In this document: piece by piece, positions 1 to 64,000 of the stretch | Numbering within the stretch: the first letter of the stretch is position 1 | Layout of the letters: each line of letters begins with the position of its first letter | Origin: Arenicola marina | Lineage: Eukaryota; Annelida; Polychaeta; Arenicolidae | DNA: 64,000 nt | Assembly (NCBI GenBank): GCA_964019135.1 | Contig: OZ025260.1 | Location: 25,476,254 to 25,540,253, forward strand | Direction of reading: 5' to 3' | Program-made: the position numbers and the translations under genes | The notes under the pieces: model-generated | The model's database searches: none | What the model was told of the DNA's origin: nothing | What the model saw: only the letters and a program-made list of their open reading frames with translations

Positions 1-205
1 CTAAAGCTATAGAGACAGACCACATACTAAAGCAATAGACAGACCACATACTAAAGCAATAGACAGACCACATACTAAAGCAATAACCAGACCACATACT
101 AAAGCTATAGAGACAGACCACATACTAAAGCAATAGACAGACCACATACTAAAGCAATAACCAGACCACAAACTAAAGCAATAGAGACAGACCACATACC
201 AAGAT
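1..205. repeat. Minisatellite, units of about 24-27 bp
   Basis: About eight copies of a unit resembling CAATAGACAGACCACATACT, running off the left edge of the window. Open minus-strand frames here only reflect the repeat. Confidence 0.85.
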
Positions 206-1085
206 GGTAGTAATAGACCACACGTGCCAATGTTACAGTGATAATATAGTTGAACCTGTAAGCGTTTTGTAAACTCCATTCCTGCCAACGGAAGATATAG
301 CAACTCGTTCCATGTTATGCCCCTTTTAAAATCAAATGTGGCACATTTATCTAGTCAGAAAAATGAACATTTCAATTAAATTTATGGCTATGCAAGTGAT
401 AATCGTGTCCAATGTTAGAACGAATCATTGTTTGCGCATAGCTCACGTATGACTCACGCCTACCACTTATTGCAAGAAGTCATTTCGTGGGCTCTAGCAT
501 GGATGATAGACAGTGTTCCTAACTAAGTAATCGATTAATGTTTTTTTATTTTTTTTTATTTTTATTAAAAGACCAATTTGCATGGCCGGACATTTAACGT
601 TATACAGAAAGCCACACACATGCATTGCACTTCAAAGTTATTGGGGAGTGAACGACCTGCCGCTAAACGGCTCGTCTGGTGAGAGAGCCACTTGCCGTTA
701 GAGGGCGTTGTTTGTTCAGCCTCTGCCCTGAGCAGGAATGCGCACTCGAAAGACACATGAGGCTCGATGGCTAAACGGAGGGCATACATTTAAATGGTGC
801 ATAAATCATTAGCTCTGTCAGATTTCAGATTTATCTGAGATATATGCCAATAGACGATATACATTGGTAACTGGAAAATCTGCATAAGCCATTTTTAAGT
901 GACTTGCAACAATGAACGAATATCTCTCGCGTCACACTTTTACCTTGACCGTTCAAGGAAAATACCGGGGAAAATATATAAGTGGATTCAGTGAACTCGG
1001 CCGATGAAGCAAAGTGAATCTATTCTCAATGATTTTGAGCCAATCACTCCCTTGTCGATGACCGTGAGAGGATACGGTTTCTTAT

Positions 1086-1495
1086 AACAAATTGTGATAT
1101 TCTGTTCCTTATACAGGTTGTGATATACGATTCCTTATACAGGTTGTGATATACGACTCCTTATACAGGTTGTGATATACGACTCCTTATACAGGTTGCG
1201 ATATACGATTCCTTATACAAGTTGTGATATAAGATTCCTCATACAGGCTGTGATATACGATTCCTTATACAGGTTGTGATATACGACTCCTTTTACAGGT
1301 TGTGATATACGTTTCCTTATACAGGTTGTGATATACGACTCCTTATACAGGTTGTGATATACGTTTCCTTATACAGGTTGTGATATACGATTCCCAGACA
1401 CGTTGTGATATACGATTCCTTATACAGGTTGTGATATACGATTCCTTATACAAGTTATCACACACGATTCCTTTTACAAGCTGTGTCATACGTTC
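1086..1495. repeat. 26-bp minisatellite upstream of the ABCC4-like gene
   Basis: About 15 copies of a 26-bp unit containing TTCCTTATACAGGTTGTGAT, ending about 245 bp before the start codon. Units differ by one or two bases. Confidence 0.9.
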
Positions 1496-1739
1496 TTCCC
1501 AAAACAGAACGATAATTTACAATTATTCTACCTACAAGTTTATTTCAATATTCGTTTCAGATATGAAGAACAGAAATTGAAGCTTACATGAAACAAAGGT
1601 CCAGTTGTCAAGCCGTGTGACATCTGTCAGCCAGCCAGCCAGCCAGCCAGCTCCCTGCGGCACCGCTGTTATGCCTTGAGGCCCCGCACGCTCTGCGTTG
1701 GCGCCACCAGCGATTCTCCACCTAGGTGTCGCCACTACC

Positions 1740-4700
1740 ATGGATAACATCGAGCGGCCGATTCACCCAAATCCGCTGGAGGGCGCTAACTGCTTCGTTA
1801 AGGCCTGCTTTTGGTGAGTACACAAGACGCGGGCTCCTTGCATGTTCAGCGTCCCTGGTTTAGCGTGCCGAACGCTTGTTTTTTTTCGCCAAAATATCAA
1901 TAATTTATTTTTGCTGGGGTGTTCAACAACAAAATGTTCATGTGAATGTTTGCCTCACCGCACTTTTTCAGGTCGTTCGGCGAATTATAGATAAGAGAAG
2001 GTGAATTATTCCTATTCAAGAACTGAGTGGAAATGAAAGGCCACAGACAACATGCCATGATTACGCCACAATATGTTACATTACACCATTGTTGGTCCGA
2101 GGTATAATTCAATATACAAATTGGAGACGTTTGCTAACAACCGGTGATCCATTCGGTTGTTAAGTGATTACTTTAGCTTAGGGCAAAATTAGCCATGTGT
2201 TTTTCCAGGCATAAAAATCTGGTGGCCGCCTTTATATTCCTGCGCGCCTTTTCGCTGTTCGGTATTTTGTGTGTCATGTCAACCGCGGCTCGCTATCACG
2301 TCCGTGCGCGATATAAGTAAACCGCGCAGTTTTATGTTGAAATTGTTGTTTTACAGACTCTCAGAGATATAAAACGTATATGCATCATAATTTTTAAATA
2401 CCTTTAGCCTTGATTCTTAAATGCAAAAAATCTAAGATGGCGCATGTAAGTATATTGCTTTAAGGTAATACGCGCCGTAATAGGGACCTACATATTAGAT
2501 TTAATACGTCTAGCTACCTACAGGTCTAGAAGAGGGCTCGCATTGAGTGTTCTGGTCACCTGAGAGCCTAACGGCACGTGGGTCGGTGGTTCGAGCCCTG
2601 CTGTGACCATGTCTGTGTGGTCGCAGGATAAAGATCCCATGTCTTTCTTCGTAAAGAGTAGGGGGTTACCCCCGGGGACATGGCTTCACTCTCCCTTCCT
2701 TCTCCCATTGACGCGAGATGACCAAAAGTGGTTAAAGCGTCCTGAATAACCAACCAACCAACCTACAGTTTTAGACATGAGACGGCAAGCCACACACAAG
2801 TTTAGATCTGAAACTGACATACAGGTTTAGATATACTAGCGACCTACATTAATTATTTTGCAGATCTGAGACCTACAGGTTTAGATCGGAGAACTACAGG
2901 TTTAGATCGGATACCTACAGGTTTAGATCTGAGACAAAGAAAGGCAAAGCAAATCGTTAGACAATATACATTGAAGCCAAATGGCGTGCATGCCCATCGT
3001 TCGCAGTTACGTGAGAAACATTTGTCCCGACAAAACGTTAATGCGTGCAAGTCCACAGTTTTCTGGAGAAGGTCGATTAACAGTTAAACATTGAACCAAC
3101 ACGATATGTTTTTAATAGCAATATGGACCAATCGAACACGATTTACGTCGCTGAAGAGTGATGTTATATGAGTTATTTATAGTGAGTTTTTTTCAGTAGG
3201 TTCAGACGGTCTTCGCGCCAGTCGTTAGACCATCTGTTACCATGATGTATGGCGAGAAGCACCTTGACATGTCAAATGGATTCTTCAGTGACTCCCAGCT
3301 CACAGCGACCTCATGCAACTTTCTCTATCTCTCTCTCTCTCTGTCTTGGCCTCTTCTGTCTTCCTTTTTCTCTGTTGCTCATTGCTTGCTGTTATGTTTA
3401 ATTATCTGAGTCTCGGTCTGCCTATCTTTCCTGCTTTCCTCTTGGCATTCCGTGCTGTATAGGTATCGGGCTTAGTCAATTTCTCTCTAGATTCTTTCTA
3501 TTTCTCCACTTTCTCTCATTATCTCTCTCTTTCTTTTTCTTCCTTTTCTTCCTTTTTGTGTTTCTCTCTCTATGTATATGTATCATATTTGTCTTCCTTG
3601 TTAGTTCCTTTTCTCTCTGGTTAATTGTCTCTTGTTTTATTATGTAGACGTCGGCGCCTGTCAACTTCTCTTTACATACAGACTCCATCAACTTGATCCC
3701 CCTGTCACTCCCTCTACCTTTCTCTCTCTTTTTCTTTACTTGTTAGTGCTTTTTTGTCTGTCTGTGTCCGTCGTCTCCATTTCTCCTTTCTTTCTCTCCC
3801 CCTTTCCGTTTTAGCTGTGTATATATATCGAGCTCGCTCAGATTATGTCTACATAAATAACTCCCTCAACCGGCCTCTCTCTATCTCTCCCTCTCTCCCT
3901 CCCTCCCCTGTATCTCCCTCTCTCATTCTGCATGTTAGACATACGTTTGTATCGACCTCGGTAAGTCTCACCCCCGTTTTATCATCGCCATGTCATCACA
4001 TGTGTCATTGACGTTCATAACGTTATTGACACAATTTGTCAATACCATCAAAATGTTTTCTTCCCTTTGCTGAAATGATACGGCGTTAATGTCAGTGGCA
4101 AAAGATGGCTTCTTTTTTGCAGACAGCGAAAATGTACGATCGGCCCTTAAACACATTGATCTTCTGAACGGAAGTGCATTGCAATAAATTGGGGGATGGT
4201 ATATCGAATATCTAGGGTACGCCTTTCATAGCTTTTACTTCTACTTAAAAAATACATTGATCTCCTGAATGAAAGTGCATTGCGATAAATTGGGAGATGG
4301 TATAATATCTAGGGTACGCTTTTTATGGATTTTACTTTTACTTAAAACATACAACTACACCTGGCGCATAATCGATTTAAGAATTCAGCCCGTATTTTTC
4401 GCACTTTTTCGCATCTCTTTCTGCACGAAAAGCTGGCCTATTATAGAGCTCATAAGGCCGATTAACGTGCATAGGTATACCCGGCACATGAGGATCATTC
4501 GGACAATCAACGACGATTCTAACAACTCCTGTTTCTGATTCTACAATTGACCATATAGTTCTTGTATAAGTACATTTGTATAATAATGTATAATTATGGT
4601 ACCCATCCCAGCTGTGGCACTTACCCGTGTCGCTTTAACACCACCGTGTCAGTCCCTGTCTAATTGGTACTATGTTGTGTGGAATTTTGTAATTCTGCAT

Positions 4701-7700
4701 TCATCTACTAAATCCAATCCTATGATTTACGGGACCTCGTGCCCTCTCTGGAATTGGTCAGTAAGCCTAATCCACTGCCTAAATGTTACGGTTAGTATGT
4801 TCGACATGACGAAGATCACCCTCAGGCGAAATACAGAATGCAAGGCCAACATGCCCATTGCGCACATGTTTTTCACGTCAAATATGCTGTCTGCAATGTC
4901 TTGAGGGCGGCTGTGTAGCAATTTGTGAACACGTGTTTCGCTGAAGCAAGTTTAAGACCCCGGCTGGAGCTGGTAACGGCCATCGCCTTGGCAGCTGTTG
5001 CTGTGTCCCCGCAGGTGAAATATGTTGGCGCTAATGACGAAGACAGCCACTGATTGGCAGCAGCCACCTATAACCTGTATAACAAGAAATTGATCAAGGC
5101 ATCTGGGCCCATCAGTCATTTTTTACACCATAATGAATGACCGCGCCCTCCATAAGTGGAGACTTCAATTGCGGAGGAATTCGCGTTTAGTACGTTGCGA
5201 AGTGGCGAGTTTTCTGCTAACATAGTTAGGCCATTCAACGTGATACTGAGTGCCGCGTGGGTTTCCTTACCCTACATACTGGTAAAGCAAACCGGGCGAT
5301 GACTATAGTAAGGAACATATTGAAGTCACAATGCCTGGAATACTTCAGAGGATGTGGATATAAGAAGGAATATAAAGTGTCATCAGATCTTGCGCAGGAA
5401 TCTAGCAAGCTGTTTGTCTTCAATGGGATGTCACGATCGCTTTGTTTTTATACTGGAGGTCCCGGCGTCAACAATGTGATAAGGATTACATCAATGCTGT
5501 GTCTATAGAGTTAACCTTCGATTCGGGTTCTCGTGTGTGGTTAGTCAGCAGTGATCGCACTCCATTGTATGTTCTTGCCACGGATAAGGCGACAGAGTAC
5601 CACCCAATATCGGACACATCAATGTGGCGATATAACGGATATCGTCTTCTCTGCATAGACTAAGGTAGCTTGATAAATATTTCAAGGTCTCCAAATGTCA
5701 CGTGTTTTGTGGCCGCAGTAATGTAAATCGCCTTGTAAACCGCCCTGGGTTTTTATTTTGCGAGAGTTAAACTTCACCGATGGATATATTTCGCAAATTG
5801 GCCAAAGTCCGCGAATCTTGGACGACTCCGAGAGGTACCGATAGATGTCAGCACTGCAGAGTGACATGTCAGTGTAGTTCAAAGCGGTGGAGCCACCTGG
5901 TGTGAGTATTTGGTAACAACTCTTAACATATGATGCATAATTTGTGGTTTTTGTGTCTTCCATGTGAAGCGATGAACATGCGATGAACGTTCATTAAGCC
6001 TGTCGCTGGATCAATCTCTGTGGAATTTAAAGCTTGACTATCATCACCTGGACAACTTTACGAATTTATTCAGTAGCCGTATTGAATATAAATATATAAG
6101 TTTATCCTTGGCCCGGTCGAGCGGATACGTGCATACTTTTTGACATGAACGGTACCAGTTCCACACTTGTTATGATCTTAAGATCCGACATGTCACCCAC
6201 GTCAGCCATTATAACAAGGCCGAATCAGCACCACTAATCCTTCAACCCAGGTGGGGCCGCCCCGATAGCTCAGTGGGCTTGAGCGCTCGCATCGAGTGCT
6301 CTGGTCACCTGAGAGTCTAACGGCACCTGGGTCGGTGGTTCGGGCCCCGCTGTGGCCATGTCTATGTCGTTGCAGGATAACTCATATCCATGTTCGCAAA
6401 GAGTAGGGGTTGTCCCCGGGGACATGGCTCCACTCTCCCTTCCTTCTCCCATTGACGCAATATGGCCAAACCTCTTTAAAAGTGTCCTGAATGTTACACT
6501 GTATAAATGTCTCTATGGGAGGTTGTAATGATGCTGTGAATTACACTCTATAAATGTCAGTATGAGAGGTTGAAAGGATGTTGTGAGTTACACTGTATAA
6601 ATGTCGGTATGAGAGGTTGTAATGATGCAGTGAATTACACTCTATAAATGTCGGTATGAGAGGTTGTAATGCCGTTATGAGTTACGCTGTATAAAGATCA
6701 CTATGAGATGTTGTAATGATGCTGTGAGTTGCACTGTATAAATGTCAGTATGAGAGGTTGAAATGACGTTGTGAGTTACACTGTATAAATGTCGGTATGA
6801 GAGGTTGTAATGATGCAGTGAATTACACTGTATAAATGTCAGTATTAGAGGTTGTTATGATGTTGTGAGTCAGACGTGAGCTACACGGTATAAAGGCCGC
6901 TACGAGAGGTTGTAATGATGCAGTGAGCTACACGGTATAAAGGCCGCTACGAGAGGTTGTAATGATGCAGTGAGCTACACGGTATAAAGGCTGCTATGAG
7001 ATGTTGTAATGATGCAGTGAGCTACACGGTATAAAGGCCGCTACGAGAGGTTGTAATGATGCAGTGAGCTACACGGTATAAAGGCTGCTATGAGATGTTG
7101 TAATGATGCAGTGAGCTACACGGTATAAAGGCTGCTATGAGATGTTGTAATGATGCAGTGAGCTACACGGTATAAAGACCGCTACAAGAGGTTGTAATGA
7201 TGCAGTGAGCTACACGGTATAAAGGCCGCTACGAGATGTTGTAATGATGCAGTGAGCTACACGGTATAAAGGCCGCTACGAGAGGTTGTAATGATGCAGT
7301 GAGCTACACGGTATAAAGGCCGCTACGAGAGGTTGTAATGATGCAGTGAGCTACACGGTATAAAGGCCGCTACGAGAGGTTGTAATGATGCAGTAAGCTA
7401 CATGGTATAAAGGCCGCTACGGGAGGTTGTAATGATGCAGTGAGCTACACGGTATAAAGGCCGCTACGAGAGGTTGTAATGATACAGTGAGCTACACGGT
7501 ATAAAGGCTGCTATGAGATGTTGTAATGATGCAGTGAGCTACACGGTATAAAGACCGCTACAAGAGGTTGTAATGATGCAGTGAGCTACACGGTATAAAG
7601 GCCGCTACGAGATGTTGTAATGATGCAGTGAGCTACACGGTATAAAGGCCGCTACGGGAGGTTGTAATGATGCAGTGAGCTACACGGTATAAAGGCCGCT

Positions 7701-10700
7701 ACGGGAGGTTGTAATGATGCAGTGAGCTACACGGTATAAAGGCCGCTACGGGAGGTTGTAATGATGCAGTGAGCTACACGGTATAAAGGCCGCTACGAGA
7801 GGTTGTAATGATGCAGTGAGCTACACGGTATAAAGGCCGCTACGGGAGGTTGTAATGATACAGTGAGCTACACGGTATAAAGGCCGCTACGGGAGGTTGT
7901 AATGATGCAGTGAGCTACACGGTATAAAGGCCGCTACGGGAGGTTGTAATGATGCAGTGAGCTACACGGTATAAAGGCCGCTACGGGAGCTTGTAATGAT
8001 GCAGTGAGCTACACGGTATAAAGGCCGCTACGAGAGGTTGTAATGATACAGTGAGCTACACGGTATAAAGGCCGCTACGAGAGGTTGTAATGATGCAGTG
8101 AGCTACACGGTATAAAGGCCGCTACGGGAGGTTGTAATGATGCAGTGAGCTACACGGTATACAGGCCGCTACGGGAGGTTGTAATGATGCAGTGAGCTAC
8201 ACGGTATAAAGGCCGCTACGGGAGGTTGTAATGATGCAGTGAGCTACACGGTATAAAGGCCGCTACGGGAGGTTGTAATGATGCAGTGAGCTACACGGTA
8301 TAAAGGCCGCTACGGGAGCTTGTAATGATGCAGTGAGCTACACGGTATAAAGGCCGCTACGAGAGGTTGTAATGATACAGTGAGCTACACGGTATAAAGG
8401 CCGCTACGAGAGGTTGTAATGATGCAGTGAGCTACACGGTATAAAGGCCGCTACGGGAGGTTGTAATGATGCAGTGAGCTACACGGTATACAGGCCGCTA
8501 CGGGAGGTTGTAATGATGCAGTGAGCTACACGGTATAAAGGCCGCTACGGGAGGTTGTAATGATGCAGTGAGCTACACGGTATAAAGGCCGCTACGGGAG
8601 GTTGTAATGATACAGTGAGCTACACGGTATAAAGGCCGCTACGGGAGGTTGTAATGATGCAGTGAGCTACACGGTATAAAGGCCGCTACGGGAGGTTGTA
8701 ATGATGCAGTGAGCTACACGGTATAAAGGCCGCTACGAGAGGTTGTAATGATGCAGTGAGCTACACGGTATAAAGGCCGCTACGAGAGGTTGTAATGATG
8801 CAGTGAGCTACACGGTATAAAGGCCGCTACGAGAGGTTGTAATGATGCAGTGAGCTACACGGTATAAAGGCCGCTACGAGATGTTGTAATGATGCAGTGA
8901 GCTACACGGTATAAAGGCCGCTACGAGAGGTTGTAATGATGCAGTGAGTTACACGGTATAAAGGCCGCTACGAGAGGTTGTAATGATGCAGTGAGCTACA
9001 CGGTATAAAGGCCGCTACGAGAGGTTGTAATGATGCAGTGAGCTACACGGTATAAAGGCCGCTACGAGAGGTTGTAATGATGCAGTGAGTTACACGGTAT
9101 AAAGGCCGCTACGAGAGGTTGTAATGATGCAGTGAGCTACACGGTATAAAGGCCGCTACGGGAGGTTGTAATGATACAGTGAGCTACACGGTATAAAGGC
9201 CGCTACGGGAGGTTGTAATGATGCAGTGAGCTACACGGTATAAAGGCCGCTACGGGAGGTTGTAATGATGCAGGACACCAGCTGGAGGTAGCTGCTCATT
9301 ACCAGGCGTGTGGACAATCAGTGTCGCGCGAGTCGGGAGGCGTAATAATGACTTCCTGGGTTTGATGACGCTTCCTCTGCACTCTCCTCCCCAAGTTGAC
9401 ACCTCATACGCTGATTGTTATTGGTCGGCTGGTCAATCAAATGCTCTGTTGAGCAATTAGACCTGCTCACTGCACAGGGTGAATCACTTGTTAATGGCCA
9501 TCACAGGTTGGCCGTGTGTGGTTAACCGTGTCTGCAGTTCTATCATGACAGTCGCAATACGATACTACGGCAGTGCTATTACCTTTAACTTGCTGCGTGT
9601 ATTTTGATTGGTTGATTTGAACAGGACACTGACCTCATGCATTAAGAATGAATGATTATAATGTTTATTTCATAACAACAACCAAGGTCCTTGTGTTGAG
9701 ATTATCTTTGGTACACTAGAACAAGTACATAATGCTTAATGGGGCGTCAAAAACATCTTATTCCGGTTCCCTCAATACATTGCAAAAGGCAAAAGATATA
9801 AATTCTGCTAGATGGTTCTGTATGGTAGGATTTTGTGACCTCAGTAGTTCCAAACATTGAGGCCATGTCGCGTGAAGGGGAAACCGGAAGCATGCCCCTC
9901 ATAGGGGTAACTCCCCACTCTTTTCCACGGGTGTGGTAACAGCCCACTTTTCACCCTGCATGGAAATAGGTATGGGCCTAACGGGCAGGAACCCAAGCAT
10001 TCCGGTGTTATGGCTGGCCCGCTGGGTAGGGCCCACTAACCACTAGGCCATTAGAGTAGTCCCAGATGTATTAGAATTATGATTGCGGCCATTATGAAGG
10101 CAACCGCACGAGACGGTATTTATCATATTTGTTGTGCAGCATATGTGGCTAGATATTTTTTCAACGTGTCTGCCCTTTTCTATGAGCATCCTTTTTGCTT
10201 ACCATCATTACCATTTCACAATTATTATTGATGTGCAGTTAATAACAGTACTCTTTCGTTTTTCAAGCCCGGTCATTCGATCATACAGCGATCATATTGA
10301 TTTCCCTTGACGCGGTATGACCGTACAGTTGTGTTTGCTTAGGAATGCTGCTTGCTCGAATTTTCGCCGAACTAATGGCGCGTAGCGACAGACAGGTGAT
10401 TAAATGTCGGACGAATGTTCCTCTGCACGTAGAGGCTCTTTGTTGGCAACAAGTGTCAGAAGAGGTTCACTCTAGCATTATCATACCGATATTTATCGAT
10501 ATCAACAGCAGTGCACGTCATATGAATCGAGGAAAGTGTGTGTCCCATACTTTTAATAAATTGTTTGGTTTGGGAGAGTTCCGCGGACAATGCCCTCGCC
10601 CCTTTTTACGTCCAAAATCCGATCAGAAGCGCTATGTTTTTTGCAATGACCCGTTCAATGTTGCATTTTCACGCGAGCCCGCTTGTTTTGTTCTTTCCCC

Positions 10701-12338
10701 GCTAAATTCGCTCTATGTACACTGTCGTGTGCCTCAGAACATCCGAGTCGCCTTTTACTAATTTAGGGCGTGTTCGATTTACATAAAACCAAAACCGGTT
10801 TACCGAACTAAGTGTTCGACAGAAGAAGAACCGAAACCGGTTTGCTCGAAACCGTGAAACTATCGAGAGAGCTGGTTTGACGGTTTCGTTTCCGCGGAAC
10901 TGTCAGTTCAATGAACACATACACCATAGTTAATCATAAATGTAATGAATAGAGACTTCTGGACAAAGGGTTGATACTAATTCATTTTCTGAAATTCCAA
11001 TCGCGAGTAGAAAATGAAACAGACGGTATGTTATGCTGGCATAAACTTCATACGCACATGGCCATTGCCTAAATAAATGCTGAAACTGTAAACAAATGAA
11101 ACTATGTGTTCGCCTTTCGGTGGGCAAACCGTTGAAACCGGTTTAAAAACCGGTTTCGGTTTCCAGTTGGTTTCAGGTAAATCGAACACGTCCTTGATTT
11201 ATTGAGTGTTGATTTATGTGTGAAATATCGGTTCTGCGGGGGTCACTCTCTAAATATTTTAGTTCAGAAGGGGTGTATCTTTTATGAAAAATATCTGCTT
11301 CATAGGGGTATATTTCTTCGTGAAATATATTCGCTTCATAAGAGTATCTTTTTCATAAGAAATGTCCACTCGCTCGTGCATTACTGGGCATCCAAAGATC
11401 CCCTCCCACCAGATTTGAAAAGTATTAGGGCGGCTTCGGAGAAAAGGGTGGGGGTTGGGGGAAGGCTCTCCAAAACCCTCAGCAAAATACTCGATTATCT
11501 GACGATCCGAGCCTGGGGTGCTTTTCGCAACAGATGTGAGGCAGTGTTCACATTGAAATTAAGATCCATAAGTATCAGTGTAAACCCGTTCTTGATCATC
11601 GCTTACAGAATAGACATTCAACTGGCTATATTTGACAATTTGACCAACATTACGTGCTTGTCAATGTATGATTGAGCAATATATGTGGACTTTCGCTCAC
11701 ACGATGTCATCTTTTTATCGCTCATCGATTACGGAATCGACATACAAAAGTCAGAACGACAGAAGATATTTCGTGAAAAATTGTCTCATATCTGATACAA
11801 AAAATTGCGGATGTTTCAGCCACAAATTCTCAAACGTACAATTCTTGAGCTGCATCATTTTTACTCCTAAAACTAACCTAATACCAGTGCAATAAAAATA
11901 TTTATTATAAATAAAAATTCCAATCCCATTTTGGTGCTTTCAGTTGGACCAATCATATCTTTCGAGTGGGCTACCGGCGACAGTTGGAGGAAGTGGACAT
12001 CTATGACGTTCTTCCGGAAGATTCGTCTATTAAGCTGTCCAATGACCTTGGAAGGTAAATATCGTATCATGTAAAATGCAACTGCTCGAATTTCATAATG
12101 TGATTAACGCCACGAATTGTCTCATTAGTCAATGAGGATTTCTTGTCACAAAACAAAGTAAAACTGTTGAAATATATGCGAACAATAGCTCGATTATGAA
12201 ATACGGATTTCTCGCTGCAGGGAGTGGGAGAAAGAAGTCTACAGTTGGCGCACAGGTGGCCACCCCAGTCTGTTCAACGCTCTCTTCCGTTGCTATGGGC
12301 AACGCATCCTCTCCATCGGGGGCATCTTCTTCGTTGTG
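1740..12338 (+). CDS. ABCC4-like: ABCC4-like exons 1-3 (N-terminal cytosolic segment, first helix)
   Basis: Exons 1740-1813, 11944-12054 and 12221-12338 (residues 1-101). Exon 1 ends after two bases of a codon and exon 2 completes it, as in vertebrate MRP4. The segment VGYRRQLEEVDIYDVLPED aligns with the human IGHKRRLEEDDMYSVLPED region. Exon 3 continues through WEKEV and the start of the first membrane helix (ILSIGGIFFVV). Intron 1 is about 10.1 kb and is mostly repeats; it holds no further ABCC coding sequence that I can see. Confidence 0.92.
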
Positions 12339-15300
12339 GTCAGTACACCGCATGCTGCAACCAATCGGTACCTTTATATCAAATAGTTCACACTTATATT
12401 AGCGAGATTCCCAAATATTCTATCTTGAAAACTATAGAGGCCTTTCCAATGTTTGTATCTGAAACATATTTCATTCGTACTTCTCATTTGTACCACGCAG
12501 GAGACGTTTCGTGTGGTGCAAGCCATGTTCCTGGGTCTCATACTGACCTACTTCGAGCCAGATTCTGGTGTGACGTCACACCAGGCCTATCTCTACGCCC
12601 TTGGTCTGACCTTGACCCACATTCTGGTGGTCCTCTGCGACAACCTCGCCTTCCACAAGTCGTACTACTACGGCTTGAAGATGAGGGTGGCGACCACGTC
12701 TCTCATCTACAGGAAGGTACTAAAGCTGGCTGGTGTGGACAGACATCAATATATATGCGATGATATTAGTTGTCACTTTTAATCTGGACATTGAGCGACT
12801 ATTTTTAATATTAGTGCAAATATAATATCAGCGGGGTAGCATAAGGCCGCATAAAAGTTTCCGCGATATGCGAATGACTTCACAAACAGAGGCAACTGCC
12901 GCTATATATTAATGTAGTAAATCTTGAAATTGGAATATTGTGATCTTTCGTTGACCTCAACGAAGGCTTGTATATGTGTACCCAAGGAATAAGCAAACAA
13001 TTGGACACTTACAAACGAAATGACAATTTCAAGTGTATAAATGAAAAAAAAAATGCCTCTACAGGCACCACCAACTTACGGGTATCCGAAAAAAAATAAG
13101 TGGACGCCTAGTTTTGTTGAAGGTTTATAACTTAATATGTTTAATATTCTTCAGCGAATTTGATTAAACGTTTGACAGAATGGAAGCAAACTTATGGACC
13201 ATTTTTGTTATGTTAATATCACAGCAGATAATTTGTTTGCGAGTGAAATATGTCTCATATCTTTACAATATGCTTTTCACTTCAGCTGTTGCGACTGAGC
13301 CATAGCTCTTTGCAGAACACGAGCACGAGCAATATAGTCAGTTTACTGTCCAGCGACACGCACAGATTTGACCAGGTATTTAACCTCAACAAACCAAGCA
13401 GCGTTCACAAAAGATCCGACACCAATCCACAGACAGCTGATGTCCACATCTGGATGGCCTAGTAGGGGTCTGGCAGAGGGAGTCCAATGTCGACCTTTCA
13501 AAATTCTCAATGTCGAATGTCGAATTTTTACGACGTCCCGTGCCGCTTTTTGTCAAAAATCTGTGTCGTTTTTTTCAAAAATCTGTGTCGATGTCCCTTT
13601 TTAAGAACCTCAGTGTCGGAGTTTGGCGGTCAATGTCCAATGTAGATTTTTCAAATATGCCTACGTCGCCTGTCGCCATTTACCCCTTCCAGACCTCTCT
13701 TAGTGCCATGAATAATTGAATAATTGTGAGCTAATGTACAGTTTCCGCAGTACCTGTCGCAACCATCCGAGGTTAATTTAAACTTTAGTTTAAAGTTCTT
13801 TGACATTGTTTATGCCATGGTTTAATGGAATAATGCAATACTTACAACACTCTTGTTCGTCGCCACCTCCGGTAAACAGAGCTGCCTCGGCATAAACTAC
13901 ATATGGATTGGTCCCATTGAAACCCTGGCCATTATCACGTTGCTATGGCAACATATCGGCCTGGGTCCCTTTAGTCTCCTCGGTCTGGCAATCATAGCAG
14001 TGATGGCAGCACTGCAGTTCGGCGTCGGCAGATTTCTCTGCAAAATAAGGTCAGTTTTGGCACTAAGTTCAACGCGAACCTAATATTTCAATACGTCTTC
14101 TATTTATTTACATATTTCGCGTTTTATTTTATTTTATTTTATTTTATCAACTATGGTAATCAAGCGGGAATCATAGAGCCTTAATTGGCCCTGATGTAAT
14201 GTAGTAAATTATTCGTAAATACCTTTAAACATATCTCTGCGAGACAAGTGGGAGACATTGCTCGATCAAACATCAGTAACACCCACTGTGTTGGGAAGCT
14301 CACCTTATTAGCGCACAATGGTGAAACATTACAACTGCAAATATTATACCCAGAGCGATGGTGGGAACCACATAAAGAAAACACTGATGGTTTGATGGAC
14401 ACTGGGCGGAGTTGGGGTGGTGGCGGGAAGACTTCGAACTCTTTGGCTTTCAATATGGTGATCTGAGAAATGCAAGCAGAGATTAGGCCTACTCTCTGCC
14501 TTCGACTCACTCCGCTAGGGCTCCATTATATATGTATAAGCGGAGCTTACGTAGCACCGCCTAGCGAATGGGAGATTGGAATAGGCCTACTCGGCGCCTC
14601 CTAGCGCTCTTCTGATTGGCTAACAATAGTCCCGTGCAGTCAGACGCAGCCGTTTTATCCCTCTTTACTGAGACCTTTAGCACTTTAGCCTATATACATG
14701 TATGATGACCTACTGGCCAACATTCTGGTGTTTCAAGCCGCTTGGGTATACATAATGGCTTTGGCCCAGACATCTCATGGGAGAATGAAATGCGTTTGAA
14801 TCCTTTGATGCATTCCTTGTATTTGTTTCATGGTCATTCACTGATCATCTCCTGTCACTCTCGGTACCCAGAAGCCGCATCAGTGGCGTGACGGAGCAGC
14901 GGGTGAGGCTGACGAGTGAGATCATTGCCGGTATCAAGACTCTGAAGGTCCACTGCTGGGAGAAGGCCTTCGCGGGCATGGTACACGCCACCCGAATGTG
15001 AGTGTCGCATAGTGAATGTCGGTGGCACGAACTCAAAAGCGGATCGAGAAGGGTTATCCAGGGTGTCCGGACCGTTTTTCAATGCAAAATGTAGGCCATC
15101 TGAGGCGTGGACCCCCCCTTTTTTTTAGGAAAAGCGCTAAATGAGGCGGTGTGAACGCAAGTTCTCAATGGAACCCCCGGGTCGTCAAAACAAATTAGTG
15201 GATCTCCCGGTCGCAATTTTGTTCTGAGCCCCCACCACCCCCCCGTTCGCAAGTTCGGACCCCCCTTTTTTCAAATTTCTGGATCCGCCCCTGCGAACTG

Positions 15301-18300
15301 GGATGTCCAGGGTATCCAGTCTGTACTCCTTCCCCACACCCACTCCTCTTGTCTGCGCGGATTAAGGTTCGTCTTCATGTTTGCAAGGCTTTATGTTATA
15401 TACAACCTCGAATCTCGATCCCACCCCCGTCCCCCTCCTTTTGCTAGATGTATCGCCATATCACAGTCCATTATGTAACAGACATATATGTAAATTTACT
15501 TATGTTTCGGTCATATAAATACGCACACTTATCATATAGTATTTGCGTTATATGAATACCCGTATTTACGCCTGCCAAATAGTTCCCAATCATATGACGT
15601 TCATTTACGCAGTTAATGAGTTAATCATAATCACTATGTTTATAAGATTGTTATTTTTATCCCACTTCGAACTGACTTAATATCCTTACAAATACAGGTC
15701 AGAATGTTCCTTGCTGCGAACTTTGACCCACATTCGGGGTCTGAACTCGGCCATGTACTTCGTGTCGGGCAAACTGCTCATGTTCGTCACATTTGCTGCG
15801 TTCCTGCTGGTGGGGGGTCAGGGGTCAGTGAGCATGCTCTTCACGACTCTGGTCCTGTATGAGATCCTCAGAGCCAGTGTCAGCCTCCTGTTGCCATGGG
15901 GGGTGCAACACTTCCTAGAGGCAAGGGCCGCAGTCGACAGAATTCAGGTAGGCTGTTGGTTGCACAGGGTAAATTTGGCCAAGGCCAAGGCCTTATGTAG
16001 GTGAATTGCACTGCTAGATTTCCCTTACTTTCCATTATTTCGTTCCATAGATGGACATTTGTTATATCTTTCCTGTAAGTTGAAGAGTCGGCAGTTTCTA
16101 ATGTAATCGTACGTCATTATGTACCCGTGCAGGTTTTTATTTACACAAACATGCGTATTTGTGCGTGATGGGGGTGGGGGGGGGGGCACCAGCTTATTTT
16201 GGTCTGTGACTACGATTGTTTATGCTATCGCTGGTTAACATTTAAACTGTATTTTTTGTCTACGCACAATCATTCGACTGTGGATTTGTTTTTGGCGCGA
16301 CATTCCGGGTAACACCTAGGCTGGCGCCGACGAGTTAGTACCAGTTAGTTTATCATGTATCTTTTGGTAAATAAATACGCGATTGATTGTCAAAGGCCAA
16401 AAACCCCTGCATTGTATTATTCAGGAATAATTCACTGTGTTCACAGGCCTTTCTGCTACTGGAGGAGAAATCCCTGATGGACGCACACGCCAATGACTTC
16501 GGTGGACCCAACAATCTGGTCAAGCGTTCTCCGCTGCCTGAAAACGTCGTTGTTCGCCTGGAGGACTACACCACAGCCTGGAGAAAGGTGAGGCTCATAG
16601 CCTTCGAACCGCCGTCGCGTTGTAATGCGTAATGTTTTGTAGATCTGCCAGTGCGTACTAAATCGTGTCTATAAAAGCGGGTTTCTGAGTTGCTGCACAC
16701 GCCCACCGAATGAACACGTAATGGCGGTTCTACGGTACTCAGGTGGCCGGCCTCTCGGGGACTGCAACTGCACACCGCATGAACACGCAACGGCGGTTCT
16801 ACGGTAAGCGTAGGTGTAGTCTAGGTTTGGCGGTTCTACGGCAGTCCAGGTCTGGAGGCTTAAACAATACAGGTTCAAATAATATCAAGGGAAGCTTCCA
16901 CGGAAGATAACACGGGTATACATTAAGATGGGAATTCAATAAAACTTAAATGTCGTTCGATAACTATATTGTCCCTTTCAATTCCAGGATGAGACTTCCT
17001 TCATCCTGGAAGGGCTAAATCTCACGGTACTGAAGGTAAGGATGCTAGCCCTTCATAAGCTGTTTATGTAAAGACTGGTTTATTAAGGAAGATAAACCTT
17101 ATGTGGCTTGAGAGAAGACATTCATTCGAATACTCTGAAGCCTAAAGTCAATGTAACAGTTGTTTGATATTGGTTTTAAGCCTTTATCATATAAGTCAAT
17201 TAACTAGTATGACTGACGGCGTAATAACCTTTCTGTCGTCTTCCAGGGGCAGTTCCTTGCCATCACTGGTTCACCGAGAAGCGGCAAGGTAATATGCTTT
17301 GTTTTTTTTTTATGAGGGGGCCTCCTTGTAGATCAGTAGGTCGGGGCTTCGAATCTGGGCCCGGGCACCTAATCTGGAACATGTTTCATTCATGCGTCCT
17401 TTGTCGTCCTAGGCGGTTCTTTGGCCTAATGCGTGCACATTAGCGGCACACAACACCAATCCATCTCGGTGACACCAAAGTGTTATGTCCGCTGATTCTG
17501 CAGTAGCCGCATTCCTCGTTGGCGAAGTGATATTTGGAGTTAATATTGCAATGATATCAGAATTTAGCTATACTAGAGATTAATACATTATTTGACTAAA
17601 TTTAAACATATCTTGTCAAACTCGTATATTGCAATTCTCCACATCAGGTGATATACATTCTCTCATCGTCTCCATGAAGTCGATTCATGTCATTCATAAC
17701 ATTCATAACATCAGGCAATTAGTGATAAAATATGACTGAGTGGTAGAACACTTGATTGCCTGGTTCAAAACCGCGGTTCTGGTTGGTCTAGTCTGGGGGA
17801 TATATAATCGAAATTATTTAATGCCCCCGGAAGGTTTCTTGGCCTAATTTATCCCCTCGTGTGCACGCTAAAATATGCCTATAAAAAATAATGTATTGTT
17901 TCTTTCTGTGCGCAGTCGACGCTGCTTCTGGCTATGACGGGAGAGCTTCCGCGTCTCGGTGGGTTTCTGAGGACCCGCGGTAAGCTGGGTCTGGTCCCCG
18001 AGTCTCCCTGGCTGCTGCCTGGCACCGTCCGGGATAACATCGTCTTCGGCGCCGATGTCGACAAGCGTCGCTACCACAGGGTCATACAGGCGTGCGGCCT
18101 GCTTCCGGTACGTTGTCATAGTTACCGCATGGGGCGGCATAGTTACGTCATGGACCGTACGGCGTAGTTACGTCATGGGACGTACGGCATAGTTACATCA
18201 CCAGACGTACCTCTATTTAAATGGGCATTATATGGTTATGCCATACTTGGGTCGCGATACTTCAATCATAAGGCAATACAATATATATTATACACCTGTT

Positions 18301-21300
18301 TTCTGGTGTTAATAATGCCCACGGGAACATATATATATATATGTTGTCAGCGTCGGGGTCTGTTGGCATAACATAACGTTTACACAACACAACGGCATTA
18401 AGGATAAGTAACTAAGTAAGGATGCCGTATCAAATTGCAAAATGTAAAACTCTTATAGTTATGTGATCTGGGTCTTCTCATAGGACTTGGAGGCCTTACC
18501 GGCTGGAGACCTGACAGTCCTGGGAGAGAAGGAGACACCGCTCACTAACGCAGTGAGGGTCAAATTAAGCCTGGCCAGGTGTGTGACAACCCTTTGATCT
18601 GTTACTGTTGAAATAGGACACAAGAACTGCAACTACTGTCCCGAGCCGGCTGCCCTGTTATTCTCAACTTTCCAGGGAGCATTTTGGGATGCAAAATGCA
18701 CTTCGTCTTTGCTGCAGATATCACCGTGGTACCCCTAGTGAAAGAATCCCACACCACCCACCTGGTGCCGTCCTGTGTCGGATCGCTTAACCCCTTCAAA
18801 GATTAAATCTTCATTACGATGCTGCCGCAGACAGTTTATTGCTATAGAATATGGCATTTTCAATATCTTAATAAAGCAATATGTTAAGAAAAGTGAATTT
18901 TGGTTACTTAATTCATGTCCTAAGAGAATAGAAGAGATTAAGGTCATATTACAGCGCTTTGAATTACCCAATTTGTTTTCCTACAGAGCGGTCTACCAAG
19001 GGGCCGACACATTTCTCGTGGACGATATACTCAGCCAGATGGGTGGTGAAGAGGCTCTGCATATCTTCAAAAGGTAAGTGCAGATATGATAATGACTCAA
19101 AGTGGTCACAACGAGTTTATAGTTTGGTGGTTGTATATTCAGGACGCATTAACCATTTTGGTCATATCGTGTCAATGGGAGAATGAAGGGAGAGTGGAGC
19201 CATGTCCCCGGGAGGAGGGGAGGGGGGTGGGTGGGTAACCCCCTACTCGTTTCAAAGAAGGACATAGCATCTTTATCCTGTCACTCAGACATGTCCACAG
19301 CGGGGCGCGAACCATCGACGAGTTTATGGACAAAAGGCGTATGGAATATAAGTGTATTCAAAACATTTTTAACCACCTTCAATTTGTAAAGAAGATGATT
19401 TAATTCTGTATTTGGACGTTTGGTTTTGTACTTTGGCTGGCGGTAATGGTAACAGAGAATAATGGAACCGATAACCATCACCAATAACCTCCATTTGCCG
19501 TCATGTTCTAGGTGTTTCTGTGGAATCCTCAATGCAAAGACTGTCATCCTGGTCACACAGTCACGACAGTTCCTCAAGGTGGCAGATCAAATTGTCGTCA
19601 TGGAAAAGGTATTTCTTCGTCTTTGTCTTTATAAGTATGATATTATACACATTCATAATACTAAGACAATGACAGTAGAAGAATATGCCATATCATTATG
19701 AGTTGATGGTCGCATTAACTACATCTGCAGCTTGATGTCGGGCCAATAAATTGCTTAACTCCCCGCTATTATATTAAACATCTTGGACAGCAAATATACG
19801 ACGTAGAGCTGCACATGATAACATCGAATATACAAATTAATTTATGTCTTCAGGGCAAACTGCAGCACAGTGGCTCTTATAACGATCTTGTCAACAAAGG
19901 AGTCACCTTGGGAGACAACGATTCTGAAGAGGAACGTCAGTGTCATGACAACGATAGTTGCAATGACTATCATCAAAATTGTGGTCAAGAAACTACTGCC
20001 AATGACAGCCAGGATACTACACTGAAGTCGACAAAGACTATTAGCCAATCAGGGACCGTGACCCGCAACCGCACGGGAGTAGATTCCACATACGGATCAT
20101 CTGAATCTCTGGATCAACTGTGGATGGAGCTAAACTCTGTAAGATAGCAAGCAATCAACGAGACGGAGGTTAAAACCATATCATGTTTGTATTATATAAC
20201 TCGACTAGTCAGTCACCCCAAGGATCCGAGTCCTTATTCTTGAAACTATATCGTTCGCGATATCGTAGATCCAGATTTTACGTAGATTTCTTGGTCATCT
20301 GCCTGCATAGTCTACGAACTCATGCATTGTTCGTGAATACGTGCTTGGGACAAAGGAATATTTCCTTGGGTCTAACAAATATCTGACTTATAATATTTTC
20401 CTTCAAGGATGACCAGGTTTATTTTCTGGCATTAATCACAGATGCCGCAAAAACCAGTCAATTCCTTCATCATATAGCACCGCATACGCGCGGGTTCTAC
20501 GGAATTCGATACCGGAATTAACATTCGATGATACCCAATTATACGCTACTGTACCCTTCTAACAAAGGACATTGTTATTGGCGCAGGAAACCAGTGAATC
20601 AGATCAGAACGCGGATGAAGACAGGGAGCCCACCGTGGTGGCCAGCCGGACATACCGGGACTACATTCACATTGGCGGATATAACATAAGCTTCGTCGTC
20701 TTAATCGTGCTCTGTATTGTTACACAGGTATGGCCTACCAACAAGTAATTAACTGGTTATTAACTATTAATTAACATGTAATTAATTTATATGTGTCATA
20801 TTTTCTTTTGTGCCATATTATACCAGGCCACTGTAATATCATGCTTTCATTATGGATCTGAAATCTTTTGTTTTTATGTACCGTGTACTGTAGCATTATT
20901 ATGTATTGTATCCGTCTAATATGAGTGCTTAGACCATAAACTGCGTTTTTTTATAGTGTGTTGAATATGAGCGAAGTTAGGTAAACATCGCCCGGTTCGC
21001 TATTTCCGGTTTGGGCCTCGCTTTTTAAAGGAAAACAAAACTTATACCAGGACAAACTGAATGCTGTTGAACACCTTTCACGCTGCAGATTTAATTTACA
21101 TTACATGGGTTGAATGGTAATTCTCCACTTTGCCACAGCATGTTGAAATGATGCTGACATTTTCATAATGTTGATATATTTTAAGGTTTTTACAGACGAA
21201 ATTAAGTTTTTCATTTCAAAAAAGAGGGAGGAGGCAGGGGGATAGGGTGCTAATGTTACCTCTCATGACGTTGCTATTGTTTTTTGTTTAAGGTCGCCTA

Positions 21301-24300
21301 TGTCATGTGTGACTGGTTCCTGTTTCAATGGTGAGTGCCTCAGCTGTCACCACGAGGATCACTACGGGTTTAGTAACGTAGTGAACACTAATAACGAAAC
21401 GAATAGCGATTAAATATTGACTGCGTATCGGGAAGATTACCCGTCATGATACTACCAGTTCGACCTCTCTGAGTAACATTATTATAGCGAACCTGTTCAC
21501 AGCGCAATTACCAGGGGCGGATCCAAGGGGGGAGGGGGTCCCCCCGTTTTGAGAAAGAATGCCGCTTTTTTAATGCTAAATTTAGGCCATCTGAGGTGTG
21601 GATCTCCCCTCCCCCCCCACCCCAGTCGCAATTTAGTTCGGAGCGCCGTCCCTCCCGGTCGCAAGTTTCAGTGGACCCCCTCCACCCTTTTCAAATTCCT
21701 GGATCCGCCCCTGAATACAGCACCTTGATTGCCATGCACTGGCTAACTCTGTGGATATTTATTTCTCACGTTTAGGGCTCAAGCACAGTATGTAGCAGAA
21801 AATCCAATCGCCATCACGACCTCACCATTCTTCACATCCGTGCCACACGAGTCCTCACCATCGCCGGAAGATACGAACGCCACCATCGCTACCGCTACTC
21901 CAATCAATGCCTCATCACCGCCAGTAGGATTAACTACCTCATCCGCAATAAACGTAGATCCGGCGCCCACGTGGCCATGGCTGCTTCCGGCGGGCGGCCA
22001 GGTGGCGCTCCCGCTGGAGGCGTTCGAGGTGTACCTCGGGGTCTTCATGGGGTTGCTGCTGGCCGCCGTGCTGCGGGCCCTGTTGGTCAGCGTGGTGGCC
22101 TGCCGGGCCGCCCAGCGGCTCCACAACCACGCCTTCAAGGCAGTGCTCAGGGCGCCTGTGGCCTTCTTTCAACGCTACTCCCTAGGTAAGTCGGCCACAC
22201 GATATATAGGTTAACCCGCTCGTGTCATGGCTGATTCCCGGGGGGGAGGGAGGGGGGGCACTGTTATATAAATCTAGTGGCGGGGGGGGGGGGGGTCCGC
22301 GGGTGCCTCTTGATGCCTGAGGGAGCTGATATATGTGATGAGAAAGACACCCCATGGAGCGGATATTTTACAACTTGCGACAGGGGGTGGGGGGGAGGCT
22401 CTGAAAATGTGCTTTCATAGAGCAGGTTGCCGCGAAAATATACCCCCCTACGAGCGGTTTTTGGCGGCAAAGCGCCCCAATTTTGGCGGTGAAAATGGGG
22501 GGGTTTACCGCGGACCCCCCCCCCCAAACTCAGCATCAGTTACAACATGTGCTTTATTATGATAACTCACATATTATTCATGATTTTATTCATATAACAT
22601 GAACGGTTTATTTCGTACTATAGGCTGGCATCCGCCCATGTATATACGATCGCCGTAAACTTTGCTATTGCTGGAATGATGGACATCAAGGCATTATTTT
22701 TTTCGTGTTGAGAGGAACCAATCTTTCATGCGCAGTTCTTTACTCGCGGCGCAATTGCTGCACTAATGAGAGCTTGCTAAAATTTGATACGGTTGATGTA
22801 TAAACACATAGATTGGGTGCGTAAGCGGGAAGTTTCTTTCAATATGTTACCCAGTCTGCCCCAGGTGTTTCTCACCTGGGCCAACTCGAGCCCAGGAAGC
22901 GCCAGATGATAATCATGTGAGGTTAATATGCGAGGTAGAAGTTTCGGACAAAGTATCGGAAAATCCTCCCTCCAGTCCCTAGCATAGACTCATATCCTGC
23001 CCAACATGATCTGGTAGGGGTCTGGAAGGGGTAAATGGCGACACGCCAGTCAGGCATATTTGAAAAATCGACCTCCAAATTCCGACACTGAGGTTCTGAA
23101 AAAGCGACATCGACACCGATTTTGAAGAATAAAACGACACTGAACCAAAAGTGACACGAAAAATCAGTTATGAAAAATCGACATTCGACACTGAGAATTT
23201 TCAGAAAATCGGCACTGGACACTGGACCCTTCTAATATTCTCTCTCGACTTGGCATGTCAGGTCGGGACGGAGTGCACAGTTTGATGTTGCGTTCTCACG
23301 CGTATAGAGGCGCCACGTGTCTCTTCAGGTCGTATCCTCAGCCGCTTCACACGTGACGTTGGTTACCTTGACGACCCACTTCCTGCCTGCTTCTTTGAAT
23401 GCGTCCAGGTAACTTCAGAGCTATTATGGTATTTTATGTTATTAATAGTAACAGTAGTAATTGCTGTAATAATAGAGAATTGAAAATTAACTTTTTCATA
23501 TCTGTCGCACTTTTTGTATTCCCACCAATTAAGACTTTTCTGGAATTCATCCACGTAGCTTCAGCTTTTAGTTACCATTGTTTTATATTAGAAACCGTAA
23601 CAATGTTAGTTACAGTAATAACAATATGTATTACTTAATTATTATCATATATGTTTGAAGTCATATTTATCGTACTGATCACAATATATTAAAACATTAT
23701 CCAATGCCATGGATAATTTGGCAAAACACCACGCCGGTTTGATATAATGACATTTGCTACTGCTCCGTTTTGTAAAATGAATGAACGAACTGATGAATTA
23801 GTCATTTCCGCTTTTTCTCTCTCTCCTTGCCTGATCCAGTTTCTGTTTATGGTGTTCGGGGCCTTCGTAACCGCTGCCGTGACGTGCTACTGGCTGGTTC
23901 TGGTCATCGTCCCGGTGGTTCTGCTCTTCTTCCTGGGGCGTCACTACTACATGAGGACCGCCCGCGACGTGGGGCGACTGGAGAACACGGGTAAGGGGGG
24001 AGGCTATTATAACAATTATAATAATAATACAAATAATTATGGCAGTTATACGAAAAATAACAATAATAATTAATGTACAAATTATGGAAATAATTTAATA
24101 ATTATGACAATAATCTAATAATTATGGCAATAATCGGATAACTATGGCAATAATCTAATAATTATGACAGTAATCTAATAATTAATAATAATAATGTAAT
24201 AAGTATGTTAATTACAATATTGATAATAATAATTGTAATAGTTATAATTATAATAATTATAATTATAATAATAATACTTATAATTATAATAATAATACTT

Positions 24301-27300
24301 ATAATTATAATAATAATACTTATAATTATTATAATAATACTTTTCATGATTCCAATAATAATTACTATAGTTATACTGATAATTATTATAATTCTAATGA
24401 TAATTATTATAATTCTAATGATAATTATTATAATTATAATGACAATTATTATAATGATAATTATTATAATTATAATGATAATTATTATAATTATAATGAT
24501 AACGATCATAATTATAAGAATAAATATTTGAGGGACCCTATCATTGCAGCCAAGGTGCCTATCTACCAGCACATGACCCACACCCTGGAGGGGATGTGGG
24601 TGGTGCGCAGTGTGGGTGCCCAGGGCCGCTTCCTGCGCCGATACGACATCCTTCAGGACCGCCACACTGCCGCCAGCTACATGTACCTGGCCATCGGACG
24701 CTGGTTCGCCCTGCGATTGGACGTCGTCAGCATCTGTTACGTCACGCTGCTGCCAATCGTCGCCATTGTCGTAAAAGAAGGTGAGAGATTCACAACGTCG
24801 GCAGGGGTGGGGGGGGGGGGGGTTCATTGTCGTTAGAGACGGCGAGAGAAAAACTGTTAATCATCGTTGAGGGTGGTTTGTGGTTTCAATTTGATTGAGG
24901 TTTTATGCATCGGTTGGTTTGCGGCTGGGGAGTTTAGGTGAAATTCCTGCCGTTATTTTGTCACTTGGGAGTTAGGGGGAAGCCTCTGGCGTTGGTTTGT
25001 TGCTGGGGAGTTTGGGGGAATCCCCTGCCCCTTCGTTTGTCCATGGGGAGTTTAGGTGAAAACGCCCGCGGTGAGTTTCTCCTTCGGACGTTTGGTTAAA
25101 TATTCGGCAATTAGTTATAGGAATGAGAAGGTCCAGTTAATTTATATTGCAGTTAAAAAGTTGGAAATGGGGTGTTTACATAAATGACCATCCAAATTGC
25201 GGTTGACTGAGCCATAAGTCGCCAATGGAAATTATACTACTCCAACAAGAATATGACGCTAAATCACAACATTGACAAAAGTTGACGCAATGTAACGCAA
25301 GATGGCGCCATGTGTCACCGGGTTTTTTCCCTTTTAGATATAAATCCGGGATTGCTGGGCATTTCAATGGCGTACGCCGTCAACTTGATTGGCTTGTTCC
25401 AGTTCTCCATGCGGCAGTCAGCAGAACTAGAAAACCAGGTGAGTAAGACTTGTGTTGGCGCAGTTATATATAACAAAATAAAAGGCCATCGGTGGGGAGG
25501 GGACGGGGGGATGGGTATTATTACATTTAAAGTCAAAATCATATTTTATTTAGCGTAACTCTCGATACATGCAAAGAAGTCAGAGCATGACTATCTCAGT
25601 CATGCTTATGTTATGTATAACGAGAAAACTGGAAAGTATCTAATGGCACATATATCCGTCTTTGAATAGATGGCAGGTGTGGAAAGACTTTCAAAGTTCG
25701 CGGACCTGACGACAGAGGGCGACCTTGTGACGTCACAAAGACCTTCCACCACGTGGCCGCAGTATGGCATTGTGACATTTGAAGGCGTTACCATGACTAC
25801 GGATGAGAGGACCCGGTTATTACGCAATATTTGGTGCTGTATTCGGGCTGAGGAGAAGGTAAGATGTACACCATGATCATGACTATCATAGAAATAAATA
25901 CCTAAGGTACGCTTCCAATAGCACTACACCTGAGAGCCTAACAGCAAGTGGATCGATGGTTTGCGTCCCGCTTTGGCAATGTCTGTGTGGTCGCAGGATC
26001 AAGATCCCATGTCTTTCTTCGCAAAGAGTAGGGGGTTACCCCCGGGGACATGGCTCCACTCTCCCTGCCTTCTCCCATTGACGTGAAATGACCAAAAGTG
26101 GTTAAGGCGTCCTGAATATACAACCAATAGCACTAGGCAAACATTTATAAATATGCTGAAAACAGAGAATCCTTTTAATGTTGCATGTGGAGTTGTTTCG
26201 CTGTTTTTGAATGTCAAATTTGCGTATAAGAACACAAACCTAAGGCCTTAAGGTTCATAACAGACAATAAACACCTACCATATCGCTCACCAATTATCTG
26301 CCAATGAGCAAAACATTTCAAATTCATGAATTGTCCGCCATAAAAATGAAAACTTGTGCTGATTTGAAACGTCATAAACGTGTGTACACAAGTCGTTTAC
26401 CGGTGCCACCGACAGGGGCGCCCAAGCGCTAAATTATATGAGACATTAGAAGCGTCTGGAGCGCCACTTTGTCTTTGGCGGTGGCCGTTGACACTGCTTG
26501 TGGTCAAAGGTAACATTTCCTGTTTATGTTTGTTTTGGTACAGCAGGTGCAACGGTCAGCTCCACATGTAACTTTAAGCTAGCAGAACTGGGAAACTTTA
26601 TCTACCAAGCGAAAAAAAATCTCAGCAATCTTTTTTTGACAAAGCTGTCCTCATAATTAGGTTAATTGTGTTAATATCATAATATGTATATATGTTGTAC
26701 TATGGGCCAAAGTAAAATGAAGCCCAACCACTAAAAGTAGTTTAATTGGATGTGCGTATGTGTTAAATGATATTCGTTATGTGACGTCATAGAAATTGCG
26801 TGGTATTGATTTAATTTTTATACAAAAGTGCTAAGTATACATATTCCTCTTGAGTTGAACGCATTAACAGCTTTCTATGGTCCTTTCTGTTTATAGGTCG
26901 GTATTTTAGGGAACCCCGACAGCAGTTCAAAGGCATTCGTTTCCGCCATTTTGAGACTAAAGTCCTTGACTTCCGGCACGGTGCGTATCGATGGTCTTGA
27001 CATCGGCCAGCTGGGGCTCCATGACCTTCGGGAACGTGTAGCCGTTGTAACGCAGGCAAGTCAATATTGAAACTCATCCTCGCTAAATCCCCCATGCCAA
27101 TGGGATCTAGTCCATCATTCTATCCGGTAAGAAATATTGCATATGGCTGAATTGAGAGACGGTATAATTGTTTTACTTGAATTGCCGTCCTTTATAGACC
27201 ACGCTGAATGCAAGATTTGTCAAGAAGTGCCGATACATTTTGAAATTCCTGCATTTTCATCTTGTCGACTGTTTCCGTTTTTGTATTGAGCAAACACCTA

Positions 27301-29510
27301 TATAAATGTCAATTATAGCTGTTTATGTCTCAAAGGGTGTGTGCTGTTTCTTTCCCCTTGATTGAATATAGCGTGTAATTGTTTCGCGGGCTAAGCGATA
27401 GTTCTTGAGTTTCGCTGTCATACAACAATCATTGTACGTGCAGTATATTACGACAATTGTGATTTCTTACTAACCGATCACCATTTACATAATATATGTG
27501 CTTGAGTTGACGACCATAAACAAGAAATGATTATTTTACGAAAATAAATGCGTCCATTTTGCTTTCTCGCCACGTTCTTTAATTGGTCTTTTCTTACTTG
27601 CCATAGGACCCTATGTTATTTAGCGGAAGCCTGCGCCGGAACCTGGATCCGTTTACCCGTTACCCGGACAACGCTCTCTGGAAGGTCCTGGAGGAGGTTC
27701 AGCTTCGTGCTAAGGTGGAGCAGCTGCCGGGCAAGCTGTATGCCGACATGACGGACTTCGGCGTCAACTTCAGCCAGGGGGAGCGGCAACTGCTGGGCCT
27801 CGCTCGCGCCCTCGTCACCAATGCCAAGGTCATTCTGCTGGAAGAAGCCGCTTCGCTTCTCGAAAGCCGGTAATTAGCACTTCTATCGTCAGTAAATATC
27901 AGGGTTTCCATGGCTTAATTGTATTTATCATCGTCTTATATATGTCAGTTGAAATTTTATTTTAACGGTAAACATATATCATATATACATATGTAACAGT
28001 AAACATATATCATATATACATATTTAATAGTAAACATATATCATATATATATATTTAGCAGTAAACATATATCATATATATATATTTAACAGTAAACATA
28101 TACACACATTTAACAGTACATGCATACATATAAATATTTAACAGTTCATATATACATATTTAAAAGTACATATATGCATATTTAAAAGTACATTTATGCA
28201 TATGCATATTTAACAATACATATATGCATATGCATATTTAACAATACATATATGCATATGCATATTTAACAGTACATATATAAATATACATATTTGCCAG
28301 TACACACAGGTATATGCATATTTAACACTACATATATAATTACGAATAGCTCTATTACTTACCACACGCTAGTATCATTCCCGTAAGCATTCACGTTTCA
28401 CTCGGTTTTCTTAAGCAAATGGAGCGGGAATAAAATGGCGGCAGGAAGTCCGCCCGCCCCGCGCAGTGGCGCATGGGATTCGACAATCTAATAAATGAAA
28501 TCCAAATAAAATTAAAATTTTATCGAATGACTAATTACAGAAAACGTATGACATCCCCGACAACAAACGTATTGCACAAGTTCCAATGCATCAAATGACG
28601 CGATGGCCTTCTGTTTGTCCTCCCCCCCCCCACCCCCCTCCCCTCCCAGAACCGAAGCCAGCATACGCCACGTGCTCAGGGCGAAGTTCCCTCATAAGAC
28701 GGTGATTGTGATTGGCCAGAGACTCGGCACTGTCATCGAGATGGACCGCGTCATGGTGAGCATAGTCACATGGTACAGAGCGGGATCATGTGACCACTCA
28801 ACATTAAGTGACCAGCCTCATAGGCTTGAACTGATATTCGACGTCGTTTATCATGTATCAGATCCTGTATTATAAAACAAATGGGCGTACACGTACAGAA
28901 CGGAGGCGGGAGATGTCTTTTGTGGTTGTACACGGTCACATATGTGTTAATAATTTATATGTCAACATCCGCATATGTCGATTTTTATTGCCTGTTGGAA
29001 ATCGCGTGTCCTTGAAGCATCTGTTTCCCCTAACAGTTATTTAAAAATTCTCCGACCGCCGTCTGCGATATTCACAAAGCTGTTTTAAGGCCATAATCAT
29101 ATGCAGAAATATGTCATGTTGGGCGTAACCTTAATTGTATGGGCAGCCGTTCTAGTCTTATTTCCACGGTTTACGAGACCTCATCCTGTTTTTTTTGTTT
29201 TTTGCAGATCGTGGGAGAGGGTCGCATTAAAGAGTTCGACTCCCCCCACGAATTACTCAGCAACACGAGCGGTAATTTCTACAAGATGGTCCAGGACCAA
29301 TCCGTCGCCCAGACAGCCCGCCTGGTCAAACTGGCCCGAGACAAGCAGGAGAACCGACCGTACCGGCCTCCGCCCAAGTCCATGGGCGGGGAGGGGATGC
29401 CCTACGCTGGCCGGGCCACGAGGCATTTCCTCCCCTCCTTTCAGACCAGTAGACTGACTGGGGTGCTCAGCAATTTCACCGGCAACCGATTCTCCACCAA
29501 CAGATTTTAG
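1740..29510 (+). CDS. ABCC4-like: ABCC4/MRP4-like ABC transporter, 28 exons, degenerate ATP sites
   Basis: Complete gene for a full ABC transporter of subfamily C (TMD1-NBD1-TMD2-NBD2, no extra N-terminal membrane domain). The 28 exons sum to 4314 nt, an uninterrupted frame of 1437 residues plus stop, against about 1325 for human MRP4. The start at 1740 lies in a good context (ACCATGG), and its first residues (PNPLEGAN) match the MRP4 N-terminus (PNPLQDAN). MRP4-type proteins export organic anions and cyclic nucleotides across the plasma membrane. Here the ATP sites are badly altered: NBD1 LSGGQ reads LTNAV, the NBD2 Walker A lysine position is Ser, both H-loop histidines are Gln, and the NBD1 Q-loop residue is Glu. 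Membrane regions and splice sites are intact, so this looks like a maintained gene and not a decayed copy. Family assignment is firm; active transport by it is doubtful. Confidence 0.93.
2220..2464. repeat. Dispersed repeat of about 245 bp, copy 1
   Basis: Shares long blocks with 55029-55271, including GGTGGCC, GGCTATCACGTCC-type and AAAAAATCTAAGATGGCGCA segments. No open frame. In intron 1 of the ABCC4-like gene. Confidence 0.8.
2533..2762 (+). mobile_element. tRNA-derived SINE (family A), 5' truncated
   Basis: Body with B-box-like GGTTCGAGCCC, then GGATAAAGATCCCATGTC, a CCCCGGGGACATGG block and a 3' tail of CCAA repeats. The tRNA-like A-box head is mostly missing. It lies in intron 1 of the ABCC4-like gene. 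Confidence 0.85.
3300..3960. repeat. Pyrimidine-rich low-complexity tract
   Basis: About 650 bp of mostly C and T on the + strand with (TCTC)n runs, in intron 1 of the ABCC4-like gene. Short frames read here are low-complexity artefacts. Confidence 0.7.
4151..4355. repeat. Tandem duplication of about 102 bp
   Basis: Two adjacent copies of a stretch beginning ACATTGATCTCCTGAA and containing ATCTAGGGTACGC, in intron 1 of the ABCC4-like gene; they differ at several positions. Confidence 0.8.
6249..6497 (+). mobile_element. tRNA-derived SINE (family A), nearly full length
   Basis: The head GCCCCGATAGCTCAGTGGG holds an A-box and GGTTCGGGCCC a B-box, followed by the family body. Its 3' end runs straight into the 47-bp minisatellite, suggesting the array arose at the element's edge. 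Confidence 0.88.
6490..9272. repeat. 47-bp minisatellite, about 59 copies, TATAAA in nearly every unit
   Basis: Each unit carries GTTGTAATGATGCAGTGAGC, ACACGGTATAAAGGCC and GCTACGAGAG. The first eight or so units (to about 6885) are strongly diverged; the rest are nearly identical and differ at marked positions (GAGAG, GGGAG, TGAGAT). Most units hold a TATAAA(A/G/T) motif. It lies in intron 1 of the ABCC4-like gene and begins at the tail of a SINE. Confidence 0.95.
10766..11193. mobile_element. MITE with inverted repeats GGGCGTGTTCGATTTAC
   Basis: The left end GGGCGTGTTCGATTTAC matches the reverse complement of the right end with one mismatch, and the inverted repeats continue inward through AAACCGGTTT palindromes. 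Flanks CTAATTTA and TTGATTTA agree at six of eight positions. About 428 bp, no coding capacity; superfamily not certain (hAT- or Harbinger-like). Confidence 0.75.
12501..16587 (+). CDS. ABCC4-like: ABCC4-like exons 4-9 (TMD1)
   Basis: Exons 12501-12716, 13286-13375, 13880-14049, 14872-14997, 15698-15947 and 16447-16587 (residues 102-432). They encode the first membrane domain. Recognisable MRP4 blocks include LIYRK, then LLRLS, NIVSLLSSDTHRFDQ (human QIVNLLSNDVNKFDQ), EIIAGIKTLKVHCWEKAF (human EVITGIRIIKMYAWEKSF) and RAAVDRIQ. Exon 6 has a short upstream splice acceptor context, but the number of residues before the conserved Trp equals the human number, which fixes the boundary. Introns carry two short inverted-repeat elements (13465-13700 and 15058-15293). 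Confidence 0.92.
13465..13700. mobile_element. GTCGA-rich short inverted-repeat element, copy 1
   Basis: Ends GGGGTCTGG and CCAGACCTCT. The interior is built of reiterated GTCGATTTTTCA-like motifs. Related copies at 23017-23232 and 56379-56600. It lies in intron 5 of the ABCC4-like gene. Confidence 0.7.
15058..15293. mobile_element. MITE of the CAGGGGCGGATCC family, copy 1
   Basis: Right end TTTCTGGATCCGCCCCTG and interior AATGTAGGCCATCTGAGGCG, shared with the copies at 21512 and 41697. The left end is degraded. In intron 7 of the ABCC4-like gene. Confidence 0.7.
16660..16865. repeat. Dispersed repeat with GGCGGTTCTACGG motif
   Basis: Contains reiterated ATGGCGGTTCTACGGTACTC and CAGGTGGCCGGCCTC blocks. 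A related copy lies at about 45755-45970 in intron 2 of the second LRRC74-like gene. No recognised element class. Confidence 0.55.
16988..20138 (+). CDS. ABCC4-like: ABCC4-like exons 10-16 (NBD1 and linker), degenerate
   Basis: Exons 16988-17035, 17247-17288, 17916-18107, 18484-18578, 18987-19073, 19512-19608 and 19854-20138 (residues 433-714). Walker A at 456-463 is GSPRSGKS: lysine kept, one glycine changed to Arg. The Q-loop (human VSQQPW) reads VPESPW, with Glu at 491. The signature LSGGQ is LTNAV at 546-550. Walker B is FLVDD (567-571), kept; the following D-loop SAVD reads SQMG. The H-loop His is Gln 603 (VTQSRQ). Nucleotide binding by the Walker A/B pair may persist, but the signature that would complete the opposite site is lost. 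Exon 16 encodes a long polar, Asn/Asp/Ser-rich linker without recognisable domains. Confidence 0.92.
17316..17485 (+). mobile_element. tRNA-derived SINE (family B)
   Basis: tRNA-like head GATCAGTAGGTCGGGGCTTC with TTCGAATCTGGGCCCGGGC, then CATGTTTCATTCATGCGTCC and a GGCCTAATGCGTGCAC tail. Related pieces occur at 17735-17870, 54109-54195 (minus) and 63845-63985. It lies in intron 11 of the ABCC4-like gene. Confidence 0.65.
17735..17870 (+). mobile_element. SINE family B fragment, degraded
   Basis: Degraded head (GGTAGAACACTTGATTGCC, GGTTCAAAACC) and the family tail TTCTTGGCCTAATTTATCCC followed by CTCGTGTGCACGC, just before exon 12 of the ABCC4-like gene. Confidence 0.5.
19126..19322 (-). mobile_element. 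tRNA-derived SINE (family A), minus orientation
   Basis: Reverse-complement copy in intron 14 of the ABCC4-like gene: the tail side (ATATTCAGGACGC) comes first, then CCATGTCCCCGGG and the degraded B-box side. It has an internal G-rich expansion and lacks the tRNA head. Confidence 0.8.
20587..25438 (+). CDS. ABCC4-like: ABCC4-like exons 17-23 (TMD2)
   Basis: Exons 20587-20727, 21293-21330, 21776-22185, 23329-23408, 23840-23990, 24550-24780 and 25338-25438 (residues 715-1098). MRP4 landmarks: VAYVMCDWFLF, LHNHAFKAVLRAPVAFF, GRILSRFTRDVGYLDD, TARDVGRLE, GRWFALRLD and MRQSAELENQ. Exon 19 is long (410 nt) because the extracellular loop between its two helices is expanded to about 80 residues rich in Ser, Thr, Pro and Ala, with possible N-glycosylation sites at Asn808 and Asn818. 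Intron 21, between exons 21 and 22, is almost wholly an AT-rich array. Confidence 0.92.
21512..21713. mobile_element. MITE of the CAGGGGCGGATCC family, copy 2
   Basis: Both ends are preserved: CAGGGGCGGATCC at the left and GGATCCGCCCCTG at the right. The interior is G/C-run rich with AATTTAGGCCATCTGAGGTG. hAT elements often start CAGGG, but I see no exact 8-bp target duplication. In intron 18 of the ABCC4-like gene. Confidence 0.8.
23017..23232. mobile_element. GTCGA-rich short inverted-repeat element, copy 2
   Basis: Opposite orientation to copy 1: TAGGGGTCTGGAAGGGGTAA at the left and CTGGACCCTTCTA at the right, with TGAAAAATCGACAT reiterated inside. TA flanks both ends. It lies in intron 19 of the ABCC4-like gene. 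Confidence 0.7.
24000..24535. repeat. AT-rich array of ATAATT-type units
   Basis: Starts within 15 bp of the exon 21 donor of the ABCC4-like gene and fills intron 21 to just before exon 22. Composed of AATAATTATAAT-like units with local tandem duplications. Long Ile-rich frames on both strands are artefacts of composition. Confidence 0.9.
25670..29510 (+). CDS. ABCC4-like: ABCC4-like exons 24-28 (NBD2 and C-terminus), degenerate
   Basis: Exons 25670-25858, 26897-27055, 27607-27869, 28650-28755 and 29208-29510 (residues 1099-1437). The A-loop tyrosine position (human NFMYSPG) reads TMTTDER. The Walker A region at 1166-1174 is GNPDSSSKA, with Ser at the lysine position and Lys one place later. 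The Q-loop Gln 1214 is kept (VVTQDPMLF). The signature is FSQGE (1269-1273) where MRP4 has FSVGQ. Walker B is VILLEE (1289-1294), Asp changed to Glu. The H-loop is IGQRL (Gln 1325 for His). The C-terminal tail is Arg/Pro-rich, ends STNRF and lacks the PDZ-binding end of human MRP4. Intron 25 starts with GC. Confidence 0.92.
25928..26128 (+). mobile_element. tRNA-derived SINE (family A), 5' truncated
   Basis: Copy in intron 24 of the ABCC4-like gene, starting at ACCTGAGAGCC and ending in a tail TGAATATACAACCAA. The B-box is degraded. Confidence 0.83.
27960..28340. repeat. AT-rich tandem repeat (CATATATACATATTTAACAGT units)
   Basis: About a dozen irregular units of 25-35 bp in intron 26 of the ABCC4-like gene, decaying toward the right end. 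Confidence 0.85.
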
Positions 29511-31104
29511 GTCCATCTTTCATGTAACCGTGTTGGACTGTTACCTTGAAGGGTACGTATATGTGTAGGCGTGAGTCCTACGCGCGCTACGTTAAAACAA
29601 TCGTTTGCCCCTAACATGGAAGAACGACGAGATAATCTACAAAGCGTGTGAATAATTATATAGAGGGAACATTGATATAAAGACGATGGCAAGTGGAACA
29701 CATGCAGCGAATTTAGATAATTCTTGTTGCCAAACCCATTTATGTGAACTGGAGATTGCCATATGGCAGCTTTAGTTTATATGAAGGTGCTTCCCTTTTG
29801 TCACGCATATGTCTGGCGTGACGCACTGTGACGTCACAACATGACGCAAACAGAAGACAAAAGGACATGTGCCAAGTTTTACAATGACAGGATTTTTCTG
29901 ATGATACCGAAGTACCGAAATTACTTCATGATCTGGGCGAAATGTTCAAAGTCGGAACTTTCAAAATGAGCTGCATATCAAAGTTGAATGATGACTAATT
30001 TATAAGAAGACATAGCGTTTATACCTCTATGTCCGGGGCTATCCGGGATCCTCAAGTTGCGTCCAGCCTGTTGGCAATAAATCTGTATTGGGCGGTATTG
30101 GGCAGCATGCAGCATGTAGCTTGTTGGGTATTAAGAGTTTGCCCATTAGTATTACATGGTATACTGACCGGTCAATTCAAGGCAATTTTGTATATACATG
30201 TATACATATATTGAAGTCGTTCAAGGTCAATTAGTCAATTAGCCAAGGATATAAATAAAGCGATACTCGCTTCGATAAGAGCCGTAGACTTCTTCTCCCA
30301 TATTAATGGTACAATTGATGGATCAATAGAGTCAGTGTGCAGCCAACAATGTAAGGGTTATGCTATACAGTGGTAGGGTGAGACCCGGCGAGGCATGATA
30401 TCAAAATGGGCGATGTAAGATATGTAAACGTGTATTGCCTTTGACCCCAACCTTCGATTTTTTTTCAGCATATCATGAATAATTCTAGTTTCAAAGTACG
30501 CAAATCTCCGTCTTGGTGCATCGATCTCCCGCCAGGGCATTTTGTATCGTTTTATATGTATTTATTTATTTATAAAATATTCATTGTGGAATAAACTGTT
30601 TACATTGGCTTCGCCTTTTGATTCTGTTAATGACATATATCAGCTTGATTTAATGGTCAACAAACTATTGACCATTGACCTGGTTCTTCTATGAAAATTC
30701 GCGGCTAGCGATAAAACATTGTGGGGGTCCAGTGTACTGTTAAGCCACTTTCAGGACGACAACGCAAAGGACGACAACAATAAATAGCTCCATCGAGCTG
30801 CACATTGAACCCGCACGCTACCCCCGCCCCCCCCCCCGCCCCTTTACCCCTTAACCCCCAACCGCTCCTCAACACAAACCAAACACGCCGAACTATGTCG
30901 CGATTCATCAAGTGTGAAGTGCCAACGGCTTAACTGTTGTGCAAGGAGGTTATAGCAAAATAAACAGCTGGATAAACATAAATTATTCACCCCTACGCAT
31001 GGCCGCGCCTGTGTCTCGCACTTCGTTGGTTACCCCCAAAGGGTCGACTGTTAACTGTACTGTTATTTCTCTCTATCGTGGCGAGTCCAGGGGTCTAAAT
31101 ATAA

Positions 31105-31328
31105 CAGTGGCGGATTTAGGGGGGGGGGGGCTTACGGGGGTCGCAAACCCCCCCGCCCCCCCTTGGGAACCTGAACATACACTGTTAAAGTTGGCTTGTA
31201 CGAGCCACCCGCCCCCCCCCCCTCTCCGGTCGCAAGTTTTTCGGAGCACCTCCCCACCCCCCGGTCGCAAGTTTTCAGAGAGCAACCCCCCCCCCGCCCC
31301 CCTTAGCAAATTCCTAGATCCGCCCCTG
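31105..31328. mobile_element. MITE of the CAGGGGCGGATCC family, copy 3
   Basis: Left end CAGTGGCGGATTTAGGGG, right end CTAGATCCGCCCCTG. Flanks AATATAAC and AATATATA suggest an imperfect 8-bp duplication. Intergenic. Confidence 0.75.
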
Positions 31329-32576
31329 AATATATATTAACAATCAAGAGTTAAACTAATCAATCTGTCATCTAAAGCAGTCTACTATCAATCTACTGCC
31401 ATACATCAGCATACTTATAGGGCATTGGTTATTTATAGATATTTCAGTACATTTCCACGGGACTATTTGTTCTATTTCGTAATATATGCAAATGAAGTAG
31501 CCCGGCGGTGATCAGCCGACTCTGCTACAAAATACATGCCGTATTTTTTGGTTTTGTAGTGGGCCACATGTTTTGATGCATCAAAGGCATTCAACGTTCA
31601 TTTGGTTTGGCAATTGTGTTTTTACAGACGTAAAGCGCAGTAAACAGGGTACACTGTTATCTTCTATCCTGTTTGCTGTCTGCGGGGCGATTGGTAAAGC
31701 GGACGGCATAAATCTTCTCACACCAATACTGCATGGACGTAATATGACTGGCACGTCATGGCGTCGTACTCATATAACGAGATTAATCTAACGAAATGCG
31801 ATATTATGCACCACGATTATCCGTATATTGCGTGCTAACAGAATACGTTATCATTGCGGTATCCATAAGCTTACAGAGTCATAGACAGACGAACAATTAC
31901 TCGCATAATCATCGTTTGTGAAACAACTGAATGTTATTAAGGAATATGCATTGTTATTGGGTTTTGCATGCGTGTTAACCGTATTGAGTATGCGACCATT
32001 TGAACTCGGGGTCTGACAGGGTAAGGCTGGGATGACCGCGGGCATCGGGCGGGGTGAGGGCGGTGGGGTGTGGGGGGAGGGGGCCTATCGGTCGGCCGAG
32101 ACGTACAGATATATGCCCCGTGGGGATATGTAAACTAAAGAGGATTAACCGCGACTTTGTTATTTAACTTGCTCAGACAAGTTAGATGCATGTTGCGTGC
32201 GGCTGCCCGCAAGCGGCCTGCGGTTAACGTTGGAGCATATACAGAAAGGCGGATATGTAAGGAGTAAGGATATGCGACTATGAAAGTGCAATGAGCCCCA
32301 AATATACATTTACAAACATTATACCAGGCCAAGCGCGGAATGGACAGTACAACCGCGCTTGGAGCAATCTAGCGACGTGTAGAAACAACAAGGAGAAAGT
32401 TGCTAAAGAGGATATATAGTGTTTTAAAGATGCCAAGCCTCGGTGGAACTTTAATGACCGTAACTCGTCTAGTGTGAGTTGCCAGGATGTAAATACATGA
32501 AGAATGGGATGATAGTACTGATAGACATCACCGCGGAGAAGGTTGTCAATATCTGTCAGTACATCTGTTTATCTGC

Positions 32577-32620
32577 TGACGTCACAGCGCCTCACGTGGA
32601 TTTCTCACACGTGAAATCCA
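32577..32620 (+). promoter_or_regulatory. CRE-like site and paired E-boxes upstream of LRRC74-like copy 1
   Basis: Within 70 bp upstream of the ATG at 32646 there is a full palindromic TGACGTCA (32577-32584) and two CACGTG E-boxes (32593-32598 and 32608-32613). The second lies within a perfect inverted repeat, TGGATTTC, 8 bp, GAAATCCA (32597-32620). CREB/ATF and bHLH factors bind such sites in animals. The motifs are plain in the sequence; promoter function is inference, and TGACGTCA also occurs elsewhere in the window. Confidence 0.4.
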
Positions 32621-32645
32621 GGATATGCGAGACTCAACTTTGAAC

Positions 32646-35600
32646 ATGCCTAAAGGTCAAGGACACCGGGATCTACCTCTGGATACCTTTCCGGATATGG
32701 CTGAAGAGGACTCAGATGTGGGTCAGACCGCTAGTAAGTGAACCACGATATAGTGCCATTGACCGTTTATCTGTATCACCTTCTAGTTAGCGTGCACAAC
32801 ATTGAAGAAAAGCTTCGGCAAATACCAATATAACAGTTTCCATTACCTTGCCAATGACTTTCCAAAATTCTTGTTTTTTCAAAGATTTTCCATGGCGGGT
32901 AATTAATTCAGTATCGGCATTGATGCAATTATTACTTAAAGTGTTTGTGCCACGATTTTGTCTTGCTCAGAATTAACTTGGTTTAGGGAAGATAAACAAA
33001 TAACAATTCCCCAATGATGTCACAAGAATGACAGGTGAGCTTTGATGCAGTGCGTAGACATCTGTGGTCGAGGGCGTGTATTGTTTTTATGGTTGAGTGC
33101 GTTTCGTTGAGTTCAAGCCAATGAGCAGAGAGAATCTGAGTCTCAATATAAAAGCACATGCGTTTGTATTCCCCTTTGACGTCACTTTCCTCGCTCGCAG
33201 AAGTTAAATTGGTAGGTGCGAAAACAAGTGGAAAAATTATACCCTTCTACTATTTGGGGCGTTACAGCTCGATGATATAAGCGTGGAAACGCTGAAGATT
33301 AATATGAGCTGAAGTTGTTTTGGCGTGGCACGAACACTTTAAGCACAGTGCCGTGGCGGATCCAATGGGGGGCGGTCACGGGTTTTAACCATGGGGATGT
33401 CAAGGACTTTGAAAGCCCAGTGGCGGATCCAGCCAGAAGGGGTGGAGGTTCAGTGGTCCGTCTGAGGGGCGGACTCCCCCGACCTTTTGAACGCCTTGTT
33501 TTCACTTAGTGATCTGACAGAGATTGGCAATTGATTTCAAACGCCTCATTGCACTCGGTAGAAAGGAGTTGTAGTGCGAAATCAGACGCGTCTTGAGAGT
33601 AGTTAACATTGGCTGAGCACTTCGCAACAAATAATGCCTTCTTTTATTCACAGTTCTTGCTAGGATACCACAAAGGTAATCGGGAGCTTCCCCATGAAAT
33701 ATTTTATGAAGTAATATAAATAAACCCTTCTACGTCGATCACTGTTTCCCTGCCCAAGTCGTTATAGATCAATCAGTGGCTAGTGTGCTTAATGACTTCA
33801 GACACCAGACGGCCAGTTCGGAGCTGAGTAGCTTTTAATTTATCATCGTCCGCTTGGGTGCAGCCATTCATAACGACGCTGGCATATTCTATAGTTGGAC
33901 GTAAAACGTTTGATGTATGAAGTCTAATACACCCCTGTTAAGTTTAAACGCAGCCAACATATGGACCTTTCTATTAGTTTTCTAATAAATTTAATATGGG
34001 CCTTACTCTTGAGCTTGAATAGAATAGAATAGCTGCTTCTGAACTCCTGAAACCGTTCTCGCCAAATTTGTGCGGCCCCGCTCTTCCAATATTCAAACGT
34101 TTTTGATAAATTAGTCACTTTAAGGTATAAAACCATGGAAAGTAATCATGATTGTAATCATGCTTATATTCAACGTAATCGATTAATTTTATATTTCTTG
34201 TAATCGTAATCATGACATGTTCAAGTAATCGTAAACGTAATCGATTACATTTACAATGTAATCACCACATGCCTGGCATGGATACTATATGCAGAACGCG
34301 TTAGCGCATTTCTGCCATTCAACGATATGTGCAAGACACGTATGACTGGTCAACAGGTTCATAGATGCAGCAAAATTGAATGCTTTGGCCGCATATTTCA
34401 CGTCATTGTTTCCTCCATTTTCAAAAAATAGATGAGAACAAAATGTTGCTGATGTACACAGCCAAGAAGATCACTAATGCAATGAAGAAACGAGCCGCGC
34501 ATGCGCGCTACAGAGCCCGCTACAAGAAAATATGCAGACAGCTAAAGATTCCTCCGCTGTCGCGATTCGTCCAGCAAATGGATCAACGGCGGATTGATCT
34601 TGGCGGTGAAGCGGTTGGAAAAACGGGCGTCCATGCTATATGCGCGGCACTTCTGGTAAGCCAATCACAGACTATTCAGAGGCGGATCCAGAGTGAGGCC
34701 CATGGGGGAAGTCTGCGCGAAGTGAACTATCGATATCTGCGCGATATACGTTTGCGTACCTCCATACCGAAGTTTATCTCTTGCGTAATTTTAATTTTAA
34801 TTTTAATATCTCTGGCGTATATCAGCCTCCGTAACGTCAGTTATTTCTGGCAGTACATCAGCCTCCGTTACGACATTTATCTCTGGCGGTACATCAGCCT
34901 CCGTTACGACATTTATCTCTGGCAGTACATCAGCCTCCATTACGACATTTATCTCTGGCAGTACATCAGCCTCCGTTACGACATTTATCTCTGGCGGTAC
35001 ATCAGCCTTCATTACGACATTTATCTCTGGCAGTACATCAGCCTCCGTTACGACATTTATCTCTGGCAGTACATCAGCCGTCGTAACGACATTTATCTCT
35101 GACAGTACATCAGCCTCCGTTACGACATTTATCTCTGGCAGTAATTCAGCCGTCGTAACCACATTTATCTCAGGCAGTACATCAGCAGCCGTAACGACAT
35201 TTATCTCTGGCAGTACATCATCAGCCGCAACGACATTTATCTCTGCCAGTATATCAGCCTCCGTTACGACATTTATCTCTGGCAGTACATCAGCCTCCGT
35301 TACGACATTTATCTCTGGCGGTACATCAGCCTCCGTTACGACATTTATCTCTGGCAGTACATCAGCCTCCGTTACGACATTTATCTCTGGCAGTACATCA
35401 GCCTCCGTTACGACATTTATCTCTGGCGGTACATCAGCCTTCGTTACGACATTTATCTCTGGCAGTACATCAGCCTCTGTTACGACATTTATCTCTGGCA
35501 GTACATCAGCCGTCGTAACAACATTTATCTCTGGCAGTACATCAGCCTCCGTTACGACATTTATCTCTGGCAGTACATCAGCAGCCGTAACGACATTTAT

Positions 35601-38600
35601 CTCTGGCAGTACATCAGTAGCCGTAGCGACATTTATCTCTGGCAGTACATCAGCCTCCATTACGACATTTATCTCTGGCAGTACATCAGCCTCCGTAACG
35701 ACAGTTATTTCGGGCAGTACATCAGCCTCCGTTACGACATTTATCTCTGGCAGTACATCAGCCGTCGTAACGACATTTATCTCTGGCAGTACCGGACGTT
35801 GGATGAAGACGAGAACTCGAAGCAAACCCAACACCCCGGACCAAGCCCCGGACCCAGCCTGGAGGCCTTTGATCTCAGCAGAAATAACCTGGATCATAGG
35901 GCCGTGACGTACATTCAGGAGCTCATCAGCAAGGAATTCAACATATCAGAACTTGTAAGTAGAACGCTCCAAGTTCTTTGCTGGCCATTATTCGCAATTT
36001 ATAATATGTTGTCCGTTCTTCAAATTATCTATAATTGTACATTCAGCCAGCGTTATGCAGTTGAATATTGTGATTTATTAAATAACGGTTCTGAAACAAA
36101 AATCCAATCTGAAAATGTCTCCATTACCAGACGCTGCACAACAATACGCTAGGTGGCGCTGGGGTGAGCAGACTCACCGACCTCGTGACGTCATCACCCT
36201 GTTTGAAGCGGCTCGACATTTCCGCCAATCAGCTGAAAGATAAGGACGGGGTGCACGTGGCCAAGCTGATGACGGTGAGTCCAGATGCCTATTATGTCTC
36301 AGGATCTGCCAAACCCCAGACACGAAAATGGGACCGCGGTGGTAATTTATCCACAAATCACATAATTTAAAGATATGCAATTGTAATATGATGATCGTAT
36401 AGGCGTGCCCCCAATCGACATATTGCCTCCTCAAACATCTGCTCGGTGTTCAGTTTTCAGAGCCACGCGATCATCTCCCAATCGGAAATTATATCATATT
36501 TCAGATCCGGTATTTACATTTAGGAGGCGTTTACTTCTTCCTATTTTCTGTCTAGTATGCACTTTGCATTAATAAATTGATGATTTCTTTGCAAACTGAT
36601 GAATTCTGTTACCACACCTATGGCTCTTTCGGATCACTTCGTGGCCTTGTGGGTAGCGCGTTCCGCTGTGGTCGAGTGCGCTCTTCTTATGCTGGTGCCG
36701 GATAAAGATCCTGTATATGTTTCTTCGTGAGGAATATAGGGTGTGTTATTCTCCCGAAGACATGGCTGCTCAACCTTGAATCTTTTTTTAGCCATATTAC
36801 ATTATACATATGCGGCAATGGCGCGGGACGCTCATGACATCGTGGTATGATGTGGAGTCTGGAGGTGGGGTGGTGTATAACGATTCTAAATGAACGTTAT
36901 GAACTATTCCTGTTCCAGAATGCGGAACATCTCTGTGCATTAAGTGTCAGTCACAACGAGCTGAGCGTCAAGGCGGGCATTGTCATTGGCAATGCAATTG
37001 GTAAGGGAGAGAGTGTCCACTTCGCCAAGTTAATGTTAATTCTGTTGTAAACATGTCTTTTTATCATCTTTACCATCACGTTTTGTAATAATTTAACACA
37101 TGATAATTACAATTGGAAAAAAATATTGTTTCACGTTGTGTAGATTATGTTGTCCCAATTATTCAACAATTAAATGCTTCGGCGTGTGATTTTGTTACAG
37201 GAACGAACACTGGCCTCCGTGAGTTAAACCTGAGCTGGAATCATCTGCGGGGTAAAGGGGCTGAGTGTATCTCACTCGGTATCATGGTGAGGTTTCATTG
37301 CAATATATGGCAGCGAATAAAGATCTCTAAACTCTCTTGCATGGTCAGATACTTTCTCTATATTACATGATTAAAAATTTAAATGTTGCGCAATTTATTA
37401 GGCTGTACAACAATTTTGTGATTTTCTTTATCCATTGAAAATTAAAGGTTAGAATTAAACCATGTAACATAGCATTTGATATCAGGTTTGTTCTTTGTAA
37501 CGGTATGTAATCGTTACTAAATGTCTTGTTAAACATTTGTGTGTTGCGTTTGCGGGTTTAAATAGATTTTAATCAGTGCTGTTTTTTATGTCACAGCGGA
37601 ATTCTTCCATGAGGAAGCTGGATATCTCTTGGAATGGTTTCGGTTTTGAGGGCTCGGTTGCCATGAGCCACGCCCTACGTAGCAACACGACCTTGACTGA
37701 CCTTGATATGTCCTCTAACCGCATACACCCTCCAGCGGTAATCGAACTCTTCAAGGGCGTCGTCAACAATAAGACGTTAGCGATATTAAGGGTAAGAAGA
37801 TAACAAAACCCATTCTCATTTAGGGACCGAATGATGTATATACCACTTGAAACCGTGCTACCTACTTACCAACTGGAAAATATGTCCTCTCCACATTTTT
37901 AACATTAGATGCCTCCACCGGGTTGGGGGGGGGGGGGGGATTATCATTGGTGGGCTGGTATGTAGTATACCGAATTTGGTAATGAAATGAAAAGAAGCAA
38001 TCGTTCCACATAAGTTTATGGGGTCACGATGTTTATGGGGATAGCACTTTACATGATCTTCGTCTACGATAGTGGGAATGGGTTCCGTTTTAATCTCCAA
38101 GACCTTACACCGAGAACTAAACCAATTCCTCCCCAACATTAGCCTCTGGTGAATATCAATTTAAACCAGGGTGAGGGCATAATTTCCAGAAAAATAATAA
38201 TTCCGTAACCCGATTCTTCGAAACAGCTCCCTTGGTGTAAACTTATTTCTCACCGAACAAGACCGAACCAAACATCGCGCAAGAGACCCATTGATGGGCA
38301 ACCCCTAATTGTATATAGTCTAAATATACATACACAGGGGCGGATCTAGGGAGGGGGGCGGGGTGCACCCCCCCGTAGGAACTTCAGTATACACTGTTAA
38401 AGTCCGGTCCTCCGACCCCCCCCCCCCGAGCGCAATTTTTCAGAGCGCAACCCGCTCCCCCTTTTTTGCAAATTCCAAGATCCACCCCTGCATACATGTC
38501 AGTTAAAACGTAACCACAATCGAGACGACAGCAAATCGTACGGAATCTTTAGGAATGACATGTACAGTTGAAGTAGTAAACAATCTTCTGGCTGATCATT

Positions 38601-41427
38601 GGCGTGTTTGCACCGTGTATCACAGTTTTCCGGATGAATCATGACGTGTATTGCAGATCGGTCATAATCCTATCACTTCAGTGGTAACGACGCCATTACT
38701 GTGTCAAATTCGGGATCATCCGACAGTAGAGCTGCAGGAACTGGATTTATCTGTGAGTTAACAAGCTAAAATTATGGCTATAGTTTCATGATATTACAAC
38801 AAAGAGACTTTTGCGTCAACATAAACGCAAACGTTTATTATATAATATTCCGCAGGGGGCATCAGAAAAGTTTTTATAGCAAGCATGTTGCGCCTTATTG
38901 CAGCTTCTTATGTTTATAGTCTTTGTGAACATGAACCAGAACATAATGGAATTATGCTTCTTGTTTCTCTTGATAATTATTTCCCTAATAAGACAATTTA
39001 AATACTGTATAAAAGACGAAACTTAATACTACAGGTTACTTCCATTTGAGATAAACATATTATAATTACAAAATCGCTAAAAAAATCTAAAATTCCCAAG
39101 TCCTAACTTGCACATTTTGCTCCTTGAATGGTTATTTCAAAAATTACATCTTTTATACAGGGAGTTGTTGTCGACCGAAATTTCGAGGTCATCTGGGACG
39201 AAATTCGCGAGAGAAGACCGTGCTTCAAGGTCATATATGACCTGGCTCTCCCGGTTCACAGGGCCAAATGGGAAGATGTATGCAAGATTAAGAAACCCGT
39301 CTACAACGTAGACCCGGTCCGCATCCTGTACTACACCAAGAAGAACCTGCGCCTAGTGGACTTGTTCAACAAGATGGACACCGATGGCAACTCTCGTCTC
39401 AGCAGGAGCGAGGTTCACGCGGCCTTAAAGGTATCATAGGGTTGATCCAGTGGATCCGAATCTACCTTTTAGGAGTTTTGAGCCTGTTTCAATGCGAAGT
39501 TTACGCCATCGGGGGAGTGGACCCCCTAATCCTCACCTCCATTTTAGTAAGCACTTCCTATTTGCTGTGAATATCCCCTTCTTGGCTCGGCTTACCCCCT
39601 CCCCCCTACCACCGTCGACCGGGAACCGTTCTTGCAGTCATTGGCGCAATGCAGGAAAAAACATGTTTTTGTGTGCTTACAATGGCGAATATAACTTATT
39701 TTATACCATATTTTATTACTTATTTTATACTTATTTCATATACTTCTTTCATACTTATTTCGTACTTAATTTATACTTATTTTATACCCTTTTTTTGATG
39801 ATTTTATTGGTAAATATCAGATGAAGTGCGTGTGCGAGTATACATACAGGATTTCTTGATGAACATAGCAAAATATTCCATTACATTAGATTAATGCGTC
39901 TCCGCCTTTTTACATACTTGTCTTTTTCATACTTTTTTCATACTTGTTTTATACTTATTTCATACTTATTTCATACTTAATTTATACTTATTTCATGTAT
40001 GTCATGTTCTTTTTATTATACATATTTTAATGTAGTTCAAATTAAATTGCTAAATATATTAACTTTGCAAAAGGTGCAGAATAAAATAGCGAATATAAAA
40101 TTACAATATTATTTCAGAAAGAAAAGTTCGACTTGAGTTCGTCCGCCATTGACACTATATTTGACTACTTGGACAAGGATAAACAAGGTTCCATTGGTCT
40201 CTTGTGAGTGTGACGAGTAGCTACTGCCTCGTGGAAGGATAATCAAGGCTTAAATTCAGACTCCGCCCTAACTGGCTCTTTTGTAAAGACTATGCCAAAC
40301 AGTGGATCCAGGGTCGGAATCTATTGCTATAAATATGTCAAAAAGATACTCAAAGAGACCAACTGGAAACGTCTAGCATTTGCTACAATATATTGTAGTT
40401 GTATTGTATTTAGCGCTACTCGTATTGTGTTTAGTGATAACCATATTGTGTTTTGTGATACCCATATTGCGTTTAGTGATACCCATATTGTGTTTAGTGA
40501 TACCTATATAATTGTGTTTAGTGATACCCATATTGTGTTTAGTGATACCCATATTGTCTTTAATGATACCCATATTGTGTCCAGTGTTATCCATATTGTA
40601 TTTAGTGCTATACATATTGTATTCAGTGCTACCCATATTGTATGCAAAGCTACCCATATTGTATGCAGTGCTACCCATATTGTGTTTAGTGCTATCCATA
40701 TCATGTTTATTGCTATTTATGTTGTATGAAGTGCTTCTCATATTGTGTGAAGTGCTTCTCATAATGTGTGAAGTGCTTCTCATATTGTGTGAAGTGCTTC
40801 TCATATTGTGTGAAGTGCTTCTCATATTGTGTGAAGTGCTTCTCATATTGTGTGAAGTGCTTCTCATATTCTGTGAAGTGCTTCTCATAATGTGTGAAGT
40901 GCTTCTCATATTGTGTGAAGTGCTTCTCATATTGTGTGAAGTGCTTCTCATATTGTATATAGTTCCAAATAATATGGTATTAACTTATCTCCATATTCTA
41001 TTAAGTTGTCTCCATATTCTATTAAGTTGTCTCCATATTCTATTAAGTTGTATCCATATATTCTATTGAATTCTATCCATGGTCTATTGAGTTATATTCA
41101 CCTGACCTCCGTTGCTTCAGAGATTTTTTGCACGGCGAGCGGGACCACAAGCGGAAGACGATACGAGCCGCCGAGGAGCAGAGGTCACGCAGCCGCCTGG
41201 AGGTCGAGGCAGCCGCGGGGGAGGTGCCCGCTGACCTTGGGGGTCACGGGAGACGCTTCTCCACCACCTATCGCCCGGAGCTGCCTGCACTGCCCCAGGC
41301 GTTGCCAGGGCGACTGAGCCCCCTGCCTCCACTCAGGGTGAAGTCGCCAGCGGGTGATCTTGAGAGGGAACATACGAGGGAAATGTCAACACAAACGCCG
41401 TCAAGGTCACGCATGAGCAAGAGATGA
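32646..41427 (+). CDS. LRRC74-like: LRR and EF-hand protein, LRRC74-like (copy 1), 11 exons
   Basis: Exons 32646-32733, 34432-34655, 35790-35954, 36131-36274, 36919-37000, 37201-37286, 37597-37791, 38657-38752, 39161-39430, 40118-40203 and 41121-41427: 1743 nt, 580 residues plus stop. Residues about 60-360 are ribonuclease-inhibitor-type leucine-rich repeats, for example LRELNLSWNHLRGKGAE and MRKLDISWNGFGFEGS. Then come EF-hand 1 (loop 433-444, DTDGNSRLSRSE) and EF-hand 2 (loop 469-480, DKDKQGSIGLLD), both with the usual Ca2+ ligands. The tail is basic and Ser-rich. Order and sequence resemble LRRC74A/B, whose biochemical role is poorly known; a Ca2+-responsive scaffold is inference. Exon 1 is the least certain: it was chosen for its ATG, good donor and fitting phase. 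Exon 3 is 57 nt longer at its 5' end than in the paralogue. Confidence 0.88.
34815..35790. repeat. 36-bp minisatellite with acceptor-like units, about 27 copies
   Basis: The consensus unit contains ACATCAGCCTCCGTTACGAC followed by ATTTATCTCTGGCAGT. It fills most of intron 2 of the first LRRC74-like gene; its last unit supplies the acceptor of exon 3 (CTCTGGCAG before 35790). Because 36 is a multiple of 3, long periodic frames appear on both strands. Confidence 0.95.
36640..36800 (+). mobile_element. Diverged SINE sharing part of the family A body
   Basis: Contains GTGGGTAGCGCGTTCCGC (tRNA-like head), GCCGGATAAAGATCC and CCCGAAGACATGGCTGC, each resembling family A blocks but much diverged. 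It lies in intron 4 of the first LRRC74-like gene. Confidence 0.5.
38335..38490. mobile_element. MITE of the CAGGGGCGGATCC family, copy 4
   Basis: Left end CAGGGGCGGATCTAGG, right end CAAGATCCACCCCTG, with poly-C and poly-G runs inside. In intron 7 of the first LRRC74-like gene. Confidence 0.75.
39161..40203 (+). CDS. LRRC74-like: LRRC74-like copy 1, exons 9-10 (EF-hand module)
   Basis: Exon 39161-39430 encodes the spacer after the repeats and the first EF-hand (KKNLRLVDLFNKMDTDGNS...). Exon 40118-40203 encodes most of the second; its last loop residue, Asp 480, comes from exon 11. Both loops have Asp at positions 1 and 3 and an acidic residue at position 12, so both could bind Ca2+. The 687-bp intron between them carries a degenerate piece of the CAGGGGCGGATCC-type element and a run of TATTTCATACTT-like repeats at about 39690-40000. 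Confidence 0.9.
39690..40000. repeat. Degenerate TTATTTCATACTT-type repeat
   Basis: Two clusters of 10-13-bp T-rich units in intron 9 of the first LRRC74-like gene, separated by about 120 bp of unique sequence. Confidence 0.75.
40390..41095. repeat. Three adjoining blocks of 21-bp tandem repeats
   Basis: Block 1 (about 40390-40730) has units like ATTGTGTTTAGTGATACCCA, block 2 (about 40735-40960) like ATTGTGTGAAGTGCTTCTCA, block 3 (about 40985-41075) like ATATTCTATTAAGTTGTCTC. All have 21-bp periods. Together they make up most of intron 10 of the first LRRC74-like gene. Seven-residue periodic frames arise on both strands. Confidence 0.92.
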
Positions 41428-41696
41428 TGACTATCTCAGTTTTCGGTATATAATGTCAGTGCTTAGTCCCCTACCCTATCCAACAGCATGGTTGTGAATG
41501 ATCGTTTTAAAGCGCCGCGTTTCGTAAGCTCCCTGTGATCCCTATCAACGGGCCCGTTGGCTGGATTGGAATTGCGCGACAAAACCATAATATATGTAAA
41601 AAGTCATTATTAAATGCAACCCATACAATGCAGCGAATGGCACAACCTTGGCCACAGAATGGTGCACAGTGTTGCTACAGGTGCACCGTGTCAATG

Positions 41697-41942
41697 CAGG
41701 GGAGGATCAAGGGGGAAAGGGAGGGGGCAGTCGTTTTTTTTAGGGAGAATACCGCTTTGCAACGCAACATTTAGGCCATCTGAGGCGTGGAACCCCCACC
41801 CCACTGGTCGTCAAAAAATGTGTGGACCCCCCGATCGCATTGTCTTTCACAGCCCCCACCCCGCGGGTCGCAAGTTTTCAGTGGAACCCCCCCCGCCCCC
41901 CCCCCCCCTCCCCACCATTTTAAATTCCTGGATCAGCCCCTG
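41697..41942. mobile_element. MITE of the CAGGGGCGGATCC family, copy 5
   Basis: Left end CAGGGGAGGATCAAGG, interior ATTTAGGCCATCTGAGGCG, right end CCTGGATCAGCCCCTG; CAATG occurs on both flanks. It lies 270 bp past the first LRRC74-like gene. Degenerate or partial relatives occur near 33352-33510, 39445-39610, 44872-45000 and 57992-58030. Confidence 0.75.
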
Positions 41943-42332
41943 CAATGATCTCAACGGTGCAGACCCTACAGGGGAATGCCAACGACACCGCCAATAATTA
42001 TGTATATATTTTTATCACATTATATATATAGTACGATATGTTCCATTGTAATCGCACTTCAAATGAAAGCAAAAGTGAATAAATAAATATGGACAATAGA
42101 AATATACATTGCGTTTAACGTTGTTAAAAAAACCCAAAGATTTGTGGTGATGTTAAGTTACCGTGGCGCGTGGATCTGTTGGGTAAAAGCACTTGTCAGT
42201 CAGAAAGAACCAGAATAAAGAACGATCATAGCGTAAGCTCCATGTGACCCCTATCAAGGGGCTCGTTGGCTGGATTGGAATTGCGCAACAAGACCATAAT
42301 GGATGTAAAAAGCCATTATAATAAAGTTGCAT

Positions 42333-42736
42333 ATCGAGCTCTTTCCCGCCAATACTAAAAAGGTCAAGATACAAATAAGAATCAGTCCTTGAATCATTCA
42401 AGATTTCTTTTGTCCATACTGCACCCATGCAAGACTGCCGAATAGTGTCTCTTAGCCTTGTCCGTGATATTAATTTACCAATTTAATATATTACCAGTTT
42501 TCATTTTAGTGGTAATCGTCATCAGTTTTTGTGCTTCGTGATGCTTTGGTATAAGTATCAGTGCCGCGACAGAGTTCTATGGTGTCGCAGGATAGACACG
42601 TTTGCCTCATCACAGCCGAAACGGCGATGTTTATCAGGTTTCTGAATTTATAGAATGAAACAATCGAGTTTTCTGTGATATAAATTTCGCCTGGACTTAG
42701 TTTGGCGGGAAATAACTCGATATGCAACTTTAAATA
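42333..42736. mobile_element. Inverted-repeat element with AAGTTGCATATCGAGC ends, copy 1
   Basis: Left end AAAGTTGCATATCGAGCTC and right end AACTCGATATGCAACTTT are inverted repeats of about 30 bp that share GGCGGGAAA near the inner side. Interior blocks (TAGACACGTTTG, CACAGCCGAAACGGCGATG) recur reversed in the copy at 54244-54893. No coding capacity. Confidence 0.75.
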
Positions 42737-44357
42737 TGAAGCAATGTTCTGCATAAGACTGCGTGCACATCACAAAAAATACACTGGGGCAAAGCGGGGA
42801 TCCTGGTTGGGGGATCGAATTTGGTATAGGCTTTTAGTGAGGTCGATGCGTGTTGTTTTGTCCTAATTATAAAGGATTAGGTTATGTCAGTAAGCGAGCC
42901 GTGCTCTCGTTTATGTCTCGTATACAATGCGGCTAACATAGCAGACATGAAATGGTGCGTTGCTGCAAACTACCAGGCGAAGCAATCCAATACACGTCTC
43001 CACAAAAATAATGACTTGAAGACATCACATGGAACCCAGCGTGTGAAGTAAGAGGGTCATATTCGCCAAAAAAAGGCAAACAAATCCAAACGCCTTTACC
43101 GTAAGAACATCAGGCGCTCTACGTCAAGCTTCACGGGCGCAGACGACATTTTTCACCCGATTGGCGCCAATTAGCTTCTCGTGAGCTGATGGCGCTGAGT
43201 ACCTAACCTGAAACCCTAACCTGGCTGACGCACCCACCGTCTCGACTGCGGGGGGATTATAGGCAGCTTAACCAGTTGCAGTTTTACGGTATTACGACTC
43301 TTGGTCGCTAAGTAGGCTGAGTGGTTAAGTGGGCGTGTGAGACACGTTTACAGGAGCTGGAATGAACTGGCCGACTGTTGGATTAACGTCACACATGGAA
43401 CGACTGTTATACGTTATGGTGTGAATCATGTCGCCATGACACGAAGTCACGAAGTGCCCCCCTGACCTGCTGTACATGTTCGCTGGGCATGCTTGGCTGC
43501 AACACACGTGTTTGAGGCTCTCCTACAGTAAGTCTCAGAATTGGCTTGACTCCATCACACCCAGCGTGTTAACACCAGCGAATCGGTCTTCATATTGGTG
43601 GCAAATATAGTGAACTGATCAGAGGGAGCGATCTCGGAAGGATATCAACCACACATCTCTAGTAAGAACGGAGCCATCGGAGATAACTATTTTTATCCAT
43701 GAATAACCGCTTTCCATCCCATGTGACCCGCCTGGAAAGAAATATTATTCTCCCGGCGATCGTGTCAGAAGCCTAAATTGATTGCCGATTGAGGACCGAG
43801 TGCTAACCGTACACTGTGGTTTCCGGGTATTGCGCATGAATATCGCGCCACGCACCCCAGGACACACTGGATCTGGTACTCGATATACGGATCCTAAGCC
43901 CGTGGTCCAAGTGAAACAACAAGAACAGATCCAGGTATAGGTGTCTCCCGGCTGGCGGACACCGGAGGTCGCCAGTGGTAAGTCGTCTGGATCGGATAAT
44001 GCCGGATAATCTGTAGGAGGCAGGGATATCATTTCGACTTGCAGGAATACATCTGTAACATTCTATGTTGGCAATTCATTGGCGGTTTAATGGGTCAGAT
44101 GTATGTAATTATCTGATGGCCAATGTGGATTTACGTGCGAATTTCACCAGTTTCATCGGTCTGTTCTCCCTTTTTGCTGGGAGTAATTCTAGATATATAA
44201 TGTCATATGACATAACGGTCCATTTTAGCCTCCATATGGACGATAATGACCGATAAAAAATCTATCACCATTATATCGTTATAACTAATGCATGTTAGCG
44301 TTAGCCTTTAATTAATGCGTGCCGCGTATTCCTCCTTACCTTCCCGACAACCAGACG

Positions 44358-47300
44358 ATGGCCTCCACCACGCAGCAGCCGTCCGCCCATCCTCCTCCCC
44401 CGTGCCCCACGGACTTCCGGCCCAACTACCACAGTCTCCACCTGGCGGCGCGCCACCGCGTGCAGAGCGCTAAGCACCCCGGGCGACCCACCTCCTCCTG
44501 TCCCTCCATCCGCTCCCTGCTCGCCGCCCGCCGGGCATTTCGACCGGGCACGGGGGGTCAGGGCGGAAAGCAGGGTCAAGGTCAGGGTCAAGGCCAGGGT
44601 CAAGGCCGGCTCGTCCGCCGCCCACACCGCCGCTGCCAGAGCACCATGAGTCGAGCCTCTAACGTCACCAGCGAGATGTCGGATGACGAGAGCAAGACTT
44701 CCCAATCGGCCGATTTCGACTTCAGCGGACCGCTTGATCCAGATAAATATGACTTCGATGCCGACGGTAAGACAGCTAATTAATTGGTGGGTGCTTGATT
44801 ACGTTACGGAGGGATGGCGTGGTCTAGATACACCATGAGGTAATTAATTAATGCTTCAAGTCAACCCCAGGGTCAGATCCAGATATGCTGGAAAAGGGGT
44901 GGATCCGGTCTCGAGTAATGGCCTAGCTTTTTGGTTTTCATAAGCTAGAGGGGGGGGGGAGGGGCGGGGCAGGGTCGCCTCCCCCCCCCCTGGATTTGCA
45001 ACTGAACCCTGTATGTCCACCCGGTTGGGGTCTCCCGGTGGCCCAGTGTCCAGTTATCGTCGCCAGCCCGAACAGTTAGTATGTGACCATTAAATGTGCC
45101 ACGTCAGTACATGCGGCAGCTAGAAGACGTTAAATAAGATAAGTGTGATCCATCTGCGTCAGTACCATATGATGCCGAACAATTTTCTGGGGTTGTGGGC
45201 TTGACTTTGGGTTGATAATTACAACCATTGGTGGTCACCTGTACAACAATGCAGGTCAACGGCTTGATGTCCAAACATCCGGAAATTCAATTATTATCAA
45301 CCGCTTAAGGCATCATTTAATTCCTGCCCATTATAAAATCATTGCCTTTTATTTATTTATTTGCTGTTAGACGCAAGTCTCAAAATGAATGCGACAGACA
45401 TCGACCATTCCCAGAAGGCTTATCGCGTGGCATGTAAAGGGCTCAAGATTCCTGTGGCGTCTAACGTCATACGCCACCTACCGGGGAACTCGATCAGCCT
45501 GAAGCATCACGTGATCGGTCCCGTGGAAGCCAAGGCATGCGCCATGGCCCTCGTAGTGAGTATCTAGAGGAGGGACTGGGGGAAAAGATGCTTTTAACTT
45601 GTGCACTGTCGGATCAAGGGGATCCGGACGCCCCCCCCCCTCGCCCCCCCCTCCCCCACTCCCCCCGCCTCCTTTTTGAAATGAAATTCTGGTGGCGCGC
45701 CGCGCATGTTAATCGATCGGAAGTTTCATAGGCTTTTATATCCTTTAAACAGACCAGACCTGGACTACCCGTAGAACCGCCGTTGCGAGTTCAGGAGGTG
45801 TGCGTGAGCAGGAAAATACTGCCGTTTGGCTATTTTTAGAAACTCTTCAGCATTCACTGGCGGTTCTAGGGTACTCAAGTGGCCTGCCTCAGGGGACTCA
45901 GGTGGCCGGGTTCCCGTGGGTTTGCAAACCGCTACGCAACGGTAGTTTTGGGGTTCTTGTTGCTAACACTGCTCCATTCACTTAGTAATTAACATAATTA
46001 ACTGGAAACACATGGGGACAACATGCATCATTAATTATCAGCTCACTTTTCCCGGATTACAGATAGGGATACGCTGTACCTCACATATATAATGAGCTGT
46101 GTTGTCGGTATCGCTGTGCCTGTGGAAAAGTCTCATTCATAGTCAATGAATGGTGACATTCAGAGTAAAAGTATAATGGAAAACGTGTGTAAATCCCGTT
46201 GCAGATCAATGGAACCGTGGAGAACCTTGACCTTGAAGGCAACGACCTCACGAAACTCGGCCTGTCATACATCTCTAAAATGCTCCTCGAAAATATTTTT
46301 ATCACAAATCTGGTGAGATTGCTTTTGCCGTAGAAGATAAGCGGTATACAATCTTGGATATTCAATGACACATATATCACTCCCTTACTTACCAGACATG
46401 TCAAAAATGCAAGAATCGCTCAAATGAATTTCGCATTTGGACCCGTTAAGCTCCAATATCTCAAGATATATATACTGGTTTCAAACCTTTTGTTAGAGTT
46501 TGGACTTGCATGCGATACTTTTGTCCACGCCTGTATCTAAGTGTTCCAATCTATGCAAATTAAGCCACTCATTGGTCGAGCTACACTTAAAACCATAACT
46601 TTTAAAATACTAGAATAAAAATGTTGAAGAACAAACCGGCAAACCGGCTTGAATGTTGTTGAATTTGACTGTCTAATTTCTTGCAGTCTCTGGCTGGAAA
46701 CAACTTAAGACGAGACGGCATGGAAATAATTTGTGACCTTTTGAAGAAGAATGAGACACTGAAGAAGTTGAACATTTCCGGTTTGATTGCTTGCTATATC
46801 ATAACGATTAAGTCGTAATTGCTCGAGATATAAAATAACAAATCCCCAAATGAAAATAATTTCTTTTAGTATAAATACTGAAATCACTATGGTTGGACAG
46901 ACTATGCGTTTGCTAGTAGTCTCTATATCCTCCGTAAGGCCTGCATATCGTGTCAATGCGTATGCTTAAATATTTGACATTTTGTGTTGAAAGTATTATT
47001 GGCATGTAAACACCTTAACATTTTTTGCTCCATAATTTGTTATTCATTAGCTTTTTGCAAACGTTTATTTCAAGGGTTCAACAACATACCTATGTCACCA
47101 AAGCTCTCAAAAGTAAATTTATCATGATAAAATATGATTATCTACTACAAAATTGTGTTTGTAAACAATATTTTTTGACTATTGGCAAACAGTACATAAT
47201 ACTATGTTAATCCTCGCTACTAAATATCCTGGCCGGGTATAAACTGCTCTGTTACACCCATATATACAGTTGTTGTGCTATTATCTTTGCTGTCTTCTAG

Positions 47301-50300
47301 CCAATAACTTCCAAGAGGACGACGCGGAAATGATAGCAGATGCAATGCGGGTTAGTACGTGTATCACACCTGTAGACACAAGGACGTAGTTCAGCCGTGA
47401 AATGAGTCGCTGAATTGGCAGCTCACTGACGAGAAATTTGCAATTAGAACCAAAAAAAAACATTGGAAGAGCGGGGCCGACCGGATGGGTTCAAAATTGG
47501 ATGCACTAGTGTTCTTGTAGGACATTTTCTGATGGCAATAACCCTAATTTTGGCGGAAAATTGTATTTCAATACAAATCATTGATCGTGATCAGTTATTA
47601 CTACTCGAAATATTGCTTCAGGCGGTCCAGCCTGTTTGAACTTTATTACCGATAAGCAAATTTTCTATTATGATCCACGTCGGAACGGGTTGGCACTGTT
47701 CAGATCTTGGATATGAACATTTGGAGAAGGGGAGGATCGATTAAGGCGCTGACTAAAAGTATAAACTTAAATTGTTCAACACTAACTGCTAATGTCTTTA
47801 TTGTATAAGATGCACGTCGTATGCGCCACAAATTGAGCAAAAACTTGTCGATATAAGTTTTGTCTTCCTATTTACTTCCACCACAATGATATTACACTGG
47901 AAGAGTTGTACGTGTTTAATTAAGGTACTGCTGTGGAAAAATGTTCTCAGTATTCCTCAAGCATTTTTCTTGTTTTGGATATATTAATTAAGCCATTTGT
48001 TGATTAGCGTCTTCGTTTCCCACCAGGAAAACATAACCTTAGAGGAGTTGGACGTTAGTCACAACGCCTTCAGGGAGCGTGGGGGGCAGGCCGTTGGTGC
48101 TGCTTTGAGTAAGTGCATATAGCATCACGTTAGAAGTTTAATAGACCTTTCAGTGCCTGGGATAAAGTTAACCTGGCACAAGGTGTGAATCTTGTGTGGA
48201 CACCTTGGGGCTACATTCTTGCGGATGAGTTGGAGGAGGAGGGTGGTCGGCAGTGAAGGCAGGTAGGGGCCGGGGGGGGGGTCTTGCAGCTATTTCATAC
48301 TCTCAACTTTCATGTTCTTGCCGAAGTCATTGTCCTACATAAATCATTTAGAAGTGCAGTTCAGACATTCCTGTCCAGTCAAACCTTGATGCGATACGAA
48401 TGAAAATAAAGTAAAGCATCTCAAAGTTTTCCCTTGAACATTTGTCTTTCCTTGTGTTCTGGCAGGCGACAACACTTCCCTAGAGGTTCTCAACATGAGC
48501 TGGAACCACTTGCGCCGGAAAGGCGCCGTGGCTGTGGCAGAGGGACTCAGGGTGGGTGGAAGAGGATCAATAACACCTTGGCTACACGCCATTACTAGAT
48601 ATATATATCACCTCATAATAATATTTCTCACAGCGACAACCTACATGCAAACGTTATGGAGTATTCCAAACCGGGCACCATGCGACGATTCCAAAAGGCG
48701 GTCTTTAGTTTCCGCCAAGATTCGTCAGCCAATGAGCGACAATTTTGGTAAATAATCTAGGCCAAAAATGACGTGATTGGTCAAGCGAAAAGAGTTTTAG
48801 CCAATGAATGCGTCGGACACATTCGGATGACACTACTTCATCATTCTGGCGTTTCCTGTACGAATGTCTTATTATTCGTGTGAGATAAAGATCCAAATAA
48901 CTGCGTGCTTGTTGTAATTGCCCTGGAGATTGCGGTATCGTTGATTTGATTCATTGAGACAAGAGCCACATAGAAAATGAGCCATACATTGCGCAGGTTC
49001 CAAATGTTCTTTCATGATTTCTGTTATATTACTTACTTCTGAGATAACTATTGCCAAGCCAGCATTGGAGTATAGAAGTGATGCTGATTGCCACCACTTT
49101 ATATTCAATGCGCACTGGTACCTGTGCAATCACTGGGCTGCTGCCAGCAATATAATCATATTAACCACATATCCTGGGTGACCTAGCTAATTAAAAACAG
49201 AACGAAATTACATAATTCCAAATAACATAGTTCCAATTAAGATATACCATCCAAATTATATGTACTTGCAGCGCAATATTGGCATCCGTCGGTTGGATCT
49301 GTCCTGGAATGGCTTCCACGTGGAGGGGTGTCGGGCGCTGGCCCGGACTTTGGAGACCAACAACACCCTGGAGCATCTGGATCTGACCTGTAACAGGATC
49401 AATGCCGAGGCGCTGGGCATGCTGCTTAAGGGAATCCGGAAAAACTCGTGTCTAAACACGCTCAAGGTTTTTTAAATATTTAATTTTAGATTTAATACAT
49501 AATTTAACAAAGATTTAATGCAGTGATCTATCAGGCATAATGTATTGCAGTAAATGTAACAGTTGAACAAAAGGTCTGTTAAAGTATTTAATTAAGATCT
49601 AATACATTTTTCTAGGAGGCCTTATGTGCTGCAATCAAGTCAAAAGATAATCAAATGGTGTTAAAAAAGTGTTTAATTAAGATTTAATACATTAATACAT
49701 TAATCTATCAGGCCTTACGTGTTGCAGTCAAGTCAACTGAATAATTAAAAGGTTTTTAAAGTATTTAATTAAGATTTAATACATTGATCTAGCAGGCTCT
49801 AAGTGTTACAATCAAGCCAACGGATCATCAAAAGGTTTTTAAAGTATTTAATTATGATTTAATGCATCGATCTATCAGGCCTTATATTTTGCAAGGCGGT
49901 TGATAATCTGCAGGTTTTTAAAATATTCTTAGACATGTCGGTCAAACTTCTCAGGCTATCAGATTCGAGCTCCGTCACCGTTAAAGTTACTAAAAAAAAG
50001 TAAACAGTGGACGAGTTGGGCCGTAAACATTTGGCGGGAAAGGTTCCAATAGTTCAGAGGGGCCTCTTAGATAGCTCAGTGGGTTATGGCGCTCGCATTG
50101 AGTGCTCTGGTCACCTGAGAGCCTAACGGCACGTGGATCGTTGGTTCACGCCCCGCTATGGCCATGTCTGTGTGGTCGCAGGATAGAGATCCCACGTCCT
50201 TCTTCGCAACGAGAAGGGGGGTAATCCCAGGGGACATGGCTCCAGTCTCCCTTCCTTCTCCCATTGACCAACATACAACCAACCAACAGATCTATCAGTT

Positions 50301-53300
50301 CAGAAGCTGGTGCATTGAAACAACGACAAATGGCGCACTGGTAGACGGGCGAGCTTCTGATCGAAGGGTCGTGCGTTCAGGTCTTGATGGGGACAAACGA
50401 GTTTCTGTTTTGTGTTTTAGTATTTACTGGTGGCAGAGTGTGGTATTCCCCTTGGTAGGCTCTCGTTTAATAAAAATCATTGAGCGTAATCAGTTGGTCT
50501 AAGATTATTCGGACTTTCAGTTTGCGCGGTTCGCTTGTTTACATGGTACAATTCGTTTGCAAGCGTCCTGTACATAACGGCCACTGAGAAGCGGTGTTCA
50601 CAGCCTTCCTGACTCTGCCAGGGAACGAGCTTGAGCGCAGGGAACGAGCCTGGGCACAGGGAACGAGCTGGGCACAGGGAACGAGCTAGCTGGGCACAGG
50701 AAAGAGCCTTGGTGCTGTGCCAAAAATATCCACTAGAGAATGACCTGACAAATAAGGGATTATATGTTGTTGTTGTTGTTGTTACACGCGGTCGTTGATT
50801 GTCATATCGTTGTTTGACTTTGATAGCTGTCCAGGAACCCGCTGTCTAGCGATGGCGCAATGGCCTTACTCCTCATGGCGGAGAAACAGAAAGACTTGGC
50901 GCTCAGAGAAATCGACCTGTCAGTAAGTGATACTTACATCGCGAAGTTTTCTCTCTGATGTTACATTTCACGTCAGGGTCAAAAATAAATGAGGGTAGCA
51001 TATCTTGGCCCCCGGGGCCGTATTCATAAATTAATCGCCACTTAGTCTACGCCAATATACTTAGCGTTAAGTGAAACGTTTGTCGAGCGAATATCGGGTT
51101 CAAAATACAATACAAGTATTCACCCAAGAGGTGGATTTTCCAAATTAAGAAAGTGCTAAAATGATATTGCATATAATTTCTGGATCACGAGCGCCACCAC
51201 AACGACTTGGTAAAGCTAAGACGAATAAGCTACGTGTGGTTTATGAATACGGTTCCTGACCATTAGTCACAACATGAATTAGTCATAATTTATATTTGAA
51301 CAAATAAGCAGATCCTTTCGGTCTTGGGCTGGGAATTACCATGGTCGAATCAATGAGCGATGGATGAACCAGGGAAGACTTTCGGCAACACTGTTATACT
51401 GGCCAATTACTGAAGATATTACCACCGCTTTTCAAATCATACAAATATATCCTTTTGCATGTCAGATTTTCATTATTTATGTTTTCTTGAAAATAAAGGG
51501 ATTAAGAAATCGATAAAAGAACGTTTAGGCATTTCACTTGCGAGATAGCCCGCTGGTCCATGTAGTTTCCACAGCATTCGGCACCGAAATTAAGCTTCCG
51601 ACCATCCCCCAACATGCCTACTCTAAGGTGAGTTACGATATGACTGTACGCACCGTTAACGATCATCCATCTGGGGCCGCCCCGATAGCTCAGTGGGTTA
51701 GAGCGCTCGCCTTAAGTGCGCTTGTTATCTGAGTGCCTCATGGTACGTGGGTCGGTGGTTCGAGCCTCGCTGTGGCCATGTCTGTGTGGTTGCAGGATAA
51801 AGATCCCATGTCGTTCTTCGCAAAGAGTAGAGGGTTACCCCCGGGGACATGGGTCCACTCTCCCTTCCTTCTCTCATTGACGCGATATGACTAAGTGTGT
51901 TAAACCGTAGTGAATATACAACCAACCATTACCTATCCAGGGTCAGGACGTGGAAGGGGCGTTCATTCTCAAGCTGAGAGAGATCCGGGTGCGACATCCG
52001 GAGCTGGTGATCCGGATTGGGAAGACGCTGCGTCAGGATCAGCTGATCTTCCAGCAGGAGGAGCGGGTCTTCATGTACGAGGATCCCATGCTGATCCTGA
52101 TGGAGTTCATGCGGATCAAGAACCTTCGGCTAGTCGACCTCTTCACGGCCCTGGACACGGACCGCAGCTGGAGTCTGTCCAGGGAGGAACTCAGGGATGG
52201 GCTGCAAGTAAGGGGGAGGGGTGGAGGGGGAGGGGGAGAGTGGGGAGGGGAGGAGCGGGGGATGGGCTGCAGGTAAGGGGGTGGGGTGGAGAGGGAGGGG
52301 GAGAGTGGGGATGGGAGGAGCGGGAGGAGAGGGGGATGGGGAAGAGGGAGGGGGATGGTGGGGGAGTGGGAGGATGGGGATGGGGATGAGCAGGTGATGG
52401 GGATGGGGATGGGGATGGGGCAGTTGGACGGGAGGAGCCGGGGAAGGGGAAGTACAGGGAGGGTAAGGGGTCAGGGAAGGGAGAGGGTGAAGGGGAGGAC
52501 CCAGATCGTCGAAGGAAATGCACAGTCGATGACGAAGATTTGTCGCAAGTTACAAAACAATATACGACAAAGTTCTGCCTTATGGTCTATCTACGATATC
52601 GTTCGGTATCCGTTTTACTGACCACCATGGCCGTGTGTTAATGCAGGATCAAACATGACATATGATGGCATCTCGGGGAGCTTTTAATTGGCAAGCAGGC
52701 TGAGCTGCAGATCAAAACGTCGTGGGTTTGCGCTCTGGCACCTGCAAATGGGGCGTGTTTCATTCCAACCATTGCACTGTCCCGGGAGGTTTTGGGTCGT
52801 TTTTCCATGTTAGTGTGCCATTATGTTAGCACACGTATTGCTCAGGAGTGCTATTTATAATAACGATCCATTTCGTCGGCTCTAACATGGCACAGCTCAC
52901 GTATTGCTCAGGAGTACTATTTATAATAACGATCCATTTCGTCGGCTCTAACATGGAAGATAGTGTGGTCAAATGTAACGTGCATGCCCACAAAAGTGTC
53001 CTCTAACACCAATATTTTATATTTTGATGACATTGCTGTGTTACTTCCGGTTTAGAGAGCCAACGTCCCCTTGACCGACGTCATGTTGAATCAACTTATC
53101 AGCCGACTGGACCAGAACAATGATGGAGAAGTAGACTTCCAGTAAGAACACAATGGCGCATTTCTTTGGGCCAGGACCGGTCGGCCGGGAGCCGGCTGGG
53201 TAGCTCAGTGGGTTAGAGCGCTCGCCTTGAGTGCTCTGGTCACCTGAGAGCCTAACGGCATGTGGGTCGGTGGTTCGAGCCCTGCTGTGGCCATGTCTGT

Positions 53301-56231
53301 GTGGTCGCAGGATAAAGATCCCAGGTTCTTCTTTCTCGCAAAGAGTAGGGGGTTACCCCCGGGGACATGGCTCCACTCTCCCTTCAACCGGTGGACCGCC
53401 CGATATACTCAACCTCTTCCAGATCTGCCGGTAGGGCTACGCCGAATGTCAATGTAATGTTCACACCGGTTATGTCCGGTTCATTTAAGGGCAATGGAAT
53501 CAGCCTAGACAGTCATTTTTCAATCAGTCGCCATCTTCTCCCGAATGTCCCGTGCTGTTTTGAAAGGGGCACAATTCTACATACCGAATGGATGCGCGCG
53601 TACCCGCACCTGGGGAAAGAAGTGTCGGGTGGTATACCGAGGCGCCCAATGAGACCGCGTCATTTAAGTGTAAGTTAATGTCCGAGGAACACGACATTAC
53701 CGGATAATAATGGAGTCCGAGGGCGAAGCCCGAGGACCCATTGTTATCCGGTAATGTCGTTTTCCGAGGTCATTAACTTATGTAAAGTCCACGTCCTTAT
53801 GACTCAAACACACTACATTACAGAAAAATAATGTCGTGAGAGAACAATAGAGTGACGTCATCAGTGGATTTTACTGGATTGATAGATGTTTTTGTGTAGA
53901 TATTTGTTAAAATAGGCTTTCTGTCTTATGGTTTAAAGATTCAACCAGAATGTGGTCATTCGAATACCGCCATTGTCAACCACAATGAAATGAAATGAAA
54001 TGAAAAGAATGTGTGTTTTAGATTTTCTTCGGCAAACCAGGGTTAAACTATACCAAAGATGCTCCCTGGACTATGAAAGGTGAATGGCTGAAACATGCCT
54101 TAGATTAGGTACCTGGGCCCGGGCCCGGATTCGAACCCAGAACCTGTATTAATCTGCAGTCTAGTGCACTAACCAATACACCATGGAGGCCCCCTCTCCA
54201 AGACAACGTCGGGCCTTCAATACATATGCCGCAGTATAAACGCTTAAAGTTGCTTGTCGAGCTTTTCTCGCCAAATCTAAACCCAGGCGACTTATATATC
54301 ACAATTTGCAGAAAACTCGATTATCCAAAAACCTAATAAACATCGGCGTTTCGGCTGTGATATGACAAACGTGTCTATACCGGGACACAGCGGAACTCGC
54401 GGCAGTGCTACTTATAACAAAGCATGGCGAAGCGCAAAAAGTGATGACGTTTACCACTTATTTGAAAACCTGTGGTTAATAGACCGATCCAGGCTGTCAA
54501 TCATTCACTGACGTCACTGGTTCTTTTATCCAATCATGTGGTGAAAATAGGTCTTCCATGTGCGTTATTACGGACAAACAAGTCGGTTAAACAAAGCGGC
54601 TCGTCACTTTGTTGTCAGTTTCAGAGATGAGTACTTCTCACAATATCTACCATCAGCTATGATTGTCAAGTTCATACTCACGGGTGAGGAAAAAGGACTC
54701 AAACGTGGGCGACGCTTGATGTCGGAGCCTGGATCGGTCTATTGACATCACGCGCAAGGCTAAGAGACTCCATTTGGAAGTCTGGCATGCGCACAATATA
54801 GACAAAAGAAATTTTAAGTGATTCAAGGACTGATTGTTATTTGTATTTTGACCTCTTCAGTTTTGGCGGGGAAAGAGCTCGATATGCTACTTTAAAGCAA
54901 TATATTCCGTAATTTTTTGTATTATCAACCTCTTCTCCATGTCAAATAAGTACATTCTGTCTTGAGGTTAAACCTAAAAGCCTGCGGGCTATCCGGAGAG
55001 AAGCATTTTGGTCAACGGAGCAGAAGTTGGTGGCCGGCTTTATATCCCTACGCGCCTGTTCGCAGTTCGCTATTTTGTGTGTGGTGTCGACCGCGGCTGG
55101 CTATCACGTCCGCGCGCGATAGAAATAAATCCCGCAATTTTATGTTGAAATGTTTGTTTGACAGACTCAGAGATATAAAAACATATGCATCATAAATTTT
55201 GAGATATTTTAGTCTTGATTCTAAAATGTAAAAAATCTAAGATGGCGCATGTAAGCATATTGCTTTAATGAACGGCCCTAATAAACGAGTTTCTGTCCCC
55301 ATGCAGGGAGCTGATTGCAGGTCAGAAGGAGCACAAGAAGCGGGTGTTTAAGCTGATGCAGGAGAGCAGGGAGCGACAAGTCTCCTTCGAGGACACGGAG
55401 ATCGGCCAGATCAGCGAGAAGTTGATCATCCTCACGAGGGTGAAGCATACCTTCAGGGGTCCCCAGGGACCGACCCTCCGACCAAAGCAGGGCCCCCCCT
55501 CCCAGACCCCCAATCGCCGGGATTCCCACTCATCGACCCCCAGTCGTCGGGAGTCCAGGTCACCGAGTGTGGGGCGACGGGGGTCCGCCGCCCGGAGTGA
55601 CCCCCAGGAGGGACGCCCCAGGGGTCGGCTGAGTGTGGGGGTGACCCCCCAGGACGTCGGTGTTGGCGCTACACCACTGATGGAGGGATTGCTGCCTTCG
55701 TCTACCAGGGGGTCTGCAGCAGTCGAGAATCGCAGGCTATCCCCGGGGCGTTCCCTGCGGGGTTCCCCGGGGGGCTCGCCAGGGGGGTCCCCAGGGGGTT
55801 CCCCAGGGGGTTCCCCAGGGGGTTCCTTAATGGGGTCTCCTAGGGGGTCTGCGGGGAGCGGCAGGCAACGTCGAGCAACGAGCTCATCCCCGGCAGCTCT
55901 CACATCCCCACAGCCACGCCCCGCTACCATCCGCCACGAATCTCCACTCAGCGCCAGTGACGTTGCCACGGCAACTGACATCACAATGGGCTCCGCGGCG
56001 TCTTTGCTCAAGCGTCGCACGAGAAATCTACAAGAGCAGAATCCAACCACCAACCAGAAGCCACCTGCTCACTTGACGTCAATCAAAAACCCAAGCTTTA
56101 GGCGGGAACCTGATTTGCTCAGCTCTAATTACAAATCGCCGCCTGTTGATCGCAGAGAGCAACCTCGTGGTGAACAGTATGCAAAGGCTGCTCTTTACGG
56201 CTTCAAGAGTAAACACCAAGCCACGGCATAG
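44358..56231 (+). CDS. LRRC74-like: LRR and EF-hand protein, LRRC74-like (copy 2), 12 exons
   Basis: Exons 44358-44766, 45371-45555, 46205-46312, 46687-46780, 47301-47350, 48027-48108, 48466-48551, 49272-49466, 50827-50922, 51941-52207, 53056-53141 and 55307-56231: 2583 nt, 860 residues. A Pro/Arg-rich N-terminus with a Gly-Gln repeat (about residues 75-90) and an acidic stretch precede the LRRC74-type region (KAYRVACKGLKIPVASNVI), then leucine-rich repeats such as LEVLNMSWNHLRRKGAV and IRRLDLSWNGFHVEGC. EF-hand 1 (507-518, DTDRSWSLSREE) is weak, with Trp at the usual Gly; EF-hand 2 (543-554, DQNNDGEVDFQE) is canonical. The tail of about 300 residues is Ser/Pro/Gly/Arg-rich and probably disordered. 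Exons 6-9 and 11 have exactly the same lengths as their counterparts in the upstream copy. Confidence 0.91.
49467..49925. repeat. Degenerate tandem repeat of about 95-105 bp starting at a splice donor
   Basis: Five diverged units in intron 8 of the second LRRC74-like gene, each with an AAAAGGTTTTTAAAGTATTT start, TTAAGATTTAATACATT, ATCTATCAGGCCTTA and GTTGCAGTCAAGTCAA. The unit start resembles the exon 8 donor itself (CTCAAGGTTTTTTAAATA). Confidence 0.75.
50058..50286 (+). mobile_element. tRNA-derived SINE (family A), nearly full length
   Basis: Has the TAGCTCAGTGGGTTA head and family body, and ends with CCAACCAAC. It lies in intron 8 of the second LRRC74-like gene. A different tRNA-like repeat head follows at about 50335. 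Confidence 0.86.
51014..51256. mobile_element. MITE with GGGGCCGTATTCATAAA ends
   Basis: The left end GGGGCCGTATTCATAAA matches the reverse complement of the right end TTTATGAATACGGTTCC with one mismatch. About 243 bp, non-coding, in intron 9 of the second LRRC74-like gene. Confidence 0.78.
51529..51627 (+). CDS. Possible 99-nt cassette exon in LRRC74-like copy 2
   Basis: The stretch is bounded by ...GTTTAG and GTGAGT, is 33 codons long without a stop (AFHLRDSPLVHVV...) and would join exons 9 and 10 in phase 0. The upstream paralogue has no such exon, and direct joining of exons 9 and 10 gives the expected LDLS-G join. It may be an alternative exon or chance. Confidence 0.25.
51671..51928 (+). 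mobile_element. tRNA-derived SINE (family A) ending just before an exon
   Basis: Near full length, from GGGGCCGCCCCGATAGC to the CCAACC tail. Only about a dozen bases separate its tail from exon 10 of the second LRRC74-like gene (starts 51941), so the branch point of that intron should lie within the SINE. Confidence 0.88.
52208..52500. repeat. G-rich purine tract after exon 10, including a duplicated donor
   Basis: About 290 bp dominated by GGGGA-type runs on the + strand. Its first 65 bp include a second GGATGGGCTGCAGGTAAGGG (about 52259-52278) that copies the end of exon 10 and its donor. Many G-runs could form quadruplexes in the transcript. Confidence 0.85.
52685..52825 (+). mobile_element. 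SINE-like fragment with tRNA-like head
   Basis: AAGCAGGCTGAGCTGCAGATC, then CGTGGGTTTGCGCTC and GGGCGTGTTTCATTCCAACC, resembling the family B order. Followed by a 66-bp tandem duplication. Confidence 0.4.
52826..52956. repeat. Tandem duplication, 66-bp period
   Basis: Two nearly identical copies starting CACGTATTGCTCAGGAGT at 52832 and 52898 and ending GGCTCTAACATGG, in intron 10 of the second LRRC74-like gene. Confidence 0.85.
53191..53392 (+). mobile_element. tRNA-derived SINE (family A), 3' truncated
   Basis: Intact tRNA-like head GTAGCTCAGTGGGTTAGAGC and body; it stops after CTCCCTTC without the usual tail. It lies in intron 11 of the second LRRC74-like gene, 50 bp after exon 11. Confidence 0.86.
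53671..53780. repeat. 110-bp fold-back palindrome
   Basis: Arms of 43 bp (TAAGTTAATG...ACGACATTACCGGATAA...) are inverted copies with about 10 mismatches, around a 24-bp centre that itself contains GGGCGAAGCCC. Probably a fold-back MITE; in intron 11 of the second LRRC74-like gene. Confidence 0.8.
54109..54195 (-). mobile_element. SINE family B head, minus orientation
   Basis: Reverse-complement tRNA-like head with GGATTCGAACCC, ending in GGAGGCCCCC, the start of the family. The body is absent. It lies in intron 11 of the second LRRC74-like gene. Confidence 0.55.
54244..54893. mobile_element. Inverted-repeat element with AAGTTGC/GCTACTT ends, copy 2
   Basis: Left end AAAGTTGCTTGTCGAGC, right end GCTCGATATGCTACTTT, with TTAA at both borders. 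Blocks in the order of the reverse complement of copy 1, plus about 250 bp not shared with it. In intron 11 of the second LRRC74-like gene. Confidence 0.72.
55029..55271. repeat. Dispersed repeat of about 245 bp, copy 2
   Basis: Same orientation as copy 1; ends about 35 bp before exon 12 of the second LRRC74-like gene. Class unknown; no clear inverted ends. Confidence 0.8.
55307..56231 (+). CDS. LRRC74-like: LRRC74-like copy 2, exon 12 (long disordered tail with GGSP repeat)
   Basis: The exon starts by completing EF-hand 2 (QEL) and a helical, charged stretch that ends near VKHTFRGPQ. The remaining 250 or so residues are low-complexity and rich in Ser, Arg, Pro and Gly. They include RRDS, RRES and RRGS sites that fit basophilic kinases, and a run of about five GGSP units encoded by 15-bp repeats at roughly 55760-55830. 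The upstream paralogue has only about 100 residues here. A dispersed repeat ends about 35 bp before the acceptor. Confidence 0.88.
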
Positions 56232-56378
56232 CGACGTAACGACGCAAGTCACTGAATATCTCAGGTTTCATAAACGCTTCGACAAACCATAAAATGCATC
56301 AATTATGAAGTATATTATATGTTTTATAAACTTTTGTTCATGATTGCGACTTTCTAACATGGTTGACTTATCATATTA

Positions 56379-56600
56379 GGGGTCTGGAAGGGGTAAATAT
56401 GGCGACACGCAACGCAGGCATATTTGAAAAATCGACGTTCGACATTGACCCCCAAATTCCGACATTGACGATCTGAAAAAACGACATCGATACAGATTGT
56501 GGCATTTGAAAGAAAAAAAAAACAACTTATCCAAAAAGCGACAAGGAAAGTCGTGGAAAATCGAGATAGGAGAATTTTGAAAAATCGACACTGGACCCCC
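56379..56600. mobile_element. GTCGA-rich short inverted-repeat element, copy 3
   Basis: Same orientation as copy 2: GGGGTCTGGAAGGGGTAAAT, interior TTTGAAAAATCGACGTTCG, end CTGGACCCCC. It lies 150 bp downstream of the second LRRC74-like gene. Confidence 0.7.
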
Positions 56601-58665
56601 TCATATTGACGGCCGCGTACCCATCTTTGAAGAGATTGCGGTGGCGCCCCAGCGGTCATGAAGCAATGTGGCTCTACGCCCTGGGGCCTGTTAATCAGGT
56701 GATGCAAAGTGACGTATATAGTGTCTCAGTCGTTTCGCACTAAACGTCAGCAGGCCAATGATTATGGCCATTAGGTTATGTTCACAGTGCGGATTTGGCT
56801 TTAGCATATCTCACATGTTACTTGGAAGCATGTTATGTCTAAGTTAGGTACACAGGAGGGCACTCCCTATTTTGGCAATCTCTCTATGCCTCTCTCTCTC
56901 TCTCGCTCTCTCTCTATATATATACATGTATTTCCATTTCTCTTCTCCCTCTCTGCCCCTTCCTCACTCTGTCTCTGTCTCCCCCCCCCCTCCCTATCTC
57001 CTCTTCCTATCTAGCTCTATATCTCCCTCTATATACATACAATGTACATAGGTGATCTATCTTCGTCCTTCTTCAAGGTGAAATACATACATTCATCAAA
57101 GGTACATATTTAATTAAATAGTTCTGGCACTCGAAAGGAGGACAGGACCGGCATAGATGGTTTGTTGTGGGTACACGAGATAGGCGCTGTGGGTATCCTC
57201 GCAAGGTCAAGGGTCAGCCAATAGACACCTCAATATAAAAGTGTCACAGAGTCAATGAATAGTACAGGCATGCGCCTGCCCTACATCCACTGTAAATCAT
57301 AAGTTACTATCAGCCAAGATAATCTCATATATTGTTCAAAACCTGGACGATATAGGCTATCTTGATATCTATGTAGACCGTGGTAGGCGTCTTTAGTAGG
57401 GATATTGAGGGAAGTATATATATATATATATATGCATATACCGATTTGATAAATTTTACCTGACATGGTTGTTGTGGATTGCATAAAATTGGTTTGTGTC
57501 ATACTTAGCAGAAAACAAATAACTATTCTTCACCCATTTGTAGTCGATAAAATGCTTTATTATCAATCAGCACCAAGGTTGGGGGCATGCGTGGCTAATT
57601 TCATGCCTTTAAGCCGCTCAGTTAGCACGTGTCTTATCGTAACTCGTAACAACTGGGATGACTAGATGAAGTAGTACACAAGAAGGAAATGCGTCTAGCT
57701 ATGTATTCCCAATAACCAGCAACCGAGCACCATTCCCGCATATTCATTAACATTTTGATGCCAAATTATTGGCTACATATCGTTTAATTTGTGGTTCGAG
57801 TAGTCCTCGTATATTACGTCAATAACTACATTCTACATGTGTGGATCCAGATCATAGTTTTAAATATCGTTATTGCTTCAATATTGCAATATATTTTTAT
57901 TCAAGCTTGCAATATTGTACAAATTTGTTCGTCCATGTTACATGTTGGAATCCAATAAAATTGAACAAAAATATATCAGTTAATATTATGCAGGGGCGGA
58001 TCCAGGAATTGTAAAGGGGGGGGGGGGTATTCGGTTTTGATAATAATACTTATAATAAATTATATTATAGCAAATAAGAAACGCTTACATCACGCCCAAT
58101 GTACATACAATTATAATTGTATACATTTGACATTGGCAATTATTGTTAACAATTGGCTAATTAACAAGTAGACTTTATGCGCCATAGCTGACGTATATGT
58201 CGCCACATTTGTGGAATTTCCTGACGAGATTCCAGCCTAAGTCACAATATAATTTTCGTGAAAAATATTATATTGCATTTAAACTTCCTTAGACAGTTGG
58301 AATTGTGTTTCTCCATTTTGATGTTTCTAGCAAAATATGATTTTACAAAGTACTATGTGGAACATCCGCCATCATCAGTAAGATATTGTTAGTTTTCTAG
58401 GAATACATTTGCATGTGAGGGACTCGAACCAGTATGCACCGACCGCTCGGGCGGGTCTAGATTGCAAAACACACTTGACAAATAGAGACGCTACGAGATA
58501 CCCTACAACCCCCCCCCCCCCCCTCCACACACACACACACCACTATTTACTGAGTTAAACTGCGGACGCACCCGGGTGAGTATGCGGAATGAAGGAAACG
58601 TCTAACTATGCCATGTGTCCCGAGTACTGACAAAAAAAACTGGTGTGTTCTTTCAAAACTTTGGG

Positions 58666-58850
58666 AGCCGGCCCGGTAGCTCAGTGGGTTAGAGCGCTCG
58701 CCTTGAGTGCTCTTGAGTGCCTATGTCCTTCTTCGCAAAGACCAGGGGGTTACCCCCGAGGAACTTAGCTCCACTCGCCCTTCCTTGTCCCATTGAGGCG
58801 ATATGACCAAGAGTGGTTAAAGCGTCCTGAATATACAACCAACCAACCCG
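58666..58850 (+). mobile_element. tRNA-derived SINE (family A) with internal deletion
   Basis: Has the head and the tail (CCTGAATATACAACCAACC) but lacks the B-box segment between GAGTGCTC and ATGTCCTTCTTCG. Intergenic. Confidence 0.84.
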
Positions 58851-59992
58851 AAACTGTTGTAGTTCACTCTCGCTCAATGGGGTCATACCTATACCACATC
58901 CAATTGGAGGAAATGAAATGAAAAGTAATTTTCAGCCACGTGTATGCAAATAGAGGCTATAAGTCAGTGCGATATACCTACTGGGACAAGCAAATCGTGT
59001 TGGATGAAACAAGCATCAATGACTTGGGCTGCACCTCAGCGGCTTACCAACCTAGCTAGGGAAGCACCCCTGTCCACCCCACCCTGAAACCCATCTTCGC
59101 GACCCATATGCAACGTGTTCTTTCGGGCGCATAAATAGTGTGAATGACTGAACGCAAATGCAAAAGGGTTTTCCGGTGATGAGAAAGGTAGACTACTGTT
59201 ATTTCCATAGTACAAATGGAGCGGAATATACCAGGGGCGGCAATTTGTGATGTTGCTGTAGACGTGTCCGACGGTGTGGAGCTTCGGCGGAATACGGCAC
59301 TGTACCTGCTTGGTAGGGGAGGGAGAGGGTAGCGAGGGAGAGAAAAATAGACAGGGGAGGGGGGAAGGGGGGGGGGGTAGAGGGAGAAAAATAGAGGAGG
59401 CGAAAGAGAGAGAGAGAGAGAGGACGGGGGGGGGGGAGGGGGTGGGGGAGAGAGAGATAGCTACACTGAACCTGAGTGAACACATTGACCACGTACCGAG
59501 CGGGGTGTTCAATGATAAGGCATTGAGATGAATTATAACGCAGTAAACGGGTTGGCGTTTTCATTGCTACTTAACCTAGGCAGACCGTCGGGGGGAAATT
59601 GGTCAACTGTTTGGACAAGGGGGGGTGGACAAGTGACTCGGGACTATCTATCGATGTTCCTTACACCAAGTTGACAAGCGACGCCCGAAGACGCCATCCT
59701 ATTACCATGTTATAATGCGACGTGAAAATACTGAACGCAAATTATCTATGCACTATGATTCATAATACTTTCTACCTGACAATTTGTTGTGGTCAATTTC
59801 CCGAACGCACTCATAAGGGTGCGTAAGAAGTAGAAGAGGAGGAGGAGGAGCAGGAGGGGGAGGAGGGGGAGGAGGGGGAAGCTGAGTGACCACATTGACG
59901 CTGATGATGACGCAGAGGGTTAAAGTCTGTGGCACCGACGCCTCTTGTCCTTAGTGATTAGATGTGACTTGCATGGACATCCAATAGACATC

Positions 59993-62900
59993 ATGGATAA
60001 CTGTTCTTGCGGATTTTTCATTAGCTTGCTGGTTATTGCATCGCTATTTCTACATGGTAAGTATATGATCAGTTACTAAAGGAAACGCACGAACATGGCA
60101 TGAACATAGCATGAACATGGCATGAACATGGCATGAACATGGCATGAACATGGCATGCTCAGAAGCCTTGCTCTTTGTATATTGTTTGCCTATTACGATG
60201 TATAATTCCCTTGTATTTTAATTCACTAATCGAATGTTAGTCACATTGGTTTGATAAGCAAAGGGGCGTTCAGTTCGATTAATTTCACTGCCGACTCCCG
60301 CATACGACATGCTATCATAATGCCCTCTGCTTGTCGGAGCATTATAATTAAGTCACCCATGCGTGGAGGGTACACATAACATCGAAAATATCCGCCATCT
60401 TGGAAAAAAGATTGGTAAAGATTTCTGAAAAAATATCTTGGTATATATAGCATGGCATAACATTGGTAGCATGGTATAGAATGGCATAGAATGTGTAACA
60501 TTAGTGCACTTGTCTTCAGTACAATTAAATCCAAAAAACATGTTTTTAATATGGAATGTTCATTTGTCTACAGAATATGTCGTCATGCCATGTCGTCATA
60601 TTGATGTTGCTCAAAGACTAAAATAATACTTGCCAATATCATTTGCCAAGTCGTCTATGGTTGTGAATGCCTCACCAGATCGTTCCCTGATGTCTCCATA
60701 ACAAACGGCGCCGCACAGAAAGTTCTGGTCATTTTTCATTGTAACCAAGTGGCCGCCGTACCCTCAAAGCATCTTCATAACGCCACCCCAGCTCAGTTGG
60801 TAAGCAAGCTGGGCTGCAAATCAACAGGTCAACGGTGTGTCCAGTGGGGGGGGGGGGGGGGGGGGTACACAGGACACGCACCCCCCCCCCCCCTTCCATT
60901 TCAGACCCTAAGATATACCTTACACCCCGCCTACCTTTTAAATCCTGTGCACTACGGTCACCTACGTCTCAGGCTTGTACACGCATTTTGTTTTGTTTTT
61001 GTAAAAAAAAAATTATTGTTCCCCCCTTCCAAGAATTCCTGCACATGCCCCTTCAGGTCTTGAGTACGACGAACCCTGACCTTGACCAACATGCATTGTT
61101 CCAAGGAGGTATATTGCCCCAATTTAACATTCACATGCACACAAAACAAAACGGCTATAAAACATCAACATTTTGGTCTTGTCTCCACAGCTGTCGGGCA
61201 AGATGGCCCGTTCCTCCGCTGGCCCCACAACACGGTAGCCATGGTCGGCCAGTCGGTGGTCCTACCCTGTGACTACAACGCGAGCGCAATACCAGATGTT
61301 CTGGAATGGTGCGCCAACTACGAGGCCACGGAATGCGTCAGGGTGTATATCCAGATAACGGGGATCAAAGACACCGATCGCCACGAGATGGCGACACCGT
61401 TCGACCTGAATATCCTGTCTCCAAGTGCGGAAGACGCGGTGAGGCATTCCTGCAATCTTCTCCTTGGCGACAGGAAGAAGGTGGCTCAGGTCATCGTCAT
61501 TGGTAGGCACAGTACATTATATCGATGTAGTAAGAGAGAGAGGGAGCGAGAGGGGGCGGGGGGGGGGAGAGATGGGGGGGGAGGGGGAGAGAGAGTGCAT
61601 TATAATATATAGAATAGAGAGAGAGAGAGAGACTGCGATTTGTTTATTTTAAAATATTTTTTATATAGTTATATAGCTTTATGTTGTACTTACATTGCAT
61701 TTGGCTTGGTCTATATTTGATCTTCCTTGTGGCGCTTCTTTTCGCATTTTAATTTTAACGACGTGGATTTTAATCTGTTACAGACGTCCTAACTGAGATC
61801 ATTGTCATTGGTGGGTACCTTGTGTTTTCAACATTGGGTTTTGACTTTAATGCCATTGATTCACTGGAAGAAAAATAAATAATGCAAAGGAAAACAAGTT
61901 TTTAATATTTTTATATGTTTTTACATTTCTATGTTAGAGGATTTGCCGAAGTGTGGGTCGGCATCTCGACAAGGTTCAGACTTCATTTTGGTCCCCGTGG
62001 AGGAAGGCGAGGACCTTGAACTGAGCTGCTCTCTCCCTTATTACGGCTTGTGGCCTCCGAGCATGAACTGGACTGGCGCTACCATCAACGCCAATTGGAC
62101 CCAGACGGAGGACGATAGCGGAGGCGTCTTCACGTCCACCATATACATCAACGGAAGTGACGTCACGCTAGGCGATGCCTTCACTTGCGAGACTTGGTTC
62201 GCCGACGCCCCCGATGGGCTTATCCCGGACGATACGGTCGCGTCTGATTACGACCAGAGTGCTCCTGACTTTATCAACGTCTGCACTATTGTCATAGTTA
62301 CACCAGGTAAGATACTGATGCGATCTTTATACAGTGTTACCCCACCCCACTAACCCTCCCTGCAATATGTGGAGTGGGCGCGACCGGTCAGTGGGCTAGA
62401 GCGCTCGCATTGAGTGCTCTGGTCACCCCGAGAGCCTAACGGTACGTGGGTCGGTGGTTCGAGTCCTGCTGTGGCCATGTCTGTGTGGTCGCAGGATACA
62501 GATCCCATGTCTTTCTTCGTAAACAGTAGGGGGTTACCCCCGCGGACATGACTCCACTCTCCCTTCCTTCTCCTATTGACGCGATATGACCAAAAGTGGT
62601 TAAAGCATCCTGAATCACCAACCAACCAACCATGCAATATGTAATCACGCTACCGCCCGGTCGTTTGAGAGAGGTCAAGGTCACACTGAGCTGCACACGG
62701 ACAATGGCAGATGGAGATGTTGTTAGCAATCAGTAAAGATCAGGGCTGTTATAAATATCCATAAATATACAATTATACAGTAACAATGATACATTAGCTA
62801 CTATAAATAGCCATTATTAATCAATAGCCACTGTTCCAGGCAACGCTCTAGGCCAATGGGTGTATAAGGCGCATGAAACTTGCTGTAGCTGTTGTTCATA

Positions 62901-63830
62901 AAGAAAAGAACAGTTTATTATACATGTATTTGTGGAATTTGTTTGGTATATATATATATGATTACCATGCTCTGCAAGTAAACCTCGACATCGCTTGATG
63001 CGGAAACTGCAGCTTTTATTTGATTCCATTGCTAACCGGGCCAAACTATGAACTATTTATTTTACACAGCCACCCAAATTGCTCCAAAATTTACCCTTCA
63101 GTGGATAAATCTTGACTATAGATTAGCCTTAAAGTACAACCTCCCGTTGTGGTAAATGTCAACATCGGAAGTATCTGTGCATCCCGCTGGATGAACCCTA
63201 GAATATCACCATTCGCAATGGCCAAGAAATGCTTATTATATATGCAAATATATATGCAAATATTATGACGTCATTCACGGAACGCGTTGTTGTGTTATGG
63301 TGCCGATATTAGAGTAACTCATACAGGAATATTTTCCCTGAAAAACTTGTCAAACGCTTTGAATGTGATTGACGCATTAAGGTTCTCAGTGTACAAGAAC
63401 ACACTAATTGTGCGCAATAAACGACAGCGCAAGTTGCTATGCCACCCTTAGGGACCACATTGATGCATTTCATGTGTACTACGTCACTAATATTCGCCAA
63501 GGCATCGTTGCCACTTTTAGGCCCTTTACATTCTAACACACCGCCAGATAATGCGTCGAAGACATTTCTCTAAAAGATTTTTAAAGGAATGATGTAGATG
63601 AAAAAGTTCTTTTTAAAAAGAGCTTTAACAACTTGAGTTACAGGCGATCTCGATACGACGATGCCACCCGAGGTGACTACGCAGACGTCTCCTCGCCCGG
63701 AGCAGACAGTATCGCCGGGTGAGGAGGGGGACCCCCCAGACGGTGGCCCCAACGTCCTAGCCATCGTCCTGGGCACCGTTGGGGGAGCCATCGCGCTGGC
63801 TATCATCATAACGACCGCGGTCCTATGCAC
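59993..63830 (+). CDS. Type I membrane protein with two Ig-like domains, 5' part (exons 1-5)
   Basis: Exons 59993-60056, 61191-61502, 61784-61810, 61938-62306 and 63644-63830, all joined in phase 1; the gene runs off the window. Exon 1 starts MDNCSC and continues into a hydrophobic signal peptide. Exon 2 is a V-set-like domain with Cys48, Trp61 and Cys109. Exon 3 is a 27-nt mini-exon. Exon 4 is a second Ig-like domain (Cys165, Trp179, Cys218) with possible N-glycosylation at Asn187 and Asn206. Exon 5 gives a Thr/Pro stalk and a membrane helix at about 294-317 (NVLAIVLGTVGGAIALAIII). This architecture suits a cell-surface receptor or adhesion protein; I recognise no specific family. Any cytoplasmic signalling motif would lie beyond 63830. 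Confidence 0.75.
60090..60155. repeat. 12-bp repeat GGCATGAACATG
   Basis: About five copies just after exon 1 of the Ig-domain gene. Confidence 0.85.
61530..61635. repeat. GA/G-rich tract
   Basis: (GAGA)n and GGGGGAGA runs beginning 30 bp after the exon 2 donor of the Ig-domain gene. Confidence 0.8.
62372..62630 (+). mobile_element. tRNA-derived SINE (family A)
   Basis: Copy in intron 4 of the Ig-domain gene with a diverged head (GCGCGACCGGTCAGTGGGC), B-box GGTTCGAGTCC, full body and CCAACC tail. Confidence 0.86.
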
Positions 63831-63844
63831 GTGAGTTTCTTGAG

Positions 63845-63985
63845 CGTTAGCCCGCAGATCAATTGGCCCTGGGTTCGAATCTGGGCTCGGGCACCCAACG
63901 CGTCCATGTTTCATGTGTTCATCCTCCCGTCGTCCCGGCAGGTTCCTAGGCTCAGTTTTGCCCTTGTGTGCACTAATCATGTTAT
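63845..63985 (+). mobile_element. SINE family B copy
   Basis: GCAGATCAATTGGCCC, GGTTCGAATCTGGGC and CATGTTTCATGTGTTC blocks, then the GTGTGCACTAATC tail, right after exon 5 of the Ig-domain gene. Confidence 0.6.
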
Positions 63986-64000
63986 TCTAACCACAACGTG

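What the first reader, a model, noticed from the sequence alone, without database searches (positions are those of the whole stretch)
1740..29510. ABCC4-like protein with an intact gene but dismantled ATP sites
All 28 exons join into one 1437-codon frame with good splice sites, yet the second composite site lacks its Walker A lysine (Ser1172), NBD1 signature (LTNAV for LSGGQ), NBD2 A-loop Tyr and H-loop His. The first site keeps Walker A and B of NBD1 but has Glu at the Q-loop, Gln at the H-loop and a weak FSQGE signature. In ABCC proteins the second site normally does the hydrolysis, so this could be a pseudo-transporter: a regulator, channel-like protein or ATP sensor. Membrane domains and coupling regions remain well matched to MRP4, which argues against plain decay.
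Basis: partly seen in the sequence, partly recalled or inferred. Interest (0 to 1): 0.85.

Follow-up and report, generated by a model that had tools for sequence, protein, structure and literature searches.

The report
ABCC4-type transporter gene with dead ATPase
A worm's only detectable gene of the MRP4 drug-pump type still reads as an intact protein but has lost most of the parts needed to burn ATP, so it probably no longer pumps and may have been kept for another job.

Summary
Twenty-eight exons at 1740-29510 join into one 1437-codon frame; 26 introns are GT-AG and one GC-AG. The closest solved protein is MRP4/ABCC4 (967 bits; CFTR 658, MRP1 617). Against human MRP4, composite ATP site 2 keeps 3 of 15 canonical residues and site 1 keeps 9 of 14. 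No alternative exon with canonical motifs was found. New here: four searches found no second ABCC4-type gene in the 867-Mb, probably annelid genome, although they recovered this gene's own exons. Eleven other ABCC loci examined have canonical NBD1 signatures. Long neutral decay is unlikely: no stop, against about 17-28 expected for comparable drift, and NBD GC3 of 0.66-0.68 against intron GC of 0.39. Most likely it is a selected, non-hydrolysing ABCC4 relative, binding ATP at most at site 1 and keeping MRP4's Arg/Gln anion-pocket residues: a regulator or ligand sensor rather than a pump. Orthologues, dN/dS and transcripts could not be tested.

The parts
1740..29510 (+). Whole coding span: 28 exons, 1437 codons: 1740-1813, 11944-12054, 12221-12338, 12501-12716, 13286-13375, 13880-14049, 14872-14997, 15698-15947, 16447-16587, 16988-17035, 17247-17288, 17916-18107, 18484-18578, 18987-19073, 19512-19608, 19854-20138, 20587-20727, 21293-21330, 21776-22185, 23329-23408, 23840-23990, 24550-24780, 25338-25438, 25670-25858, 26897-27055, 27607-27869, 28650-28755, 29208-29510
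   Evidence: Spliced and translated; closest to MRP4; two ABC_membrane and two ABC_tran domains
17247..17288 (+). Exon 11: NBD1 Walker A GSPRSGK (Lys462 kept; one Gly is Arg459); Ser463 opens exon 12 (site 1)
18000..18002 (+). NBD1 Q-loop residue: Glu491 instead of Gln
18541..18555 (+). NBD1 signature LTNAV instead of LSGGQ (site 2)
19021..19026 (+). NBD1 Walker B Asp570-Asp571, kept
19558..19560 (+). NBD1 H-loop residue: Gln603 instead of His
21810..22004 (+). Residues 786-850 of the loop after TM7: Ser/Thr/Pro-rich (46%), part of an insertion of about 60 residues relative to MRP4; sequons at Asn808 and Asn818
   Evidence: loop lengths from the alignments
24699..24701 (+). Arg1038, equivalent of MRP4 pocket Arg946
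   Evidence: residue named in PMC11948813 (passages)
25400..25414 (+). Gln1086, Phe1087 and Arg1090, equivalents of MRP4 pocket Gln994, Trp995 and Arg998
   Evidence: residues named in PMC11948813 and PMC10202912 (passages)
25796..25798 (+). NBD2 A-loop residue: Thr1141 instead of Tyr (site 2)
26909..26932 (+). NBD2 Walker A residues 1166-1173 GNPDSSSK: Ser1172 at the Lys position (site 2)
27056..27057 (+). GC splice donor of intron 25 (CAG|GCAAGT), the only one of 27 that is not GT
27769..27783 (+). NBD2 signature FSQGE (site 1): Ser and second Gly kept
27841..27846 (+). NBD2 Walker B: Glu1293 instead of Asp, catalytic Glu1294 kept (site 2)
28717..28719 (+). NBD2 H-loop residue: Gln1325 instead of His (site 2)

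Best explanation
A protein-coding, selected ABCC4-type gene whose product no longer hydrolyses ATP at the consensus site. Shown: an intact frame; loss of nearly all site-2 chemistry; partial retention of site 1 (NBD1 A-loop, Walker A Lys and Walker B, NBD2 signature Ser and Gly); no second ABCC4-type gene found; Arg946, Gln994 and Arg998 of the MRP4 anion pocket kept. Inferred: site 2 cannot bind and cleave ATP, so an export cycle cannot be reset and the protein is not an active pump. ATP, if bound, sits at site 1 as a long-lived structural ligand, and the membrane part binds an organic anion. The protein then acts as a ligand- and nucleotide-responsive regulator or sensor, working like SUR rather than like MRP4. 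The partner is unknown.
For: 28-exon intact frame. Site 2 keeps 3 of 15 and site 1 keeps 9 of 14 canonical residues. No canonical alternative exon in 64 kb. Neutral simulation gives 6.6 stops at 5% and 16.7-28.4 at 15-30% substitution, observed 0; NBD GC3 0.66 and 0.68 against intron GC 0.394. NBDs nearly gap-free against MRP4. Replacements at formerly invariant NBD columns are more conservative than neutral: 13 of 28 against 5.9-7.8 expected, P 0.0014-0.014. Pocket Arg946, Gln994 and Arg998 kept, Trp995 to Phe. No second ABCC4-type gene.
Against: No orthologue, transcript or dN/dS. TMD1 and NBD2 are fast-evolving compared with an MRP1-like gene of the same genome. NBD losses also hit residues that do not touch nucleotide. 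Q-loop, H-loop and one Walker A Gly of site 1 are changed too. The linker has GC3 0.456, near intron level. The conservative-replacement test is not significant for NBD1 alone. Six of 14 pocket residues identical is close to the TMD average. A regulator partner is pure inference.
Confidence: 0.5

Rival explanations
1. Gene in early decay: function was lost recently, or the gene is barely constrained, and stops and frameshifts have not yet appeared.
For: The whole protein is fast-evolving (34-44% identity to MRP4); both NBDs lost many invariant residues, catalytic or not.
Against: So many losses would need substitution levels at which simulations always gave stops: 0 of 60 runs stop-free at 5% and above. 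NBD GC3 is unrelaxed, all splice sites are usable, NBDs are nearly gap-free. A very recent loss after an earlier change of function cannot be excluded.
Confidence: 0.17
2. A passive or gated anion pathway, convergent with CFTR: ATP at site 1 holds the half-dimer and solute moves downhill.
For: Descent from the MRP4/CFTR side of the family (second-best match CFTR, 658 bits); anion-pocket Arg946, Gln994 and Arg998 equivalents kept.
Against: No pore signature was tested. Site 2, whose ATP opens CFTR (recalled), is the dead one here. CFTR's NBD1 signature is canonical (recalled), this one is not.
Confidence: 0.16
3. Still an ATP-driven transporter that works with poor ATP sites, for example by ATP binding at site 1 and the residual catalytic Glu1294.
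For: Glu1294, Q-loop Gln1214 and the site 1 Walker motifs remain; pocket partly kept.
Against: The site 2 Walker A Lys, A-loop Tyr, H-loop His and the whole opposing signature are gone; in MRP4 the single change E1202Q already lowers ATPase and abolishes its stimulation by PGE1 (PMC10202912, passages).
Confidence: 0.07
4. Artefact: wrong exon choice, assembly error, or mutually exclusive canonical exons that were overlooked.
For: No reads or RNA available; one GC donor.
Against: The motif exons align through the motifs without gaps (printed motif pairs); a tblastn of MRP4 and a six-frame motif scan of the 64 kb found no canonical alternative; many in-frame changes on nine exons.
Confidence: 0.03

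Closest known systems
ABCC4 / MRP4 (human, PDB 8bjf)
   Same: Best match over the full length (967 bits): lasso, TMD1-NBD1-linker-TMD2-NBD2, no TMD0; Arg946, Gln994 and Arg998 of the substrate pocket kept
   Different: Consensus ATP site dead (3 of 15 residues kept); loop after TM7 about 60 residues longer; C-terminus STNRF without the PDZ motif ETAL (motif recalled)
CFTR (ABCC7)
   Same: Second-best match (658 bits); an ABCC protein that left pumping (recalled)
   Different: CFTR keeps the hydrolytic site and a canonical NBD1 signature (recalled); here both are lost. No R domain: the linker is short as in MRP4
SUR1/SUR2 (ABCC8/9)
   Same: Precedent for a non-pumping, nucleotide-sensing ABCC subunit (recalled); about 450 bits
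   Different: No TMD0; SUR keeps a working NBD2 (recalled). A separate SUR-like locus lies at C11:33.43 Mb
ABCC5 / MRP5
   Same: NBD2 alone scores marginally higher to ABCC5 (243.5 bits) than to MRP4 (239.5)
   Different: The whole protein, NBD1 and the TMD2-NBD2 half are nearer MRP4; an ABCC5-like locus exists at C7:4.85 Mb

Membership tests
ABCC4/MRP4 subfamily (by descent) | Nearer to MRP4 than to other ABCC proteins over the full length | tested here: met
   967 bits against 658 CFTR, 617 MRP1, 568 ABCC5; NBD1 211.6 against 189.8 for ABCC2. NBD2 alone is a tie with ABCC5. No tree was built.
ABCC4/MRP4 subfamily (by descent) | Lasso plus two TMD-NBD halves, no TMD0 | tested here: met
   Alignment to MRP4 starts at residue 6 of both; two ABC_membrane and two ABC_tran domains
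Working ABCC exporter | Intact consensus ATP site (NBD2 Walker A/B, H-loop and NBD1 LSGGQ) | tested here: not met
   3 of 15 residues kept
Working ABCC exporter | ATP-dependent transport | not testable with these tools
   Needs expression
CFTR-type channel | Closest to CFTR, with R domain and canonical NBD1 signature | tested here: not met
   CFTR second by 310 bits; signature LTNAV
SUR-type regulator | TMD0 at the N-terminus and closest match to SUR | tested here: not met
   Protein starts at the lasso; SUR about 450 bits
SUR-type regulator | Assembles with a partner such as Kir6 | not testable with these tools
   No interaction data
Pseudogene | Stops, frameshifts or broken splice sites | tested here: not met
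   None in 1437 codons; 26 GT-AG and one GC-AG intron
Pseudogene | dN/dS near 1, no transcript | not testable with these tools
   No animal relatives or RNA in the collections; no second copy seen in the genome searches

The most novel reading that the evidence does not exclude
In this worm lineage the sole ABCC4-type gene was converted, independently of CFTR and SUR, into a non-hydrolysing membrane protein that keeps an anion pocket and one ATP-holding site: a further case of an ABCC pump turned into a sensor, regulator or passive anion path, and to my knowledge the first in which ATP hydrolysis itself was dispensed with.
Probability: 0.35. Interest if true: 0.85.

Novelty: new variant of a known kind. 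Interest (0 to 1): 0.62.

Why it matters
ABC pumps are thought to need at least one hydrolytic site; CFTR and SUR left pumping yet kept theirs (recalled). A full-length ABCC protein kept by selection without a hydrolytic site would be a natural test of what the ABC fold can do by ATP binding alone. It would also mean that an animal lives without a canonical MRP4, a vertebrate exporter of cyclic nucleotides and prostanoids.

Tried and rejected
Close paralogue for dN/dS: the best hit outside the window (C5:49.404 Mb, 51% over part of NBD2) was fetched and looks ABCC10-like, too distant to use. No haplotig or second copy at high identity appeared. Mutually exclusive canonical exons: none found. 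Eukaryotic contamination in viral contigs as a source of orthologues: four pattern matches, none a relative. Genome contigs was not scanned, because it holds bacteria and archaea. A first NBD1 column count, was out of register by one residue and dropped the C11 locus; it was redone with 12 sequences and the wrong counts were discarded. One search ended with a script error after its tables had printed (only the last alignment was lost).

Literature, all from an open-access library: annelid with ABC transporter and ABCC4 (one insect paper, listing only); Capitella teleta with ABCC (none); phrases for doubly degenerate or pseudo ABC transporters (none; one ABCD4 paper, listing only); ABCC4 and CFTR evolution (seven papers, listing only, titles on arthropods, fish and pharmacology); degenerate ABCC sites (twelve papers, listing only); earthworm with MRP (ten papers, listing only, no annelid ABC inventory by title). 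'Not in print' rests on these searches alone. Two MRP4 structure papers were seen in passages (PMC10202912; PMC11948813); the rest of the listing was not opened.

Full report
What is there. Reading the region and joining 28 exons gives 4314 nt, 1437 codons and one terminal stop. Of 27 introns 26 are GT-AG; intron 25 is GC-AG with the donor CAG|GCAAGT. An in-frame stop lies upstream at 1677. Pfam finds two ABC_membrane and two ABC_tran stretches. The best solved homologue is MRP4/ABCC4 at 967 bits, followed by CFTR 658, MRP1 617, ABCC2 583, ABCC5 568 and SUR about 450. NBD1 alone also prefers MRP4 (211.6 bits against 189.8 for ABCC2). NBD2 alone is a tie between ABCC5 and MRP4 (243.5 and 239.5). 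No tree was built.

Where it is. The genome has 867 Mb in 762 contigs. Contig C762 is mitochondrial: COX1 needs TGA as Trp, and the order nad3, nad2, cox1, cox2, atp8, cox3 can be read in L072 (gene identities other than COX1 are my reading). cox3 directly after atp8 is the annelid pattern (recalled), so I take the animal to be an annelid; the species is unknown.

Motifs. Mapped onto human MRP4 (tallied), site 1 (NBD1 A-loop, Walker A, Q-loop, Walker B, H-loop with NBD2 signature and D-loop) keeps 9 of 14 residues. Lost there: a Walker A Gly (Arg459), the Q-loop Gln (Glu491), the H-loop His (Gln603), the signature Gln (Glu1273) and the D-loop Asp (Glu1300). Site 2 keeps 3 of 15: one Walker A Gly, Q-loop Gln1214 and catalytic Glu1294. 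Lost there: the A-loop Tyr, the Walker A Lys and three other Walker A residues, the Walker B Asp, the H-loop His, Ser-Gly-Gly-Gln of the NBD1 signature and the NBD1 D-loop Asp. The asymmetry has Fisher P = 0.025, with motif lists that I made after seeing the sequence.

Not an annotation slip. A tblastn of MRP4 and a six-frame motif scan over the 64 kb found no canonical alternative exon for either NBD. The same genome encodes canonical NBDs elsewhere. In 11 other ABCC loci (8 MRP1-like, 1 ABCC5-like, 1 SUR-like, 1 ABCC10-like; subfamily labels are my reading except for one MRP1-like gene checked) plus human MRP4, 21 columns from the NBD1 signature to the D-loop region are invariant; the window gene keeps 9 of 21. 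In the 8 MRP1-like loci plus MRP4 and MRP1, 32 columns from the NBD2 signature to just past the H-loop are invariant; the window gene keeps 16 of 32. In that NBD2 stretch the MRP1-like loci are 65-74% identical to human MRP4, while the MRP4-type window gene is 39%.

The only gene of its type that could be found. Searches of the genome with the window protein's two halves and with both halves of human MRP4 returned, besides the window gene, loci that I read as MRP1-, ABCC5-, ABCC10- and SUR-like and, some weak hits to other ABC genes that I did not classify. The two human-MRP4 searches did recover exons of the window gene at 29-45% identity, so a canonical MRP4 should have surfaced. Limits: only the best candidates are scored, and the assembly may be incomplete.

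Selection. Without a related genome dN/dS could not be measured, so I used indirect tests. (1) Neutral mutation of this CDS gives on average 6.6 stops at 5% substitution and 16.7-28.4 at 15-30%; at 5% and above none of 60 runs per level was stop-free; observed 0. (2) GC3 is 0.66 in NBD1 and 0.68 in NBD2, like the TMDs (0.70, 0.72), against intron GC 0.394; the linker is lower, 0.456. (3) Against MRP4, one of 217 NBD1 and one of 255 NBD2 positions is unaligned, and the spans compared differ in length by at most one residue in the NBDs. (4) At the 28 formerly invariant columns that changed, 13 replacements are conservative by BLOSUM62, against 5.9-7.8 expected under neutral mutation, P 0.0014-0.014 over six settings. 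NBD2 carries the signal (9 of 16, P 0.003-0.016); NBD1 alone is not significant (4 of 12, P 0.14-0.37). Together these make long neutral decay unlikely, but they cannot exclude a very recent loss.

The TMDs are not specially preserved: N-terminal part plus TMD1 36.5%, NBD1 42.1%, TMD2 39.5%, NBD2 39.0% identical to MRP4. On partial spans the window gene gives TMD1 34%, TMD2 41%, NBD2 39% against MRP4, while a canonical MRP1-like gene of this genome gives TMD1 64%, TMD2 41%, NBD2 73% against MRP1. So NBD2 and TMD1 look accelerated and TMD2 is at the control level; this is one control gene of another subfamily. Coupling regions are mixed: 23/48, 14/40, 24/42 and 21/54 identical for ICL1-4. Losses in the NBDs are not confined to nucleotide contacts: by my count of the listed columns, 3 of 7 nucleotide-contact and 13 of 25 other invariant columns are kept in NBD2, and 2 of 7 and 7 of 14 in NBD1.

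Substrate pocket. Residues named for human MRP4 in PMC10202912 and PMC11948813 (passages seen) map as follows (Gln994 by position from the alignment). Identical, 6 of 14: F156, L367, R946, G991, Q994, R998. Similar: F324Y, F368L, M990I, M992L, W995F. Different: H152D, F211G, L363A. Six of 14 is close to the TMD average, but the charged and polar trio R946, Q994, R998 is complete; in MRP4, mutations of these and of W995 had the largest effect on methotrexate transport (passage).

Mechanism. Shown: loss of most of the hydrolytic site and partial survival of site 1. From the literature passages: ATP occupies both sites in the ATP-bound form of MRP4, and changing the catalytic Glu lowers ATPase and abolishes its stimulation by PGE1 (PMC10202912). 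Inferred: site 2 cannot bind and cleave ATP, so the cycle cannot be reset; ATP, if bound, stays at site 1. I commit to a ligand- and nucleotide-responsive regulator or sensor as the most likely role, with a passive or CFTR-like path as the main functional rival. Nothing here identifies a partner or a pore.

Extra features. The loop after TM7 is about 60 residues longer than in MRP4 (79 against 19 residues between the aligned blocks) and is Ser/Thr/Pro-rich (46% over 786-850) with sequons at Asn808 and Asn818. The C-terminus ends STNRF.

Verdict. It is a known kind (ABCC) in a new variant (no canonical hydrolytic site).

Noticed in passing
6495-9273: 47-bp minisatellite of about 59 copies (94% matches) inside intron 1 of the gene; a 26-bp array (1072-1492, about 16 copies) lies just upstream.
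   Followed up: no
2531-2763, 6247-6495, 25930-26125: Three similar SINE-like stretches (shared 'ggataaagatcccatgtctttcttcg...cccccggggacatggctccactctccc' wording) in introns of the gene; seen by eye only.
   Followed up: no
34803-35897: 364-codon minus-strand ORF made of a 12-residue repeat; it coincides with a 36-bp tandem array (34807-35792, about 27 copies), so probably a repeat artefact.
   Followed up: partly
24010-24523: AT-rich 21-bp array in intron 21, next to exon 22 (24550), open in frame on both strands as poly-Ile-like ORFs.
   Followed up: no
39128-39439 and 51950-52276: Two exon-like ORFs with similar wording and EF-hand-like ends (EF-hand_6, E 5.5e-5 and 6.5e-5, both just below Pfam's cut-off): perhaps a neighbouring EF-hand gene.
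   Followed up: partly
G000 C4, C5, C7, C11, C12, C13, C17, C18: The genome seems to hold eight MRP1-like ABCC loci but only one ABCC4-type gene: an uneven ABCC inventory, labels by eye.
   Followed up: partly
G000:C325:9154-9594 (L001): The highest ABC_tran score of the genome lies in an open frame on a 16.8-kb contig, perhaps a bacterial contaminant.
   Followed up: no
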